DNA of 64,000 nucleotides from positions 62,001-126,000 of the forward strand of contig NZ_JAIVAM010000014.1 in NCBI RefSeq assembly GCF_020171845.1, written 5' to 3'. Position 1 is the stretch's first letter. Every line of letters starts with the position of its first letter. The notes beneath the pieces are model-generated. The model searched no databases. It had not been told where the DNA came from and saw only the letters and a list, made by a program, of their open reading frames with translations. The translations under genes and the position numbers were made by a program. Origin of the DNA: Cytobacillus kochii (lineage in GTDB: Bacteria; Bacillota; Bacilli; Bacillales; Cytobacillaceae). Below, piece after piece: positions 1 to 64,000 of the stretch.

Positions 1-465
1 TGTTAAAGATTCGTTCTTATAGTACAAGTCAATCTCCATATTAAGAAGATCATGAAGGTCAAATAATCTTCTTTTTAATTCTTCATCTGATAATTCTTTA
101 GTAACTTGCTCTTTGTTTTCTGTTATTACTTCTTCAGTACAAGGAAGGTTTACATCTATAGTTCTCATTATATTTAGAGATTTTCCACTCTTAACAGGCT
201 TATTACCCTCATATCTATTAAGACCATTATCAACATCAAGATACGACTCAGAGTAGCCTGCTAATTTCATCAAATATGCATGTGAAATGTCTAACCCTAC
301 AGAAAGCTTTCTTATTAGTGCGGGTTTAGGTAAATCTTTATAGCCATTCTCGATTTGAGATAAATATGAATCTGAGTAGCCTGTTCGTTCTTTTAAATCG
401 AGTAATGTTAATTTCTTCTTTTTCCGAATCTCTTTGAGTTTGGCTCCGAATTCTTTGGCATCCAA
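1..465 (-). CDS. XRE-family transcriptional regulator, 3' end outside window
   Basis: Reading the minus strand from a TTG at 465 gives 155 codons without a stop up to the window edge, so the C-terminus is missing. GGAGGG lies about 8 bases upstream of the TTG. The N-terminal 60 residues form a classic helix-turn-helix of the XRE/Cro type (KLKEIRKKKKLTLLDL, then GYSDSYLSQIENG), followed by a second GYSESYLD stretch and an acidic tail. Such proteins repress their own and neighbouring promoters, often in phages or genomic islands. A palindrome sits directly upstream and is a likely operator. The direct target is unknown. Confidence 0.8.
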   Translation of the reverse strand, partial: MDAKEFGAKLKEIRKKKKLTLLDLKERTGYSDSYLSQIENGYKDLPKPALIRKLSVGLDISHAYLMKLAGYSESYLDVDNGLNRYEGNKPVKSGKSLNIMRTIDVNLPCTEEVITENKEQVTKELSDEELKRRLFDLHDLLNMEIDLYYKNESLT

Positions 466-509
466 TAAAAATCCCTCCTTTTTTAATCTAATTAGCAATA
501 TTATCACAC

Positions 510-529
510 ATTTACTTTACTAAGTAAAT
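510..529. promoter_or_regulatory. Palindrome upstream of the XRE gene, likely autoregulatory operator
   Basis: ATTTACTT and AAGTAAAT form a perfect 8-base inverted repeat with a 4-base spacer, about 45 bases upstream of the XRE start. Position and symmetry suit a dimeric HTH repressor controlling its own promoter. Binding is inferred. Confidence 0.45.
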
Positions 530-666
530 TTATTTCTAACTAAATATCGCGAATCGCTGGCAGGCGATTTGTATACAAGGAAACTATGGCTCAATGAAGG
601 CTAACGCATCGAAGGATAAGAAAAGTATTTGTTCGGTTATAATCAGACAGAATAGAAAGATCTAGT

Positions 667-706
667 CCATTATCTAACAAACTGTTGGGAGATAGTGGGC
701 TTTTTT
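667..706 (+). terminator. Rho-independent terminator, orphan
   Basis: CCATTATCT pairs with AGATAGTGG (one G-U pair), followed by GC and six T. No intact + strand gene precedes it, so it probably belonged to a gene now lost or decayed between about 540 and 660. Confidence 0.55.
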
Positions 707-984
707 CTAATGAGAAATTCCTCTAAAAATCTTAGGAAGGGAGACTACTAATATTCAACTACTACTTAAAGATTTCCGAACAATAATTGAAGTCACTTGG
801 GATATTTTATATTAAATTTTAACTTAGTCACAGAACAAAACAGCGGTCATTTTAGGAAATCTTTTCCTTTTTAGTAATGCCTCAAACTCGAAAATGTTCC
901 TCCGTTCCTGGTTTTTTCGAGAAAACTTTATATGCGTAACATGCGTATATATAATATTTTTTTATATAGTCTTTCATTATAAAA

Positions 985-1275
985 AAGAGGAACAAAGGAA
1001 CATAATTGCGTGACCCCTTGGTACGAAAGGATTTAGCTGTTCCTATTTATCCTGTGACTCCAGGGACATTCGAGGAACATTCAGGATTAAAAAGGAACAA
1101 ACAGGACCAATTCACTTGCATACATGCAAAAACGATATAATTAAAATCCAATTTTGAATGCGTTTACTTATCGAATAATACTTGCACGCATGCAAAAATG
1201 AACGCAAAATAGGAACATTTAGGATGACAAAGGAACATTTTGACCCCAAAAAGGAACAAAGCAGGAACAAAAATA
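985..1275. repeat. Cluster of AGGAACA direct repeats
   Basis: The heptamer AGGAACA or close variants occurs about eight times in one orientation between 985 and 1275, with two further copies in the opposite sense near 898 and 1035. Spacing is irregular and no convincing protein is encoded here. It may be an iteron-like or regulatory repeat field, or the remains of a low-complexity coding tail (one frame gives KEH/KEQ/RNK-rich fragments). Confidence 0.45.
1114..1198. repeat. Two copies of a 19-bp palindromic element
   Basis: ACTTGCATACATGCAAAAA at 1114-1132 and ACTTGCACGCATGCAAAAA at 1180-1198 differ at two positions. Each contains the dyad TTGCAnnCATGCAA. Two matching dyads in the same orientation 66 bases apart look like operator or replication-type protein binding sites, embedded in the AGGAACA repeat field. 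Confidence 0.5.
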
Positions 1276-1338
1276 TCCTCAAGTTAATATATTGATTATG
1301 CTCTATTAAACTAATCAAGCAGAGTGATGTTATTTGGA

Positions 1339-2045
1339 TTAAATTGCTTTATCCTGCTCATCATTAGCTAGTAGAATTGTTTTATCTTCAGATGGTTTAA
1401 CTGTTAGATTTGGCTCAAAACTTTCAATCTTAAGTAGCCCTTTGTCATCTAGAATAAATATTTTCATCTCAATATTTCTAATATTCATCAATGCTTTACT
1501 AATTACTTCATCATAGGAAGGTGCTATGGTAATTACTCTTACGTCTTCTTCTATTTGTGATTGATAATAAGCAGACTACCAAATTAAATTTTTATCAATT
1601 GTTCTAACTTTTAACTCTAGAATACAGGCCATACCTTTTTTATCTTCAGCCAATATATCACTTCACCTTGACTTGTGTATCAATCAATTTCATATCAGTT
1701 TCAACTATTTCAATGTTGTGTACAATGTAGCCCTCTAACACTGTTTCATTACCTTTTAGATTCATGCTCCCACAGTTCAAGCTTGTTGATTATATTCGAA
1801 TACCATTTGTCAAATTCATCAGCACTCATGCAACTATTACAAATATTAAAATCTATAAAACAAGATGAAGAATTACCCTCAAGATTTTTAACATTTTTCC
1901 ATGATAAATCAATAATTCCTACAAGGATCTTATTTTGTAATTTTTTCATTAAATTATTTGGTAAACCTCCCCAGGCTCTCCATACCCAGTGTTTGCTTCC
2001 TTCTTCTTTTAAAGTTTCTACTTTTTTATGTTTAAAGCAAGTGTT
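1339..2045 (-). pseudogene. Decayed PD-(D/E)XK nuclease-like gene (NucS/DUF91 type)
   Basis: Fragments of one protein can be followed on the minus strand through frame changes and stops. An upstream piece (about 1749-2040) ends DEFDKWYSNIINKLELWEH. A downstream piece reads DILAEDKKG...ILELKVRTIDK, with an in-frame stop after NLIW, then continues ITIAPSYDEVI to a stop at 1339. The DILAED...ELKV pattern matches the nuclease core of NucS/DUF91-like endonucleases (D...E-x-K). At least one frameshift and one nonsense codon make it non-functional. Confidence 0.5.
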
Positions 2046-2264
2046 TCAAAGCCATTGATTTTTATAGAAAACAGTAAAGTTCCTCTTAAGCTCCTCTATC
2101 TGTTTCTTTTCATCTAGTACCATTAAAAGGTCTCCATTATCAAAATCCCATTCTTCCTCATCTCGCTGATATCCATATACAAAGTACTTTTCTCCTTCGT
2201 CTTGCCGATAATCTACCTTAAGAACACTATAGGATTGTTTTATAATCTCAAAATAGAATTCCAT
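2046..2264 (-). CDS. Small hypothetical protein, 72 aa
   Basis: An ATG at 2264 is preceded by a strong GGGGAGGTG ribosome site, so translation from here is credible. The protein is acidic (EGEKYFVYGYQRDEEEWDFDNGDL) with no family I recognise. It runs directly into the decayed nuclease-like sequence on the same strand, so it may be the intact 5' part of a formerly longer gene or a separate small partner gene. Confidence 0.45.
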   Translation of the reverse strand: MEFYFEIIKQSYSVLKVDYRQDEGEKYFVYGYQRDEEEWDFDNGDLLMVLDEKKQIEELKRNFTVFYKNQWL

Positions 2265-2577
2265 CTAATCACCTCCCCAATATTTTTTCCAAACAAATAG
2301 AAAAAATCCACTAAGAATAAAGAATAACGGGTTTACTTCAAAGGTGAAAAAAAGAAAATATCTAAGCAAAACGCTTTATTTCACTATAAAATTCACAATG
2401 CGTTAATAGTTAATATATAGGTGATGTATAAATTTTGGTCGAAAATTTTATAGAATTCACACCCCAATTTTTAAGTATGGAAATAATTATTTGGGAGTAT
2501 GTGAATTTAGTGCGATTACTATCTGGTATTATTTGGGGAAATCCATGATTTAGCATTTTACCGATTCAGAATCAGAA

Positions 2578-2877
2578 TTGGTTCGATCTTTTATGAGATT
2601 TTATAATGTGTATGGTCAAGGCTTTTCTTTTAGACCTTATACAGAAGGCAATATCCGAAAATTAAATCGCACAAACGACTTGATAAAAGTGTTTGAACAA
2701 CCATTTGTTCTAATAAACTTAATTGACATGTCAGAGTATGATTTAGACGCAATTATCTATTATTTAAATGCCAATCTAAAGTTTGATGGCTATGAAATCT
2801 TCCAATTCAAGGAGATTTATAAATTAAAGAATAGAATGGTTCCATGGTGGAATTGGATGAGAAATAGAAAGAAGTAA
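2578..2877 (+). CDS. Hypothetical protein, possibly a remnant
   Basis: A 99-codon frame beginning with TTG encodes a plausible globular protein (VYGQGFSFRPYTEGNIRKLN, then an aromatic, basic C-terminus PWWNWMRNRKK). The same frame continues upstream to about 2555 without a start, and no good ribosome site precedes the TTG. It could therefore be a truncated gene. I do not recognise the family. Confidence 0.3.
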   Translation: MVRSFMRFYNVYGQGFSFRPYTEGNIRKLNRTNDLIKVFEQPFVLINLIDMSEYDLDAIIYYLNANLKFDGYEIFQFKEIYKLKNRMVPWWNWMRNRKK

Positions 2878-2879
2878 GA

Positions 2880-4371
2880 AATTCTTTAACATTGTGTATG
2901 AATGTGGTGAAAAGGGAGACCTTATCAGAGAACCTTTTAGGCTAGGCTGATAAGAGAGGCCTTCAGCCTCAGAACAAACACCAGTTCACACTAGTGGTGA
3001 TTATTATGATAACATTTGATAAGTAATATCTATCGGAAGTAAGTAGAAGATTGCTTATATTAGAGCAAGATGTGTCCTTACAACATATTATTGGTTGAAA
3101 TAAGAAATTTTTCGCTTGACTATGCAGTCCATAGATGTAAAGGATAGAGAAGAAATAGTTGAAAGAACAAAGCTGTTCTCTATTTTCTCTAGCAACGATA
3201 AATTAGAAGAATCAACAATTTTAGTCGTAATTATTTACCTATATTTGGTTTTTGGGTATAATCTAATATAATATACTTTTTTGAAAGGATGTTTACCTAT
3301 ATGAACCAATAGGCTATTAGATAGGATTTCTATTTATTACGAATACAAAATATTAAGAAATTATTGGGTAGACTATATGGAGAATGTGCATATGAGATAA
3401 GTATGAGAGAAGATGTTGGTGAAGATACCAAACTTGAAATAAAAGAGATATACAAAAGTTGAATCTGAATATGAGGTTGATCATGCCTCATCATTTTTAA
3501 ACACAACATTGTTAGCACTAAGATTGAGAAAAATTTATATAAAATTGAGTTTGACAATATAAATGATAGTGGTTTTACCAAAACAAGTTGAATAAGAGAA
3601 GAGTTTTAGAAAAGTACAAGAGATAAGAAGTGAAAATTATAATAATTTACAATATTTTTAAAAAATTATAGATATAGACGTATAAGCCTATAGCCTCCCT
3701 TCTGTATTTAATTTAATGTTACTATTATCATATTTTGACTTTGCATAATCCGAATTTGTAAATTTAAGCCAAGGATAAATTTATTTTAGAGATATATTTA
3801 TATGGCATTCCTCCTTAGTGAAGAGGTGTCTTTTGATGTGCTGTAAATTATAAAAAATTCTTAAAAGGTATTTATTAAAAACCCAAGTGAAAAATAAATT
3901 TCCTTTCAACACATGGTAATTTTATGATGACCTAGGGTACTCCTAAAAATTAGTTGATTTTGTTATTATAAGTAACGTAAATGAATTTATCAAAAAGAAT
4001 ATTTTAAAAATGAAAATGGAAAAAGTTCTGATATAGAAATTACTGTACAATCTTTTTAATTAACTTATGATGATTTTATTTCCGTATATAAAAAACTAGA
4101 AGAATTAGAGTGTAATATATATGGATAATCAGGTTGAAACCTTCTTGTTTATCATTTATCAGTTTTAAAAAAAACATTGTACATACATGGCTATTCCAAT
4201 AGGAAATGTATCAATTATAAAAGGAGATCTACTTAATATCGTGTATTAACATCTGATAGCAACATTTTTTCATTATACAGTTCAATGCAGAACCTAAGGT
4301 TCCTTTTTTGTTTCCTAGGAGATGATTCATATGATGTTTAATCCGAAATTGTCCTAAGTTATTAGTTTCAT
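2880..4371. other. 1.5 kb without intact genes; decayed coding traces
   Basis: No credible intact gene is visible. An inverted repeat CTTATCAG/CTGATAAG occurs at 2921-2954. A short open stretch near 3348-3462 (KKLLGRLYGECAYEISMRED) looks like coding residue broken by stops. A small hairpin GAACC/GGTTC followed by CTTTTTT lies at 4290-4308, just ahead of the biosynthetic cluster, and could end upstream transcription. The cluster promoter probably lies here, but I see no convincing -35/-10 pair. Confidence 0.35.
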
Positions 4372-4422
4372 ATGTATGCTCATCACTCAGTTTTTACAAT
4401 AGCCAATGAAGGGAAAGATGAT

Positions 4423-5841
4423 ATGTTTAAAAATAGTCTGAAGGATGGTAGAAGCGTATGGCTAAATGGAAGACAGGTGGATATTACACAAGATCCACAT
4501 TTTGTAGGAACACTTCAAACAATAGAATCTTTATTCTATATGCTAGAAAATGACCAGGAACAAAAAGAGATTGGTTATTTTGACAAAGAATATCAGTGTT
4601 GGATTCATAAATCGTTTCTTATTCCTCGTAGTAAAGATGATTTGATTGAAAGAAGAAAAACATTTCAATTATGGACAAAAGAGACTGATGGTATGATGAG
4701 CAGACTTTCGGATTACGCTCGTTCAAGATTAACAGGTTGGTATGCGAATCGCGAGTTTTACAGACAATATGACCAAGAATTCCCTGAAAAAATATCCTCC
4801 TATTTTCATAAAGCTAGAAAAGAAAACCGATTTATTTCCGTTGTACAAAGAGATCTACAAATTGACCGATCTATTAAGAGTATAGGGGACAAAGAGAAAT
4901 TAGGTTTATTGAGTATCACCAAAAAAACAGATGAAGGGGTGTTCGTTAGTGGTGCAAAAATGATTGGTACAGCTGCTCCTTATTCACATGACTTAATTAT
5001 TTACCCATTATCTACAATCAAAGAAGAAAATAAATCCTTGGCGCATATGTTGATTGTTGCTGCAGACTCTCCAGGTCTTCATATGGTTTGTAGAGAACCA
5101 TTCTCTGCTGATAAAGAAAAGGAAGAAGATTACCCACTTAGTTCTAAATTTGATGAGATGGATACAGTGCTTATTTTTGATAATGTTTTTGTTCCTTGGG
5201 AAAGAGTCTTATTACATGAAAATACGAAAGCAATAGCAGAAATTAAAGTCGATCTAATTTCTAATAGCCTAGCTTATCATCAATCAATTATTAGGTTATA
5301 TACAAAGCTTGACTTTGTTGCAGCTATTGCTAATGAGATAGCTGAGACAATAGGTGCTGAAGGTTTTCTACATGTACAGGAAAAGCTTGGTGAATTAATA
5401 ATTCAGTTAAGAACTATTTCAGCTATGATTATCGCTGCTGAGCAGAATGGAAAGTATTTGAATAATGTATACATACCAGAATTTGATTATATCCAAACAG
5501 CAAGAATATTGGGAACGAAATATTATCCGCGTGCTATTGAGATTATTCAATTAATTGGTTCAGGTGGATTTATTCAAATTCCATCATCAGTAAACGACTT
5601 TGACAGTTCAATAGGCACATTGTTACAAAAATATTTTCATGGAAAGAACACCTCTGCTTTAGAGAGAACAAAATTATTTAAATTGGCTTGGGACTTAATT
5701 GGTTCTCCTTTTGGTTCCCGTCACGAACTATATGAACGTTTTTATTCCGGAGATCCAATACTACAAACAGCTGATCAGTGGAAGAGATATGATAAAAAAC
5801 ATTGGAAGGAATATTTAGCTTCTTATCTAAATAGAGAATAA
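4423..5841 (+). CDS. HpaB-family FADH2-dependent aromatic hydroxylase
   Basis: The protein belongs to the 4-hydroxyphenylacetate 3-monooxygenase (HpaB) group, flavin-dependent enzymes with an acyl-CoA dehydrogenase-like fold that hydroxylate phenols using FADH2 from a separate reductase. The family opening DGRSVWLNGRQVDITQDPHF begins a few residues in, and the middle carries GAKMIGTAAPYSHD and DNVFVPWERVLL. The ATG at 4423 (472 aa) has GAAGGGAAAG upstream and fits the family N-terminus; an in-frame ATG at 4372 lacks a ribosome site. As first gene of the cluster it probably adds a hydroxyl to the AHBA-derived ring. No reductase partner is nearby, so a host flavin reductase is implied. Confidence 0.8.
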   Translation: MFKNSLKDGRSVWLNGRQVDITQDPHFVGTLQTIESLFYMLENDQEQKEIGYFDKEYQCWIHKSFLIPRSKDDLIERRKTFQLWTKETDGMMSRLSDYARSRLTGWYANREFYRQYDQEFPEKISSYFHKARKENRFISVVQRDLQIDRSIKSIGDKEKLGLLSITKKTDEGVFVSGAKMIGTAAPYSHDLIIYPLSTIKEENKSLAHMLIVAADSPGLHMVCREPFSADKEKEEDYPLSSKFDEMDTVLIFDNVFVPWERVLLHENTKAIAEIKVDLISNSLAYHQSIIRLYTKLDFVAAIANEIAETIGAEGFLHVQEKLGELIIQLRTISAMIIAAEQNGKYLNNVYIPEFDYIQTARILGTKYYPRAIEIIQLIGSGGFIQIPSSVNDFDSSIGTLLQKYFHGKNTSALERTKLFKLAWDLIGSPFGSRHELYERFYSGDPILQTADQWKRYDKKHWKEYLASYLNRE

Positions 5842-5957
5842 AATAATTAAATTTTATCAGAATTTTTTAAATATATAAAATGATAGATTTCCCTCATGCA
5901 AGCATCTCAAACTTTAAAGGCAAGATATTGTCAAATAAATATAAAGGAGGAAACCAT

Positions 5958-6857
5958 ATGGAGATATTATCACATCTAGATCAATTAGAGGCCGAAGCAA
6001 TTTACATTATTCGGGAGGTAGCTGCAGAGTGTGAAAACCCTGTAATGCTCTATTCGATTGGTAAAGATAGCTCTGTCATGTTGCACTTAGCAATGAAAGC
6101 TTTTTATCCGGATAAACCACCTTTTCCTTTTATGCATATAGATACTACATGGAAATTTAAAGAAATGATTAAATTTAGAGATAGAATTACTAGGGAATTA
6201 GGAATTGACATGATAGTTTATTCGAATCAAGAAGGGATTAAAAAAGGAATAAATCCCTTCGATCATGGTCCTAGTTATACTGATTTAATGAAAACTCAAG
6301 CTTTAATAAAAGGTTTGGACAAGTATGGTTTTACAGCAGCTTTTGGTGGAGGAAGACGTGATGAAGAAAAGTCTCGGGCAAAAGAAAGAGTATTTTCCTT
6401 TCGTAATAGTAAACATGCTTGGGATCCAAAAAATCAAAAACCTGAAATGTGGAAATTATATAATACTAGAGTAAATAAAGGTGAAGGCATTCGTATTTTC
6501 CCACTTTCTAATTGGACAGAAAAAGATATCTGGCAGTATATCAAACGAGAGAATATTGATATAGTTCCCTTATATTTTGCAAAAGAAAGACCCGTAATTT
6601 ATAGGGATGGCAATATCATAATGAAAGATGATGAACGACTGAAAATCCATCCATCTGAGAAAGTAATAATGAAGAATATAAGGTTTCGTACATTAGGGTG
6701 TTACCCCCTAACTGGTGCTATTGAGTCTAAAGCTAATACACTTGATGACATAATTAAAGAGACTCTTGGAGCAATTTCTTCAGAACGAACAACCAGAGTT
6801 ATTGATTACGAGGTTGTTGGGAGTATGGAAAGACGGAAGCGGGAGGGGTATTTCTAA
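5958..6857 (+). CDS. cysD: Sulfate adenylyltransferase small subunit
   Basis: CysD catalyses AMP transfer from ATP to sulfate, giving APS, in complex with the GTPase CysN. The PP-loop motif SIGKDSSV lies near residue 35, followed by [24 protein letters not shown] and the C-terminal [11 protein letters not shown]. The start at 5958 follows AAAGGAGG with ideal spacing and gives 299 residues, the usual length; an earlier in-frame ATG at 5880 lacks a ribosome site. It sits 2 bases before cysNC. Bacillus normally uses a single-chain Sat enzyme, so a CysDN pair at the head of a biosynthetic cluster suggests acquisition and a dedicated PAPS supply. Confidence 0.9.
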
Positions 6858-6859
6858 TA

Positions 6860-8692
6860 ATGAAGCGTTTGTTAAGGTTTATTACTTGTGGAAGTGTTGA
6901 TGATGGAAAATCTACTTTAATTGGACATATGCTTTATAAAGCAAAGCTATTATATACTGATGAAGAAAAAGCTCTAAGACTAGATAGTAAAGTTGGTAAT
7001 AATGCAGGGAAAATCGATTACTCACTACTTCTAGACGGTTTGATTGCCGAAAGAGAACAGGGCATTACAATTGATGTAGCGTATAGGTACTTTACTACTG
7101 AGAAAAGATCTTTTATTGTTGCAGATACTCCAGGTCATGAAGAATATACTCATAATATGGCAGTAGGGGCATCCTACGCTGATCTAGCTATCATACTTGT
7201 AGACGCTACAAAAGGTGTGGTTACTCAGACAAAACGTCACTTAAGAATATGTTCTCTAATGGGTATTGAAAATTTAGTATTAGTTGTGAATAAAATGGAT
7301 TTAATTGAATTTGACCAAAATAAATTTACAAAAATCACACAAGACTTTATGAAGGAAATATACAATTTTAATCTAGAAAATCTTCAAGCTATCCCTATTT
7401 CAGCTACTGAAGGGGATAACATTATACATAGATCTAAAAATACGCTATGGTATGATGGTCCATCTTTACTACAATACATAGAAACTGTGGATATTAAATT
7501 AGACTATCAACAAGATAACTTTATCATGCCTGTCCAGCGTGTTAGCAGACCAAATCATACTTTTCGCGGTTATCAAGGGCAAGTTGAAGCTGGCAATATT
7601 TCTTTAGGAGAAGAGGTTATTTCTCTACCTAATAATGAAAGAGCTAAGATAAAACATATTCTAGTGACTAATAAAGAAGAAAATTCAGCCTCTGTTGGCA
7701 ATCCTGTTACTATACAATTAGACCGTGAAGTTGATGTTTCTCGAGGAAGTGTCTTAACTACCTCTGAGAATCTTTATATATCTGATATGTTTACAGGTAC
7801 AATATTTTGGATGGATAGTAATAATTTCACTCCTAATTCGAGTTATCTAATTAAAGTCGGAACCAAAATTATCCCAGCAAAAATAACTTCAATAAAACAT
7901 AAAATTGATATAAATACCGGAAATAGATTACTAGTAAATGAAATCATGAAAAATGAATTAGTAGAATGTAATATATTATTGTCTGAGAAAATAGTATTTT
8001 ATTCTTTTAAAAAGAATAAATCCCTTGGTAGTTTTATATTAATAGATAGGTTAACAAATCTAACTTCAGCTTGCGGTGTAATTAGCCAATCTATAAATAA
8101 GTCCTCTAATGTTTACTGGGGCGATACTTTTATATCTCGAGAAACTAGAGCAAGTCAAAAAGGCCAAACCCCTTTAACGTTATGGTTTACAGGTTTATCT
8201 GGTTCTGGTAAAACCACACTTGCAAACGAGGTTGACAAACGTTTGGTAACTCTTGGCTATCATACTATGATATTAGATGGGGATAATATTAGGCATGGTC
8301 TAAGTAAAGATTTAGGTTTTTCAAGAACTGATAGAATTGAGAATATTCGTCGAATATCAGAAGTAGCTAATTTAATGAATGATTCAGGTTTAATCACGAT
8401 AATTGCTACCATATCTCCCTATGAAAATGACAGAGAAAATGCTAGGAAGATAATCGGAGAAGGTTTTATTGAAATTTATTTAAATACATCACTAGAAGAA
8501 TGTGAGAAAAGAGATGTAAAAGGACTTTATAAGAAAGCTAGAAATGGAAAAATTTCAAACTTTACAGGAATCTCTAGCCCTTATCAAGAACCGAAAAAGC
8601 CAGAAATTAAATTAGATACAAGTAAATATTCTATTGAAGAAGCTACTAATATTATTGTAAAAAAAATTATTAAATTCGAATTAAATCAATAA
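6860..8692 (+). CDS. cysNC: Sulfate adenylyltransferase large subunit fused to APS kinase
   Basis: This 610-residue protein is a NodQ-type fusion. The N-terminal GTPase CysN has the P-loop GSVDDGKSTL, switch DTPGHEEYTHNM and NKMD. The APS kinase CysC begins near residue 435 with a second P-loop GLSGSGKTT, LDGDNIRHGLSKDLGF and a C-terminal GISSPYQEPKKPEI. With CysD it makes APS and then PAPS, the sulfuryl donor of sulfotransferases. It abuts cysD in one transcription unit. No ordinary PAPS sulfotransferase is visible in the cluster, which leaves the use of the PAPS open. Confidence 0.9.
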   Translation: MKRLLRFITCGSVDDGKSTLIGHMLYKAKLLYTDEEKALRLDSKVGNNAGKIDYSLLLDGLIAEREQGITIDVAYRYFTTEKRSFIVADTPGHEEYTHNMAVGASYADLAIILVDATKGVVTQTKRHLRICSLMGIENLVLVVNKMDLIEFDQNKFTKITQDFMKEIYNFNLENLQAIPISATEGDNIIHRSKNTLWYDGPSLLQYIETVDIKLDYQQDNFIMPVQRVSRPNHTFRGYQGQVEAGNISLGEEVISLPNNERAKIKHILVTNKEENSASVGNPVTIQLDREVDVSRGSVLTTSENLYISDMFTGTIFWMDSNNFTPNSSYLIKVGTKIIPAKITSIKHKIDINTGNRLLVNEIMKNELVECNILLSEKIVFYSFKKNKSLGSFILIDRLTNLTSACGVISQSINKSSNVYWGDTFISRETRASQKGQTPLTLWFTGLSGSGKTTLANEVDKRLVTLGYHTMILDGDNIRHGLSKDLGFSRTDRIENIRRISEVANLMNDSGLITIIATISPYENDRENARKIIGEGFIEIYLNTSLEECEKRDVKGLYKKARNGKISNFTGISSPYQEPKKPEIKLDTSKYSIEEATNIIVKKIIKFELNQ

Positions 8693-8849
8693 TCGCTTTA
8701 TTAAGTATAAGGCTATTTAATCATGAAAGTACCAACATAGTAAGGGTCAGGTGATTATTTTATTTCTGAAAGGCAAAAAAATATGGTGTTTATTAATGTA
8801 TCACTTTAAGCGAATTATTTTCAAATTAATGATCGAAAGGAAATTTCAA

Positions 8850-9299
8850 ATGATACAATACGTAATTATCAATGGACCAAATTTAAATTTACTTGGTGAC
8901 AGAGAGCCAGGTGTTTATGGTAATAAAACCTTAAAGGAAATTGAAAAAATTATAAATTTTCATTTTCAGGCCGAGTGTAAAATTGATTTTTATCAATCAA
9001 ATCATGAAGGAGAAATAATAGATTTTTTACACATGACTTCAAACGTATACAATGGAATTGTTTTTAATCCTGGTGCCTTCATGTCATATAGTTATGCTAT
9101 TAGAGATGCAATTGCTTCAATTTCAATACCAGTAATTGAAGTACATATGAGTAATATTTTTAATAGGGATTCATTTAGGCAACAGTCAGTAATTGCTCCT
9201 GTAACCAAAGGTTTTATAAGTGGATTAGGAGAAAGAAGCTACATACTTGGTATAGAGTCATTGCTATTACAAAATAAGTTAGGAAGTAAAGTAGAATGA
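8850..9299 (+). CDS. Type II dehydroquinate dehydratase-like, likely aminodehydroquinate dehydratase (RifJ role)
   Basis: 149 residues, the standard length of type II dehydroquinase. NGPNLNLLGDREP...YG carries the catalytic Arg18 and Tyr23; QSNHEGE and EVHMSN (His99) follow. In AHBA pathways this enzyme dehydrates 5-deoxy-5-aminodehydroquinate. The start at 8850 follows GAAAGG; longer in-frame starts would add a non-family tail. Two substrate-pocket motifs deviate: the usual NPGAYTHTS is NPGAFMSYS (His replaced by Ser79) and FRHHS is FRQQS. The gene overlaps the ROK kinase by ATGA. Its setting among AHBA genes argues against a housekeeping aroQ. Confidence 0.85.
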   Translation: MIQYVIINGPNLNLLGDREPGVYGNKTLKEIEKIINFHFQAECKIDFYQSNHEGEIIDFLHMTSNVYNGIVFNPGAFMSYSYAIRDAIASISIPVIEVHMSNIFNRDSFRQQSVIAPVTKGFISGLGERSYILGIESLLLQNKLGSKVE

Positions 9300-10237
9300 T
9301 AGATATGATTTTAGATATAGGAGGAACAAGTATAAAAATTGTGTCTCTTACTTATGGAAAAAAAGAAATTTCTAATATTCGCTATACAGAAACCCCTTTT
9401 CCTAATACTAAGGATTTCTCAGAGGATATTTTTCAAATAAAAAAAAGTTTGACTTTATTCCTTAATGAGGAAATAAGAAGGTTAGTTATATGTTTTCCAG
9501 GCGTTTTACGAAATAACAAAATATTTAAATGGCCAAATAAGACTTACTGGGAAGGTAATAATTTTTATAATTTTGTAAAAATATTAAATCCAAAAGAATG
9601 GTTAGTATTTGATGATTGTACTCTGGGAGTACTATCAAATCTTTTGTTATATCCTAATAAACAAAATTCTTTGTTTATAAATGTAGGCTCAGGTATTGGG
9701 TGTGGTTTAATTATTAATGGTCAATTATTTGTAGGAGATAATGGGAACGCTGGTGAATTAGGACATATTACTGTTTTTCCAGAGTCAACTATAACTTGCC
9801 CATGTGGTAATAGAGGTTGCTTACAGCTTTTTTCATCAGGTAAAGGAATTCTTGAAAGGGCTAAGATGGTAGATAATTCACTAAGTGAATATAAACTTCT
9901 CCAGGAATGTCTTGGTAATAATATCGTAAAGAAAAAAATTAAGGAAGGGGCGGAACTTCTAGGACAATATATATCAAATATGATTAATTTTTTAGATGTG
10001 ACTACAATACATATTAACGGAGGAGTAACAAACATTAATGAATATAATGAAACATTTATAGATTCTTTATATAAACAAGAGAAAAAATACCTTGATAGAG
10101 AATTAACTATTAACATTAGACCCTATTTCAATGCTTCTTTAGTTGGGGGGGTAATTAAAATGTTAGGAAAAGAAAAACTAGAACAAGTGAGTAATATAAT
10201 TAATAATATAGAAAATAAAATGGAAAAGGTGGAGTGA
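9296..10237 (+). CDS. ROK-family sugar kinase, probable kanosamine 6-kinase (RifN role)
   Basis: The 313-residue protein starts with the ATP-binding LDIGGTSIK, contains GSGIGCGLIINGQ and GELGHITV, and has the ROK zinc motif CPCGNRGC near residue 165. In AHBA clusters a ROK kinase phosphorylates kanosamine (3-amino-3-deoxyglucose) to the 6-phosphate, which enters a transketolase step to supply the amino-tetrose. It is translationally coupled on both sides (ATGA and GTGA overlaps). Specificity is inferred from context. Confidence 0.82.
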   Translation: MIDMILDIGGTSIKIVSLTYGKKEISNIRYTETPFPNTKDFSEDIFQIKKSLTLFLNEEIRRLVICFPGVLRNNKIFKWPNKTYWEGNNFYNFVKILNPKEWLVFDDCTLGVLSNLLLYPNKQNSLFINVGSGIGCGLIINGQLFVGDNGNAGELGHITVFPESTITCPCGNRGCLQLFSSGKGILERAKMVDNSLSEYKLLQECLGNNIVKKKIKEGAELLGQYISNMINFLDVTTIHINGGVTNINEYNETFIDSLYKQEKKYLDRELTINIRPYFNASLVGGVIKMLGKEKLEQVSNIINNIENKMEKVE

Positions 10238-11328
10238 AATTGAGTATAGGAATAGGAATAATCGGTTTAGGGTGGATAAGTCAAAAGATTCACCTTCCAT
10301 TTTTCACAAATAATAGTGACATTGATTTTGTAGGTGTTTTTGATATTGATGATTTTAAGGTGAATGAGGTTAAAAAAAACTTTAAAATAAATCAAGTATT
10401 TAATACTTATGATAGTTTAATAAAGTGTAAAAAAATTAATATTGTTGTAATCGCCACACCTAATCACCTCCATCAAACTCAAATTAATGAGGCAATTATA
10501 AATAATAAATATGTTTTTTCCGAAAAACCATTATGTATAAATGGTTTAGAGTTAGAAAATCTAAAGGCGTTGGAATCGCATTTAGGAAATCTTTTCCCTT
10601 TGCTCCCTAGTAGATATACTCAAGAAGTAAATAAGGTAAAGGAATTAATAGGAACTATTGGAGATATCTATAAAGTTAAAGGAACTTGGAATAGAGGGAA
10701 TGGAATTCCTACTTCAAGTTGGTTCACTAACAAAAATAAGTCAGGTGGAGGAGTACTCATAGACCTAGGATCCCACATTATTGATGTAATATTTTATCTA
10801 TTAGATTTCCCCGATATTTTAAATTCAAATTCTTTTCTTTCGAACAACTTTTTAAATCAAAATGAAAAAAAAGCAAATTGGCACGAGAGCAACACAGATA
10901 AAAAGAATACACGGATAAGTGATTCTGTTGAAGATAATGCTCAAGTTTTTTTAAAAAGTAGAGATATGTCTATTTATATAGATTTGAGTTGGGCGAGTGT
11001 TAGAAAGTATGATGAAAGCACATTTGAAATTCACGGTACTAAAGGTTCTATTATAATGAAAACATTATTTGGATTTAGTAGAAATAGGTACTTAGACAAC
11101 TCTACAATTGTATACGAAGTAGATCAAAAAGAAGAGATAGTCATTCAAATGAAAAATAATAATCCCTCTTCTTATTATTTTGAAATGTTAGAAAATAACT
11201 TAGCTAAAGTAAAAAGAAAAGAATCTAATATTGATTATGTTAAGAATGCATTCAAAACTATTGATATAATAGATCGTTTGTATACAAACCAAAACTTAGG
11301 AATTAATGAGGAAGTGTATTATGTTTAA
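10234..11328 (+). CDS. Gfo/Idh/MocA oxidoreductase (RifL- or NtdC-like role)
   Basis: An NAD(P)-binding Rossmann N-terminus (IGIIGLGWISQKIHLPFF) is followed by VVIATPNHLHQ, FSEKPLC, and a C-terminal domain with GGGVLIDLGSHIIDV, all typical of this family; 364 residues. In AHBA synthesis a sugar 3-dehydrogenase makes the 3-keto sugar that is transaminated to kanosamine; RifL and the Bacillus NtdC are precedents. Whether it acts on UDP-glucose or glucose 6-phosphate cannot be read from sequence. The GTG start overlaps the kinase stop. Confidence 0.82.
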   Translation: MKLSIGIGIIGLGWISQKIHLPFFTNNSDIDFVGVFDIDDFKVNEVKKNFKINQVFNTYDSLIKCKKINIVVIATPNHLHQTQINEAIINNKYVFSEKPLCINGLELENLKALESHLGNLFPLLPSRYTQEVNKVKELIGTIGDIYKVKGTWNRGNGIPTSSWFTNKNKSGGGVLIDLGSHIIDVIFYLLDFPDILNSNSFLSNNFLNQNEKKANWHESNTDKKNTRISDSVEDNAQVFLKSRDMSIYIDLSWASVRKYDESTFEIHGTKGSIIMKTLFGFSRNRYLDNSTIVYEVDQKEEIVIQMKNNNPSSYYFEMLENNLAKVKRKESNIDYVKNAFKTIDIIDRLYTNQNLGINEEVYYV

Positions 11329-12415
11329 AATCAACATTCAAACAATCTATAAAAACTATCCATTTTATTTAGGACATGGAATAACTGAAAATTTCCATAG
11401 CATATTATCTGAGAATAATATAGATAAAAGTGGAAGAGCAATTTTAATAATTACGGATGATGTGGTTGCTCCATTATACCTTGTTAAATTAAAGAAAATT
11501 TTACAAACAACGGAGGACAAGGTTTATATAAAAGTTTTACGTTCTGGAGAAACTTCAAAAAGTTTATCAAATTATCAAGAGATAATTAATTTTTGCATAG
11601 AACACAGACTGGATCGTAATTCATTATTAATTGGTTTGGGAGGTGGAGTTATTGGTGATATAACTGGATTTGTTGCTTCCACATATATGAGAGGAATTGA
11701 ATTTTTGTTAATACCTACCACCATTCTATCCCACGATAGTTGTATAGGTGGAAAGAATGGTCTGAACTTTGGTAAATCGAAAAATATATGCGGTACAATT
11801 TATCAACCTGAGTTAATAATCTTCGATACAAAGTATATAGAAACTCTATCTAAAAGGCAGCTTCTTAGTGGTATGGTGGAAATAATACTACATGGGGTGA
11901 TAAAAGACCCGATATTCTTACAATGGTTAGATGATAACCAAAAAAAACTAATGAGTAAAGATCAAAAAACCATGCAAGAAGCGATTAAAATATCTGCGGA
12001 AATAAAAGCAGATATAATACGTCAGGATACCCTTGAGCATGGTAAAAGAAACTTATTAAATTTTGGTCACACCTTTGGTCATGCATTAGAAAGTATTACT
12101 GATTTTAAACAATATACCCATGGAGAAGCAGTAGGAGTTGGGATGTTGTTAGCTACACTTTATTCTTATTTTAGTGGATTTTGTTCTTTTGATTTATACA
12201 TTAAACTTAGAAATTTATTAAATAAATTTGAGGTTCCTATAACTATCGATAAAAAAATCAATAGTCTTGATATTTTAAATTCTATGTACCTAGATAAAAA
12301 AATTAAAAAAAATAAATTAAGATTAATCTTAATCAGAAATATTGGTGAAGTATTTATAAAGGATGATATTAAGGAAGAACATATACTAAAGGCAATGGAC
12401 TATTTAAGAGAATAA
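11321..12415 (+). CDS. 3-dehydroquinate synthase-like, likely aminodehydroquinate synthase (RifG role)
   Basis: The AroB-type fold is clear: GLGGGVIGDITGF near residue 107, PTTILSHDSCIGGKNGLN, KNICGTIYQP, and zinc ligands in VEIIL (Glu187), GHTFGHALE and HGEAVGVGM. Ordinary AroB has GGKTG; GGKNG here fits my recollection of AHBA-type RifG. The usual EVIK lysine is Leu190. The start at 11321 follows GAGGAAGTG, overlaps the preceding gene, and gives 364 residues. It cyclises aminoDAHP to aminodehydroquinate. No aminoDAHP synthase is present in the window, so the substrate must come from elsewhere. Confidence 0.85.
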   Translation: MFKINIQTIYKNYPFYLGHGITENFHSILSENNIDKSGRAILIITDDVVAPLYLVKLKKILQTTEDKVYIKVLRSGETSKSLSNYQEIINFCIEHRLDRNSLLIGLGGGVIGDITGFVASTYMRGIEFLLIPTTILSHDSCIGGKNGLNFGKSKNICGTIYQPELIIFDTKYIETLSKRQLLSGMVEIILHGVIKDPIFLQWLDDNQKKLMSKDQKTMQEAIKISAEIKADIIRQDTLEHGKRNLLNFGHTFGHALESITDFKQYTHGEAVGVGMLLATLYSYFSGFCSFDLYIKLRNLLNKFEVPITIDKKINSLDILNSMYLDKKIKKNKLRLILIRNIGEVFIKDDIKEEHILKAMDYLRE

Positions 12416-12655
12416 TTATTCTAATGATAATAAAATTTTTGCAGCTAATAATTCATCAATAAATTCTATAAACTCTTTTTTATCATAATTGGGGCTATAA
12501 ATTGATTTAATATGAATAAAATCACCTTGAGCTGCCATTATAACTAAGAATGATTCATCATCAAGGAATACACCTTCGCCGGACTGAGGTTCAATTATTA
12601 TTTTTCCATTATCTATGTCATCAATAATAAGTTCAGGATTTAATTTAATTTTCAA
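12416..12655 (-). CDS. PqqD-like peptide-binding protein (RRE fold)
   Basis: This 79-residue protein shows the PqqD pattern: an early strand pair (GKIIIEPQSGEGVFLDDESF), then IYSPNYDKKEFIEFIDELLAAKILL. PqqD-type RiPP recognition elements bind leader peptides and deliver them to radical SAM or other enzymes. The gene is the only one on the minus strand in the core cluster, with AGAAAGGAG upstream, and diverges from the BtrH-like gene. A 22-residue peptide gene lies 1.2 kb away and a SPASM-like radical SAM gene 9 kb away. Assignment is from pattern only; divergence from classical PqqD is considerable. Confidence 0.6.
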   Translation of the reverse strand: MKIKLNPELIIDDIDNGKIIIEPQSGEGVFLDDESFLVIMAAQGDFIHIKSIYSPNYDKKEFIEFIDELLAAKILLSLE

Positions 12656-12755
12656 TAGTTTCTCCTTTCTAATGTTTTAAAATTTATATATTATATCCAT
12701 TTTAATAATTTCAATACATTCAGTCAAATATCAATTATCGGAAGGAATGATTAAT

Positions 12756-13679
12756 TTGGGCTCTGGAAATTGTTTTTATAATGGTACAATGAGATTTTTT
12801 AATATTCAAGACATAAAACTAAGAGAATCAGATTTAATGCATTTATTTGGAGGTTATAGTTTGTTCATCAAAAAATTTCCAAATGATTTGATTCCGACAT
12901 ATGGAGTATATGGAAGTCTTATTAGAGAATATAAATTTAAAGAATCAACTGGGGTAGATTTAATGGTGTTTTATGAAAACAATCAGGAATCAGCTTTTAG
13001 AAGAACAGATTCAATATTGGCAAAGGACCAACAGCAACTTGTTTTTGCAAACTGTTATCACTTGCCGTTTGATCAAAAAAATTACAAAAAAAATATAGAC
13101 AACCATCTCCTTATTATTCATAGTTTTAATAATATATCAGATAGTTATACAGTATCAGATGATAACGGTACATATAGTATAGCAAAAAAAGACCTGGCTA
13201 TTGCAAGAAAAACAACAAATGATGGGGAGTTTAAAACAATTCAGTTTAATAAAATTGACTCACTTAAACAATTGGATGTAAACTCTAAACTTAAATCTAT
13301 AATTCCAATTCAAGCTGCGATATTTTTAAATAATTCCCTTAATGAGATAAAAGAAATGAAGGAAATCATTATAAAAATAAATAATTTAGAAAGCATTTAT
13401 AAAAAATTAGCTTTAAAAAGTATTTATAATACAATAAGTCATCCCAATGGCCCTGTAATTACAAGAAAGCTCATGGCTACAAGCTTTAATCACAAGGTTT
13501 ATATAGATAATTATATGAAATTAAGTTCTCAATGGAAAGCTCTCTCAAACAATCTAATTAGGTTAGCTTCCGATATTGTCGATATAGAGGATATAATTGA
13601 AAATCTAGATGAAATCTATAAAAATGAAAAGAGTTTTAATGAAGAAGTAGCACAAACAAAGAATCTAATATTAAATTAA
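12756..13679 (+). CDS. BtrH-like acyltransferase
   Basis: The N-terminus (GSGNCFYNGTMRFFN...LMHLFGGYSLF) matches the BtrH N-terminal region, a cysteine-protease-like fold. In butirosin synthesis BtrH moves an acyl group from an ACP to an amine, and Cys in NCFYN is the likely nucleophile. A second half (NNHLLIIHSFN...) and a helical C-terminus complete about 307 residues. The TTG at 12756 lies 9 bases after GGAAGGA; an ATG at 12747 directly abuts that site and is less likely. Two ACPs in the cluster are candidate donors. It probably forms an amide in product assembly or offloads an acyl chain. Confidence 0.6.
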   Translation: MGSGNCFYNGTMRFFNIQDIKLRESDLMHLFGGYSLFIKKFPNDLIPTYGVYGSLIREYKFKESTGVDLMVFYENNQESAFRRTDSILAKDQQQLVFANCYHLPFDQKNYKKNIDNHLLIIHSFNNISDSYTVSDDNGTYSIAKKDLAIARKTTNDGEFKTIQFNKIDSLKQLDVNSKLKSIIPIQAAIFLNNSLNEIKEMKEIIIKINNLESIYKKLALKSIYNTISHPNGPVITRKLMATSFNHKVYIDNYMKLSSQWKALSNNLIRLASDIVDIEDIIENLDEIYKNEKSFNEEVAQTKNLILN

Positions 13680-13749
13680 GTTCAATGTTAATTATCTTTC
13701 GGTTCATCATCTAATAAACTAATATGTTATTAATGAAACATTTAATATT

Positions 13750-13778
13750 TTGACATTTTTTTGAATTATGTATATAGT
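13750..13778 (+). promoter_or_regulatory. Sigma-A promoter of the 22-residue peptide gene
   Basis: TTGACA at 13750-13755, exactly 17 bases, then TATAGT at 13773-13778 (5 of 6 matches to TATAAT). Transcription would start near 13785, 27 bases ahead of the peptide ATG. It is the clearest housekeeping promoter I see in the cluster. Confidence 0.75.
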
Positions 13779-13811
13779 AAAAATATCCATAATTGTAATG
13801 GGGGTGAGAAA

Positions 13812-13880
13812 ATGAAAAAAAAGAAATTGAAAGTGAAGAAACTTGGGCAATTAACAACATATGCTGTTAAGGTTGCATAA
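13812..13880 (+). CDS. 22-residue peptide, candidate RiPP-type precursor or scaffold
   Basis: ATG at 13812 follows GGGGGTGAG with good spacing, downstream of a near-consensus promoter and upstream of a 14-bp stem-loop. The peptide begins MKKKKLKVKKLG, continues QLTT, and ends YAVKVA. The K-K-L-G-x-L-T core resembles the leader motif found in several RRE-bound RiPP precursors (lysine-rich, LG-x-L-x). A single Tyr lies six residues from the end, and the length is close to PqqA. Neighbours include a PqqD-like protein, a BtrH-like acyltransferase and an ACP. Alternatives are a regulatory leader peptide or a chance ORF; the expression signals argue against chance. Confidence 0.6.
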   Translation: MKKKKLKVKKLGQLTTYAVKVA

Positions 13881-13894
13881 AAATTAAGATCTCT

Positions 13895-13932
13895 AGCAAG
13901 TTTGCTTGAGGTTATTTGCAGGCAAACTTGCT
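13895..13932 (+). terminator. Strong stem-loop after the peptide gene
   Basis: AGCAAGTTTGCTTG pairs with CAGGCAAACTTGCT (14 pairs, one G-U) around a 10-base loop. It is followed by a T-rich but interrupted tract. It could be a partial terminator or an mRNA-stabilising hairpin that sets a high peptide-to-enzyme ratio, as in many RiPP operons. Confidence 0.6.
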
Positions 13933-14001
13933 TGAACAACTTCTTATTTATTTGAATATTTAAACTATATAAAAATAAATCATTAGAAACGGGTGCTGAA
14001 T

Positions 14002-14262
14002 ATGTACAAAGAAGAAATTAAGGACGAATTAAAAAAAATTTTAATTGAAAGCCTTCAATTAAGTCAAACCCCCGATGAAATCCCCAATGAAAATCTAATA
14101 CAGAACTATAATATTAATTCTGTTAATGCACTAGAAATTCTGGTATGGGTTGAAAGTAAATTTGAAATTGAGATAGCTGACGAAGACTTAAGTGCCAATT
14201 TAATAGACTCTATTGATGTTCTTTCAAATTATATACACAAGTTAAAGGCGACAGTTGTCTAA
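14002..14262 (+). CDS. Acyl carrier protein (MmcB-like role)
   Basis: 86 residues in a four-helix ACP pattern; the phosphopantetheine serine lies in YNINSVNALEIL near residue 38 (the usual D-S is replaced by N-S). ATG 14002 follows AACGGGTG; a GTG at 13993 is possible but has no ribosome site. The glycosyltransferase and AMP-ligase genes follow directly. In mitomycin synthesis AHBA is loaded on a free-standing ACP (MmcB) before sugar attachment, and this gene is placed for the same job. A holo-ACP synthase gene lies 3 kb downstream. Confidence 0.85.
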   Translation: MYKEEIKDELKKILIESLQLSQTPDEIPNENLIQNYNINSVNALEILVWVESKFEIEIADEDLSANLIDSIDVLSNYIHKLKATVV

Positions 14263-14272
14263 GGACATTCTT

Positions 14273-15193
14273 ATGATTAGTTTGATTATACCTACTTACA
14301 ATAAAGCCCCAAGATTAGAGTTAATGTTATTGTCTTTGACCAAATTATTAATTCCAAAAAATATTAGTTTAGAAGTTATTATTATTAATGATTTTTCTAC
14401 GGACAATACCCAAGGAGTAGTAAAGGATTTTTTACTTAATTATAAAAAAAGAACTAAATTTGATTTATTTCTAATTAATAGTGATCAAAGTAGAGGTAGA
14501 TCAGGTGCAAGAAATCTAGGAGTGTCCCATTCCAGGGGTGATTTAATAATATTTACAGATGATGATGTGATTTTAGAAGAGAGATTTATCCTGGATCATT
14601 TTATCTTACATAAAGACAGAGAGAATCTTTTATTGCATGGTAGTATCTTTGAGTTGCCATACTTAAAATTTATTTGCGAACCTAAATATAATAAGAATTC
14701 AAAAAAAATAAATAATAAGGTCTTATTAGAAAAACTAATAGATACCCAAGATATCATTGGGTCAAAAATAAAAATAAAAGAACAAGCTAGGAAATCAAAA
14801 TTTGAGAAGGATATAATTCAGTTTTTTAATTATTCGGAAATAGATAATTCTTTTAAATGGGTTTGTTGTATTGGAGCAAACTTTTCGATTGCTAAAGATC
14901 TATTTTTAGAAATAGGTGGATTTGATGAACAGATGGGGATTAAATGGGGGTGTGAGGACCTAGAATTCGGATATAGAGCTAATAAAAAAGGAGTTCTTTT
15001 CAAGAATAGTAGAGAAAACGAATGTGTAAACTATCATATGAGTCATTTTAGAGAGAATGTAGAAAATGATCATAAAATAGCTTTTTCTTATTTCTATAGA
15101 AAACATAATGATGAAAAAATTAAACTCTTGTGGGATTATTTTGATAAAAATTTTAATGATTTATTGGAGTGGTGGGAAAAGTGTATACCTTAA
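14273..15193 (+). CDS. Family 2 glycosyltransferase (MitB-like role)
   Basis: GT-A fold glycosyltransferase of 306 residues: SLIIPTYNKAPRLELML, IINDFSTDNT, GARNLGVSHSRGDLIIFTDDD (metal-binding DDD near residue 93) and the acceptor-side WGCEDLEFGYR. ATG 14273 has TAAGGA 7 bases upstream and gives the typical family start. In mitomycin synthesis an ACP-dependent enzyme (MitB) attaches GlcNAc to ACP-bound AHBA. Adjacency to an ACP and an AMP-ligase, plus a PIG-L deacetylase downstream, suggests the same reaction. A cytosolic enzyme is likely, as no membrane segment is visible. Confidence 0.82.
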   Translation: MISLIIPTYNKAPRLELMLLSLTKLLIPKNISLEVIIINDFSTDNTQGVVKDFLLNYKKRTKFDLFLINSDQSRGRSGARNLGVSHSRGDLIIFTDDDVILEERFILDHFILHKDRENLLLHGSIFELPYLKFICEPKYNKNSKKINNKVLLEKLIDTQDIIGSKIKIKEQARKSKFEKDIIQFFNYSEIDNSFKWVCCIGANFSIAKDLFLEIGGFDEQMGIKWGCEDLEFGYRANKKGVLFKNSRENECVNYHMSHFRENVENDHKIAFSYFYRKHNDEKIKLLWDYFDKNFNDLLEWWEKCIP

Positions 15194-15207
15194 AAAGGAA
15201 CAATTTG

Positions 15208-16599
15208 ATGGAAATCTTCATAAATAATTTTAAAGAAAGGATGGAAGAAATTGTTTTAAAAGATGAATATAATAGCCTTTCCTTCATTACATTAATTAGG
15301 AATATTATCTATTACAAACATTATTATAAAAATTTAGGTTTAACTGGAAAAAATGTAATTTTATCTCTTGAAAATTCAGTTGAATGGATTGTATCCTTTT
15401 TAAGTTTAGCTAGTATTAATGCAAAAATTATTCCTATGTCATCAAGTTTGAATATTCAACATATAGAAGAAGTATTACCAGATATAAAGGTAGTACCAAC
15501 TTTAAGTAAAGGTATAATTAGATCCTTTTCTAATTCTTCAATTGATTGGAACCTTATAAATAAAAATTTAAAAATTGATAAAGATAATGTGATTATTCAT
15601 ATAACATCAGGAAGTACTGGAGAACCAAAACTTTGTGAGAGAACATACAAAAGTCTTATTAACGAAGGTTTTAATTACAAGAGCTACTTATATATAACTG
15701 AAAAGGATCATATTCTAAATCCACTTCCATTATCCCACTCATTTGCTTTCGGATTTTCTCTAATAGCTTCAATGGTATCCGGTGCAAAATTAACTATAAT
15801 GAATTCTTATAATACTAGGAAACTAGTTTCTATGATTGATAGTGAAAAACCGACCTTAGTACCCTGTGTCCCTTTCATAGCTGAAAATTTAGTTAATTTA
15901 TTTCTAAAGGAAACTAAAAATGTTTCATCTGTACGGACACTTTTAATTGGAGCTGGGAAAGTAAAATATGAAACCAGAGTATCTTTATTAAGTAAATATG
16001 GTTTCCATACATCTTTAAACTATGGAAGTACTGAAACAGGTGGAATTGTAACTAATACCAATATGACACCTAAAAATTCAATAGGAAAACCAATGAATAA
16101 TGTAAAAATTAAAATACTTAATGAAGATACTCTTGAAGAAGTGGAGCCTCGAGTTAGAGGAGAAATTTGGGTGAAATCTCCTTCCATTTTTAACGGATAT
16201 ATCAATGAAAAATCTACAATGTTTAATCAAGATGGTTATTTTCCGATGGGAGATTTAGGTTATAAAGACAAAGATGGGAATCTGTTTTTAATAAAAAGAA
16301 AAGATAAAACTATTAAAATAAGTGGTCAAAATATCAACTTAACATATATAGAACATAAATTAAGTAATATTGAAGGCGTTCTAGATTGCAAGGTTTTTGT
16401 TAAAACTAGCCCAAGTAATGAATTTATTATTAAAGCATTAATTCAAAGTGTGAAAAATAATGAAAAAAGTAAAATGTCAATCAAAAAACTTGTTAAAAGA
16501 GAATTACCAGCATATATGATACCTCATCTTTTATTCGTTGACAAAATACCTAAAAATGAATTAGGAAAAAAAGCAGTTAATGTAGGGGGATATGAATGA
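15208..16599 (+). CDS. AMP-dependent acyl ligase, probable AHBA-ACP ligase (MitE-like role)
   Basis: Adenylate-forming enzyme of 463 residues: P-loop-like HITSGSTGEPK, NYGSTETGG, MGDLGYKD, hinge KRKDKTIKISGQN, and the catalytic lysine in KNELGKKAVN. ATG 15208 follows AAAAAGGA; a longer GTG start at 15169 overlaps the glycosyltransferase heavily. It presumably activates AHBA as the adenylate and loads the neighbouring ACP. Fatty or other aryl acids cannot be excluded. The next gene overlaps by ATGA. Confidence 0.85.
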   Translation: MEIFINNFKERMEEIVLKDEYNSLSFITLIRNIIYYKHYYKNLGLTGKNVILSLENSVEWIVSFLSLASINAKIIPMSSSLNIQHIEEVLPDIKVVPTLSKGIIRSFSNSSIDWNLINKNLKIDKDNVIIHITSGSTGEPKLCERTYKSLINEGFNYKSYLYITEKDHILNPLPLSHSFAFGFSLIASMVSGAKLTIMNSYNTRKLVSMIDSEKPTLVPCVPFIAENLVNLFLKETKNVSSVRTLLIGAGKVKYETRVSLLSKYGFHTSLNYGSTETGGIVTNTNMTPKNSIGKPMNNVKIKILNEDTLEEVEPRVRGEIWVKSPSIFNGYINEKSTMFNQDGYFPMGDLGYKDKDGNLFLIKRKDKTIKISGQNINLTYIEHKLSNIEGVLDCKVFVKTSPSNEFIIKALIQSVKNNEKSKMSIKKLVKRELPAYMIPHLLFVDKIPKNELGKKAVNVGGYE

Positions 16600-17249
16600 A
16601 TTTTGAGGCAATAGTTTTTGACTTTGATGGAGTAATCATCGATTCAAAGTATGTCCAACAACTAGCCTTTTCTCAAGGTTATTTTCGAGTATATAAAAAG
16701 CAACCACCTTACTTATTATTTGAAGAGTTCTTAGGGTATGCAGGAGATTCATTAGAAAATATTTTTGATAAAATGTCTTTATCTTCTGAAATGATAAATC
16801 CTTATAGGTCAATTAGTAGCAAAAATATAAGTTCTATTGTTTTAAATGAAGAGTTAATAAATTTAATAAAAACGTTAAAAAAAGAAAAAATAAAAATAGG
16901 CTTATGTACTGGTAAAGATAGATTAAGAACCGTAGAGATTTTGCATTACTTTAGTATAAAAAATCTATTTGATGAAATAATTTGTTCAGATGATATAGAA
17001 AACCCTAAACCTCATCCACAACCGTTACAAACTTTGTTGATTAGGCTTAGAGTGGATAGAAAAAAAGCTTTTATGGTAGGGGATGCTGTAAATGATATTC
17101 TTTGTGCTAAGAGTGTTGGTACTTTTTCAGTTGGTGTTTTGTGGGGAGAAGGCTCAAAAGAAATACTCATGAATGTACAACCTAATTTTCTTTGTTCTAC
17201 TGTAAAAGAGTTAACAGATTTATTTTTACATAGTGGTGAATTAATTTAA
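16596..17249 (+). CDS. HAD-superfamily phosphatase (RifM-like role)
   Basis: HAD motif I is FDFDGVIID at the N-terminus, motif II is CTGKD, and motif IV is MVGDAVNDI; 217 residues, the size of phosphoglycolate phosphatase-like proteins. AHBA clusters carry a HAD phosphatase (RifM) for kanosamine formation. Overlaps the AMP-ligase stop by ATGA and the next start by TAATG, so expression is tightly coupled. Confidence 0.82.
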   Translation: MNFEAIVFDFDGVIIDSKYVQQLAFSQGYFRVYKKQPPYLLFEEFLGYAGDSLENIFDKMSLSSEMINPYRSISSKNISSIVLNEELINLIKTLKKEKIKIGLCTGKDRLRTVEILHYFSIKNLFDEIICSDDIENPKPHPQPLQTLLIRLRVDRKKAFMVGDAVNDILCAKSVGTFSVGVLWGEGSKEILMNVQPNFLCSTVKELTDLFLHSGELI

Positions 17250-17608
17250 TGATATACGGATTAGGTGTTGATATTGAAAACATATCGAATATAGATAAAG
17301 CATATAAAAACACAGGTGAAATGTTTTTGAAGAAGATTTTAACTAAACAAGAAGCGACATGTAATAAAACCATAGAAGATTTAACCTGTTATTTTTCTGG
17401 GAAGGAAGCATTTTTCAAAGCGATTGGAACTGGAATTCTAAATGGATATTCATTTACAGATGTTGAGATAAAAAAAGGGAAAGGATATACGTTAAACTAT
17501 AATGGTGGTCTAAAAAACTTTATGAAAAGTAACCACCTTTATGCTTTACTCGACATAACTTGCTTTAATGACATCGTAATAAGTAAAGTAATAGTATATA
17601 AGAAATGA
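17249..17608 (+). CDS. acpS: Holo-ACP synthase (AcpS-type phosphopantetheinyl transferase)
   Basis: 119 residues with the trimeric AcpS signatures YGLGVDIENI at the N-terminus and FSGKEAFFKAIGTG near residue 50; the Asp and Glu that bind magnesium are present. It transfers phosphopantetheine from CoA to the ACP serine. A cluster-borne copy suggests the two ACPs here are poorly served by the housekeeping enzyme. Starts on the last base of the preceding stop codon. Confidence 0.9.
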   Translation: MIYGLGVDIENISNIDKAYKNTGEMFLKKILTKQEATCNKTIEDLTCYFSGKEAFFKAIGTGILNGYSFTDVEIKKGKGYTLNYNGGLKNFMKSNHLYALLDITCFNDIVISKVIVYKK

Positions 17609-17621
17609 GTGGTATGTATCT

Positions 17622-18377
17622 ATGGACAATCCTCCTTTAATTATTTATAAACCGAAAGGCACAAAAATTTTAGTATTTGCTCCACATCAAGATGATGAAA
17701 TACTTGGATGCGGGGGGATTCTAAGAAAACACATACTCTCTGGTGACAAAGTATATGTAATTTATATGACTGATGGAAGAAAGGGTTGTCCCTCACATAT
17801 TGAAACTAAGGACATTTCTGCTGTTAGAAAAAATGAAGCAATGGCTTCCTGCGAAAAAATCGGTATTGATGAGATGGAGTTTGCTCCATTTAGAGATGGA
17901 GGATTAAGACTTACCAAAGAAGCGAGAACATATGTAATGAAACAAATAATTAAAATCAATCCAGATATTATTTATACGCCTCATCCTAATGAACCTCATC
18001 CTGATCATAAGGAATGTACTAACATTGTTGTTGATGCTGTTGACCTAACTGGTATAACTACTAATATATATTTTTATGAGGTATGGAATTTTTTGAAACC
18101 TACACATTTAGTTAATATAACTGATGTAATCAAAGATAAAATAGAAGCATTGAGAGAATATTCTAGCCAACTATTTAATCATGATTATGAAACCATGATT
18201 AAATCTCTAAACTCATACAGAATGCAACAAATTTATAATAAAAAATTATTATTTAAAAAAATTAAAGCTGAACAAAAAGAAAGAAAAAAAATAAATATGG
18301 ATATAAAATTGCCCTGGCAATATGCTGAGGCGATACAGTATAAATCAATGAGGTGTACTAGTGAAGAGCAAATTTAA
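17622..18377 (+). CDS. PIG-L/LmbE-family N-deacetylase (MitC-like role)
   Basis: Zinc-dependent deacetylase of 251 residues with VFAPHQDDEILGCGG (family AHPDDE) and HPNEPHPDHKEC. These enzymes remove N-acetyl groups from GlcNAc conjugates. In mitomycin clusters a PIG-L/LmbE protein is placed after sugar attachment to AHBA, freeing the amine that becomes part of the aziridine. The same role is inferred here. Its end overlaps the next gene by 17 bases. Confidence 0.85.
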   Translation: MDNPPLIIYKPKGTKILVFAPHQDDEILGCGGILRKHILSGDKVYVIYMTDGRKGCPSHIETKDISAVRKNEAMASCEKIGIDEMEFAPFRDGGLRLTKEARTYVMKQIIKINPDIIYTPHPNEPHPDHKECTNIVVDAVDLTGITTNIYFYEVWNFLKPTHLVNITDVIKDKIEALREYSSQLFNHDYETMIKSLNSYRMQQIYNKKLLFKKIKAEQKERKKINMDIKLPWQYAEAIQYKSMRCTSEEQI

Positions 18378-19764
18378 CAAAGTCTTGATTATAGGATTAG
18401 ACTCTGCTGAACCATCATTGATATATAATGAATGGTTAAAGGAACTTCCAGCCTTTAGAGAAATTCTTCAAAAAGGAATATATTCAAAATTAAAAAGTAC
18501 TATCCCTCCTATTACAGTTCCTGCATGGATGTCAATGATGACTGGAAAAACTCCCGGAGAATTAGGTGTTTATGGTTTTAGAAATAAAGTAGATAGGGGA
18601 GAAGGGATTTTAAAAACAATAGACTCCTATGATGTTCAACATAGAAAAATATGGGATATCATTGCGCTGGAAGGTAAAAAGTCTATAATCAACGGTGTTC
18701 CCCTTACATTTCCAATTAAAAAAATTAATGGTAATATAGTAAGCTGTTTTATGACACCTAGTCAAGAGAGTAATTTTACACACCCTAAATTACTTAAAGA
18801 TGAATTGATTAGTAATTTTGGAAACATACAGTTTGATATAAAAGGATTTAGAAGATTAGAAAAAGACGAATTGATTGATGAAATTAGAAGTTATACAGAA
18901 CAACAGTTTGATATTACAGATTATCTTACAAATAATAAGGAATGGGATTTTGCAGCAATGGTTGAAATGGGCACGGATAGAATACAGCATGCGTTTTGGA
19001 ATTACATGGATGAAAATCATGTATTGTTCGAACCTAATTCTCCTCATAAGAATGTTATTTTTAATCATTATAAATATCTTGATAGTAGAGTAGCAAAATT
19101 AATTAATAACGTTCCTGATAATACACTAATTATGATTGTTTCTGATCACGGAGCAAAGAGAATGGAGGGGGGGTTTTGTTTTAATGAATGGCTAATTGAG
19201 AAGGAATATTTAGTATTAAAGAATTACCCAAAAGAAATTACCCCTTTTGAAGAACTTAATATTGATTGGGTGAAGACCAGGGCTTATTCTTTTGGTGGTT
19301 ACTATGGCAGACTATTTATTAACAAAAGTTACTTAACAAAAGAACAGCAAACTTCTTTAATGCTAGAAATAAAAAGTGAAATTGAAAAGATAAAGTTCAC
19401 TGAAAACAAAGAATGTATGAATAATAAAGTATATCTTCCCTCTCATATATATCCTAAAGTAAATAATTATCCTCCCGAGGGTATTGTTTATTTTAATAAT
19501 TTATATTGGCGTGCAATCAGTAGTGTTGGACATCGTGGAAATTTTATACGAAATAATGATACAGGTCCAGATGGTAGTAATCATAGCCAAGAAGGTATTT
19601 TTATGTGCATTCATAAAAAAAATAACAAACTAATAAAACCACAAGCCATTCAAGATCATATAAAGGAGATTAGTATTTATGATATAGTACCAACTTTAAT
19701 AGATGTATTTGATATAAAATACTCGGATAATTTTATTGGCAAATCAATATTTAGGAAGGTGTAA
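18361..19764 (+). CDS. AlkP-superfamily phosphohydrolase/sulfohydrolase-like protein (first copy)
   Basis: 467 residues of the type I phosphodiesterase/AlkP group. Metal site residues appear in IIGLDSAEPS, the nucleophile region is PPITVPAWMSMMTG, and VSDHGAKR and VGHRGNF supply further ligands. Family members hydrolyse or transfer phosphate or sulfate esters. A second, diverged copy lies at 24679. With PAPS synthesis in the same cluster and no ordinary sulfotransferase, a role in sulfo- or phospho-group handling is plausible but unproven. GTG start with GAGGTG upstream. Confidence 0.75.
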   Translation: MKSKFNKVLIIGLDSAEPSLIYNEWLKELPAFREILQKGIYSKLKSTIPPITVPAWMSMMTGKTPGELGVYGFRNKVDRGEGILKTIDSYDVQHRKIWDIIALEGKKSIINGVPLTFPIKKINGNIVSCFMTPSQESNFTHPKLLKDELISNFGNIQFDIKGFRRLEKDELIDEIRSYTEQQFDITDYLTNNKEWDFAAMVEMGTDRIQHAFWNYMDENHVLFEPNSPHKNVIFNHYKYLDSRVAKLINNVPDNTLIMIVSDHGAKRMEGGFCFNEWLIEKEYLVLKNYPKEITPFEELNIDWVKTRAYSFGGYYGRLFINKSYLTKEQQTSLMLEIKSEIEKIKFTENKECMNNKVYLPSHIYPKVNNYPPEGIVYFNNLYWRAISSVGHRGNFIRNNDTGPDGSNHSQEGIFMCIHKKNNKLIKPQAIQDHIKEISIYDIVPTLIDVFDIKYSDNFIGKSIFRKV

Positions 19765-19767
19765 AAT

Positions 19768-21474
19768 ATGAATAGTTCTTTTAGATTAACCTTCATTTGT
19801 TTGATGGATGGAGACTTAGTTATGAATCCTGAACACGTTGGGGTTGGATATTTACTGGCAGTCTTAAGAAGAGAGGGATATGAATGTAATGTCCTAGAAT
19901 TATCTAGAAATAATCACGAATACATTTTAGATAGAATTGAAGAATTTAATCCTGGATTTATAGGTTTTAGCCTTATGTCTGTTAATAAAAAACATGCAGC
20001 TGAATTTGGTAGAAAAATAAAAGCAAGGTTTAAAAACACTCATATTTGTGCCGGTGGTCCAATAGCCACATATGGGGCAGACAAATTATTAAACTCAGAA
20101 AGTGGAGACTATATTGATTCAGCAGTTATTGGGGAAGGCGAAGAAACTATTGTTCATTTAGTAAGAGCACTTGAAAAACGAATGCCACTTAAAGGTATTC
20201 ATGGGGTCTGTTACAGAGATAGTGAAGGAATTCATGTAAACCCAAGAAGAGGGCCTGTACATGATCTTGACAGTTTACCTTTTCCAGATAGGGATCAATT
20301 TGAAAATGCTGGTGGAAACCTTGAATACATAAGAATTTCTACTTCCCGAGGATGCACTTCTAGATGCACTTTCTGTAGTGCACCAAATGTAACTAATCGA
20401 TACTCTAAAGGAATGAAGGTTTGGAGAGGCCGTTCTTCGGAAAATATTGTTAAAGAGATAAAGTATTTAGTTGATAAGTTTAACTTTAATACATTTGATT
20501 TTGTAGATTCTACATATGAAGATCCAGGGCACATAGGAAAAAAAAGAATAAAGGAAATAGCTGAGGGAATCTTAGAAAATGACTTAAGAATCTACTATAA
20601 TTGCTGTATGCAAGCTATGAATTGGAAAAATGAAGATAAAGAATTACTTAAATTACTCGCAAAATCAGGTTTAGAAAAAGTACTAGTTGGAATAGAGTCT
20701 GGAAGTGATGCGGGACTTAAGCATTGGGATAAAAGGTCAGATACTGAAGACAACAGAAGAGTTATCCGTTTACTTAGAGAACAAAACATATATGTAGCTT
20801 TTGGGTTTATAATGTTTCATCCCCATTCTACATTAATTGAACTAAGAGAGAACACTCAATTTCTACGAGAAAATCTTGGTCATAACTTGAGAAGATTTGG
20901 GACAAGATTAGAAATATATCCTGGAACAGTAATTGAAGGTGTACTAAGACAGGAAGGTCTATTACATTCATCTTATGAAGATACTCTTGATTGTTTAGCT
21001 TATGATTATGTAAATGATGATATTAAAACTTTTGCCAATGCTTTTGCGAGTATGTTTGGGGAAGAATACGAAAAAGATCTTGTAATTAACCAAGAACCTC
21101 CAGTATTTCAATTCGAAACTTTTGATATAGTAATTCATACATACCTTTCAAGATTATTGAGATTTTATGGAGAAGATTCAAATGCTCTAGAAGTCCTTGA
21201 GGAATTTAAAAGTTATGTTAAAGAAGTATATGAAGAATTGACAGAATTTAATTTTCAATTAATGAATACAGGCTTAGATTTATTAGAAAAAGGCACGTTT
21301 ACTAAAGAATATTTCGTAAATCAGGGTAGTTATATAAATAAATTATATAAAGAAAAAATGGACTCTATACAAAGAAAACAAATGATTACTAGTAGGAAAC
21401 TAATGAAAATGGGTTTTGATGTTTCAATAATAAATTCAAAAAAACATGATAAAAAAATAGGAGTTAAAGGGTGA
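19768..21474 (+). CDS. B12-binding radical SAM enzyme
   Basis: 568 residues. An N-terminal Rossmann-like cobalamin-type domain (NPEHVGVGYLLAVLRREGY, GFSLMSVNKKH, CAGGPIATYG, VIGEGEET) precedes the radical SAM core with SRGCTSRCTFCSAP near residue 200 and GIESGSD. The DxHxxG histidine motif is not evident. Class B (methylase or BchE-like cyclase) chemistry is typical. As I recall, the mitomycin cluster has a radical SAM protein (MitD) thought to act on the AHBA-sugar; this gene may join or rearrange the carbon skeleton. Follows the AlkP gene after 3 bases. Confidence 0.82.
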   Translation: MNSSFRLTFICLMDGDLVMNPEHVGVGYLLAVLRREGYECNVLELSRNNHEYILDRIEEFNPGFIGFSLMSVNKKHAAEFGRKIKARFKNTHICAGGPIATYGADKLLNSESGDYIDSAVIGEGEETIVHLVRALEKRMPLKGIHGVCYRDSEGIHVNPRRGPVHDLDSLPFPDRDQFENAGGNLEYIRISTSRGCTSRCTFCSAPNVTNRYSKGMKVWRGRSSENIVKEIKYLVDKFNFNTFDFVDSTYEDPGHIGKKRIKEIAEGILENDLRIYYNCCMQAMNWKNEDKELLKLLAKSGLEKVLVGIESGSDAGLKHWDKRSDTEDNRRVIRLLREQNIYVAFGFIMFHPHSTLIELRENTQFLRENLGHNLRRFGTRLEIYPGTVIEGVLRQEGLLHSSYEDTLDCLAYDYVNDDIKTFANAFASMFGEEYEKDLVINQEPPVFQFETFDIVIHTYLSRLLRFYGEDSNALEVLEEFKSYVKEVYEELTEFNFQLMNTGLDLLEKGTFTKEYFVNQGSYINKLYKEKMDSIQRKQMITSRKLMKMGFDVSIINSKKHDKKIGVKG

Positions 21475-21478
21475 TAGG

Positions 21479-22609
21479 ATGAGTAATAAAAAGCTTTGGC
21501 TTGTAAATGATTTGGTAATATCAGAAGAGAACTGTAATATGACTTGTACATACTGTTTAACTGATGCAAGTGAATTTAAAGTCAAACACTTAAATCATCC
21601 ATTGAGAAATCCACCAGTAAAATTAACTTATGATGGTAAATTTAAGCAACAAATTGATCAAGTTACAGAAGAAACTGTCAATAATTTTGATATTTCAATA
21701 CTTAAAGTTAGTGGCGGAGAGGTAATGTTAATCGATAAAGTTTTAGAATTTTTAAAAAGAGAATCTCCTAAATATAAAGTTCTTCAAATATTAACAAACG
21801 GGATGAATTTAAATGAAAGAATCCTCGATGAATTCAAAAAAATGGGAAATGTTGTAATGCAAATATCAATAGATCATCATACTCTAGAGGGAAATTCACA
21901 TAGATTTAGTAGTCAAAGGCTACAGGATATATTACTAAATAGAATAGACTTAGTGGTCAAAAAAGGTATACCACTAGAACTATATTGTGTATTAAATAAT
22001 AAAAGTACAGCTGTACTTGATTCTTTCTTAGATTATTTATTGAAGTATAAAGATGATGATCTTACAGTATGCCCTTTTCCAGTTCGTGGACCATTAAAAG
22101 ATTTATATTATCCAGAAAAAGAGCAGATACAGACTGTTGAAAAAGTAATTAATAACTTCCAAAAATATAAATATATCTTACCTCCTCTTCCATATATGGA
22201 AAGATTATATAATTTCCTAATAGAAGGAGAGCGAACATTTGGTTGTTATCTTTCAAGAATGGTTTTTGGATCTTTTAATGATGGCTCTGTAACAGCATGT
22301 CCCAATATATGGTTCAATCACTTAGGAAATCTAATACATGATGAACCTAAAAGGGTTTTAAACAAGGTAGAAAATACAAGGTTTTATAGTCTTCTAAACG
22401 CCTCTAAACCACGGTTAGAAGCATGTAAATCCTGTTACACTCCATGGGATTTGCTTAGTTTATATGTTGAAGACCAAATAACCATTGATGAACTTGCTGA
22501 AAGCCCTATGTATAGAAACAATGATGTTAGAGACAGGTTGGTAGAATTGAAGAACAAGATTAAAAAGGGACCTATTAAGATAAAGGAAGAGCTTTGTGAA
22601 AATATCTAA
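21479..22609 (+). CDS. Radical SAM enzyme with SPASM-like C-terminal cysteines
   Basis: 376 residues; the iron-sulfur motif CNMTCTYC lies near residue 20, followed by KVSGGEVML and QILTNGMNL. The C-terminal third carries GCYL, TACPNIW and EACKSCYTPWD, a cysteine pattern like SPASM/twitch auxiliary clusters. Such enzymes modify peptides (PqqE type) or sugars and alcohols. With a PqqD-like protein and a 22-residue peptide in the same cluster, a peptide substrate must be considered; an AHBA-sugar substrate is equally possible. Overlaps the next gene by 14 bases. Confidence 0.78.
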   Translation: MSNKKLWLVNDLVISEENCNMTCTYCLTDASEFKVKHLNHPLRNPPVKLTYDGKFKQQIDQVTEETVNNFDISILKVSGGEVMLIDKVLEFLKRESPKYKVLQILTNGMNLNERILDEFKKMGNVVMQISIDHHTLEGNSHRFSSQRLQDILLNRIDLVVKKGIPLELYCVLNNKSTAVLDSFLDYLLKYKDDDLTVCPFPVRGPLKDLYYPEKEQIQTVEKVINNFQKYKYILPPLPYMERLYNFLIEGERTFGCYLSRMVFGSFNDGSVTACPNIWFNHLGNLIHDEPKRVLNKVENTRFYSLLNASKPRLEACKSCYTPWDLLSLYVEDQITIDELAESPMYRNNDVRDRLVELKNKIKKGPIKIKEELCENI

Positions 22610-23477
22610 TATAGTAACGAGTTACAAAAAAAGTGTTTTAGTATTTAAAAGTATAGAGTTAAAAATATTCGACTATTTAAAAGAACCTGTTAACTCTCAA
22701 GAAATTTCTATGAGATTAGCTCTAAATCCAATTAAAGTTAGTATGTTATTAGACTCTTTGTACTGCATCGGCCTTCTGAATAGGTGTAATAATTATTATT
22801 TTTATAATACTGAGGAAACTAATAAATACTTAGTATCTAATTCTACTTCTTTTCTTGGATCACTAGTGAATTTAGAAAAAGATATATATAGAAATTTTGT
22901 GAATGTAAATAACTTATATCTGAGTCTAAAAGAAGATTATGTGATAAGGGAAAATTTAATTAATAGTACTTTTAAGCAGGATTACCAAAATGTTGTTTAT
23001 ACAAAAGAGCAATATTTAAAGCTTATTAGGAAATTTAAGAAATTAGGAGATATTCCATCAACTACTTATATAACTAAAAATACACCAGTGGAAATATTAA
23101 AATTATTTTCTAAACACACTAGTCAATTAATTCATGCTATTAATATTCAGGATTTATTAACTAAACAATGGGATAACTGTAATATTATTATTCCGAATTG
23201 CATCCATTATTTAGACAACATTCAATTAAATGAATTTCTTTCTAATTGTACAACAAATGTTATTATCACAATAATAGATTTTTTTGGTGATCACTTAGAA
23301 GAGCAGTATATGTATGATCGCAAATTAGAATTATATTTAGATTGGATGACTCATGGAGGTATTGAGAATCTTAATTACAGTGATTTAGTAGATTATTTTT
23401 CTAAATTTAATTTTAGGAATATATGTAATATTAAGGATAAAAGAAACGGTTCTACTTTAATATTTAGAAAAAAATAA
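22596..23477 (+). CDS. Methyltransferase-like protein lacking the SAM motif
   Basis: The first 100 residues have the winged-helix dimerisation domain of small-molecule O-methyltransferases (KSIELKIFDYLKEPVNSQEISMRL...LLDSLYCIGLL). The SAM-binding glycine motif (LDLGxGxG) that should follow is absent; the matching region is KKLGDIPSTTYITKNTPVEIL. The C-terminus still resembles the family (IITIIDFFGD...EQYMYDRKLELYLDW). It may be a cofactor-free catalyst, a structural partner of the intact methyltransferase at 35964, or a decayed enzyme. GTG start with AAAGGAAGA. Confidence 0.65.
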   Translation: MKISNIVTSYKKSVLVFKSIELKIFDYLKEPVNSQEISMRLALNPIKVSMLLDSLYCIGLLNRCNNYYFYNTEETNKYLVSNSTSFLGSLVNLEKDIYRNFVNVNNLYLSLKEDYVIRENLINSTFKQDYQNVVYTKEQYLKLIRKFKKLGDIPSTTYITKNTPVEILKLFSKHTSQLIHAINIQDLLTKQWDNCNIIIPNCIHYLDNIQLNEFLSNCTTNVIITIIDFFGDHLEEQYMYDRKLELYLDWMTHGGIENLNYSDLVDYFSKFNFRNICNIKDKRNGSTLIFRKK

Positions 23478-23496
23478 TATATGGGGGGTTTTACTA

Positions 23497-24663
23497 TTGA
23501 ATAAAGTTAATTTAGCAGATTGGCCATATTTTAGTGAAGCTGAACTTATGCAATTAACGGAGGTTCTTAATAGTGGAAATTGGTGGAGGGGAAATGGTGA
23601 TAAGGTAATTGAATTTGAAAATAAATTTGCTAATTTCCATAAAGCAACCTATGGATTAGGAGTAACAAATGGGACTCATGCGATACTTTTAGCGTTAAAA
23701 GCTTTAGGTTTAAAACCAGGTGACGAAGTTATAGTTCCTTCATTCACCTTCATATCAACTATTTTACCAATTATGGAATTAGGTGGTATACCAATACCGG
23801 TAGATGTTGAACCAAATACATTTTGCATTTCCCCCTCTGAAATCAAAAAGGCAATAACCAATAAAACAGTAGGAATTATTCCTGTGCACATGGCAGGAAA
23901 TATTTGCCGAATGAAAGAGATTTGTGAGATATCGAAAAAAAATAATTTGTTTATTATAGAAGATGCCTGTCATGCACATGGTGCAGAATATAATTACAAA
24001 AAAGCCGGTAGTTTTGGAGACTTTGGAGTATTTAGCTTTCAAGCTCTAAAATTAATGACATCTGGAGAAGGGGGTTGTTTAATAACTAGTGATAAAGATT
24101 TATATAATAAAGTGCAGGTACTACATAACGTTGGCAGACCCCTCGGAGATACAAATTATCAACATGTGAACATGGGCTCAAATTTTCGGATGAGTGAATT
24201 TCAAGCAGCAGTTTTGATACCACAACTAGAAAGAATTAGTTCACAAAATAAAATAAGGTTAGAAAATGGAAAATCTTTAACAAAAAGTTTGTCTTCTTAT
24301 TCTGAATTTATACCTCAGACAATAGATCCCTTATGTAACTTACATTCTTATTATATGTATATGTTTTATTACAATGCACACAAGTTGGAATTATCGAGAG
24401 AAGAGCTTATCAATGAATTAAATAATAGAGGAATTCCTGCATACAGAGCCTATTCTCAAGTAAACGAAACTGAAGTATTCAAGAGATATATAGCAGGATT
24501 AGGTAAAGAATATTCATCTCTTTTAAAAAATAATTACCCTAATTCACAAAATATTTCAAATAATGTAGTTTGGATTCATCATCGAATCTTATTAGATAAA
24601 AGTGAGGACATTAGCAACGTTTTAATAGAATTAATTTCGCAAAAATCAGTGATTCAAAAATAA
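23497..24663 (+). CDS. AHBA synthase, PLP-dependent (RifK role)
   Basis: A DegT/DnrJ/EryC1 aminotransferase-fold protein of 388 residues. The lysine site reads FSFQALKLMTSGEGG, close to the SFQxxKLMTAGEGG signature of AHBA synthases rather than the usual sugar aminotransferase HSTK/SFH-K motif. WWRGNGDKVIEFENKFA and EDACHAHGAEY also fit. AHBA synthase aromatises aminodehydroshikimate to AHBA and in rifamycin also transaminates the keto sugar. TTG start, 8 bases after GGGGGG. This gene is the best single marker of the pathway. Confidence 0.88.
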   Translation: MNKVNLADWPYFSEAELMQLTEVLNSGNWWRGNGDKVIEFENKFANFHKATYGLGVTNGTHAILLALKALGLKPGDEVIVPSFTFISTILPIMELGGIPIPVDVEPNTFCISPSEIKKAITNKTVGIIPVHMAGNICRMKEICEISKKNNLFIIEDACHAHGAEYNYKKAGSFGDFGVFSFQALKLMTSGEGGCLITSDKDLYNKVQVLHNVGRPLGDTNYQHVNMGSNFRMSEFQAAVLIPQLERISSQNKIRLENGKSLTKSLSSYSEFIPQTIDPLCNLHSYYMYMFYYNAHKLELSREELINELNNRGIPAYRAYSQVNETEVFKRYIAGLGKEYSSLLKNNYPNSQNISNNVVWIHHRILLDKSEDISNVLIELISQKSVIQK

Positions 24664-24678
24664 AGGTAGGTAATTAGT

Positions 24679-26166
24679 TTGAAAACATTTGTATTCGGGA
24701 TTGATGGAGCAACATTTAGACTCATAGAAAAGTGGAAAGAAAAACTACCAAACTTCAATAAATTATTAAGATCAAGTGTGGTTGGAGATTTGAAGTCAAC
24801 TACTCCACCTCACACTGCATTGGCATGGCCATCGTTATTAACAGGTGTAAATCCAGGGAAACACGGAATTTTCCAATTTTGGAAGCCGCAAATTGCTAAT
24901 TATGGTCAAGAGTACTATCAAAGTAGTGATATTAGATATAAAACAATAGACCAACTTTTTAATGAACAAGGAAAAAAAGCAGGCATGGTAAATATTCCAA
25001 TGACCCATCCTCCAGAATCAATAGATGGATTTCGTATTACATGGCCATTGTTTAACACATTAAATTATACCTATCCCAAAAATCTTGGAAAAGATTTATT
25101 ATTTAACAAAGTTGGATTTCCAAATGACTTGGTAACTATGTATAAAGGTGAGGATAATTATGATGAAAAAGCAAAAAAATATCTATCCAACCGGTCAAAA
25201 TCCTTAGAATACCTCTATAAAAATTATGAATGGGACTTATTCTTTTGTGTAATAACTGAAATTGATCGAATATCTCATAATTATTGGAGATACATGGAAG
25301 ACAAAGAACAATTAGAAAGTAAAAAAAATGCTGTGTTCGATGTTTATAAAGAAGTTGATAATATAATAGGGGATATTATAAAGAACCTAGATTCAAATAC
25401 AATCTTTGCTATTGTTTCTGATCATGGTTTTATTGCATCAAAGTCCAATTTTTACATTCATAAATTTCTGATTGATAATAATTATATGAAGATAGATAAT
25501 TCTCATGATAATGAGGGTAATGGATGGTACCTAGATAGAGTAGATTGGGGATCTACCAAAGCATATATGCCAGCTCCAGGTTGTTATGGATTGAATATAA
25601 ATTTAAAAGGGAGACAGGATCATGGTATTGTTTCACGTAATGAATTTGACCAATTATGTGAAGAGATTTGCGAGTTATTAATGAGAGTTAAAGATGATAA
25701 TAATAATAATATTTTTAAAGCAGTACTTCCAAATGAGGTAGTTTATTTAGGTGAGGAATCTAACCAAGCTCCAGACCTTATTCTAATACCGAATTCCTAT
25801 GAATTGATGGTTCATCATTCCATTGGTACAAATGAACTTTTTGGAATACCTGATCAAAGTGGTTTTCATGATATGGATGGTATCTTGATTTTAAATGGGC
25901 CAATGTTTAAAGAGGGGATTATTACTGACTGTTTTGCTGTTGAGGATTTTTTACCTACAATTCTTTATGCACTAAACTTAGAAATACCCAATGATATTGA
26001 TGGTAGGATAATCGAACACATTTTTAAGGATAATTTTCTTAAAAATAGTGTTCCGAAATATGGATATTCTTCCAAAAAGAAAAACAATTATACTCTATCG
26101 TCAACTTATTCAAAAGAGGATAAAAAAAACATTGAGGACCAGTTAAAAGTACTGGGATATTTATAA
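24679..26166 (+). CDS. AlkP-superfamily phosphohydrolase/sulfohydrolase-like protein (second copy)
   Basis: 495 residues, a diverged paralogue of the protein at 18361: FGIDGATFR, PPHTALAWPSLLTGVNPGKHG at the nucleophile loop, VSDHGFIAS, and QSGFHDMDG. Nucleophile and metal ligands appear present, so it is probably active. Two copies in one cluster suggest successive steps, or attachment and removal, of a phosphate or sulfate. TTG start with AAAGGTAGG upstream. Confidence 0.75.
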   Translation: MKTFVFGIDGATFRLIEKWKEKLPNFNKLLRSSVVGDLKSTTPPHTALAWPSLLTGVNPGKHGIFQFWKPQIANYGQEYYQSSDIRYKTIDQLFNEQGKKAGMVNIPMTHPPESIDGFRITWPLFNTLNYTYPKNLGKDLLFNKVGFPNDLVTMYKGEDNYDEKAKKYLSNRSKSLEYLYKNYEWDLFFCVITEIDRISHNYWRYMEDKEQLESKKNAVFDVYKEVDNIIGDIIKNLDSNTIFAIVSDHGFIASKSNFYIHKFLIDNNYMKIDNSHDNEGNGWYLDRVDWGSTKAYMPAPGCYGLNINLKGRQDHGIVSRNEFDQLCEEICELLMRVKDDNNNNIFKAVLPNEVVYLGEESNQAPDLILIPNSYELMVHHSIGTNELFGIPDQSGFHDMDGILILNGPMFKEGIITDCFAVEDFLPTILYALNLEIPNDIDGRIIEHIFKDNFLKNSVPKYGYSSKKKNNYTLSSTYSKEDKKNIEDQLKVLGYL

Positions 26167-26189
26167 TAAAAGATGGAAGGAAGAGCTTT

Positions 26190-27830
26190 ATGAATATTAT
26201 TGGGGTTGGGGGTTCTGGTCACGATTGGTCAACATGTTTAATTAAGGATAATAGTAAAGTGATAGCTATAGATGAAGAAAGGGTTATTGGCTCAAAATAT
26301 GGTATCGGAGCAGATTTACTTCAAGCTGAAAGTAGAAAATATTGCATGGATGCTGAGAATCTTAATATTAATCAGATAGATCACTTAATAGCATGTGATA
26401 TAACTCCAAAAAGCTTTTACTTCCCCTTCAAGAATAATACTACAATAATTGGACATCATTTAGCACATGCATATAGTTCATATTGTCTCTCTCCCTTTGA
26501 GGAATCTGCTATTTTTATTGCAGATAATTCAGGAGGGATTGTAGAAGATAATAAAGTCGAAACAATAAGCTATTACTATGGTGATTTAAAAGGAATACAC
26601 TTAATAAAAAAAGTGTTTGGTAATCATAGTATAGAAAAAAATCAAAACAACTACTATAAAAGTGCAGGAAGAACCGATAATTCATTAGGTGATTTTTATA
26701 GAACGGTTTCTATTGAATTGGGCTTTAGTTATGACCCAAAACATGGAGAAGTAATTAGTGAAGATGGAAAAACGATGGGATTATCTAGTTATGGAAAATC
26801 TGTATACTATGAAAGGTTTTGTGATTTTATCAAACTCCTACCAAATGGTGAGATTTCAATAATAGCAGACAATAGACTTAGTGATTATATAAGAACTCTA
26901 TTATCAAACTCTAATGATCTTTTTCAAACAAAAGCAAATATAGCATATGCTGCCCAAAAAGTATTGGAAGATTCTGTGATTCATTGCTGTAAGTACCTAC
27001 ATAAAATTACCAATAGTCGGAACCTTTGTATTGCTGGGGGCATCGGATTAAATAGTGTCTCAAATTCTCGAATTATTGAAGAAACTCCATTTGAATATTT
27101 ATTTGTTCAACCAGCGTCAGGGGATAATGGAATTTCACTTGGATGTGCAATTTATGGGTATCATAATATCGCAGGTTTCGCATTTGAAAAAAATAAAAGA
27201 TTGAAACTTAATCTACCTTACCTGGGGAAGGAATACTCTGAGGAAGAAATATATAACACTCTATCTAATTATAATAATATCTCTTGGAATAAATGGAATG
27301 ATTATAGAGAAGTAGCAAATTTAATTAAAGAGGGACACATAATAGGATGGTTTCAAGGGAAAAGTGAGTTTGGTCCTAGATCACTAGGTAATAGGAGTAT
27401 TTTAGCAGATCCTAGAGTTGCTGAGATAAAAGATAAGGTAAACTTGAAAGTTAAACATAGAGAATCTTTTAGACCATTTGCACCAGCGATATTAGAAGAA
27501 TACAAGTCTGAATATTTCTTCTTAGATCATAGTTCCCCATATATGTTAGAAGTATATCAGGTGAAAAAAACTAATAAAATACCTGCAGTAACTCATGTTG
27601 ATAATACTGCAAGAATTCAAACAGTAAGTCTATCTAAAAATAAAAAATTTTATAAGTTAATAAATGCCTTTTATGAATTGACTGATATACCAGTTTTATT
27701 GAATACCTCATTTAATATTGCAGGAAAGCCCATAGTCGAAACACCAGATAATGCACTCGAGTGTTTTATGAATACTGAAATAGACTTTTTGGTTATTGGA
27801 AATTATATTGTTTCAAAAAGGTTCGATTAA
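26190..27830 (+). CDS. NodU/CmcH-family O-carbamoyltransferase (MmcS-like role)
   Basis: 546 residues with the two-domain NodU/TobZ architecture. The N-terminal HypF/Kae1-like domain has GGSGHDWSTCLI, HHLAHAYSSYCLSPF and DNSGG. The C-terminal domain has KSEFGPRSLGNRSILADPR and FNIAGKPIVETPDNAL. These enzymes make carbamoyl-adenylate from carbamoyl phosphate and ATP and carbamoylate a hydroxyl. Mitomycins and FR900482 carry such a carbamate, so the gene strengthens the comparison. GGAAGGAAGAG ribosome site. Confidence 0.9.
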   Translation: MNIIGVGGSGHDWSTCLIKDNSKVIAIDEERVIGSKYGIGADLLQAESRKYCMDAENLNINQIDHLIACDITPKSFYFPFKNNTTIIGHHLAHAYSSYCLSPFEESAIFIADNSGGIVEDNKVETISYYYGDLKGIHLIKKVFGNHSIEKNQNNYYKSAGRTDNSLGDFYRTVSIELGFSYDPKHGEVISEDGKTMGLSSYGKSVYYERFCDFIKLLPNGEISIIADNRLSDYIRTLLSNSNDLFQTKANIAYAAQKVLEDSVIHCCKYLHKITNSRNLCIAGGIGLNSVSNSRIIEETPFEYLFVQPASGDNGISLGCAIYGYHNIAGFAFEKNKRLKLNLPYLGKEYSEEEIYNTLSNYNNISWNKWNDYREVANLIKEGHIIGWFQGKSEFGPRSLGNRSILADPRVAEIKDKVNLKVKHRESFRPFAPAILEEYKSEYFFLDHSSPYMLEVYQVKKTNKIPAVTHVDNTARIQTVSLSKNKKFYKLINAFYELTDIPVLLNTSFNIAGKPIVETPDNALECFMNTEIDFLVIGNYIVSKRFD

Positions 27831-27841
27831 GTAGTGGAAAT

Positions 27842-29062
27842 GTGGTGATTAAAATAAAAAGGGAAAGTAATATTCAAGAAGTAGCCGTTACAGGCATTGG
27901 AATAGTTAGCTCAATTGGGTTTAACACTGAAGATTTTTTTTTGAATTTGTGTGAAGGCAAGGAAGGTACAAATCTAATATCAGGATTTGACACTTCTCAA
28001 TATAGACGTAAAATCGCAGCGCAAATTTTAGGTCCTTTACCCAATAAAAAATGGGCAAATTATAATCGAGTAAATCAGATGTTATTATCTGCAGTGGAAG
28101 AAGCATTAATCGATTCTGGATTAAATATCGAATCCTCATCTCCAATATCACTAAGTTTTGGGACCATGATTGGTGGAGTCAGTGAACTAGAAGATATTGT
28201 TTTTAATGATAAAAATTTTCAATTAAATAATTACGTTGATAAATTGAAATATTATCCCATAAATGCGCCAGTCGATATATTAGCTAATGAATTTAATTTA
28301 AAAGGTGGATTAAAAAGTACAGTTATGACTGCATGTGCTTCTGGTACTACTGCTCTTGGAGTAGGGTTTAATTGGATAAGGTATAAGAGGGCTGACATTG
28401 TAATATGTGGAGGCTATGACATCTTTAGGCCATTGACCCATTTAGGGTTATCTTCTTTAAGAATTATTAGTCCAGACAAAGTTAGACCTTTCGATTTAAA
28501 TAGAAAAGGAATACTAATCGGAGAAGGTGCTGGAGTTATTATTCTTGAATCGGTTGAACATGCAATGATGAGAAAAGCAAAAACTTATACCAACGTTTTG
28601 GGGTATGGAAGTTCTTGTGACGCAAATGATTTGGCCCATCCAGATGGAGATGGAATGCAAGTATCTATGGAAAAAGCAATATTAGAGTCTGGATTATCCT
28701 TAAGAGATATAAATTATATCAATGCTCATGGAACTGGAACACTTCAAAATGATCTGGCTGAAGCTAGAGCTATTACGAAAATTTTTAATAAGGAAGGCAT
28801 ATTTCCTTATGTAAGTTCTATTAAAGGTGCAATTGGTCATACAATTGGAGCAGCTGGAGCTATTGAAGCTATAGCAACAATATTATCAATATATCACTCA
28901 AAGATACCACCAAATTTAAATGTAAAACAACAAGACGATAATTGTAAAATTAATCTAGTAAAAAATAAATATATAAAAAAGGATATAAAAGCAGCATTAT
29001 CCAATTCCTTTGGGTTTGGTGGAAATAACGCCAGTATAATCTTTGGAGGTTTAAATGAATAG
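27842..29062 (+). CDS. Type II PKS ketosynthase, active KS subunit
   Basis: 406 residues of KAS/FabF type with a full Cys-His-His triad: Cys165 in MTACASGTTA, His296 in NAHGTGT, and His333 in IGHTIGAAGA. A GFGGNNAS C-terminus is present. It condenses malonyl-ACP with an acyl primer. It overlaps the next gene, a Cys-less KS-like partner, as in KS-CLF pairs. With the adjacent KR, ACP and dehydratase it forms a minimal reducing type II PKS able to make polyenoyl chains. GTG start. Confidence 0.88.
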   Translation: MVIKIKRESNIQEVAVTGIGIVSSIGFNTEDFFLNLCEGKEGTNLISGFDTSQYRRKIAAQILGPLPNKKWANYNRVNQMLLSAVEEALIDSGLNIESSSPISLSFGTMIGGVSELEDIVFNDKNFQLNNYVDKLKYYPINAPVDILANEFNLKGGLKSTVMTACASGTTALGVGFNWIRYKRADIVICGGYDIFRPLTHLGLSSLRIISPDKVRPFDLNRKGILIGEGAGVIILESVEHAMMRKAKTYTNVLGYGSSCDANDLAHPDGDGMQVSMEKAILESGLSLRDINYINAHGTGTLQNDLAEARAITKIFNKEGIFPYVSSIKGAIGHTIGAAGAIEAIATILSIYHSKIPPNLNVKQQDDNCKINLVKNKYIKKDIKAALSNSFGFGGNNASIIFGGLNE

Positions 29063-30113
29063 AGTATATGTAAACAGCATAGGGATGGTAACGCCGAAAG
29101 GTCACTCTATTATGGAAATTGTGAATAGTTTAATTTTTGAAAAAAAAATGACCTCCTCAGAAGAAAATTACTTAATAAAAGACTATTCTTTAGAATATAA
29201 AAACCTCAACTTTTGTGCCAATTTAGGTGTTAATGCAGCAGATCAAGTAATGATAAAACATGAGATAAATAGGGATACCCAACGAAATAATTTTGGAACT
29301 TTTGTTGGGACAGCCTATGGAGGCTTTACTGATACACAATATCATCAAACTTCTGCATTAATTAATGAGGGACCCTTAGGAGTTTCACCAGGTTTATCTA
29401 TTCATAGTGGTTTTCATTTAACGGGGGATATTATTGCCATTAAAAATAAATTTGAGGGACCAAATATAACATTTACTTCGGGAGAAAATTCATCTGGTCT
29501 AGCATTTATGGAAGCTTTCGATCAGATTAAATACCAGAATTTAGAGGGAGCTATCGTAGTAGGAACGGAATTCATAGATAAGTTTATTAGTGAAGGGTAT
29601 AAATTGATTAACAATCAAAATGTAGAAATTCTGTCGAGTGGAGCAGGAAGTGTATTTCTCTCTAATCAACAAAATAATCTATTTAATATTGAAGTGGTGA
29701 CCATTCAGTTCGTTTCTAATTTTGGAAAAATCGGTTCTTATTCATCTCAAACTTATAAATCTATTAGTTCTGCTATATTAAAAGCTCTTAAGGATTCAAA
29801 TATTAATAAACAAGATATAGATATTGTTATTTCGATGTTAGGACCAACCCCCACCGAAGAGATACATTTTTTGAAGGGAATGAAAATGTCATTAGGAAAA
29901 GAATTTAAGAAACCTGTTATTTATCCAAAGAAAATACTTGGGGATATGCTAGGTGCCAATTTTATTATAGGAGCTATTATAGGAGCTGAAGTGTTGTTAT
30001 CTAATAAAGTAATGTTGGCTGAAATTGGCGATTTAAAAAATGTATTAATAGTGTCTAGTGACTCATTTGGTAATGTAGTTTGTACTATACTACAGAAAGG
30101 AGCAGAGAAATGA
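29055..30113 (+). CDS. KS-like partner subunit (chain-length-factor type)
   Basis: 352 residues with thiolase-fold landmarks ([38 protein letters not shown]) but no active-site Cys: the equivalent position is Ser in FTSGENSS, and HGTGT is replaced by MLGPTPTEE. Loss of the triad with conserved fold is the mark of CLF/KS-beta subunits that pair with the active KS and set chain length. It overlaps the KS by 8 bases and the KR by 4, implying equal expression. Confidence 0.78.
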
Positions 30114-30853
30114 TTTCACTTGAAGGGAAAGCAGCCCTTGTAACTGGTGCATCAAAAGGAATTGGTAAAGAGATTGCTATTACTTTAGCTAGACAGGGTG
30201 CAGATGTAATTATTCACTATAATAAAAACCCAGATATGGCTGATGAAACTGCCCAGATAGTGAGAGGATTTGGTAGAAAAGCCTATTTAGTTTCTGGTGA
30301 TATGTCAAACGTAGATAATATTGATAAGATGTTTAAATATATATTTAAACATGTAAAAAAGATAGACATATTAGTAAATAATGCTGGTACAGTGAATATG
30401 AATTTTGTTCGTTTTATGAATGAGTATGAATGGAACTCAGTAATAGATACAAATTTAAAAGGGGCATTTTTTTGTTCAAAATTTGCAAGTAAGAGTATGA
30501 TGAAAAATCAATCAGGTTGTATTATTAATATTTCCTCTATTTCTTCAAATAAAGGCGGTGTGAAACAGGCAAACTATTCTGCTTCAAAAGCTGGCTTAGA
30601 AGGGTTGACAAGATCAATGGCAAAAGAATTAGGACCATTTGGAATCAGAATAAACTGTGTTGCCCCTGGTCCAGTAAAAACTGATATGAACCAAATGGAA
30701 ATTACTGAAGAGCAAAGAGTTGCTAAATTAATACCACTAAAAAGAATTGCAGAACCCAGGGATGTTGCGAATGTTGTTCTATTTTTATGTAGCCCATTTT
30801 CTAGTTATATAACTGGGCAAACAATAACAGTAGATGGTGGCTTAACGATCTAA
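30110..30853 (+). CDS. 3-oxoacyl-ACP reductase (FabG-type ketoreductase)
   Basis: Short-chain dehydrogenase of 247 residues: [19 protein letters not shown], catalytic Ser-Tyr-Lys in ISSISS...NYSASKAG, and a C-terminal [14 protein letters not shown] 30110 with GAAAGGAG upstream. It reduces the beta-keto group of ACP-bound intermediates formed by the KS pair. Placement between KS-CLF and ACP/dehydratase makes a polyketide role more likely than fatty acid synthesis. Confidence 0.88.
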
Positions 30854-30872
30854 GATATTGGAGGAATGTAAA

Positions 30873-31130
30873 TTGAATAAAGAAAACTTATACACACAGT
30901 TAAAATCTCTTCTTATTGCAATGTTAGAATTAGATGAAGAAAAAGCAAAAGAAATTAATGAAAAAACTAAATTAATTGATAATTTAGGTATGAGTTCTGT
31001 AGAAGCTCTAGAGTTTCTGGTTCTTATTGAAAAAGAATACTCTATTATAATTGAAGATGAGGATTTGGACTCAGATTTATTTAAGGATATAAAAACTCTT
31101 GGTGAGTATTTGGAAAAAAGGTTATTTTAA
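30873..31130 (+). CDS. Acyl carrier protein of the type II PKS
   Basis: 85 residues; the phosphopantetheine serine is in LGMSSVEALEFL near residue 35, with the acidic helix II-III expected of ACPs. TTG 30873 lies 7 bases after GGAGGA. It sits between ketoreductase and dehydratase, so it probably carries the growing chain, whereas the ACP at 14002 carries AHBA. Swapped or shared roles cannot be ruled out from sequence. Confidence 0.85.
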   Translation: MNKENLYTQLKSLLIAMLELDEEKAKEINEKTKLIDNLGMSSVEALEFLVLIEKEYSIIIEDEDLDSDLFKDIKTLGEYLEKRLF

Positions 31131-31565
31131 ATGCAAGAAGTATTTATAAATGAAATTAAAGAGTTAATCCCTCATAGACACCCTACTTTATTTATTGAGT
31201 ATGTACAGGTTTTTCCTGAGAAAAAAACAGCAATTTCTAGATGTAATCCTAAAGTTAAAGAAGTGATAAAAGGTTATAAAAGAGAACAAATATCAATATT
31301 TTACTTTATTGAAGGGATTTTCCAAACTGCAGGAGTATTATTTAATATATTATATGGTTTTGAAGAGAAGCTTAAGAAGAAAAAATTTCTTTCAAGGCTA
31401 GATGAAGTTAGAGTTTTAGGAGAACTATGCAATCAAAAAGAATTAATTTTTAAGGTTGAAGTTAGAAATTCAAATAGATTTAATGATAAATTTTATGGTG
31501 AAATTCTGTCGAATAATAAAATTGTACTAAGTTGTAATGTAACTTCTAGCATACAAATAAATTAG
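31131..31565 (+). CDS. FabZ-like 3-hydroxyacyl-ACP dehydratase
   Basis: A 144-residue hotdog-fold protein. The dehydratase His lies in LIPHRHPTLFIEYV near residue 13, and the acidic residue in FYFIEGIFQTAGVL near residue 60, in the positions of FabZ. It removes water from 3-hydroxyacyl-ACP to give enoyl chains; no enoyl reductase is present nearby, so a polyene would result. Begins immediately after the ACP stop. Confidence 0.75.
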   Translation: MQEVFINEIKELIPHRHPTLFIEYVQVFPEKKTAISRCNPKVKEVIKGYKREQISIFYFIEGIFQTAGVLFNILYGFEEKLKKKKFLSRLDEVRVLGELCNQKELIFKVEVRNSNRFNDKFYGEILSNNKIVLSCNVTSSIQIN

Positions 31566-31606
31566 TTTTTTTTATAAATAAATACATATATGAAGGAGGT
31601 TAAGAG

Positions 31607-32602
31607 TTGGAGTTTTGTTGGAATTTACCGGTATTCCCATTAGGTGGCTTCTGTGAAATATATAACAGAAATATAAATCATTCTTTACTTGCAGAAAATA
31701 ATGGTTTTGATTCGGTTCTAGTTTCAAGTTTACCAAAGTCTCTTGACCCTTGGATATTGGCAACTAAAGTAGCTGAGAAGACTAAAAAATGCAGAATTCT
31801 TGTTGCTCAAAATACAAATTCAATCACCCCAATTAGTTCTGCAAAAGCATCGAATACTTTAAGCTTGTTATCGAATGGGCGTATTGATTTAAATATTGTA
31901 ACAGGAAGCTCGAAATATGAAATAGCGCAAGAAACAAAGTACTTTAACCATAACGATCGTTATAAACGAACAGAAGAATTTATGCGAATTTATAGAGAAG
32001 TACAAAAAAACATCACAAGTTATGAAGGGCAATATTACAATATTGAAAAAACAGATTTATTTCCAAGAGTAAAGAAACAACCAAGACTCTTTATAGCGGG
32101 AAGTTCTGATGAGGCTATTTTAGCTGCAGCTGAGTTAGGGGACTACTATATTACTTATGCTACTGATTTTGAACAATTAAAAGAAAAAGTTCAATTGCTA
32201 AGATCTATAACTAATCGAAATGTTCCTTGTGGAATATTTATTGATATTATTGCTAGAGAAAGTAGTGAAGAAGCATGGATAGTTGCTGAGAACTTGCAGA
32301 ATAATTTCTCTTCGGTAAATAAAAAATTAGCCACAATGTATCAAAATATATCTGATTCCGTAGGTATTTTACAGGCTAAATCTATAAAAAAATCTGCTAT
32401 CCCTTTATCGCCAAATTTATGGGGAGGATTAAGTAAAGTAAGTACAGCTGTATCAATTTCAATTGTTGGAAGTTATAAGGAAGTGATTGAATGTTTAAAA
32501 AAATTTCAAGCAATTGGGATTGAATATTTTCTCTTAATGGGATCACCTGGAGATAATGAAATAGAAAGAATAGGGCAAAATATTATTAGTTATATGAAAT
32601 AA
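31607..32602 (+). CDS. Luciferase-like flavin monooxygenase (SsuD-type)
   Basis: 331-residue TIM-barrel enzyme of the bacterial luciferase superfamily: NLPVFPLGGFCEIYNR, SLLAENNGFDSVLVSSL, GRIDLNIVTGSS, RTEEFMRIYREV, and IAGSSDEAILAAAELGDYY. Closest in pattern to alkanesulfonate monooxygenases using FMNH2. In this cluster it may oxidise the ring, nitrogen or a sulfur centre; the sulfonate-type relatives are of interest next to PAPS genes. TTG start after a strong GAAGGAGG. Confidence 0.8.
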   Translation: MEFCWNLPVFPLGGFCEIYNRNINHSLLAENNGFDSVLVSSLPKSLDPWILATKVAEKTKKCRILVAQNTNSITPISSAKASNTLSLLSNGRIDLNIVTGSSKYEIAQETKYFNHNDRYKRTEEFMRIYREVQKNITSYEGQYYNIEKTDLFPRVKKQPRLFIAGSSDEAILAAAELGDYYITYATDFEQLKEKVQLLRSITNRNVPCGIFIDIIARESSEEAWIVAENLQNNFSSVNKKLATMYQNISDSVGILQAKSIKKSAIPLSPNLWGGLSKVSTAVSISIVGSYKEVIECLKKFQAIGIEYFLLMGSPGDNEIERIGQNIISYMK

Positions 32603-32916
32603 TACTTAAAAGAAAAGATTATAATGAAACCTACTTTAATGCAAGTTCTTACTAATGTTTTTTGCTTTGAAGATCTACTTAGATGTGATTAATTTTTCAT
32701 ATAGGCTATCAATATCGAAGTGTATATGTTCAGTTTGAAACTGAGGGATGAGAAGTATCCCATTTCCCAAAGTAAAAGTACATTATATTTTTATCAAAAT
32801 ATTGTTAAAATTCTTGCGTGAGTATAAAATTAACTATTTTAAATAGCTGAATCTGAACTTTGATTGACTAATAAAGCTTAATAAATACTCCTGAAATTTC
32901 TCATAATAAAAGGATA
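32603..32916. other. Intergenic region before the exporter genes
   Basis: 314 bases of AT-rich sequence without an ORF. It separates the biosynthetic operon from the ABC exporter, so a promoter for the exporter and resistance block is expected here, but I see no convincing -35/-10 pair. Confidence 0.3.
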
Positions 32917-33873
32917 GTGGGTGAATTTGTGTCGTCAATTATTAAGGTAAATAATCTATATCATGAATATACAATTAAAAACAATGGGAAAAAAGAAAAA
33001 AAAGTTGCATTAAAGGGGATTAATTTTGAAGTAAAACAAGGAGAAGTGTTTGGATTACTAGGACCTAATGGTGCTGGTAAAACAACTACAATAAAAATCC
33101 TTACTACTTTATTAATACCTAAGAATGGAAATGTAACTTTATTAGATAAAGATATTTTAAAAAGTCCAGGTTATATAAGGAAGAATATAAATTTTATGTT
33201 AGGAGGAGAAAGAGGTATTTATAATCGCCTCACACCTATTGAATACCTCAAATACTTTTCATTATTATATAAAATAAAAATACCAGATAATAAACTCATG
33301 GAATTACTAGAATTGGTAGGTTTAGAGAAAAATGCTAATGAAGAAACTATAGGGTTTTCAAAAGGAATGAAGCAGCGCCTTCATATTGCAAGAGTGTTAA
33401 TAAATAATCCTAAAATAGTATTTCTTGATGAACCAACAATTGGTTTAGATCCAGTAATTTCTGAGGAAGTGAGACTAATAATCAGCAGGCTTTCTAAGAA
33501 AAACATAACTGTTATTTTAACAACACATTATATGCAAGAAGCAGACGATTTATGTGATCGAATTGCAATTATAGATGAAGGAGAAATAAAAATTATTGGC
33601 ACCCCAACCTTTATTAAAAGTACTCATTCAGATGTAAAATTTTACGAAGTGACTTGTAGTAATCTTGATGAAGTTGGTATTTTTAGCGTAGAAGAAATAC
33701 GGAATCTGGCAATCAAGACTATTGAAGGAGGGTTAAAGCTTATAAGATTTGAATATCCAGTAACTTCAACTATTAAAGAGGTTCAAAAAGAAATAAACCA
33801 ATTCTGCAGTATTATTAAAATAAATATTAGGGATGTTACTTTAGAGGATGCGTATATTAAACTTGTGAGGTGA
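32917..33873 (+). CDS. ABC transporter ATP-binding protein (DrrA-like)
   Basis: 318 residues: Walker A GPNGAGKTTT, signature FSKGMKQRLHIARVL, Walker B IVFLDEPTIGLDP, H-loop TTHYMQEADD, and a C-terminal extension typical of drug-export ATPases (DrrA/NatA type). GTG 32917 is used; GTG 32929 is also possible. Two ABC-2 permeases follow in an operon, so the product is probably pumped out as part of self-resistance. Confidence 0.9.
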   Translation: MGEFVSSIIKVNNLYHEYTIKNNGKKEKKVALKGINFEVKQGEVFGLLGPNGAGKTTTIKILTTLLIPKNGNVTLLDKDILKSPGYIRKNINFMLGGERGIYNRLTPIEYLKYFSLLYKIKIPDNKLMELLELVGLEKNANEETIGFSKGMKQRLHIARVLINNPKIVFLDEPTIGLDPVISEEVRLIISRLSKKNITVILTTHYMQEADDLCDRIAIIDEGEIKIIGTPTFIKSTHSDVKFYEVTCSNLDEVGIFSVEEIRNLAIKTIEGGLKLIRFEYPVTSTIKEVQKEINQFCSIIKINIRDVTLEDAYIKLVR

Positions 33874-33878
33874 TAAAA

Positions 33879-34643
33879 ATGATTGCTCTTAGATTATTAT
33901 TTTTTAATTTAATTAAATTCACAGATTTAAGAAATAAGTTTTATCAATGGATAATATTTTGTCAGCCATTAATCTTTCTTACAATCTTGTATTTTATGTT
34001 AAAAGTAAATCCAGCAATAAATATAGATAAGTATATATTCGCAGTAGGTATAATAAGTGCATGGAGTTTTATATTATATGCTTCTGGGACAGCTTTGATT
34101 TCTGAAAAATGGGGGGGGACTTTCGAATTAATTCTAGGATCAAATACTTCTTTATTCAGGATTGTGTTAACAAAATCTGTATGTAATTCATTAATCGGAC
34201 TATTAAACATTTGTTTGACAATACTCTATGCCCAGATAATATATGGATTTGAAATACATACTAGTAATCTTATACTTTCAATTTCTTCCTTAATTGTATT
34301 AATATATTCATTAATTAGTTTAGGTATGGTTTTAGCTGTTTTATGTAGTTTATTTAATAATGTATTTGAGTACCAAAATTTAATGGTTTTTCCTTTCTTA
34401 ATTTTAAGTGGTCTATTTATTCCAGTAAATGACTTACCTTTAATATTCCAACCAATCTCTTATGTTATTCCAATGACTTGGTCAATAAAAAGCCTCTATG
34501 ACTCTCTTATTGGAATTGAGTTCTCCTACTTTTATTTATTAGGAGGAATACTTATAAGTAGTTTTTATTTTGTATTGACTTATATATTTATCTCTAAAAT
34601 AGAGTTAATTTTTAGAAAAACCAATAAGATAGGGGTATTTTAA
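33879..34643 (+). CDS. ABC-2 type permease (first subunit)
   Basis: 254 residues with six hydrophobic helices and the ABC-2 pattern FPFLILSGLFIPVNDLP near the end. ATG 33879 lies after GAGGTGAT; the preceding ATPase stop overlaps an upstream GTG. It should pair with the second permease and the ATPase to export the cluster product. Confidence 0.85.
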   Translation: MIALRLLFFNLIKFTDLRNKFYQWIIFCQPLIFLTILYFMLKVNPAINIDKYIFAVGIISAWSFILYASGTALISEKWGGTFELILGSNTSLFRIVLTKSVCNSLIGLLNICLTILYAQIIYGFEIHTSNLILSISSLIVLIYSLISLGMVLAVLCSLFNNVFEYQNLMVFPFLILSGLFIPVNDLPLIFQPISYVIPMTWSIKSLYDSLIGIEFSYFYLLGGILISSFYFVLTYIFISKIELIFRKTNKIGVF

Positions 34644-34644
34644 T

Positions 34645-35421
34645 ATGAGTACGAATTTTTTTACTCTATCTTATAAAGCCTTATATTCATATCAGAATGT
34701 AAAAACGTACCTTACTTTTCGAGTTCTCGAACCACTATTTCATTATTTATTCTTTGCTTCTATGGCGTATTATATTATGGGGAGTGAATACTTAAATTTT
34801 ATTGTTATTGGTAATGTTATTTATATGATGGTACATACATTGATTATTAATATAACAGTAATGCTTAGGTTTGATAAAATATATGGAACCTTACCATACA
34901 ATATTGGTTCCCCGACATCTACATTGGCTATTATGTTTAAAAGGTTACTAATACCCATTATTGATACAATACTAACTTTTATAATAAGTTCTTTAACTGT
35001 GTTCTTTATTTTTAATATAAAAATTGAATTTGAAATGATATTTCCTTTATTGTTGTTGATTATAACTATAATTTTTTCATTATGTGGAATTGGAATAATT
35101 ATTAGTGGCTTAGGAGTCGTTTTTAAGAATGTAAATCTTTTTCTAAATTTATCATTAGGATTGTTCCAGATTTTTTGTGGAGTGAATTTTCCACTCTCAG
35201 TTTTACCTAATGGAATAGAAACCATTGCTAGGTGTATTCCCTTTACAAATGGCTTACTCGGGATAAGAGAAGTGATTACAAATAGTGCAGAAATGAACAC
35301 AGTACTACCTTATATATATTTTGAAATTTCAATAGGTGTAGTTACCTTTATAATATCTATTTTCGTAATCAAAACATTAGAAATTTTATCCAGAAAAAAA
35401 GGGGTTCTGTTCTTTGATTGA
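34645..35421 (+). CDS. ABC-2 type permease (second subunit)
   Basis: 258 residues, six predicted membrane segments, with the family stretch FQIFCGVNFPLSVLPNGIETIARCIPFTNGL. It follows the first permease after one base. A heterodimeric channel with the protein at 33879 is likely. Confidence 0.85.
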   Translation: MSTNFFTLSYKALYSYQNVKTYLTFRVLEPLFHYLFFASMAYYIMGSEYLNFIVIGNVIYMMVHTLIINITVMLRFDKIYGTLPYNIGSPTSTLAIMFKRLLIPIIDTILTFIISSLTVFFIFNIKIEFEMIFPLLLLIITIIFSLCGIGIIISGLGVVFKNVNLFLNLSLGLFQIFCGVNFPLSVLPNGIETIARCIPFTNGLLGIREVITNSAEMNTVLPYIYFEISIGVVTFIISIFVIKTLEILSRKKGVLFFD

Positions 35422-35469
35422 TGTCTAGTAAATTTAATCTTTATTATAAGTATTAAAGGATGAGTATAA

Positions 35470-35931
35470 ATGACAAAGTCTTTGAAATTACCATTAGAAA
35501 AATTCGAAAAAAGGGAACTTAGAAGAAATAAAATAAAATTAAGCCAGATTCCTGAAATATCTGAGATGCATTTATCAGAAATTCTAAAAACTTCAGTAAA
35601 ACGCTCTAAAAAAATTATTGCTCATGCAAAAATTCAACAAATTCCTTCTATTGGACCTAAACTCGCATCGAATATTATTAAGCTAGGTTTTTATTCCTTA
35701 GAAGATATAAAAGACCAAGATGGGGCACACCTTACAGATCTATTGGAGAAAAGATGTGGGTGTTGGATAGATCCTTGTGTAGAAGATCAATTAAGGTTAG
35801 TTATAAATTATGCTAATAATGGTGATTTAGGTAAGAAATGGTGGGAATTTACAAAAGAAAGGAAAATATATAGGGAGAAAAATGGATACCCTACTGATAG
35901 ACCAACTAAAGCTTGTGAAAAATTGTTTTAA
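35470..35931 (+). CDS. Cdd1/McrB-type helix-hairpin-helix protein, putative mitomycin-type resistance
   Basis: 153 residues with a helix-hairpin-helix region (IQQIPSIGPKLASNIIKLGFYSLEDIKDQDGAHL) and a conserved C-terminal block (RCGCWIDPCVEDQLRLVINYA...KKWWEFTKERKIYREKNGYP). This matches the Pathogenicity-locus (Cdd1) family; as I recall, homologues in many genomes are labelled mitomycin resistance protein McrB, although the mechanism is not established. The HhH motif suggests DNA binding. Its presence directly after the exporter fits protection against a DNA-alkylating product. Confidence 0.7.
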   Translation: MTKSLKLPLEKFEKRELRRNKIKLSQIPEISEMHLSEILKTSVKRSKKIIAHAKIQQIPSIGPKLASNIIKLGFYSLEDIKDQDGAHLTDLLEKRCGCWIDPCVEDQLRLVINYANNGDLGKKWWEFTKERKIYREKNGYPTDRPTKACEKLF

Positions 35932-35963
35932 AATTTTTATGAAGAATAAAGGAGGTGAAATAG

Positions 35964-36998
35964 TTGAATATTTTTCATAAAGAGTGGAATTCAAATAGGA
36001 TAATGAATTTGACGAATTTATATAAAGTTTCTGAATTAATGTTTGTTTCAATAAAGATTGACCTATTTTCAAAATTACATGAACCTAAAACAAGTAGCGA
36101 GTTATCAAAAGAGCTTACATTTGATAATGATTTTTTGGAGATAATACTAAAAGCTCTTGTGGCCATTAATCTGTTACAAATTGATAAAAATAATAGATAC
36201 CATGTCACTCCTAGTGCTTTTCCATATTTAAATAAGGAATCAAAAAACTCGATCAATAGTCTAATTGAACTTGAAAGAACAATGAGAAATAAAAGAAATT
36301 TAAATGAAGTAATCCTAGATTTATTAACTGGAGAATCACCTAAAAGAATTGATTTTCCTGAGAAAAATATTTATACCAATGCAATGAGTTCTGGAACTTA
36401 TTATCCAGCTCTTAAAATGGGCAGAGTACTATTGAAATATTTCGATAAGAATAGACCTATTAATTTTCTGGATTTAGGTTGCGGTCCTGGCGATTATGCA
36501 CTAACTTTTAAGAAACTTTTCAGTAATTTAGTAGGGACACTGATTGATAGAGAAGAAATTATTAATATTACAAGGCAGCGGCTAATGGAAAAGAATGTAC
36601 TGAATGATTTTAAACTTATTCATAATGATTTTATGAGTGATCCAATTTCAGGAAAATATGAATTAGTACTTCTTTCTAATATTTGCCATTTCTATTCTTT
36701 AGAAGAAATATCACATCTATTAAATAAGATACCATTCAATCCAAAAGAAGAAAGTTTTGTGATAATTCATGACTTTTTTTTAGATGAAGAATTAAATGAA
36801 GAAACATTTTTACCTATCTTTGCATCGTTAGATTGGATGGGAAACCACTCCAACAGGTTTAATTACACACTTAATGAAATAGGAAGTTGGCTAGAATCCT
36901 TAGGATGGATGGTAGTTGAACAAGAAGCCATTAAGGGATTACCTACTTCTTATATTCTGATAAAAAAAGAAAAAAAAGGAGAAGGAGAGATTGAATAA
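35964..36998 (+). CDS. SAM-dependent O/N-methyltransferase with dimerisation domain
   Basis: 344 residues. An N-terminal winged-helix dimerisation domain (VSELMFVSIKIDLFSKLHEPKTSSELSKEL) is followed by an intact SAM site FLDLGCGPGDYALTF near residue 170 and VIIHDFFLDE. Typical of antibiotic O-methyltransferases (compare MmcR or MitM roles in mitomycin). TTG start after AAAGGAGGTG. It is the full-length counterpart of the motif-less protein at 22596. Confidence 0.82.
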   Translation: MNIFHKEWNSNRIMNLTNLYKVSELMFVSIKIDLFSKLHEPKTSSELSKELTFDNDFLEIILKALVAINLLQIDKNNRYHVTPSAFPYLNKESKNSINSLIELERTMRNKRNLNEVILDLLTGESPKRIDFPEKNIYTNAMSSGTYYPALKMGRVLLKYFDKNRPINFLDLGCGPGDYALTFKKLFSNLVGTLIDREEIINITRQRLMEKNVLNDFKLIHNDFMSDPISGKYELVLLSNICHFYSLEEISHLLNKIPFNPKEESFVIIHDFFLDEELNEETFLPIFASLDWMGNHSNRFNYTLNEIGSWLESLGWMVVEQEAIKGLPTSYILIKKEKKGEGEIE

Positions 36999-37767
36999 AA
37001 TATTATATCCTTGTGATATCTGTAACAATGAAGAATTTATATTATTCAAGGAAAAAAAAGGTTTTTTTGGGGATGTTACATCAATTGTTACATGCTCAAA
37101 TTGTTCCCTAACATTTTTAAATCCTAGAGTAAATAAAACCATTGAGACACTTTACGAACATAGAAAATTCAAACCGCTCCAAGGTAAAAATAAGAACTCT
37201 AGATTAAACCTTTTCGCTTTTGGAATGAGTTTATTAAAGAGTCATGTTACAAAAGGTACAATATTAGATGTTGCAATGAATGACGGGACCTTCTTGAATA
37301 CACTTTCATCAAGTGATTGGAATAGATATGGAATTGAAGATTCAAAGTTAGCATATGAATATTGTTCAGATAAATTCGACTTTAAATCTTTTCATACAAA
37401 TGTGCATGAATGTAATTTTCCTAATAACTTCTTTGATGTTATTTCACTATGGGATGTTTTAAATCGTTCCCCTTTACCAAGCCGAAATATTACAAGTATG
37501 AACAGACTTTTAAAAGAAGATGGATATTTTCTGGTTTCTTTTGAAGCTCCAACTAGAGTATTATTTAGAGGGGTAAATCATTATTTCACTCCTTTTACAT
37601 TCAATAAGCTTCTTACCAGAGAAGGTTATAAAAGTGTAGAGTTTTACTATATTGAAGATACTGGAGATGAGATATATCATAAACAAAAAGTAAATCTGAA
37701 TGAAAATAATCTCAAAGAAAGTAAAATCGGACACTACATTGCTATCTTCCAAAAAATCAAAAATTAG
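36991..37767 (+). CDS. Class I methyltransferase with N-terminal zinc-finger-like motif
   Basis: 258 residues. An N-terminal CDICNN...CSNCSLTFLNPR probably binds zinc, as in sugar C-methyltransferase-like proteins. A SAM domain follows with a weakened motif I (ILDVAMNDGTFL) and FDVISLWDVLNRSP, LKEDGYFLVS. Overlaps the previous gene by 8 bases, TTG start. The acceptor is unknown; the amino sugar or ring oxygen are candidates. Confidence 0.7.
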   Translation: MNKILYPCDICNNEEFILFKEKKGFFGDVTSIVTCSNCSLTFLNPRVNKTIETLYEHRKFKPLQGKNKNSRLNLFAFGMSLLKSHVTKGTILDVAMNDGTFLNTLSSSDWNRYGIEDSKLAYEYCSDKFDFKSFHTNVHECNFPNNFFDVISLWDVLNRSPLPSRNITSMNRLLKEDGYFLVSFEAPTRVLFRGVNHYFTPFTFNKLLTREGYKSVEFYYIEDTGDEIYHKQKVNLNENNLKESKIGHYIAIFQKIKN

Positions 37768-37933
37768 ATAAATGAATCGAGTTCATAGAAAAAAACCTGA
37801 ACGATTGATAATTTAACAAGGAATTAATTAAGATATTTTATTAGTCGTTCTTTTTATTATATTTAAAATGAGTTGTTGTGAAATTGACTAAAATTAGTTT
37901 TATAATAAAAATTTATTAAAGAGGTGTTTTATA

Positions 37934-38326
37934 ATGAAATTCTCAGGACAAATCCTAGCGGTTAAAAATATGAAAGAAATGATATCATTTTATTGCGATT
38001 TTTTAAATTTTGAAGTAATCACAGCAGTGCCTAATAAAGATAATCCCGAATTCACTATTTTACAAAACGAGAATGTTCAAATTATGTTAGAAACTTTAGA
38101 AAGTCTATCTAAAAACAATCCTAATATGAATAATTATTTCAAACTAACTGAAAAATTCGGAGTTGGATCTATTAACTATATTAAAACAACAGATATTGAG
38201 GATTTATATAAAACTGTCAAAGAAAACTCAGTTCCAATTCTAAAAGAATTACACGAGACATGGTACGGAGCCAAAGAATTTATTATCGAGGATCCTGAAG
38301 GTTATCTAATAATGTTTTCTCAATAA
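37934..38326 (+). CDS. VOC-fold protein, Mrd-like drug-binding candidate
   Basis: 130 residues in two beta-alpha-beta-beta-beta units: FSGQILAVKNMKEMISFYCDFLNF at the start and FIIEDPEGYLIMFSQ at the end, the glyoxalase/bleomycin-resistance pattern. The mitomycin-binding resistance protein Mrd of Streptomyces lavendulae has the same fold and size. Location at the cluster end supports sequestration of the product. AGGAGG-like GAGGTG site; TATAAT lies upstream near 37902. Confidence 0.75.
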   Translation: MKFSGQILAVKNMKEMISFYCDFLNFEVITAVPNKDNPEFTILQNENVQIMLETLESLSKNNPNMNNYFKLTEKFGVGSINYIKTTDIEDLYKTVKENSVPILKELHETWYGAKEFIIEDPEGYLIMFSQ

Positions 38327-38420
38327 TTACTTTAAACTATAATTAATAAATTTGTTTTTTAGTATAAAATTTTCCAAAAAGGACTTTTCTTTAAAAATAA
38401 TTTGAACGTGAGGGGATATA

Positions 38421-39194
38421 GTGTGGAATAACAATATTCCGGTAATTAAAAAACTAAGCATTGCTGATTATCATTGTATAATGGTTAGTTGTTATAAACA
38501 AGATATGGACAGGGGATACATAATAATTTTACATAAACTACTTGAAAGGAAAGAATACGAGTTACAAACTGCATTTCTATTAGCACAACAAGGTTTTAAG
38601 TGTATTTTAGTGGATTTATATGGACATGGTGAAGATGGAAATAAAATACCTCTTAAATTGGATGAGTTAGTGTATTTATCTGTAGAAAAAATCAGTGAAA
38701 TTATTAACAAAATATCAAATAAAGGTTCAACAATAAGTTTAATCGGTGTTTCATTAGGAGCATTAGTATGTTTGTGCCTAGCTTCATATAACAGTAAAGT
38801 TAGCAATATAGTTTCCTTATTAGGTAGTGGGAGAATAAAAGAGTTATCAAAAAGAAATTCTTTTAACAAATTTCAAAAAGGATTTGGAGAGCAGTACTTT
38901 CAAAAAACAGGTTTATTATGTTCGGAATTTTTCACTAAATATGACCCTTATGATAACCCTGAATTTTTACAATCTTCTAGACTCTTAATGATAAATGGAA
39001 ATATGGATTTTACAATACCAATTAGTTTGGTAAGAGATACTGTTTCTAGCTTAAAAACTTATTCAAATAATAATAGTAAACAGCTTAATTTTAAATACCT
39101 TGAATTACCTTATAGGGGGCATCAGTGTACCCCTGATATTTATGAACAAAGTGTGAGATGGTTAATAGATAATACAAATTTTATCAATTCATAA
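38421..39194 (+). CDS. Alpha/beta hydrolase
   Basis: 257 residues with nucleophile elbow GVSLGALVCL near residue 112, an acid in NGNMDFTIP, and the catalytic His in YRGHQCTPD. Resembles acetyl-ester or dienelactone-type hydrolases. In the cluster it could release the acyl chain, remove a protecting ester or degrade the drug. GTG start with TGAGGGG upstream. Confidence 0.75.
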   Translation: MWNNNIPVIKKLSIADYHCIMVSCYKQDMDRGYIIILHKLLERKEYELQTAFLLAQQGFKCILVDLYGHGEDGNKIPLKLDELVYLSVEKISEIINKISNKGSTISLIGVSLGALVCLCLASYNSKVSNIVSLLGSGRIKELSKRNSFNKFQKGFGEQYFQKTGLLCSEFFTKYDPYDNPEFLQSSRLLMINGNMDFTIPISLVRDTVSSLKTYSNNNSKQLNFKYLELPYRGHQCTPDIYEQSVRWLIDNTNFINS

Positions 39195-39877
39195 GAGTGG
39201 TATATTAGAACAAATGGATGTATTTTCAGGTATCAACAAGAACAAATTAATTAGGTTTAATTGGTATAAAATATCATAGCCCAAAAACAGTGTGAATTTG
39301 AAGGTTCAAATTATTTAGAGATATACTCAAACAAAACGTTACAGGACGCTTAATCCTAATATGGTTTGACATGGAGCTTCGGCGGAGTTGACTCCCCTGC
39401 TAAGGGGAAAGGTTTTAAAAAACTTGACTATGCCAATTGTGGTTATCATGCCTACGGCTCCATATCAAGCCGTGAAAGAAAGGGTAAAGGAATTTCGAAT
39501 GACTCAAGGGATTCATCATGACAAACACTAATAGTGCAGAATCGGAGTTTATTTTCTTCATACGGGCTTGTGACCAATCATATGAGCTTATCCGGCCTCC
39601 GCTTCATGGATACGTTGAACGAAGGAATTGGAGGATTTCCAATCGGTGAGACATGGGAGGGTTAGCGCCCGTAGGCTCTCTTTGAAGATGTATAAGCACA
39701 GTTAAATTAACAAAATATACTAATTTTGTGGTTAGAATAGTATTTGATACGTTAGAAAATGCAAAAAATAAATCTCTGTCCATTTCCAAGGTGTATTTAC
39801 TAATTGCGTGTAAATAAAATTTTAAGAATTAGGGAGTATTCGGAAGAAAATTAAACTTTATTGAGGGAGGTAATATA
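39195..39877. other. 680 bp without intact genes; higher-GC remnant near 39350-39690
   Basis: The segment around 39350-39690 has a higher GC content than the cluster and contains a broken reading frame (for example KGKVLKNL...KERVKEF) with several stops. It looks like foreign, decayed coding DNA, perhaps from a mobile element, inserted between the hydrolase and second VOC gene. I could not identify the family. Confidence 0.35.
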
Positions 39878-40228
39878 ATGAAAACGAAATTAACTCACGT
39901 AAGAGTAAATGTGAAAAATTTGAGAGAATCATTAGACTGGTATAAAAATAAGTTGGGGTTCATAGTTGCTGGGACCTGGCCACCTGAAGAACCCAACTAT
40001 GCTCATTTTGAATCATTAGACGGTGCTGTTTTTGCTATTATGGAAGACATGAATTATCCTTCTCCAGGAAGATTTAATTTCGATGTTGAGAATGTGGAAA
40101 TTTTATGGAACAAGATCAAGGATGAAGTAATTGTAACTGAAGAACTTTTTTCAACACCCTGGGGTTCAAAGAAATTTACAATATGTGATTTAGATGGGAA
40201 TGAGTTAGGCTTTGTACAAGAAAAATAA
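39878..40228 (+). CDS. Second VOC-fold protein (glyoxalase/bleomycin-resistance type)
   Basis: 116 residues: LTHVRVNVKNLRESLDWYKNKLGFIVAGTWPPEEPNYAHF at the start and CDLDGNELGFVQEK at the end. The sheet residues H and E typical of metal-binding VOC enzymes are partly kept. Strong GAGGGAGG ribosome site. It may be a second drug-binding or detoxifying protein of the cluster, though the decayed stretch before it leaves membership open. Confidence 0.7.
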   Translation: MKTKLTHVRVNVKNLRESLDWYKNKLGFIVAGTWPPEEPNYAHFESLDGAVFAIMEDMNYPSPGRFNFDVENVEILWNKIKDEVIVTEELFSTPWGSKKFTICDLDGNELGFVQEK

Positions 40229-41618
40229 TTTCCTTAATTTAAACTACCCTGAAAATTAAATTCTGTAATTGGAAAAAAAGGCAATACTGAAGTAGACGAA
40301 GCTCATTCATTTTAAAGAAAGGGGAGAGCACCTTATTCGATAATCTATTGTAGGAATTTAGACTGGGTCATGAAGCTTCTGATTATTGTAACTTAACAGG
40401 TCTTCGTAGTGATTGTCGCACAATGGATTGCTGTCTCTTTTTTCAAAGTAGTCTTAGCCTATGTCTACATATATTTCTTTAAGAGTTAAAAGATATTAAA
40501 CTTGTCATTAAAGGTGAACTTCATGAAGAATCGATGGAGAAATGAATAATAAGGAACTCGAATGTTGAATTATCATTTGTGGTGTAGAGAATGAATGATT
40601 TAAACTCCACCTTGATGATAGAAGCTCTCTTGTCTGCTGAAACTTGAACGAGACGGGTATTTTTTATCGGACAAAGGTGATAAAAACTTTATCTAGAGCT
40701 AAACGATGTAGGATCTTAGGGGAAGCTAGCAATTCTAAGCTTCCCATTAGGACTAAAACCATTGTCATTTAAAATTCTACGCAGTTTTTTATTTTGAACT
40801 TTAATGTACGCTGTTATTGCCATCCCAAAATGGCCGAAAGTTGACGGTATTGCCTGTCCAGGATTAGACGATTATAATGTCCGTATATAATTCGGAACAT
40901 TTCGGCATTTGCAATTCTGGAGAAAGGAAAAGGACGCCTCCCATAATGTATATCTACGCCAACAGATATACGGGAATATTTCCGTCAGATTACGGACAAA
41001 GGGTTCCGTCAATTTCTGGTCAATATAGGGTGTCAGTAACAGTACGCATTTAGATTCTAATTTTTGTTTTTCTCTTCATCTTGTGATTTTGAATAACAAG
41101 TTCCGAATGGAATGGATTCGAAACCTCTGAACCAATGATTTGAGGTTAATTTGTCAAAAATTCAAAAAATAATAAGGGTTCTTAAATATGTTTTCGTAAT
41201 AAAAGTATGAGTCACATTTAGAAGTCTGTTTCTAAGTTTGAAATTTTTATCTGAAAATTTCTTGATTCTTGGGATACGAACTTAAATTGTGAGTGAGGTA
41301 GAAAAAATACATATAAGTGACTACTAAATTAGATTGGAATATGGACTTAGTAGAGAACTTAGTCTAAAAGATTCTTATACTTCAACTAATCGGGGCGTTA
41401 GTTGAAAAAAGTTCTAAAAAATCCTGTATTTATGATTACTTGGTAATTTGCCACACAGACTTTTTCTATACGTAATTGATTCATTTGCATTTCAAAATTC
41501 TTAACCTCATACATATATAATTCTAGATACATCATTTTAATTAAAAAATGAAGGGGAGATTGGGCATGTAGAATTACATATCATAGAAGGTAGGAAAGAA
41601 GGGGTTATTTCAAGCTTT
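40229..41618. other. 1.4 kb without recognisable genes
   Basis: I see no intact ORF with a ribosome site. A hairpin GGGAAGCT/AGCTTCCC lies at 40720-40745 without a T-run. The stretch 40840-41040 has mixed composition and frames broken by stops, consistent with decayed accessory DNA. Confidence 0.35.
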
Positions 41619-41882
41619 TTATCCTTCATCAATTGTTGGAGCAATTTTTAGCACATCCACCATCTTTTGAAAACAAATATCACATAAATCGAACGAATAT
41701 GTATTACCATCTCTTTTGCTGCTGTATCCGAAGGTGATTGAGAAGGATGAAAATTCTTCTTCCTGTTCATTTCGTTCAAATTCAGTTCTAGTATGATTAA
41801 CAGTGTCTCCACATTTATTGCAAATCGTTTTTTCCACTACTTCTTTTTCTATCGTTTCTTTTATTATCCTATATTTTTTCAT
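41619..41882 (-). CDS. Small zinc-ribbon-like hypothetical protein
   Basis: 87 residues from the ATG at 41882 (GAAGGGAAA upstream); an in-frame ATG at 41912 lacks a ribosome site. Two CxxC pairs, ICNKCGD near residue 22 and LCDICFQ near residue 67, suggest a zinc-bound fold. The N-terminus is highly charged (IIKETIEKEVVEK). Function unknown. Confidence 0.5.
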   Translation of the reverse strand: MKKYRIIKETIEKEVVEKTICNKCGDTVNHTRTEFERNEQEEEFSSFSITFGYSSKRDGNTYSFDLCDICFQKMVDVLKIAPTIDEG

Positions 41883-41949
41883 ATTTTCATTTTCCCTTCT
41901 TCTGTTTGTCATTCTACTTTGTGAAGTGTGCTAGAAGCATGATTATGGA

Positions 41950-42850
41950 ATCATCGAAGATAAGTAATTACTGTCCGTCCTCTCAGATAGCTGTACGTAC
42001 AGATTTTCTTTTCATTTATATACGACAAAGCCGCTAGTGCTTGGCGGGAATGCATAGCGGGCGAAGCCCATTGGTCTTCCCGAAATGAAGCAGCAATCTT
42101 CGAGTAACTAGGAATCTTCGGAGGAAGATGACGGTCGACGCAGTAAGGGGGACGGTCAGCTATGCTGACTAACAAGCGTAGCTTGTCATACGTCCCCCTT
42201 ATGCTCTTTCCCCTACTCCGCACCGTAATTCCGCGTATCTCATAGATCACTCAATCCATTGCGGCGACTGGCGTTGCGGCCTCCTGGGGAGTTCCCGAGG
42301 AACCCGACTAGCGATAAACCGCGCCACTATAGCGTTCGCCGATGACCCTCGGCCATCTAACCGACAATACGGCGTATGACAAGTTCCAGGGCGGTTTCCG
42401 GCGCGGTTTCTGCCCCGATAGCGGACAGCCGAGGGGCAGAATTCGGGCCGTGCTGCGGGGCGGGATTTTAGCTCACAAGCGTCCAGGGAGCTGTCACGAA
42501 ATGGAGTAGGCAAAGCTGCCAAACAAATAAGGTCTTGTTGATAGAAACGCGTACCGAACGGGGAGCGGATCGTCAGGAAATGATACTCGGGAGATTGACC
42601 CGGCGTCCGACAGCGTGGACGACGCGAGGCGGTTGTATGTCATAAAATCGTTCTTTGTACGCACAAAGTGCGCGCTAAAGAAGGCAGGAACGACCACCGA
42701 GCGGAGGAAGGCTCCGCGCTCGTCGGATGTAGGTTCTTTCAGGGCTTTCCGAGTGGGAAGGAGGGAGCGGTTATACGAGCATAGCGAGAGAAGGCAAGAA
42801 GGACCATCGACCGACGCGGGACCCCGCTGAGAAGGCACGAATTGGCTCTG
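41950..42850. other. GC-rich island of foreign composition
   Basis: About 900 bases are far richer in G and C than anything else in the left 48 kb. Open frames on both strands overlap and none shows a recognisable domain or ribosome site, so I call no gene. The base composition points to recent horizontal transfer, perhaps from a plasmid or other replicon. A bidirectional terminator lies just beyond its right edge. Confidence 0.5.
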
Positions 42851-42887
42851 TTTCCTCCCAAAAATTCATGATTTGCTGGTAAAAAAA

Positions 42888-42919
42888 GAACCGACAAAGC
42901 CTCAAAAGGCTGTCGGTTC
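42888..42919. terminator. Bidirectional terminator
   Basis: GAACCGAC-A-(AA)-GCC pairs with GGC-TGTCGGTTC around TCAAAA. It is followed by AAGTTTTTT on the + strand and by seven T on the minus strand. It should end the minus-strand gene remnant that begins at 43400. Confidence 0.7.
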
Positions 42920-42967
42920 AAGTTTTTTAGATAATAACATGTTCTTCAGCAATTACAGAGCGTAAAA

Positions 42968-43400
42968 TCATCTCACCAGCGTCTCCAAAGACCTTAGATT
43001 AGCTATTTTTACGCAAATTGACGTCTTCCATAAGGCACGGCCAAAAAGGTTCTGTAACACGGGATACAGGGCTTTATAGATAAATGTTTCTATCTTACCA
43101 TTATCCTTGGCTACAGCCGGAACATAAAGCTTTATCAAAGGGTTTTCCTTAATTTTTTTGCCAATAGCTTGTACATGTTGATAGGCATAAGGCGTATGTA
43201 TTGGTAATTCTAAATCATCTGTGTAACAAACGGATTCATTGTCGTACAAAAATCTAAACAACACTGGGCTATAGTTTTCATAAGGCACTCCGACGCGTTT
43301 GGAGGCTTTCTAGCCCCGTTGTCAGGTATTTTAATTTGTCTCCAAAGTCTCCTTTTATATAAATATACGCTGTCAATCCAATATATTGATAATCTGCCAT
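42968..43400 (-). pseudogene. Frameshifted hypothetical gene, plasmid-like
   Basis: Two adjoining minus-strand frames read as one protein: MADYQYIGLTAYIYIKGDFG...LKYLTTGLESLQTRR, then after a one-base shift near 43283 VPYENYSPVLFRFLYDNESV...YKALYPVLQNLFG. The frame break inside a continuous sequence indicates a pseudogene. I do not recognise the family. It diverges from a repeat-rich segment. Confidence 0.45.
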
Positions 43401-43439
43401 AATACTATCTCTCTTAATTACAAGTTCATGTTTTACTAT

Positions 43440-43790
43440 GTAGATCGTTTGCGATTTCGCAACACTCCTTCGGTTTTTCACATCATGTCGCATATCATTC
43501 CATATACAATGTGACATGGTATACCAGATATCATGTCGTACCGTATAAAATATTGATTATTTAAAATGACCCTATGCACGATATGTCGCATGGCATTTTA
43601 CACACCATCTGAAACGTCATGCGCACGAGACTTTCATTACGATATACCGAATCGTATTTCACACAACATATCACACACCATGCGATATACCATAAACAGG
43701 GATCTCCATGTGTATTTCGTGCGTATCTGATTTCACATGATATTTCATACGCTACGCGTTACGTCATATGTTACGGTATTTCACATGATG
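43440..43790. repeat. Repeat-rich CATRT-type segment, possible plasmid centromere or iteron field
   Basis: About 330 bases are packed with short related motifs: ATGTCGCAT twice, ATGTCGTAC, CGATATACC-type words, TTTCACATGAT twice and several other TTTCACA copies, in both orientations. It lies between two small divergent genes. Such segments are typical of plasmid partition sites or replication iterons. Identification is by pattern only. Confidence 0.45.
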
Positions 43791-44015
43791 TACTTTAAGC
43801 CAAAAAAAGACCCATACCACATGAAACGGTATGTGCAAGGTAAAACAAGAGGTCAAATTTCAGAATTATTAGTAAATGCAGCAATTAATCAAGCGTGTGC
43901 TAATTTAGAAAATATCATTGATGATGATATTTACAGAAATTATATCCTTTATTTTCAATGGTTTAACTATGATATTTCGCGTGCGGGGTCGGAGGGTTCA
44001 GCACAGCTAATCTGA
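43785..44015 (+). CDS. Small hypothetical protein beside the repeat segment
   Basis: About 76 residues (MMYFKPKKDPYHMKRYVQGK...ISELLVNAAINQACANLENIIDDDIYRNYIL). The basic N-terminus followed by helices could suit a DNA-binding partition or copy-control protein of a plasmid, but I do not recognise a family. No strong ribosome site is visible, and the final residues change character, so it may be truncated. Confidence 0.3.
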   Translation: MMYFKPKKDPYHMKRYVQGKTRGQISELLVNAAINQACANLENIIDDDIYRNYILYFQWFNYDISRAGSEGSAQLI

Positions 44016-44550
44016 ACCTAGATAAATTCGAAGTATTTCTGTACCACTTCCGGCACTGAAAGAAACAAAAAGGATTATAGAAAAGATTGGGGAGCTACTA
44101 AGCTTGAGTATACAATTAGATAAATAGAATGACAAAGTAGCCTAATGATAAGTTTTATTTCTACACTTTTTACGTCAGGTCATTACGAGATAATCGATAA
44201 TTTAATAGTGATATGTCTCTCCTGAAAAATGCCAAAAGTCACATATCCTTATAAACATTGATATTAAAGGGTTTATAGAGGTTATATGGCTTTTTTATTT
44301 CACCAAATGTTTACTAATATAGACCCTAAGTGAAGCTGTAGAAATAGAACCGTTTATGAATTTTCATATAGTTATGGTTTGAGAGAACTCTTACAAGTAG
44401 AGAAAAAATACATGACGAGAGCAGGGCAATTGTCTAGGTCATAAGGAAAAAATTGTAAAAATAATCTTTTTTATTGGTAATGATGTTAGAATAAGGATAT
44501 ATGAACAATGCGGATAATTTGATATTTATATTATTGTAAAGGAGAGTAAA
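44016..44550. other. Intergenic region upstream of the kinase locus
   Basis: 535 bases without a gene. An imperfect stem between about 44230 and 44295, followed by TTTTTTATTT, may be a terminator for upstream DNA. The promoter of the kinase gene is expected between 44400 and 44540, where the sequence is AT-rich. Confidence 0.3.
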
Positions 44551-45492
44551 ATGGAAGAATATATTATAACTGAATCTGATGTCAGAGAAGTATTAGCTCT
44601 TCATGGGCTAACCGCAATATCCTTTAGTAAACTACCTAAAAGTGGTCAACGGCAAGTGTTTGAGGTGGCTTTTGACCCAAGAAAGAATGGAATACTTAAA
44701 TTTGTTGATGTGTCTCCTTATCAAGCGCATCAAAGATATGCTTGGAATGAATTATCGGATTCTGAATTAGAGCAGGAAAAGGCATATGAAATTGATGCTA
44801 ATTCCAAAAGGGTTATTAGGGAGCTAAAGGCTTCAAAAAAATGTGCAATTTTACCCAAATTAGAAATTATGGATGATTATCAGATATACACAAAGCAGTA
44901 TAATCACTTTATATACTATTTTGAAACCAAATTTGAGGGGCAAACTTTAGATAAAAGTGAGCTATACCATAAAGAACAGGGTATCGATATAGTTTTGCAG
45001 TTTTTATTCCAAATGGTTAATCAAATAAAGGTTATGCACGATGCAGGTTATGTACATAGAGATCTTACGCCTCGAAATATCATCTATCATCAAGGCCAAT
45101 TTAAAATAATCGATGCAGGTCTTGTAAAATCAAACGAAGAAGAGAAGTTAACAGCTACAAGAGCAGTGATAGGAACACCTTATTATATGGCACCAGAACA
45201 ATCTAAAAGAACATCTGATTATACATGGGATTTTAGAACTGATTTATTTGCAGTGGGTTTAATAGCTACAGAAATATTTCTGCCACAAACAAGGTATCTT
45301 GATAGAGAAAATAAAAGGGATATACATTATATTTTTCAGATATGGAAAAGTAAAGACCCGAGTTCTAGGTCATTAAATTTATTTGGTAAAATAATTGCTA
45401 GGCTTGCTGTTGAACAGCGTTCTAGAAGATGGGCAGATTTAGACAATTTGTTACATGAATTAGAGGCTTTAATAGGTAAGGAGGATGAATAA
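44551..45492 (+). CDS. Hanks-type Ser/Thr protein kinase
   Basis: 313 residues without a membrane segment. The ATP lysine is likely in GILKFVDV, the helix C Glu in RELKAS, the catalytic loop VHRDLTPRNII near residue 168, the metal loop IIDAGL (DAG instead of DFG), and the activation segment GTPYYMAPEQ. All catalytic residues appear present. Strong AAAGGAG site. It is followed by the next gene without a gap, and the unit converges on a PD-(D/E)XK gene. It lies among mobile-element remains, a setting common for phage-defence genes. Target unknown. Confidence 0.85.
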   Translation: MEEYIITESDVREVLALHGLTAISFSKLPKSGQRQVFEVAFDPRKNGILKFVDVSPYQAHQRYAWNELSDSELEQEKAYEIDANSKRVIRELKASKKCAILPKLEIMDDYQIYTKQYNHFIYYFETKFEGQTLDKSELYHKEQGIDIVLQFLFQMVNQIKVMHDAGYVHRDLTPRNIIYHQGQFKIIDAGLVKSNEEEKLTATRAVIGTPYYMAPEQSKRTSDYTWDFRTDLFAVGLIATEIFLPQTRYLDRENKRDIHYIFQIWKSKDPSSRSLNLFGKIIARLAVEQRSRRWADLDNLLHELEALIGKEDE

Positions 45493-46698
45493 ATGATTTT
45501 TGCTCAGCATGGTCCATCATGGAAGCCAAAGTTAGAACGCTTGTTATTAAGTCAATTAATAGATGGAGTAATTTGGGATCCGCGTGAAGAAAGAGTAGAA
45601 AGAATTAAAGAAATACGTAGTAATGATGAAAATTATTCTTCAGTTAAGCATATGGTAGATCTGAAAGTATATTATAAACAGTTTGCATCTTCTATTCCTA
45701 AAAGGTTAAATGATTTAGAGTACTTTCCGGAGAAAGACATAGATAGAGCTTATTTGAGAAGTACAGATAACCTAGAGACCTTAGTCGAAAAGTCTATAGA
45801 TTTTCAATTAGGCTTTGAAGTGGATGTAATAATGGCGCCATCCCTCTATCTATATAGTTTTAATGACAGGATAGTTGATAAGCTTTTAGATACATGGGAA
45901 ATCTTTTATGAACAACTTGAAGAAAAAGAAGTAGATAAAGGTAAGTTTGTTTCAATTATATTTAATGAAACAGCACTTGAGAATAAATCGTATATCACGG
46001 ATTTTTTAGATGACTTTAGTGATATTGCAAATAAATTTGATGGGATTTATATTACGATAGATCGAGAAAAAAATAATAATCACAGACATGATTTTAATCC
46101 AACTCGTTTAAATGGTATGTTGCAATTGATTTATGACCTAAAGAACTTGGGTTTAAAAGTAGTAATAGGTTACTCTGGAATTGAAAGTATAGTGTATTTT
46201 GCAGTAGGCGCGGATGCAGTTGGTACAGGCTGGTTTTATTCCTTGAGAAATTTTAATAAAGAACAAAAGGGATTAGAGCCAGTTGACGGTATGGGAAGGC
46301 AAAAAAAGAGATACACCTCAATGAAAATGTTGTTTGAACTTGCCATTGAAGAAGAAATTTTAAGTGTCCCTGATCATCTTCAAGAGGAGTTATATGGAAA
46401 GATTCTTACTGGATGTGAATTAGACGAAAAAATTTTAGTAGGAAATATAGAAGACATAAGCTTTAATGAAATATACGAACAATATTTTGAATCATTAAAA
46501 CAAGTTGTAGATGCTATTACAGAAAAAGGTAGCATTGAGGAGAAAATTAGTTTTGTAGAACAACTTCTCAATACAGCAGATTCAAATATAAAACACTATA
46601 ATGAATCGGAAACGTTGCAAAGAATTAATAATAGACACATTCGAAATTATCTTAATTCTTTGAGTCGATTTAAGAATGATAATTTTATCTTTATTTAA
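45493..46698 (+). CDS. Unknown protein, possible TIM-barrel, partner of the kinase
   Basis: 401 residues that I cannot place in a named family. The first 270 residues alternate strands and helices in a barrel-like rhythm (VIMAPSLYLYSFNDRI, FDGIYITIDREKN, GLKVVIGYSGIESIVYFAVGADAVGTGW). The C-terminal 120 residues are helical and charged. The GADAVGTGW stretch recalls phosphate- or product-binding loops of TIM barrels. It starts immediately after the kinase stop and is surely co-expressed, so it may be the kinase substrate or effector. Confidence 0.55.
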   Translation: MIFAQHGPSWKPKLERLLLSQLIDGVIWDPREERVERIKEIRSNDENYSSVKHMVDLKVYYKQFASSIPKRLNDLEYFPEKDIDRAYLRSTDNLETLVEKSIDFQLGFEVDVIMAPSLYLYSFNDRIVDKLLDTWEIFYEQLEEKEVDKGKFVSIIFNETALENKSYITDFLDDFSDIANKFDGIYITIDREKNNNHRHDFNPTRLNGMLQLIYDLKNLGLKVVIGYSGIESIVYFAVGADAVGTGWFYSLRNFNKEQKGLEPVDGMGRQKKRYTSMKMLFELAIEEEILSVPDHLQEELYGKILTGCELDEKILVGNIEDISFNEIYEQYFESLKQVVDAITEKGSIEEKISFVEQLLNTADSNIKHYNESETLQRINNRHIRNYLNSLSRFKNDNFIFI

Positions 46699-46704
46699 TA
46701 TAAA

Positions 46705-46738
46705 AAGGAGCTATTAATATATAATTTAATAGCTCCTT
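46705..46738. terminator. Bidirectional terminator between convergent genes
   Basis: AAGGAGCTATTAA and TTAATAGCTCCTT form a perfect 13-bp stem with an 8-base loop. The minus-strand transcript continues into TTTTATATTAAA. It overlaps the stop of the minus-strand gene by one base. Confidence 0.75.
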
Positions 46739-47418
46739 CACCCTGTTTCAATTGAAAAAATAGAAGTCTCAATTTGATATTTAGCAACACTACTGATAAA
46801 GGAAGGGTTTATATTTATTTTTACTCGATCTTTATTCGGTTTATAAATATAGTCTATCCTATCTTTGGAAACCCCAATTAACCCTACATTTTGATTTTTG
46901 AAATAATGAATTTGGTTTTTTTGTAATTTTATTGCTAATTCGAAGGGTAAAACAACATAGGAGTATGAAGAAAATTTCTTATTTATTGTTGCTTGAATTA
47001 TTGCTTTTTTCCAATTGGTTAATTTAGCTTCAAATGAAATGAACTGTAAGACTGGAAATTGAAATTCATGTGAAATAATATACCTTTTGGGTGTGACTTC
47101 TTTGATGATATTGGCTTTTGCTAATTTAGATAACAAATATGACAGGACCTTACCATCATAATCAGTGCGTTTTGCGATATAATCAAAAGTTCTAACACCT
47201 TTTTTGTGTAGATATCCAATAACTTTTGCAAATTGATAATTGGAAAGTAAATTTGCTTGTTCATAATTCATTAGATGAGCATCATCGACAATCACTTGAA
47301 CTATATCTACATTGCCGAACCTAGCGTTAAATTCAGATAAAAATTTTTCATTTTCTTTTAATTCATCTCTTTTAAGTTCAATAAATTTTTCTTGTAAACA
47401 TAATTCACTTGTAAACAT
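46738..47418 (-). CDS. Winged-helix plus PD-(D/E)XK nuclease-like protein
   Basis: 226 residues. The first 110 include a helix-turn-helix (FAKVIGYLHKKGVRTFDYIAKRTDYDGKVLSYLLSKLAKANII). The next part carries FISFEAKLTNWKKAIIQA and SYSYVVLP, the E-x-K and QA signature of a PD-(D/E)XK-fold group usually placed after winged helices. It converges on the kinase operon. It could be a nuclease effector, a regulator or a DNA sensor. AAGAGGTGCC lies upstream of the ATG. Confidence 0.65.
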   Translation of the reverse strand: MFTSELCLQEKFIELKRDELKENEKFLSEFNARFGNVDIVQVIVDDAHLMNYEQANLLSNYQFAKVIGYLHKKGVRTFDYIAKRTDYDGKVLSYLLSKLAKANIIKEVTPKRYIISHEFQFPVLQFISFEAKLTNWKKAIIQATINKKFSSYSYVVLPFELAIKLQKNQIHYFKNQNVGLIGVSKDRIDYIYKPNKDRVKININPSFISSVAKYQIETSIFSIETG

Positions 47419-47783
47419 TTTTAGGCACCTCTTCTTTATGATAACCTAAATTTCAAAAAAACTTAAGTGGAAAATCCTACACCATAATACTCTATAGTAA
47501 GAAGTACTATATTCCGATTATTCACAAGGAGTGAGTTGAAGCTGAGGAAGGTGTGGGAGTATTTGTTAAAAAGTAATGGATAGTTATAGACTAAGAGTTT
47601 AAGGAGCCACGGTAATGGAAACGTCGTAAAAAGGAATATCATCACATTTTAATCAAATTATTCGTCTATAAGTATTGTGTAATTTGGTAGGTTTCTGCTG
47701 AAGCATTGATGAACCATAAATAATATAATTAAATCATCTTCCTTTACATAGCCTGCCAGCGTATATGTTTTTTAAAGTTCTTT

Positions 47784-47805
47784 TTGAATACCCCTTGAAT
47801 ACCCT
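47784..47805. repeat. Tandem 11-bp repeat near the rpsI scrap
   Basis: TTGAATACCCC is followed directly by TTGAATACCCT. It lies about 100 bases left of the rpsI fragment. Short direct repeats beside an attachment site resemble arm-type binding sites of tyrosine integrases. Confidence 0.4.
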
Positions 47806-47904
47806 TTACGAAAAATCGGTTACAATCCCTCGATACAAAAAAGAGGGGAAATGTTGATTTAATGCGGTTTATTAAATTCCATATAATGGTAATTATGTTT
47901 ACTG

Positions 47905-47970
47905 TTGAAAGAACGTAAAAAATACGGTCTTAAAGGCGCTCGTCGTGCACCTCAGTTCTCAAAACGTTAA
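47905..47970 (+). pseudogene. rpsI: 3' end fragment of ribosomal protein S9 gene (attachment-site scar)
   Basis: The frame reads KERKKYGLKGARRAPQFSKR and a stop, the conserved C-terminus of bacterial S9. No start or upstream S9 sequence precedes it, so it is a 22-codon 3' fragment rather than a gene. Integrative elements that enter the 3' end of rpsI leave exactly this kind of duplicated end. A tyrosine integrase remnant begins 108 bases to the right. Confidence 0.8.
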
Positions 47971-47994
47971 TAAACCTTATATACCAAGGTTTTG

Positions 47995-48030
47995 CCCTCT
48001 ATGCTCTTATGAGCAGGGAGGGATTTTTTA
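47995..48030 (+). terminator. Terminator following the rpsI fragment
   Basis: CCCTCTATGCTC pairs with GAGCAGGGAGGG (one mismatch, one G-U) around TTAT, then ATTTTTTA. It is probably the native rpsI terminator carried with the duplicated 3' end. Confidence 0.65.
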
Positions 48031-48077
48031 TGTCCAAATTTGGAGTTGAATACGAATATCCCAAGCTAAAATTTCAT

Positions 48078-48400
48078 GTACTTTTGGAACATCTCGGCTG
48101 TTTTCTCCTTCGCTTCATCGGTCACATGAGTGTATATATCCATCGTGGTTTGAATATCTATATGTCCGAGCCGAGCTTGTACATCTTTGATGGAAGCACC
48201 AGCAGCAAACAACAAACTGGCATGTGTGTGCCGGAAGGCGTGAACATTTATTTGAGGCAGCTCCGGGTTCTTTAGATAAAATCCTCTCTAGCTTTTCATT
48301 TAAGTAAGCCAATCGACAATAATCCATTTCATGTTTTAACTGATTATAGACTGTAAAGATGGGTTTCTCGCCTTCAGAAAGTTCCTTTAAAACGGTTTAA
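48078..48400 (-). pseudogene. int: Tyrosine integrase, C-terminal remnant
   Basis: The minus strand encodes an intact C-terminal catalytic part: VHAFRHTHASLL (HxxR), AAGASIKDVQARLGH, and MDIYTHVTDEAKEKT with the nucleophilic Tyr. It ends near 48078. Upstream sequence (48290-48400) continues with changes of frame and the N-terminal half is missing. It is therefore a broken integrase of the Tn916/ICE/phage type, next to the rpsI scar. Confidence 0.75.
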
Positions 48401-48404
48401 CTTA

Positions 48405-48680
48405 TTATCAAATACACTTTTTCCCCTCTTATATCATCAATTAATTCAAATAAATCCTCCGTACTACGAGTAATCCGAGTTAAGTTAAGTCTGTAACATA
48501 AATAATGTCGCTTTCTGTAAATCCTCAAACAATTTTTTTGAAGTTGCTCACGATCATTTGTTGCTCCAGAAATTTTTTCTTCAAAAATAATATCGATTTC
48601 GATTTCGTTCAGTTGCTGAAATTACCGTGAAGGATTTTGCCTAGTCGAACTGACACGTATTTTACTGTCCATCTTGAGCG
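48405..48680 (-). pseudogene. Serine recombinase (resolvase) remnant
   Basis: Frame-shifted pieces on the minus strand read IRVSSTRQNPSR, then IDIIFEEKISGATNDREQLQK, then RITRSTEDLFELIDDIRGEK, in the order found in Tn3-type resolvases and invertases. Stops and at least two frame changes break it up, and the C-terminal helix-turn-helix is gone. It lies directly beside the integrase remnant. Confidence 0.7.
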
Positions 48681-48858
48681 CACGTAATATCGCTTTGAAT
48701 ACTTAGTGTCTATGGATTATCCAATTTAGTTTAAAGAAATAATTGGAAATAGTATCCAAAAATGTATTGACATTTATATTTAACAATTGTATTGTGTTCT
48801 TAAATTAATTTACAAATCCAAATATTCTTACTTTTAAAAATAATTAGAGGTGACCATA

Positions 48859-49323
48859 ATGAAAATTAATTGGAAGCAACAAAAGGCCATTTCCAATCCA
48901 TTACGTTCAAGGATCATTGCATTACTATATGAAAAGCCTATGACACCGAAACAAACAGCCGATCTGTTAAAGAAGAACCCAGGTACCATTTATTATCACA
49001 TCCAGCAACTTGTAAAACATGAAATTCTAGAAGTAGACAGTGTCAATACTGATAAGGGGATAGTAGAAAAATATTATAAGTCTAAGGCCGTAACTTTCAC
49101 AAACCCAGAGCAGGAAACACCTCCAGAACATGTTGAGCAAAAAATGGCAACTGTTTATCTTTCTCAAAAGCTTGTTAACGAATTAAGCAAAGATATAGAA
49201 AAGCTTTTTTATAAATATGGACACTTGTCTTTCAAAGAAAGGGATGAAGAAGAACAATTATCATATTCTATTGAGTATCTAATTAAAAAACATATTAATG
49301 AGGGGGAAAAAAGTGAAGAATAA
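48859..49323 (+). CDS. ArsR-type helix-turn-helix regulator
   Basis: 154 residues with a winged helix at residues 5-75 (KQQKAISNPLRSRIIALLYEKPMTPKQTADLL, GTIYYHIQQLVKHEILEV). ATG 48859 after AGAGGTG. Its end overlaps the MFS transporter start, so it most likely controls that transporter. The ligand is unknown; no metal-binding cysteines are visible. Confidence 0.85.
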   Translation: MKINWKQQKAISNPLRSRIIALLYEKPMTPKQTADLLKKNPGTIYYHIQQLVKHEILEVDSVNTDKGIVEKYYKSKAVTFTNPEQETPPEHVEQKMATVYLSQKLVNELSKDIEKLFYKYGHLSFKERDEEEQLSYSIEYLIKKHINEGEKSEE

Positions 49324-50575
49324 ATTAAAGCCATTTATGTTAGAAAGAAATTTTCTTATTCTAATAATAGGTGTTTTAATAAACGGAGTAGGAAGTGGTA
49401 TATACTCTGTTGCGGGCATGTTGCTTGTTTTACATTTGAGTGGAAGCGTTCTTTATTCTGGATTCGCATTTTTTGCCATATCTTTTGCAGGCACATTGGC
49501 ATTTTTAATTGCTCCATTAGCGAATTATGCTAAGTATAAAAATGGTTTAGTTTACAGTAACCTTATAAAAGCGATTTTACTAGTTACGATCCCAGTTTTA
49601 CACTATACGATTGGAATAAACGTTTGGTATGTAATTAGTATGTTATTTATTACTGCCTTATTTACTCAATTTACGTATCCTATTGAATCAACCATATTGC
49701 CGATCATCGTAGGACAGGACAATATTATTGAAGCCAATTCTTATTTACAAACGATTCGGGAAGCGATGGACATTGCATTTTTAGCACTGGCAGGGATTAT
49801 CATAACATTTGTTGGAACAATACCGGCCATTTCGATCACTGCAACCTGTATATTATTAGTTTCTATCTCTTACGCCTTCTTCAATTTCGATCAACCATCG
49901 GTTAACAAGGAAAAATCAAGCTCTATAAAAGCGGCTTCTAGTGTCTATTTTCTGGACTTAAAAGCAGGTTTTAATTACATTAAAGACTCATTGATTCCGA
50001 AAATGATTTTTTCTATTATCTTCATAAACATTGCGATGGTTATTATGACAACAAATTTACCCGCATTCTCTCTTCTAAAAAGTAATGGTGTTGAAGCTGC
50101 GTATGGTTTTTATTTAGCTTCCATGTCTATTGGGATAATGATTGGAACTATCATTACTCCAAGATTAAAACAAATTAATTTTGGGAAATTAATTATAGTG
50201 GCATTTATTGGCTCAGGAATCATGTGGATGGGTACAGCAACATTGCCACTTATACCATCGACCATTTTATTTAGTGCAGGTGCTATATCAATAGGGATAC
50301 TGAATTTGCTAATATTTTCTGCTATACAGAAACAGGTTGAAACTGCGTACATTGGTAGGGTAGTGACCTTGATAACTAGTGCATCAGCTTTGGGAATGCC
50401 TTTAGGTTCACTTATAGGAGGGTTTCTAGGTGAAACATTTACACCAGCACTTGCTATTATGATCTGTAGTATTTCTATGATAATTTTTAGCGTTTACTGG
50501 TTAAGTAGTTCTGTGTTACGTAAATTACCTAAGATTGATAGTGTAAATCTTTTCAAAGATAAAATTGAGGCCTAA
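49313..50575 (+). CDS. MFS transporter
   Basis: 420 residues with about 12 membrane helices and the typical loop after helix 2. GTG 49313 lies 6 bases after GAGGGGGA; the upstream ATG at 49298 falls inside the regulator and lacks a site. Pattern is that of macrolide-efflux-like MFS proteins (FVISMLFITALFTQFTYPIESTILPIIV class, abbreviated here). Likely drug or metabolite efflux under the preceding regulator. Confidence 0.82.
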   Translation: MKNKLKPFMLERNFLILIIGVLINGVGSGIYSVAGMLLVLHLSGSVLYSGFAFFAISFAGTLAFLIAPLANYAKYKNGLVYSNLIKAILLVTIPVLHYTIGINVWYVISMLFITALFTQFTYPIESTILPIIVGQDNIIEANSYLQTIREAMDIAFLALAGIIITFVGTIPAISITATCILLVSISYAFFNFDQPSVNKEKSSSIKAASSVYFLDLKAGFNYIKDSLIPKMIFSIIFINIAMVIMTTNLPAFSLLKSNGVEAAYGFYLASMSIGIMIGTIITPRLKQINFGKLIIVAFIGSGIMWMGTATLPLIPSTILFSAGAISIGILNLLIFSAIQKQVETAYIGRVVTLITSASALGMPLGSLIGGFLGETFTPALAIMICSISMIIFSVYWLSSSVLRKLPKIDSVNLFKDKIEA

Positions 50576-50576
50576 G

Positions 50577-50623
50577 TTTAAAAGGGTTCTGGTCATCGAA
50601 AAACGATGCTCGGGATCCTTTTT
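50577..50623 (+). terminator. Terminator after the MFS gene
   Basis: A long imperfect stem running from AAAAGGGTTC through CATCG/CGATG to GGATCC is followed by TTTTTT. It closes the regulator-transporter unit. Confidence 0.7.
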
Positions 50624-50844
50624 TACAAGTTTCCTTTTTTAAAACTTTGCTTGAGATTCGGTCATGAAAAGTAATATAACAAAAAAGTCTCGCAACGTGT
50701 ACCTTTAAAAACTATGTTTGATCCAAAAGGGGAAACTATGCCTAAGCTAATGCAGTCAATAATTGATTCCTTTGGCAAAATCTATGGTCATAATAATTAC
50801 TAATAGTTGGCTAAACGTTTTTTTGTAATTCTTTATTTTGAAAA

Positions 50845-50870
50845 TGAACGATTCTTCCCAGTTAATCGTA
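50845..50870 (+). promoter_or_regulatory. ECF-type promoter, likely SigY autoregulated
   Basis: TGAACG at 50845-50850, 16 bases, then CGTA at 50867-50870, about 35 bases ahead of the sigY start. The AAC and CGT core elements are those of ECF sigma promoters, and SigY of B. subtilis controls its own operon. Match judged by eye. Confidence 0.55.
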
Positions 50871-50905
50871 TTACATATAGATTATTATTGTATGGAGTAG
50901 ATCTC

Positions 50906-51436
50906 ATGGATGAAAAGGACTTAATTCGAAAGGCGAAAAAAGGAGATACATTGGCGCTTTCGAAGCTGCTACAACAGAATTATTCGTTCCTCGTAAAGTA
51001 TTTAATGAAAGTTACCCTTCATCCACAAGTCGCAGAAGATTTAACACAAGAGACGATGATGAAGTGTATTGAAAAAATCCAACTGTATAATGGTGAATCA
51101 AAGTTTTCCTCATGGCTCATCACAATCGCAACGAACCTTTTCATCGATCAAAAGCGGAGAAAGAAGCTGGAGAATAACTGGCTAGAGCAGGAACAAGTGC
51201 TCCGAAAAATGAAATGGAATGCAGCAAATATGAATGAAGATTGGGCAGATGTACTTGATATACTTGCCCAAATTGATGAGGGAATACGTATGCCAATCGT
51301 ATTAAAGCATTATTACGGATATTCATATGGGGAAATTGGGAAAATGATGGGTCTAGCAGAAGGAACAGTAAAATCTCGAGTTTCAAATGGTCTAAAAAAT
51401 GTACGAAAGGAGTTGGCTGATCTTGAAGGATTATGA
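50906..51436 (+). CDS. sigY: ECF RNA polymerase sigma factor SigY
   Basis: 176 residues: region 2 (LVKYLMKVTLHPQVAEDLTQETMMKCIEKI, SKFSSWLITIATNLFIDQKRRKK) and region 4 (RMPIVLKHYYGYSYGEIGKMMGLAEGTVKSRVSNGLKNVRK). ATG 50906 follows GGAG; an upstream frame to 50807 has no family match. The identity rests on the operon: the next five genes match yxlC, D, E, F and G in order. Confidence 0.85.
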   Translation: MDEKDLIRKAKKGDTLALSKLLQQNYSFLVKYLMKVTLHPQVAEDLTQETMMKCIEKIQLYNGESKFSSWLITIATNLFIDQKRRKKLENNWLEQEQVLRKMKWNAANMNEDWADVLDILAQIDEGIRMPIVLKHYYGYSYGEIGKMMGLAEGTVKSRVSNGLKNVRKELADLEGL

Positions 51437-51767
51437 TTCTAAAAATAGTAATTCTATGTTGGATGATGAAGAGGAATTAACGGTTAAGCAATTAACAGAT
51501 GGTTTAGAAAAACTGGATCAATGGAATCCAGTATCTACTCCAAACTTACAATGGTTTCAACAGAATGTTGAATTAGAGAAAAAAAGAATACGAAAAAAAC
51601 AATGGAAAGACCTCCTCACGTTTATCTCTGTTGCAGTATTAGTGCTTTCAGTTGTGATTGCTGTCGTTTATCGCCAGCCAATTCTTTTTCTTTATTTTCA
51701 GCTTGTGGGGATTATCTTACTGCCCGTCGCTCTTAACAAAACTAGAAAGAAGGTCAGTAATGAATGA
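51423..51767 (+). CDS. yxlC: SigY operon protein YxlC, anti-sigma component
   Basis: 114 residues: a soluble acidic N-terminus (LDDEEELTVKQLTDGLEKLDQWNPVSTP) and two C-terminal membrane helices. In B. subtilis YxlC with YxlD restrains SigY. The TTG at 51423 overlaps the sigY end; ATG 51456 is an alternative. The next start overlaps its stop by ATGA. Confidence 0.75.
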   Translation: MKDYDSKNSNSMLDDEEELTVKQLTDGLEKLDQWNPVSTPNLQWFQQNVELEKKRIRKKQWKDLLTFISVAVLVLSVVIAVVYRQPILFLYFQLVGIILLPVALNKTRKKVSNE

Positions 51768-51988
51768 ACTCAAATGAACTAGGTAGCATATCACTTTGGT
51801 TATGGCTTGTGATTGCGTTCATTCTGATTTGCCAGAGCTCATGGATGTTTTGGGATGCGCGAAAAAGAGGACACAATGCTTGGCTATGGGGCTTCTTAGG
51901 TCTTATTCAATTTCCAACGTATCTTATTATCTATCTTATTTTTGCAAGAAAAATATTTAAAAGAAAGGTCTCAGGATCAAATTCCTGA
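51764..51988 (+). CDS. yxlD: SigY operon membrane protein YxlD
   Basis: 74 residues with two membrane helices around WMFWDARKRGHNAWLWGFLGLIQF, the pattern of YxlD, which acts with YxlC as negative regulator of SigY. The stop codon lies inside a terminator-like hairpin, so the downstream transporter genes may be partly uncoupled. Confidence 0.75.
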   Translation: MNSNELGSISLWLWLVIAFILICQSSWMFWDARKRGHNAWLWGFLGLIQFPTYLIIYLIFARKIFKRKVSGSNS

Positions 51989-51999
51989 GATTTTTTTTT
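51969..51999 (+). terminator. Internal terminator between yxlD and yxlE
   Basis: TCTCAGG and CCTGAGA form a 7-bp stem with an 8-base loop, followed by nine T. It overlaps the yxlD stop and probably lowers expression of yxlEFG relative to sigY-yxlCD. Confidence 0.75.
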
Positions 52000-52064
52000 C
52001 GTGAGTGAACGAATAGGCAAACGTAATCGTATTAAGGATAAATAAACAGTTTGGAGGAGAAAAA

Positions 52065-52268
52065 ATGAATGAACTGTTAAATGGAATCCCATGGGGAGCG
52101 TTTGCGCCAATCATTGTCTTACAATTAATTCTTATGTTTATCGCATTAGTTTCTTGTATTAAAGAAGAAAAAACAAACGGACCAAAATGGTTGTGGGTTC
52201 TTGTTATTCTCATTATCGGCATAATAGGGCCAGTGCTTTATTTGGTTGTTGGAAGGAGAAATGATTAA
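52065..52268 (+). CDS. yxlE: SigY operon membrane protein YxlE
   Basis: 67 residues with two membrane helices and the phospholipase-D-N-terminal-like pattern (KWLWVLVILIIGIIGPVLYLVVGRR). GGAGGAG site. It probably accompanies the YxlFG transporter; its last base is shared with the yxlF start. Confidence 0.75.
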   Translation: MNELLNGIPWGAFAPIIVLQLILMFIALVSCIKEEKTNGPKWLWVLVILIIGIIGPVLYLVVGRRND

Positions 52269-53176
52269 TGGAATTATTAAAGGCAAGCGATTTAGTAAAA
52301 AGTTTTGGAAATACGAATGCTGCTGTTAAAGGAATCAATTTTCATATTGAAGAAGGCAGGTGCGTTTCATTACTTGGACCAAATGGAGCAGGAAAGACAA
52401 CGACATTAAAAATGCTATCCGGATTGTTGGCACCGACTTCCGGCAGTATTAATTTTAAAGGGGAAAAACCAAAGGATTTAAGGCCGTATATTGGGTATTT
52501 ACCTCAATATCCTGCTTTCTATAATTGGATGAGCGGAAAGGAGTTTCTTGTTTTCGCAGGACAATTGGCAAAAATGAATCGTAAGGAAGCAGAAAAACGG
52601 AGTGAGGAATTACTTGAAAGAGTGGGTCTAACGAATGCAAAAAAAAGAAAAATAGGAGGTTATTCTGGTGGAATGAAGCAGCGCCTCGGATTGGCGCAGG
52701 CACTCATTCATCGTCCGAAATTACTTATTTTAGATGAGCCTGTTTCTGCACTCGACCCACTTGGGAGACGGGAAGTGTTGGACATGATGAGAGAGATTAA
52801 AGAGGAAACAACCATTCTTTTCTCAACTCATGTCCTTCACGATGCAGAAGAAATAAGTGATGACATTCTTATCATGCATGCTGGGGAAATTGCGATATCA
52901 GGTAGCCTGGGAAGTGTCATGGAGGAGTATCGGCAACCTATTTTACAAATCGAATTCGAATCACCAGCTGTTGATTGGTTAAAGAGCATAGCGAGTTATA
53001 GCTTTGTATCTGAAGTAAACATTCAAGGTAATAAAACCAGCATCGTATTAAAAGATATGGTAAATGGAAAGCAGACATTATTAAAAGATATTGTGGATAG
53101 AAAACTTCCGATTCGTAAGTTCGAGATTTCTCAAACAACATTAGAAGATTTATTTGTCAAGGTGGTGAAGGCATGA
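52268..53176 (+). CDS. yxlF: ABC transporter ATP-binding protein YxlF
   Basis: 302 residues: Walker A GPNGAGKTTT, signature YSGGMKQRLGLAQAL, Walker B LLILDEPVSALDP and H-loop FSTHVLHDAEE. Pairs with the permease YxlG, which starts before its stop. The substrate of this SigY-controlled exporter is not known; toxin-peptide resistance has been suggested for the B. subtilis system. Confidence 0.85.
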   Translation: MELLKASDLVKSFGNTNAAVKGINFHIEEGRCVSLLGPNGAGKTTTLKMLSGLLAPTSGSINFKGEKPKDLRPYIGYLPQYPAFYNWMSGKEFLVFAGQLAKMNRKEAEKRSEELLERVGLTNAKKRKIGGYSGGMKQRLGLAQALIHRPKLLILDEPVSALDPLGRREVLDMMREIKEETTILFSTHVLHDAEEISDDILIMHAGEIAISGSLGSVMEEYRQPILQIEFESPAVDWLKSIASYSFVSEVNIQGNKTSIVLKDMVNGKQTLLKDIVDRKLPIRKFEISQTTLEDLFVKVVKA

Positions 53177-53952
53177 CGCAATGGACTGTTCTTTATCAAA
53201 AAGAAATAACGGAAATGGTGCGGAATTATAAAATTTTATGGATTCCAATTGTGTTTATTTTGCTAGGTGTTATGCAGCCGGTTAGTTCGTATTATATGCC
53301 GGAAATTTTGGACACTTTTGGCGGTCTTCCAGAAGGTACAATCCTTGAAATGCCTACTCCAACTGGGGCTGAAGTATTAATGAATGTTCTATCTAATTAT
53401 GGGATGCTTGGTGTACTTATTCTTGTTTTGAGTGCAATGGGTGTTGTTTCCGAAGAAAGACAAAGTGGAGTAGCAGCTATGGTCATGATTAAACCAGTTT
53501 CTTATTCCTTATATATATTATCTAAATGGGCTGGGTTACTTACAATTACACTCGTTTCATTGTTTATCGGATATGTAGCTTCTTGGTATTATACGAGCTT
53601 ACTCATTGAAACAGTCGCTTTTGAGCGCATTTTTCAAAGTGTAGTGATCTACAGCATATGGTTAGTTTTTGTTGTTACATTGACGCTCTTTTTTAGTACG
53701 ATAATGAAAGGAAATGGTAGTGTTGCTTTTGTTACAATATTTGTGATCTTTGCCATTTCAACAGTTACATCCCTTCTAGGAAAGTATATGAAATGGAGTC
53801 CGGCTACGATGACTGAGCACACAGGACAGGTCTTGCTGTCAGGAAAACTAGATTCTAGTTTCTTACTAGCTTTTATTATAACTATTGCTATTATTATCGT
53901 CGTACTCATCGCAACCGTACAACTCTTTAAGCGGAAAGACTTATTGGAATAA
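53173..53952 (+). CDS. yxlG: ABC transporter permease YxlG
   Basis: 259 residues with six membrane helices (ABC-2 type; LVLSAMGVVSEERQSGVAAMVMIKPVS after helix 2). Overlaps yxlF by 4 bases. Last gene of the sigY operon; a terminator follows about 80 bases later. Confidence 0.82.
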   Translation: MTQWTVLYQKEITEMVRNYKILWIPIVFILLGVMQPVSSYYMPEILDTFGGLPEGTILEMPTPTGAEVLMNVLSNYGMLGVLILVLSAMGVVSEERQSGVAAMVMIKPVSYSLYILSKWAGLLTITLVSLFIGYVASWYYTSLLIETVAFERIFQSVVIYSIWLVFVVTLTLFFSTIMKGNGSVAFVTIFVIFAISTVTSLLGKYMKWSPATMTEHTGQVLLSGKLDSSFLLAFIITIAIIIVVLIATVQLFKRKDLLE

Positions 53953-54030
53953 AAAATCCTTTTTCATACATTTTTGTAGCCATATAACACTTCGCAAAAT
54001 GGTAATATACTTCTTATATAAATGTTAACC

Positions 54031-54061
54031 CTCTTTGTTCTTAAGGAGCAAGGAGTTTTTT
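54031..54061 (+). terminator. Terminator after the sigY operon
   Basis: CTCTTTGTTC pairs with GAGCAAGGAG (three G-U pairs) around five bases and is followed by six T. Confidence 0.7.
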
Positions 54062-54290
54062 ATGCCTAAATATGAATTTAAAGTGTTCTAGGATCAAGGA
54101 TAAATAATTATATTGTTCAATCTTGCAAGAATATGTTTGAGAAACAAGCTCTTCATAAAACGAAGATGAATTCGTTTTTTAAATCATCCAATCTAAGTAC
54201 AATCCATTTACCTCATATTAATTTCCCCCTTGTATCTCACGTAACGTGAGTTGTTAAAATTAATTCACAATCTATCAAGGAGGATAAATT

Positions 54291-55016
54291 ATGGAAATTG
54301 GATTTTGGCTTATTTTAATTACCTTATTGCTTTATGATCCGATTATGGGATACTTAGACTTTCAGAAATTCAAAAAGGATGTACGGATAAAAGAGAATGT
54401 AAGATTAAAGTACTACTACAAAATAATATATGGATCATGGCTACCCATCATTTTCATGCTTGGCTTGGTTTTACTGACAGAACTGTCTTTAGGGCAAATA
54501 GGCTTCACATCACTGAAACTTAATACTTCTGTTTTAGGTACTGTTTTCAGTTACATCATTTTAATCTTAGGAGTATTTTATCTTTGTTTAGTTTTGTACT
54601 ATATATTTGGTTATTATTTAAGTTCTAAGATTAGGCGTGAACTATCCCTAAAAAAAGCGGGGGAAATGGAGAATTATGAGTTTACTCCGATATTGCCAGT
54701 AAATGATAAAGAGAAAAAAGTGTGGAATTTTGTCTCATTGAGTGCGGCGATAACGGAGGAAGTTCTTTATAGAGGTTTCTTGATTTTTGCACTATCCTAT
54801 TTATCTCCTAATTTATCAATATGGGGAGTCATTATTGCTGCATCTTTTATATTTGGATTAGCACATACCTATCAAGGAGTGTGGGTAGGAGTTGTAAGAA
54901 CTTCTATTATAGGTTTTTTATTTTCATGTCTCTATATTATTTTAGGATCAATTATTCCGCTAATTGTTTTACACTTCTTAATTGATTACCTTGCCAAATT
55001 AGGTGATCAAAGTTAA
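54291..55016 (+). CDS. CPBP-family intramembrane metalloprotease
   Basis: 241 residues, about six membrane helices, with the three family motifs: ITEEVLYRGF (EExxxR), FGLAHTYQG (His) and VLHFLIDY (His). These glutamic-type membrane proteases of the Abi group process membrane or peptide substrates, sometimes bacteriocins. AAGGAGG site; monocistronic. No specific substrate is suggested by the neighbours. Confidence 0.82.
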   Translation: MEIGFWLILITLLLYDPIMGYLDFQKFKKDVRIKENVRLKYYYKIIYGSWLPIIFMLGLVLLTELSLGQIGFTSLKLNTSVLGTVFSYIILILGVFYLCLVLYYIFGYYLSSKIRRELSLKKAGEMENYEFTPILPVNDKEKKVWNFVSLSAAITEEVLYRGFLIFALSYLSPNLSIWGVIIAASFIFGLAHTYQGVWVGVVRTSIIGFLFSCLYIILGSIIPLIVLHFLIDYLAKLGDQS

Positions 55017-55299
55017 GCATTGACGAATAATAAAGTGAATTACATTTTAATAAGATGAACTTTTTATATCAAAAATGATGAGGCTGCGAATGTTCATCAG
55101 GCAGAAGTCTACTATATGAAGTTACTATTAAGTTCAGCTATAGAAAATTTCTAATGTGTCATAGGGTCCTTCTTTAACTTATCTTCTAGTTCATCACCTT
55201 TAAAGAGTCATTCATCATTTCTCATCATTTGTGAATTTTAGGTAATAAACAAGTATAAATTAACATACATTAATTATTATTGTAATATTTCTAAATACT

Positions 55300-55328
55300 T
55301 TGACAAATTGTGTGATATTTGCTTAAAT
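55300..55328 (+). promoter_or_regulatory. Sigma-A promoter of the TAXI-TRAP genes
   Basis: TTGACA at 55300, 17 bases, then TTAAAT at 55323-55328 (4 of 6). It lies 55 bases before the GTG start of the binding protein. Confidence 0.55.
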
Positions 55329-55383
55329 AATAGGGGAGTCGATAGAGAGACTAAATAACTAGAAAGAGAAGGGGGCTTCTTTT

Positions 55384-56388
55384 GTGAAAAAAAATATGAA
55401 ATGGTTATGGATCGCTTTGCTTTCTGCTTTAGTCATTTTCTTAGGTGCCTGTGGGAATTCAGGCGATTCTAATGATAGTGCTTCAGGTGAAGAAACAGAA
55501 GCATTAACAGATTTGCAAATGGGAACAGGTAGTACAGGTGGGACATATTATCCACTTGGCCAAGAAATGGCACAGGTGATGAATAACCACGTGGAAGCAG
55601 ATGGATTTAATGTCAGTGCTGTTGCTTCAGGTGCATCTGTTGAAAATATTGGCGGCATTTTTCAAGGTACAATGCAGCTAGGTATGACGGTTCACATCCC
55701 AGCATTAGAAGCGGCTGAGGGTACAGGTGAATTTGAAGGAGCAAAAGTAGATAACTTTGGATTTATGGGACATATTTATCCTGAGGTTATGCAAATTATC
55801 ACGACTGAAGATACAGGAATTACTTCCATTGAGGAGTTAAAAGGGAAAAAAGTAGCTATCGGACCAGCGGGAAGTGGAACACAAGCTGCAGCTAAAATCA
55901 TTTTAGAGGCTTATGGTTTACAAGATGGTGACTATGAAGCATATGAAGAAGGATTTGGGGATGCAGCGGCTAAAATTCAAGATGGTCAATTAGATGCATC
56001 ATTTGGCTTACTTGGTTTACCTGCTAGTAGCATAGATGAATTATCATTTCAGCGTGATGTTGTTCTCTTACCAGTGGAAGGAAAACCACTAGAAACGATT
56101 CTAGAGACGTCTGGATATGGAGAAATTGAGATTCCTGCTGATTCTTACGACTTTCTTGAAGAGCCAGTCACAGCTATTACTGCTTATGCGATTTTAGTAG
56201 GGTCTACTGACCAGATCTCAGAAGAACTTGGTTATGAAATTGTTAAGGGACTATATGAAAATGTAGGTGACATTACGCATCCGCAAGGGACGTTTTTGGA
56301 CCCTGAAAATATCATGAATGGTTCAGAAGGTTTACCCATTCATCCAGGTGCAGAGAAATACTTTAAAGAAAAAGGCTATATGGATTAA
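55384..56388 (+). CDS. TAXI-family TRAP transporter substrate-binding lipoprotein
   Basis: 334 residues with a lipoprotein signal peptide ending in LGACGN (lipobox Cys about residue 23). The mature part has LQMGTGSTGGTYYPLGQEMAQVMN and GPAGSGTQAAA, the TAXI pattern. It captures a solute, often a dicarboxylate or amino acid, for the TRAP permease encoded next. GTG start after AGAAGGGGG. Confidence 0.88.
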   Translation: MKKNMKWLWIALLSALVIFLGACGNSGDSNDSASGEETEALTDLQMGTGSTGGTYYPLGQEMAQVMNNHVEADGFNVSAVASGASVENIGGIFQGTMQLGMTVHIPALEAAEGTGEFEGAKVDNFGFMGHIYPEVMQIITTEDTGITSIEELKGKKVAIGPAGSGTQAAAKIILEAYGLQDGDYEAYEEGFGDAAAKIQDGQLDASFGLLGLPASSIDELSFQRDVVLLPVEGKPLETILETSGYGEIEIPADSYDFLEEPVTAITAYAILVGSTDQISEELGYEIVKGLYENVGDITHPQGTFLDPENIMNGSEGLPIHPGAEKYFKEKGYMD

Positions 56389-56403
56389 AAGAACATGTGT
56401 AAA

Positions 56404-56435
56404 GGGGACTGGACATCATGCTGTCCAGCCTTTTT
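56404..56435 (+). terminator. Hairpin between binding protein and permease genes
   Basis: CTGGACA and TGTCCAG with flanking GG/CC form a stem around TCATGC, followed by TTTTTATT. It probably attenuates transcription so that more binding protein than permease is made. Confidence 0.75.
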
Positions 56436-56460
56436 ATTCTTTCGAAGGCGGTGAATGATT

Positions 56461-58422
56461 ATGTCTCAAGTAACAGTTAATGATTCTGAAGACATATTAA
56501 AAAAATATGATAAAGAATCAAACTTTCGAACGAACTTACATAAGTGGGCGTGGATTGTTACGATTCTGGCAATCTCCTTAACTTTATTCCAACTGTATAC
56601 AGCGCTAAAGGGCCCTTATGTCACTTTAATTCAAGGGGCGGTTCATTTAGCAGGTGGGCTCTCCATTATTTTTATCTTATATCCTTTCAAAAGTTCAATG
56701 GTCAAAAAGAAAGGAGTCCCTTGGTATGATGGAGTACTGGCTTTATTAAGTTTAACTGTTAATTTTTATATCGTGTTTGAATATGAACGTTTAATTAGTA
56801 ATCAAGTCAAAATTTTAGGATATTCTACGCTTGATATTATTGTTGCCACTTTAGGTGTTGTATTAGTATTAGAAGCAACTCGCCGAGCGGTAGGTTTACC
56901 GATTGTTATTATTGCCATTGTCGCCTTACTGTATGGCCTATTGGGATATGTGTTTCCTATCCAAGCATTTCAACATTCGGGTTTTACCTTTGATCGATTG
57001 ATGACAAGTATGTTTTTTAATACAGAGGCTATATTTGGCACACCGCTAAGAATTTCCTCTACGTTCATTTTTCTGTTCTTATTTTTTGGTGTGATGTTGA
57101 CTAAAACGGGCATTGGGAAATTCTTTAATGACTTAGCTTTTAGTGCAACTGGTAGGATGACAGGAGGAACAGCCAAGGCAGCTGTAGCAGCAAGTGGATT
57201 ACAAGGAATGGTGACGGGTTCTTCTGTTGCAAATACAGTGAGTTCGGGGTCTTTTACCATTCCGATGATGAAGCGGGCAGGGTTTAAGCCGGAATTTGCC
57301 GCTGCGACTGAGGCATCAGCGTCGACGGGTGGGCAAATTATGCCGCCAGTTATGGGAGCAGCAGCTTTTATTATGGCGAGTAATACGGGAACAGCTTATA
57401 AAGAAATTATCATTATTGCATTAATTCCTGCTATTTTATATTTTTTAGGCGTATTTTTAGGGGCTCACTTTGAAGCAAAAAAACAAGGTATTCATGGGTT
57501 GCCTAAAGACCAATTGCCACCATTTAAAGGGATTGCTAAAAGATTAGATCTCCTAGCTCCTTTATTCGTAATCATTGGTTTACTATATTTAGGTTATACT
57601 GCGAACACTGCTGCTCTATGGGGAATTGCGACAGCTTTTATTGTCAGCTTATTTAGGAAAGATACAAGAATGAGTCCTAAAGCGATTTTGGATGTTTTAG
57701 AACAAGGTGCACGCGTGGCTCTGCCAGTTATTGCGGCATGTGCTACTGCAGGTATCATTGCGGGGATTGTTACGATGACAGGGCTCGGAGGAAAGATTAC
57801 GGGAGGTATAATTGAACTTTCTGGAGGGAGCTTCTTCCTTACATTATTTTTCACGATGATTGCTTGCTTATTGCTAGGTATGGGTTTACCAACAACCGCT
57901 AACTATGTGGTTACAGCAGCATTAGCAGCACCAGCTCTTATGTCATTTGATGTACCATTGATTGCAGCTCATTTCTTTGTTTTTTATTTTGGTATCGTTG
58001 CTGATATTACGCCACCTGTATGTTTAGCTGCATACGCGGGTGCGGGAATAGCAAAAGCCAATCCGATGAAAGCGGGTGTGGTCGCCTTCAAGCTATCGAT
58101 AGCGGCATTCATTATTCCATACGTCTTCGTGTCTAATCCGGTATTATTGTTACAGGGTGATTGGACGTGGGGTAGTTTATTACCAGTATTGATAACAGCT
58201 ATTTTGGGAATGGTTGCCATCAGTGCATCCTTAATGAATTTCTTTGTCGCGAAGATGAATATGATAGAAAGAATCATACTATTCGCTTCTGGCATTGCGA
58301 TGGCTTATCCAAACAATTTATTGGTATCTATTAGTGGCTTTGTCGTATTGATTATATTGGGACTTATTCAACATATGAGAAATAATAAAAATACAAGTAG
58401 TCCTTCAAGTGCATTGTCATAA
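56461..58422 (+). CDS. TRAP transporter fused permease (TAXI type)
   Basis: 654 residues with many membrane helices; small and large TRAP subunits are fused. Key stretches include GMVTGSSVANTVSSGSFTIPMMKRAGF, EASASTGGQIMPPVMGAAAF and GLPTTANYVVTAAL. Partner of the upstream binding protein. ATG 56461 or 56455 may start it, both after AAGGCGG. Confidence 0.88.
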   Translation: MSQVTVNDSEDILKKYDKESNFRTNLHKWAWIVTILAISLTLFQLYTALKGPYVTLIQGAVHLAGGLSIIFILYPFKSSMVKKKGVPWYDGVLALLSLTVNFYIVFEYERLISNQVKILGYSTLDIIVATLGVVLVLEATRRAVGLPIVIIAIVALLYGLLGYVFPIQAFQHSGFTFDRLMTSMFFNTEAIFGTPLRISSTFIFLFLFFGVMLTKTGIGKFFNDLAFSATGRMTGGTAKAAVAASGLQGMVTGSSVANTVSSGSFTIPMMKRAGFKPEFAAATEASASTGGQIMPPVMGAAAFIMASNTGTAYKEIIIIALIPAILYFLGVFLGAHFEAKKQGIHGLPKDQLPPFKGIAKRLDLLAPLFVIIGLLYLGYTANTAALWGIATAFIVSLFRKDTRMSPKAILDVLEQGARVALPVIAACATAGIIAGIVTMTGLGGKITGGIIELSGGSFFLTLFFTMIACLLLGMGLPTTANYVVTAALAAPALMSFDVPLIAAHFFVFYFGIVADITPPVCLAAYAGAGIAKANPMKAGVVAFKLSIAAFIIPYVFVSNPVLLLQGDWTWGSLLPVLITAILGMVAISASLMNFFVAKMNMIERIILFASGIAMAYPNNLLVSISGFVVLIILGLIQHMRNNKNTSSPSSALS

Positions 58423-58424
58423 TG

Positions 58425-58466
58425 AAAAGAGTCGAATGAACGTTGTTGTTCATCCGACTCTTTTTT
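58425..58466. terminator. Terminator between TRAP permease and reductase genes
   Basis: AAAAGAGTCG-A-ATGAAC pairs with GTTCAT-C-CGACTCTTTT around GTTGTT, then TTTTTT in all. It serves the + strand permease and may also stop the convergent minus-strand gene. Confidence 0.8.
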
Positions 58467-58480
58467 AGGTTCAATACTTA

Positions 58481-59470
58481 TCAGTTGGTTAGAAAAACCT
58501 TTCCTTTCCGATATCGATAAGACTCTACAAAATTGACTGCTTCTTTTACTTTGATCAAGTCGAATTGAGCATCTGCATTCTGGAGTTTTAACTTTTTATT
58601 AGTGATTAAGGTTATCAGTTGATTAAATGTTTCTTGCCAAGTACTTATCGAAACTCTATTATTCCAATGTCGTAAATGAAATATTTTGGCGTTTACTTTT
58701 GCCTTATTTATGATTTGTGCCCAGTCTACTTGAATTCCTGATAATAGTCCTATAGTTAAAAAGGTTCCAGTCGGGTGAACGCTAAATGCTAAATTAGTGC
58801 CTGAGGGACCTCCTATAGAATCAATGGCTGCTTTGGCTCCGAGTCCATTGGTTAATTCCATCACTGTTTCATGCAATGGATTGACAGAGGTGTTAATAAC
58901 ATAAGAAGCACCGAGTCTTAGTAAATCTTTTGTGTATTTCTCATTTCTTGTTACAGCTATTAACCGGAAGCCTATTACTTTAGATAATTGAGCAAAAATA
59001 TGCCCAATAGAAGAACCACATGCGTTTACCAATAAGACATCATTTGGCCTTAATTTTAATTCTTCCACACATATCACCCAGGCTGTTATTGGGTTTATAT
59101 ACATCTGAGCAGCTGTAAAGTCATCAATAGAATCCGGTATCGGCACGGTAAAGTCTGCTGTTGTTTTCACAAACTCTTGCCAAGTACCTTCACCTCGTAA
59201 AGGTAAGACACGCTTACCAATAAGGTCTTGAGATACTAATGGACCAATCTCCTCTACAATACCTACGCCCTCATAACCAGGAATATTAGGTAACGGAATA
59301 CGGTGAGAATATGCACCTTTAATGGGAATTAAATCAGAAGGGTTCATTGGTCTTGCTATCATACGTACAAGCACTTCATTATCCTTAGGAGTGTGGACAC
59401 TTTTATATTCAAATTTTAATACGTCTTCGGGATTACCAAATTCATAGAATTTAATAGACTTTGCTTCCAA
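58481..59470 (-). CDS. Zinc-independent medium-chain dehydrogenase/reductase
   Basis: 329 residues of the quinone reductase/MECR group: MNPSDLIPIKG, PGYEGVGIVEEIG, AQMYINPITAWV, and LLVNACGSSIGHIFAQLSKVIG for NADP(H). Catalytic zinc Cys/His of alcohol dehydrogenases are absent. TTG start with AAAGGAG about 12 bases upstream. Probably reduces enones or quinones. Confidence 0.8.
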   Translation of the reverse strand: MEAKSIKFYEFGNPEDVLKFEYKSVHTPKDNEVLVRMIARPMNPSDLIPIKGAYSHRIPLPNIPGYEGVGIVEEIGPLVSQDLIGKRVLPLRGEGTWQEFVKTTADFTVPIPDSIDDFTAAQMYINPITAWVICVEELKLRPNDVLLVNACGSSIGHIFAQLSKVIGFRLIAVTRNEKYTKDLLRLGASYVINTSVNPLHETVMELTNGLGAKAAIDSIGGPSGTNLAFSVHPTGTFLTIGLLSGIQVDWAQIINKAKVNAKIFHLRHWNNRVSISTWQETFNQLITLITNKKLKLQNADAQFDLIKVKEAVNFVESYRYRKGKVFLTN

Positions 59471-59570
59471 AACAGTAAGTCTCCTTTTAAATTATTTCCA
59501 TCATCTTAACTGTTTAATGCGGCTAATAATCATTCAGACACTATTATTATCATGGCGTATTAGAAAATAA

Positions 59571-59616
59571 AAGACACCAGAAACGCCAAAATTGTAGGAC
59601 GGGTTTCTAGTGTCTT
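59571..59616 (-). terminator. Terminator of the blaR1-blaI operon
   Basis: AAGACACCAGAAAC pairs with GTTTCTAGTGTCTT (one mismatch). On the minus strand it runs into TTTTATTTTC. Confidence 0.7.
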
Positions 59617-59625
59617 CATCCTTCC

Positions 59626-60012
59626 CTATTCCTTCCCTTCAGGCTTCTCATTCAATATCGAACGCAGTTCCTTGATGTCTTTGTCTGATAGTTTTTCATC
59701 TTGGATAAAGTGGACGAGCATGGATTTGAGTGTGCCGCCGTAGATGCGTTGGATGAATGATTGTGTTTCTGCCTTTTGGCACTCTTCTTGGGAGTAGAGT
59801 GGGGAAAAGGTGTACACTTTTTGGCTCTTGTCGACAGCTACGACGGACTTTTGGACGAGACGGTCAAGCAGTGTTCTGATGGTCTTTGGTTTCCAATCAG
59901 TGTGCTTTTGTAATGATTGGATGATATCGTTAGCTGTTCGCGGTGAGTGATCCCAAAGGACATTCATGATGGCCCATTCGGATTCTGAGATATTCGGTAA
60001 TGTTTCCCCCAT
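59626..60012 (-). CDS. blaI: BlaI/MecI-family repressor
   Basis: 128 residues: ISESEWAIMNVLWDHSPRTANDIIQSL and TDWKPKTIRTLLDRLVQKSVVAV form the winged helix; the C-terminal part dimerises and holds the site cut on induction. ATG 60012 follows GGAGG and overlaps the blaR1 stop. It represses the beta-lactamase gene and its own operon at the TACAnnTGTA sites in the divergent promoter. Confidence 0.9.
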   Translation of the reverse strand: MGETLPNISESEWAIMNVLWDHSPRTANDIIQSLQKHTDWKPKTIRTLLDRLVQKSVVAVDKSQKVYTFSPLYSQEECQKAETQSFIQRIYGGTLKSMLVHFIQDEKLSDKDIKELRSILNEKPEGKE

Positions 60013-61805
60013 TATTGTGCCTCCTTGCTTTCGTAAATCCCTAATTCTTTCAAGATATCTTTCGTGATTTGTATTGCCTTTTGCCCATCTGGTTCTCCTT
60101 CGTCTTGAATATTTGTGGCAAAGAAGTAGGTAGTTTGCTTTGTATCGACGTAACCTATAAACCAACCGTTTTTGTTTAGACCATTAATGGTTCCTGTGCC
60201 TGTTTTTCCATATAAGCGGTAACCTGTGTGGCTTTCAATTAATAGTGCATCTTGTACCTTGGCTGTATGCTCCTTTTTAAACCCTAATTGATGATGATAA
60301 AAAGATTGCAAGAGCTCGACTTGTTCAACTGGTGAAATCTTCAAGGACGATTCATTCCAAAAGTCCTTTGCGCCTCCCGAAGTATCGGCATTGCCATAAT
60401 GTATACGTTGAAGATTTGTTTGTAACGCTTCCTCACCAGCCATCGTATCTAAGCGTTGGAAATACCAATTAACTGAGTTTTGTAGAGCAGAAGTTAAGTT
60501 GTGATCTTGATTCCAAGCCGCAAAAGGTTGGTTTCTGCCATCCCATGAAAGGGTGGAAGCTTCCTCCGTAATGTACCCTGCATCTAATGCAAATAAAGCA
60601 CTATAGATTTTATAAGTAGAATCAGGTGAGATCCGCTTCATACTATTCTCGTGGTTATGAAGGACGTATTGATTTTTCGCTTCATCATAAAGGACGAAAC
60701 TTCCTTCAAATCCTTGAAAGAAGGGTGAGAGATTTCGCTCGATGATGCTCTCGTTTTGAAAGTCATATGTCTCTTCTGCTCCGATTTCGAGTGCAGATAC
60801 GAAAGGTAGCTGAGCAATTAAGATAAAGAGAGTTAAAGCATAGAAGCATACTGTTTTTTTAATTGAGTATGCTTTTTTTGTACGAAAAGCAGCAATACGC
60901 TCGATTCGTTCTTTCATTTGTCGTTTGCCACTCGTGAATTCTGCGATTAGTGGCAGCTTCCTTTGTATTGTAGATGCGAAATTAATCATTGTATGCCCAT
61001 AACCAACGACAGCTTTGTCATGATAGAGTAACTGTAAAACTGCCTCATCACAAGCCATTTCTCTATCGGCTTTCATTCTTTTTGAGGCAATCCAGATGAG
61101 CGGGTTGAACCAGTATATGACCTGGAAGAAAATCATCACATAGTTTGTAAGTAAATCTTTATTTTTATAATGACTTAACTCATGTAAAAAGATATTTTCA
61201 TAGTCCGTCATGGTTAACCAGCTTTGCTCTTTTTTGGGGATGACAACGACACTATGAAAAAGGCCAAAAATGAGTGGTGAGTGAGTCTCGGTTGAATAGC
61301 GGACATCGATAGTCCTTTTAATCCCTATTCTTTTTTTGCATGATAGAAAAAGAGCTTCAATATTTGGGTCTTCAACTGGTAGTGTTTGAGCCTTTAACCT
61401 TTTAAGTGCGAAAAAGCTAATCAAAAGTAAAGATAGTAACACAAACACGCCGAGTAGCCATAGAATCATGAGTGGTACATTTAAGAAAGAAAAATCAATC
61501 CTTTGAACCGAAACAGAGAAATCTTTAATAAATTCGTTTGTCATTACACCTTGGTTTTCTTCACTTGCTAAAGTTGTCCCTTCCTTTTGTAATTCCGGTA
61601 TTTGCGGTTGTGCGGAAAACAAAGAAGGTAATGGCATAGGGCATAAAGGAATGAGCAGTGTTAGGAAAAGCAATATCCACAAGTGGTTAAGTGATTGTGC
61701 TTTCATTTGGTTTTTCATCCAATTACGTATAAGTAGGATGGTAAGGATTGAAAAAGTGGAAATGATCAACCCGTTGAGAAAGAAGCTTATAAAGATCTCG
61801 CCCAC
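60012..61805 (-). CDS. blaR1: BlaR1-type beta-lactam sensor/signal-transducer protease
   Basis: 597 residues: N-terminal membrane helices, a gluzincin protease with HELSHYKNKDLL near residue 200, another helix near residue 320, and an extracellular penicillin-binding sensor with STYK, SVN and GKTGTG. Acylation by a beta-lactam activates proteolysis leading to loss of BlaI. The GTG at 61805 lies very close to AGGAGG, so the exact start is uncertain. Divergent from the beta-lactamase gene. Confidence 0.9.
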   Translation of the reverse strand: MGEIFISFFLNGLIISTFSILTILLIRNWMKNQMKAQSLNHLWILLFLTLLIPLCPMPLPSLFSAQPQIPELQKEGTTLASEENQGVMTNEFIKDFSVSVQRIDFSFLNVPLMILWLLGVFVLLSLLLISFFALKRLKAQTLPVEDPNIEALFLSCKKRIGIKRTIDVRYSTETHSPLIFGLFHSVVVIPKKEQSWLTMTDYENIFLHELSHYKNKDLLTNYVMIFFQVIYWFNPLIWIASKRMKADREMACDEAVLQLLYHDKAVVGYGHTMINFASTIQRKLPLIAEFTSGKRQMKERIERIAAFRTKKAYSIKKTVCFYALTLFILIAQLPFVSALEIGAEETYDFQNESIIERNLSPFFQGFEGSFVLYDEAKNQYVLHNHENSMKRISPDSTYKIYSALFALDAGYITEEASTLSWDGRNQPFAAWNQDHNLTSALQNSVNWYFQRLDTMAGEEALQTNLQRIHYGNADTSGGAKDFWNESSLKISPVEQVELLQSFYHHQLGFKKEHTAKVQDALLIESHTGYRLYGKTGTGTINGLNKNGWFIGYVDTKQTTYFFATNIQDEGEPDGQKAIQITKDILKELGIYESKEAQ

Positions 61806-61826
61806 CTCCTTTTTTATAAAAAAAGT

Positions 61827-61888
61827 TTGACAATTACGATTACATATGTAATATTGTACTACAGATGTAATCAGACTACAAATGTAAT
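61827..61888. promoter_or_regulatory. bla promoter with three BlaI operators
   Basis: Three dyads of the BlaI type follow one another: ATTACATATGTAAT (61839-61852), ACTACAGATGTAAT (61858-61871) and ACTACAAATGTAAT (61875-61888). A promoter TTGACA (61827), 16 bases, TAATAT overlaps the first. The arrangement lets BlaI shut off the beta-lactamase and the blaR1-blaI operon together. Confidence 0.8.
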
Positions 61889-61919
61889 CTGATATTAAAT
61901 TTTAGGGAGTGGTTTATAG

Positions 61920-62807
61920 ATGAAAAAAATGATTGTTGGTTTATTTGTAGCTATGTTATTACTCGTCGGTTGTTCTAAAGAAAATGAAGTGAATGGTGGG
62001 GAAGTGAAGGCAGAGGATGTGTCGTCTGGCAAGTTTGCTCAGTTAGAAGAAAAGTATGGTGCTAAATTAGGAGTATACGCTATTGATACGGGTAATGAAG
62101 AAACGGTTGCCTATCAAGAAGACGAACGGTTTGCGTATGCCTCGACATTTAAGGCGTTAGCGGGTGCCGTTTTATTAAAGGAAAACCCGATATCAATCTT
62201 AGATGAAAAAAGAATGTACACAAAAGAAGACCTTGTTACCTATTCACCGATTACAGAAAAATATGTCGATGAAGGAATGACATTAAGGGAGATTGCGAAA
62301 GCAGCTATGCAGTATAGCGATAATACAGCGGGAAATTTATTGTTTGCAGAATTAGGTGGACCAACTCAGCTTCAAGAAGCACTAAGAGCAATCGGTGATG
62401 ATGTGACAGAGATGGACCGGTTGGAGACAGAATTAAATGAAGCCACTCCTGGGGATACGAGAGATACTAGTACCCCTAAAGCATTGGCGACAAATTTAAG
62501 AATGCTTGGATTAACGGATGAATTATCGGAAGAAAAAAGAGAAATTTTTCAGGAGTGGTTCAAAGGAAATACAACTGGTGATACCTTAATTAAATCAGGA
62601 GTACCGACAGATTGGATTGTTGGTGATAAAAGTGGTGCCGCATCATATGGCACAAGGAATGATATCGCGATTGTATGGCCACCTAATGATGAACCAATTG
62701 TGATTGCCATATTGTCGAATAAGCAGGAAAAAGAAGCCGAATATGATGATCAATTGATTGGAGAAGCAACCGAGATTGTGCTTGAAACATTGACTCAAGC
62801 GAATTGA
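61920..62807 (+). CDS. Class A beta-lactamase, lipoprotein form
   Basis: 295 residues with a lipoprotein signal ending in LLVGCSK. Catalytic motifs are complete: STFK (Ser70, Lys73), YSDN (Ser130), ETELN (Glu166) and KSG. The mature enzyme should be membrane-anchored and hydrolyse penicillins, as in other Bacillus. Inducible by BlaR1/BlaI. Confidence 0.92.
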   Translation: MKKMIVGLFVAMLLLVGCSKENEVNGGEVKAEDVSSGKFAQLEEKYGAKLGVYAIDTGNEETVAYQEDERFAYASTFKALAGAVLLKENPISILDEKRMYTKEDLVTYSPITEKYVDEGMTLREIAKAAMQYSDNTAGNLLFAELGGPTQLQEALRAIGDDVTEMDRLETELNEATPGDTRDTSTPKALATNLRMLGLTDELSEEKREIFQEWFKGNTTGDTLIKSGVPTDWIVGDKSGAASYGTRNDIAIVWPPNDEPIVIAILSNKQEKEAEYDDQLIGEATEIVLETLTQAN

Positions 62808-62923
62808 GATAAAAAAATGTTATTGGGAATAAACAAGCCTAGGTAAAATTGATTGTTCATAGCTGTTTTAAAGTAGATGACTGCTTAAAATATGGCTATT
62901 TCTGTCACGGCATCATCTTAAAA

Positions 62924-62956
62924 GAACCCATTCTGACCATAAGTCAAAATGGGTTC
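62924..62956. terminator. Bidirectional terminator between bla and SDR genes
   Basis: GAACCCATT-C-TGAC pairs with GTCA-A-AATGGGTTC around five bases. TTTTAAG follows on the minus strand and CTTACTTTATTT on the + strand. Confidence 0.75.
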
Positions 62957-62972
62957 CTTACTTTATTTATAA

Positions 62973-63710
62973 TTATTGTGCTGTGTATCCACCATCAATG
63001 ATTAAGCTGTTACCAGTCATGAAAGAAGAATCATCGCTAGCCATAAATAATACTGCTTTTGCCATTTCTTCTGGTTTACCTAAACGATTCATTGGTGTAG
63101 CAGCAGTTAAACCTTGTCTATCTGTTTCTCCAAGAATTGGTGTATCGATAAACCCTGGGCAAAGTGCATTTACACGGATATTTCGTGCTGCATACTCTAA
63201 GCCAAGCGAACGAGTTAAGTTCACGACACCTGCTTTGGCAGCGTTATATGCCGCACTTCCAGGTGAGCCAACCCAACCATACATAGAAGCTGTATTGACA
63301 ATCACACCGCTTCCTGTTTTTAAGAATTCTTTAATAGCAGCTTGTGCAACTAAGAATACCCCATCTAAGTCCACTTCTACTGTTTTTCTCCACTCTGCAT
63401 AGCTTAACTCTTCAGTTGGTTTTACCGCGCCAATTCCCGCATTATTAAATAAAATATCTACTTTACCGAAAGTATCTAATGCTGTAGTAAAGATATTTTT
63501 AACTTCTACTTCACTTGTTACATCAGCTTTAAGGAAAACCGCTTCTGCACCTTGTGATTTTAATTCAGCTACAAAACTAGCACCTTTTTCTTCGTTCATA
63601 TCAACAAGGACTAATTTTGCCCCTTCTGAAGCAAATAATTTTGCAGTTGCAGCACCGATACCAGATACTCCCCCAGTAATAACAGCTACTTTATCTTGTA
63701 GTTTGCTCAT
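62973..63710 (-). CDS. Short-chain dehydrogenase/reductase
   Basis: 245 residues: TGGVSGIGAATAKLF, NNAGIGAV, catalytic Ser and YNAAKAG, and a C-terminal MTGNSLIIDGGYTAQ. Pattern of glucose 1-dehydrogenase/3-oxoacyl-reductase-like SDRs; the substrate is unknown. Diverges from a TetR regulator gene that may control it. Confidence 0.85.
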   Translation of the reverse strand: MSKLQDKVAVITGGVSGIGAATAKLFASEGAKLVLVDMNEEKGASFVAELKSQGAEAVFLKADVTSEVEVKNIFTTALDTFGKVDILFNNAGIGAVKPTEELSYAEWRKTVEVDLDGVFLVAQAAIKEFLKTGSGVIVNTASMYGWVGSPGSAAYNAAKAGVVNLTRSLGLEYAARNIRVNALCPGFIDTPILGETDRQGLTAATPMNRLGKPEEMAKAVLFMASDDSSFMTGNSLIIDGGYTAQ

Positions 63711-63893
63711 GTTTCTTCCCCCTATTATAATGAATGTGTCAATACACTTAATTGAAAGTGTTTACAAATAAATTATAATACGATGATGAATAGGTTCAAT
63801 CAGCAATAAAATTGTAATTGTGTATTCATTAGACATATTAGGTATAATTGTCTATAAACCAGCAAAATTTTGTTGCATAAGGAGAAGGAGCGA

Positions 63894-64000
63894 ATGCAAA
63901 ACAATTGGTCTACCCCAAGAAGAGATCGGACGAAGATGCACCTTCAACAGGCTCTGATTGCCTTAACGAAAGAAAAGGGCTTCCATTCTGTTTCTGTCAA
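63894..64000 (+). CDS. TetR-family regulator, N-terminal part (runs off window)
   Basis: ATG 63894 follows GGAGAAGGAG. The 35 visible residues (TPRRDRTKMHLQQALIALTKEKGFHSVSV) match the start of a TetR DNA-binding domain. It is divergent from the SDR gene and probably regulates it. Confidence 0.7.
   Translation, partial: MQNNWSTPRRDRTKMHLQQALIALTKEKGFHSVSV

Follow-up and report, generated by a model that had tools for sequence, protein, structure and literature searches.

Organization of the Gene Cluster

The window, the whole 64,000-nucleotide stretch of Cytobacillus kochii DNA that was analysed, contains a block of 36 genes at positions 4372–40228, all on the forward strand (Table 1). All 36 are open frames, and their spacing is mostly short. 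Every enzyme family from which the initial annotation had proposed a mitomycin-like AHBA/aminosugar cluster was found in the block by Pfam, NCBIfam and PDB matches. Missing from its list were cysD, cysNC, the two Phosphodiest (AP-superfamily) genes, the ACPS and BtrH-like genes, the KS-CLF-KR-ACP-DH set, the LLM flavin enzyme, the three-gene ABC transporter, the Cdd1 helix-hairpin-helix protein, the alpha/beta hydrolase and two VOC genes. The start at 4423 given there is the second methionine of the HpaB frame, which begins at 4372.

The cluster sits on a 49-kb island flanked by two copies of the rpsI 3' end, 49.3 kb apart. The left copy lies beyond the window, at C14:60611-60695, where the whole rpsI ORF is found.

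Table 1. Genes of the cluster and the right-hand island repeat (positions in the window; percentages are amino acid identities unless stated otherwise).
Feature	Position	Strand	Basis
HpaB-type flavin hydroxylase, candidate aromatic-ring hydroxylation	4372..5841	+	Pfam HpaB_N/HpaB; NCBIfam HpaB-1 E 1e-96, below cut-off
CysD, sulfate adenylyltransferase small subunit	5880..6857	+	above NCBIfam cut-off
CysNC fusion, ATP sulfurylase large subunit/APS kinase (makes PAPS)	6860..8692	+	above NCBIfam cut-off
Type II dehydroquinase, RifJ/MmcF-like	8751..9299	+	Pfam; 36-40% to cluster homologs
ROK kinase, RifN-like	9296..10237	+	Pfam; 24-32% to homologs in G568, G613, G058 stretches
GFO/IDH oxidoreductase, RifL/MitG-like	10234..11328	+	Pfam; 24-30% to cluster homologs
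AroB-type (amino)dehydroquinate synthase, RifG-like	11306..12415	+	TIGR01357 aroB, 342 bits vs cut-off 305
Weak BtrH-like protein, candidate acyltransferase	12747..13679	+	Pfam BtrH_N 8.5e-6, below cut-off; DarH 9e-4
ACP1, MmcB-like carrier protein	13993..14262	+	45-50% to MmcB-type ACPs, 9 clusters
GT2 glycosyltransferase, MitB-like	14255..15193	+	tree with cluster GT2s
AMP-ligase, MitE-like	15169..16599	+	tree with MitE-type ligases
HAD phosphatase, RifM-like	16596..17249	+	Pfam; 27-37% to cluster homologs
ACPS phosphopantetheinyl transferase	17249..17608	+	Pfam 5e-13
PIG-L deacetylase, MitC analogue	17622..18377	+	Pfam; tree not with MitC-type
AP-superfamily enzyme AP1	18361..19764	+	Pfam Phosphodiest; 36% to homologs in G547, G727, G619, G568
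B12-binding radical SAM enzyme, MmcD-like	19768..21474	+	Pfam; 41-44% to 9 cluster homologs; tree
Radical SAM enzyme (rSAM2), MitD-like	21479..22609	+	38-40% to 10 cluster homologs; trees
Stand-alone relative of MitE-type ligase C-terminal domain; methyltransferase-type gene	22596..23477	+	domain profile 4.9e-15
AHBA-synthase-like aminotransferase, RifK/MitA-like	23497..24663	+	best PDB match AHBA synthase 1b9h, E 6e-81
AP-superfamily enzyme AP2, MmcA-like	24679..26166	+	Pfam; 25-36% to cluster homologs
O-carbamoyltransferase, MmcS-like	26190..27830	+	Pfam; 45-46% to homologs in four Streptomyces reference clusters
Ketosynthase (KS)	27842..29062	+	Pfam; Cys within TACASG
CLF-like KS partner without that KS Cys	29055..30113	+	partial Pfam match; sequence
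SDR reductase, PKS KR or MitF counterpart	30080..30853	+	tree
ACP2	30858..31130	+	Pfam
FabZ-like dehydratase (DH)	31131..31565	+	NCBIfam fabZ 5e-10, below cut-off; no Pfam match
LLM flavin-dependent oxidoreductase	31607..32602	+	Pfam; nearest NCBIfam alkanesulfonate monooxygenase, below cut-off
ABC exporter, ATPase and two permeases	32917..35421	+	Pfam
Cdd1 helix-hairpin-helix protein, candidate self-protection	35470..35931	+	Pfam 7e-27
Two SAM methyltransferases (starts 35964, 36991)	35964..37767	+	Pfam
VOC protein, candidate binding/resistance	37934..38326	+	Pfam; 27% homolog in G058 cluster
Alpha/beta hydrolase	38421..39194	+	Pfam
Second VOC protein	39878..40228	+	Pfam
Right-hand copy of rpsI 3' end, att-like repeat	47906..47990	+	85 bp, 93% nucleotide identity to left copy

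Predicted AHBA Supply and Carrier-Bound Early Steps

Genes of the RifG, J, K, L, M and N types are all in the cluster and form a predicted AHBA gene set by homology. No DAHP synthase was recognised among the cluster genes with Pfam. The RifG-like protein is 23–26% identical to the copies in four Streptomyces reference stretches. The RifM-like phosphatase matches the NCBIfam model “AHBA synthesis associated protein” (E 3e-34), its 118 bits being below the 247-bit cut-off. A RifK counterpart, as initially annotated, is indicated by the match to 1b9h. Its grouping with the AHBA synthases of mitomycin-type clusters did not hold: in a quick tree it falls outside a clade in which mitomycin-type enzymes stand together with proteobacterial and ansamycin-type ones, and the nearest sequences come from Acidobacteria and Chloroflexi.

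A predicted MitE-MmcB-MitB-type triad is present. The AMP-ligase joins the MitE-type ligases (100/97), apart from 23 host paralogs, and the GT2 joins the MitB-type enzymes of the other clusters (99/96), apart from 12 host paralogs. The GT2 clade also contains the enzyme of Streptomyces G611, and the data do not decide for or against leaving it out (p-AU 0.28). The branches of the window proteins are long in the GT2, AMP-ligase and concatenated trees. ACP1 is also 38% identical to a Hahella ACP. An origin of these three proteins in unrelated pathways, which would speak against a mitomycin-like assignment, was thus not found, the evidence being trees for the GT2 and the ligase and sequence identity for ACP1. 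When a domain profile was run on the 36 cluster proteins, the product of the gene at 22596–23477 was found to share a DW-THGG stretch with the MitE C-terminal domain.

Radical SAM, Deacetylase, Sulfate and Tailoring Genes

The MitD-like radical SAM enzyme is placed with the mitomycin-type family, as against a weakly related group of Streptomyces clusters (G825, G837, G848 and G611), with 100/100 support. The PIG-L deacetylase gene is present by Pfam, as first annotated; its tree does not support a MitC ortholog. It lies outside the MitC-type proteins and joins the two other PIG-L proteins of the host (100/97 split, long branches). The SDR is drawn as sister to the MitF-type proteins (95/81), yet by path and identity (46%) it is nearer to a host SDR.

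PAPS genes occur in six of the nine actinobacterial mitomycin-type clusters, and CysNC homologs are found in six actinobacterial clusters. CysD is 45–47% identical to its counterparts in G547, G619 and G568 and 36–37% identical to those in G613 and G651. No sulfotransferase was recognised in the cluster by Pfam and a further search. AP1 could be aligned with the AP proteins of other clusters. Carbamoyltransferase homologs (45–46%) occur in four of the nine actinobacterial mitomycin-type clusters; none was seen in the G613, G651, L077, L078, G636 or gammaproteobacterial stretches. Cdd1 is also found in the G651 and G058 clusters. The first of the two methyltransferases is remotely MmcR-like (1.5e-5), and the structure model of the BtrH-like protein was uninformative.

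Comparison with Known Systems

Streptomyces G547 and G727 served as stand-ins for the mitomycin C cluster; in both, an MmcR homolog (79–80% over 121 aa of PDB 3GWZ) adjoins the carbamoyltransferase. The gene order in G547 is AHBA synthase-GT2-PIG-L-rSAM-AMP-ligase-SDR-RifL. The window cluster has in common with them the AHBA set, the triad, the MitD-type and MmcD-type radical SAM enzymes, AP-superfamily enzymes, the carbamoyltransferase and PAPS genes. It differs in its PIG-L protein, in the separate MitE C-terminal domain and in having two AP genes where the reference has four, and it adds the HpaB, ACPS, KS-CLF-KR-ACP-DH, BtrH-like, ABC and Cdd1 genes. The protein-by-protein comparison with mitomycin-type clusters, as suggested by the initial annotation, is favourable for the triad, both radical SAM types, the carbamoyltransferase and the PAPS genes.

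In a 60-kb stretch of G547 with 50 script-called ORFs, 19 ORFs match 16 different cluster genes (tblastn, E<=1e-4). One further ORF matches a beta-lactamase gene lying outside the cluster. The late tailoring genes of G547 (P450, BBE oxidases, MmcR homolog) and its MtrA-like protein have no match in the window at 1e-4, nor do the ORFs that by eye resemble aldehyde dehydrogenase and F420-type LLM enzymes.

In the concatenated tree the window cluster is deeply divergent and sister (98/100) to a gammaproteobacterial cluster from the metagenome-assembled genome OFTM54 (L059/L123). The two have in common the AP-B12rSAM-rSAM2 order, the MitE, MmcB and MitB types, and Cdd1 and VOC proteins. The gammaproteobacterial cluster differs by a sulfotransferase, a DAHP-synthase-like ORF (by eye) and a different PAPS synthase, an ATP-sulfurylase/APS-kinase fusion whose ATP-sulfurylase part is unrelated; unlike the window, the 40 kb of it that were read matched neither the carbamoyltransferase nor the KS.

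Among 398 sampled Bacillota genomes, the cluster was found only in its own. No Bacillota title stands among the best 80 AHBA-synthase loci. These results and the literature searched agree with the initial remark that no such cluster was known from Bacillus. The stretch around each of the 80 loci was examined at a threshold of 1e-8. A GT2 homolog occurs at four, and at three of these it is accompanied by homologs of the two radical SAM enzymes; the examined stretches of the other 76 contain neither the GT2 nor a homolog of one of the radical SAM genes.

The ansamycin type, represented by rifamycin, has the RifG, J, K, L, M and N subset in common with the window, whose AHBA synthase is 39% identical to RifK. 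The polyketide genes recall the cispentacin/HR type II PKS: the KS matches the AmcF model (4e-73) and ACP2 the AmcB model (4e-8), both below cut-off. The cispentacin type, as described in PMC10698177, has the adenylating enzyme AmcH, whereas the window has no second, AmcH-like ligase.

Proposed Pathway and Alternatives

The cluster probably represents the mitomycin-type AHBA-glucosamine pathway, in a deeply branching form from outside the actinobacteria. This assignment is supported directly by homology, phylogenetic placement and conserved gene content; the chemical steps and the product are deduced from these. With the functions of MitB, MitC, MitD, MitE, MitF and MmcB taken from PMC8621148 and PMC9570651, the aminoshikimate-type genes would provide AHBA, which the MitE-like ligase would load onto ACP1, itself activated by the cluster ACPS. 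The MitB-like GT2 would add GlcNAc, the PIG-L enzyme would deacetylate it, and the MitD-like and MmcD-like radical SAM enzymes may build the sugar-aryl skeleton. The carbamoyltransferase would supply a carbamate, HpaB and the methyltransferases would decorate the ring, and a sulfate ester derived from the PAPS made by CysD/CysNC may be the leaving group for closure of an aziridine or other ring. The KS-CLF-KR-ACP2-DH set could make a short reduced acyl chain, which the BtrH-like protein may attach to an amine. The ABC transporter would export the product, and self-protection may fall to the VOC and Cdd1 proteins.

The initial prediction of a mitosane- or FR900482-like DNA alkylator is compatible with these genes as a putative product; FR900482 is described in PMC9570651 as a mitomycin-family DNA cross-linker with a pathway in common with mitomycin. 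A more specific proposal is tentative: that the host, a member of the Bacillota, produces a mitosane-like DNA alkylator bearing an acyl group, through a mitomycin-type core joined to a type II PKS with a BtrH-like acyltransferase, and that PAPS-dependent sulfation, provided family-wide by CysD/CysN-type genes or by the synthase with the unrelated ATP sulfurylase, is a core mitosane step setting up aziridine closure by sulfate elimination.

An AHBA-glucosamine conjugate is an alternative to which we give a minor but real share of belief. Only the early mitomycin steps would then operate, with no mitosane or aziridine, and the AHBA-GlcN core would receive an acyl group from the type II PKS/BtrH pair, as well as a carbamate. 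The genes in common are mainly those of the early ACP-bound steps, the late reference genes are absent, and the PKS and BtrH-like genes are extras. The weakly related Streptomyces group likewise has AHBA genes, carbamoyltransferase (42–43% to that of the window), PIG-L, ACP and radical SAM genes in another combination. However, the window has kept the two radical SAM enzymes as well as the AP enzymes and PAPS genes that it has in common with mitomycin-type clusters, and MitD in mitomycin acts after glycosylation and deacetylation, according to PMC9570651.

The contiguity of the KS, CLF, KR, ACP2 and DH genes (27842–31565) would also suit an AHBA-primed polyketide, ansamycin-like or aryl-polyene-like, merely decorated by the sugar genes. 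This is improbable: no type I PKS, the ansamycin hallmark with AHBA loading, was found in the cluster by Pfam, the single AMP-ligase is MitE-type by tree and adjoins ACP1 and GT2 rather than the KS, and neither the GT2 nor a radical SAM gene of these types turned up in the examined stretches of the 76 other AHBA loci. Least credible of all is the view that common enzyme families came together here by chance, or that the cluster has decayed and yields no product. The high AT content of the island and the broken integrase frames at its ends speak for it, but the cluster frames are open, closely spaced for the most part and on one strand, and the trees place key enzymes specifically. The gene grouping is also more than chance because so many G547 ORFs (19 of 50) have counterparts in it.

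The literature consulted describes mitomycins from Streptomyces and other actinobacteria. The Bacillota cluster, with its gammaproteobacterial sister, suggests a wider spread of the AHBA-glucosamine pathway. Since mitomycin-type start genes are combined here with extra polyketide genes, a new mitomycin-like compound may be made. The comparison across three phyla points to a core of ACP, ligase, GT2, two radical SAM enzymes, AP enzymes and PAPS supply, the rest being clade-specific tailoring. The ring- and aziridine-forming steps are called not well elucidated in PMC9570651, and the separation of the core from the clade-specific tailoring provides testable candidates for them.

Gene content of the cluster

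All families that the initial annotation listed for a mitomycin-like AHBA-aminosugar cluster were recovered by ORF calling and Pfam where it had placed them, on a single strand. Additional cluster genes encode CysD, CysNC, an ACPS, two Phosphodiest (AP-superfamily) enzymes, a KS-CLF-KR-ACP-DH set, an LLM enzyme, an ABC exporter, a Cdd1 helix-hairpin-helix protein and a weak BtrH-like protein, whose predicted structure has a mean pLDDT of 31. In the PDB search, the GT2 matched other GT2 enzymes and AP2 had no relative. The VOC protein gave one weak match.

Coordinates of features in the window, on the contig (C14) and in related loci
Feature	Sequence	Position
Cluster	window	4372-40228, + strand
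ACP1	window	13993
GT2	window	14255
AMP-ligase	window	15169
PIG-L	window	17622
B12-radical SAM	window	19768
MitD-like	window	21479
Counterpart of the MitE C-terminal domain	window	22596-23477
AHBA synthase	window	23497
AP2	window	24679
SDR (KR or MitF counterpart)	window	30080..30853
Methyltransferase	window	35964
VOC protein	window	37934
G+C-rich patch	window	42000-44000
Protein-kinase-like gene	window	44551-45492
rpsI 3' end, within the whole rpsI ORF (L190)	C14	60611-60695
rpsI 3' end, second copy	window	47906-47990
BlaR1-type/transpeptidase and beta-lactamase genes	window	60012-62807
Gene adjoining PAPS genes	L134 (G651)	15148-15789
Gene adjoining PAPS genes	L123 (gammaproteobacterial)	16250-16933
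Ketosynthase-containing protein	L134 (G651)	17159-19456

Distribution of related clusters

An alignment of the window AHBA synthase with RifK was searched against a collection of one genome per species (84,980 species). The best 80 of 147 relatives were all 38-42% identical, and their titles include no Bacillota record, in a search that possibly excluded the window's own genome. A GT2 homolog lies in four of these 80 loci, those of Hahella ganghwensis (L052), a gammaproteobacterial MAG (L059), Saccharopolyspora rosea (L077) and Actinosynnema sp. (L078). Except in Hahella, these loci also contain homologs of the two radical SAM enzymes, with 42-43% identity for the B12 enzyme; no MitD-like match was found in the Hahella genome. 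Flanks were read over at most 10 kb, often less, and absence there does not mean absence from the genome. Other cluster genes occur in isolation among the 80 loci at 1e-8, such as a carbamoyltransferase (L021) and CysD (L016).

A MitD-like alignment found matches in 13 of 392 sampled Streptomyces genomes, nine of them strong (571-606 bits) and four weak (222-243 bits). The only match among 398 Bacillota genomes was the window's own, and three matched among the 47 genomes underlying 50 of the 80 AHBA loci. Within the genus, an AHBA synthase match at 1e-70 was obtained in two of 36 genomes, the window's own and congener G002 (37-38% identity); the latter was set aside, the 4.1 kb around its match holding no other kind of cluster gene. 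Among 72,556 plasmids, 35 records matched the GT2, with 23-35% identity among the 30 matches listed. The annotation around match H1 shows no AHBA or mitomycin-type gene set, the region around H13 is unrelated, and that of H4 carries no annotation. The AHBA synthase had a single plasmid match at E<=1e-70 (39.5%). No paper on a mitomycin-type cluster in Bacillus was found by title or abstract, in a search outside which most subscription journals lay.

Reference clusters

Six of the strong Streptomyces clusters were read over ~60 kb and one over 13 kb. G844 and G869 were read over 4 kb, and L133 and L137 contributed nothing to the comparisons. G727 and G547, our stand-ins for the mitomycin cluster, both have a 79-80% match to an MmcR fragment (PDB 3GWZ), adjoining the carbamoyltransferase gene. 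Within the stretches of G568 and G619 the match is 54%; in G074 it is 64% and lies ~26 kb from the MitD-like gene, and in G075 58% at a distance of ~15 kb. For MitB, C, D, E, F and MmcB, the functions used are those given in PMC8621148 and PMC9570651. The order in G547 is AHBA synthase, GT2, PIG-L, radical SAM, AMP-ligase, SDR and RifL-type, with a divergent arm of AP, ACP, AP, B12-radical SAM, MtrA-like and RifJ-type genes. We take the letters mitA-G and mmcA-F to run in this gene order; the AP, B12-radical SAM, RifJ- and RifL-type genes bear letters of these series.

The four weakly matching Streptomyces loci (L119, L120, L121 and L122, in G825, G837, G848 and G611) form a second cluster type. 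They carry an AHBA-type set, a carbamoyltransferase, an ACP, MitD-like (30-31%) and B12-radical SAM enzymes and, as checked in three, a PIG-L; PAPS genes were not found within the stretch read. G611 additionally carries a KS and a GT2. In the G651 cluster, a 765-aa ketosynthase-containing protein adjoins the MmcB-type ACP.

Phylogenetic placement

The window GT2 joins the cluster GT2s (99/96) rather than the 12 retained paralogs of its own host (two own rows were dropped). These cluster GT2s include that of G611, and the AU test of a clade that excludes it (p 0.28) neither favoured nor rejected a position nearer to the MitB type than to the G611 protein. The AMP-ligase joins ten MitE-type ligases (100/97) apart from 23 retained own paralogs, after removal of five NRPS-type own rows and the weak-group G848 sequence; the Hahella ligase groups with an NRPS domain of the window's host. 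The MitD-like protein lies in the family, apart from the weak Streptomyces group, at 100/100. Window and gammaproteobacterial cluster pair in the B12-radical SAM tree (97/100) and in a five-protein concatenate (98/100). Long branches limit the exact branching order. In the SDR/KR tree, where one of 29 own loci has no row, the window SDR is drawn as sister to the MitF-type proteins (95/81), yet its nearest neighbours by path are SDRs of the host.

The domain fused to the C-terminus of MitE-type ligases corresponds to a separate window gene, found by profile among 36 proteins (4.9e-15); the profile scores the methyltransferase equally (6.3e-15), but it is the separate gene that has the DW-THGG stretch. 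Two placements count against mitomycin-type membership of the cluster. PIG-L falls with the two further PIG-L proteins of the host. The AHBA synthase, placed by a quick tree, falls outside a 98-supported clade of proteobacterial and actinobacterial enzymes, mitomycin- and ansamycin-type alike, and its nearest rows by path are from Acidobacteria and Chloroflexi.

Genomic context of the cluster

Two copies of the rpsI 3' end, 49.3 kb apart, flank the cluster as a direct repeat; the host sequence equals that of B. subtilis at 66/66 bases, which points to a host of Bacillus type. Broken tyrosine integrase pieces follow both copies, one above the Pfam cut-off and two just below it. The G+C content is 26-33% in the cluster and 33.5-39% beyond 48 kb. 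Taken together, the repeat, the integrase pieces and the low G+C make a decayed, integrated island the best reading of the 49-kb stretch.

Within a region of 30% G+C lies a patch of 45%, with no Rfam match and no tandem repeat found. A protein-kinase-like gene inside the island resembles PD-T4-6 defence models. Outside it, a BlaR1-type/transpeptidase gene accompanies a beta-lactamase gene, whose product shares 54% identity with one of the proteins called for G547.

Possible self-protection and PAPS supply

Cdd1 proteins occur in the window, G651 and G058 clusters; elsewhere they were sought only by tblastn with the window protein at 1e-6, a search that overlooked the G651 and G058 copies too. 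VOC proteins are encoded in the window as well as in G547 and G058. Both are candidates for a protective role.

CysD-/CysN-type genes are present in six of nine actinobacterial clusters of the type (G547, G727, G619, G568, G613 and G651); for the remaining three (L077, L078 and G636), the stretch read was <=21 kb. In the gammaproteobacterial cluster, an ATP-sulfurylase/APS-kinase fusion takes the place of these genes, and a sulfotransferase is present too. The sulfurylase part of the fusion belongs to another family, and the APS-kinase domain shares 46% identity with that of the window. Hahella carries a sulfotransferase related to the gammaproteobacterial one (35%). Searched with the sulfotransferases of these two proteobacterial loci, the window yielded no counterpart, and no sulfotransferase was recognised in it.

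Two genes that adjoin the PAPS genes in L134 and L123, from two phyla, look alike by eye; that of L134 has no Pfam match.

The occurrence of two different PAPS supplies within the cluster family suggests that the mitomycin-type pathway needs PAPS. In azinomycin-type aziridines, sulfation is followed by displacement of the sulfate by the neighbouring amine, according to an excerpt of PMC9570651, which credits Kurosawa et al. 2022. By analogy, the window pathway may also proceed by sulfation and subsequent displacement of the sulfate by an amine.
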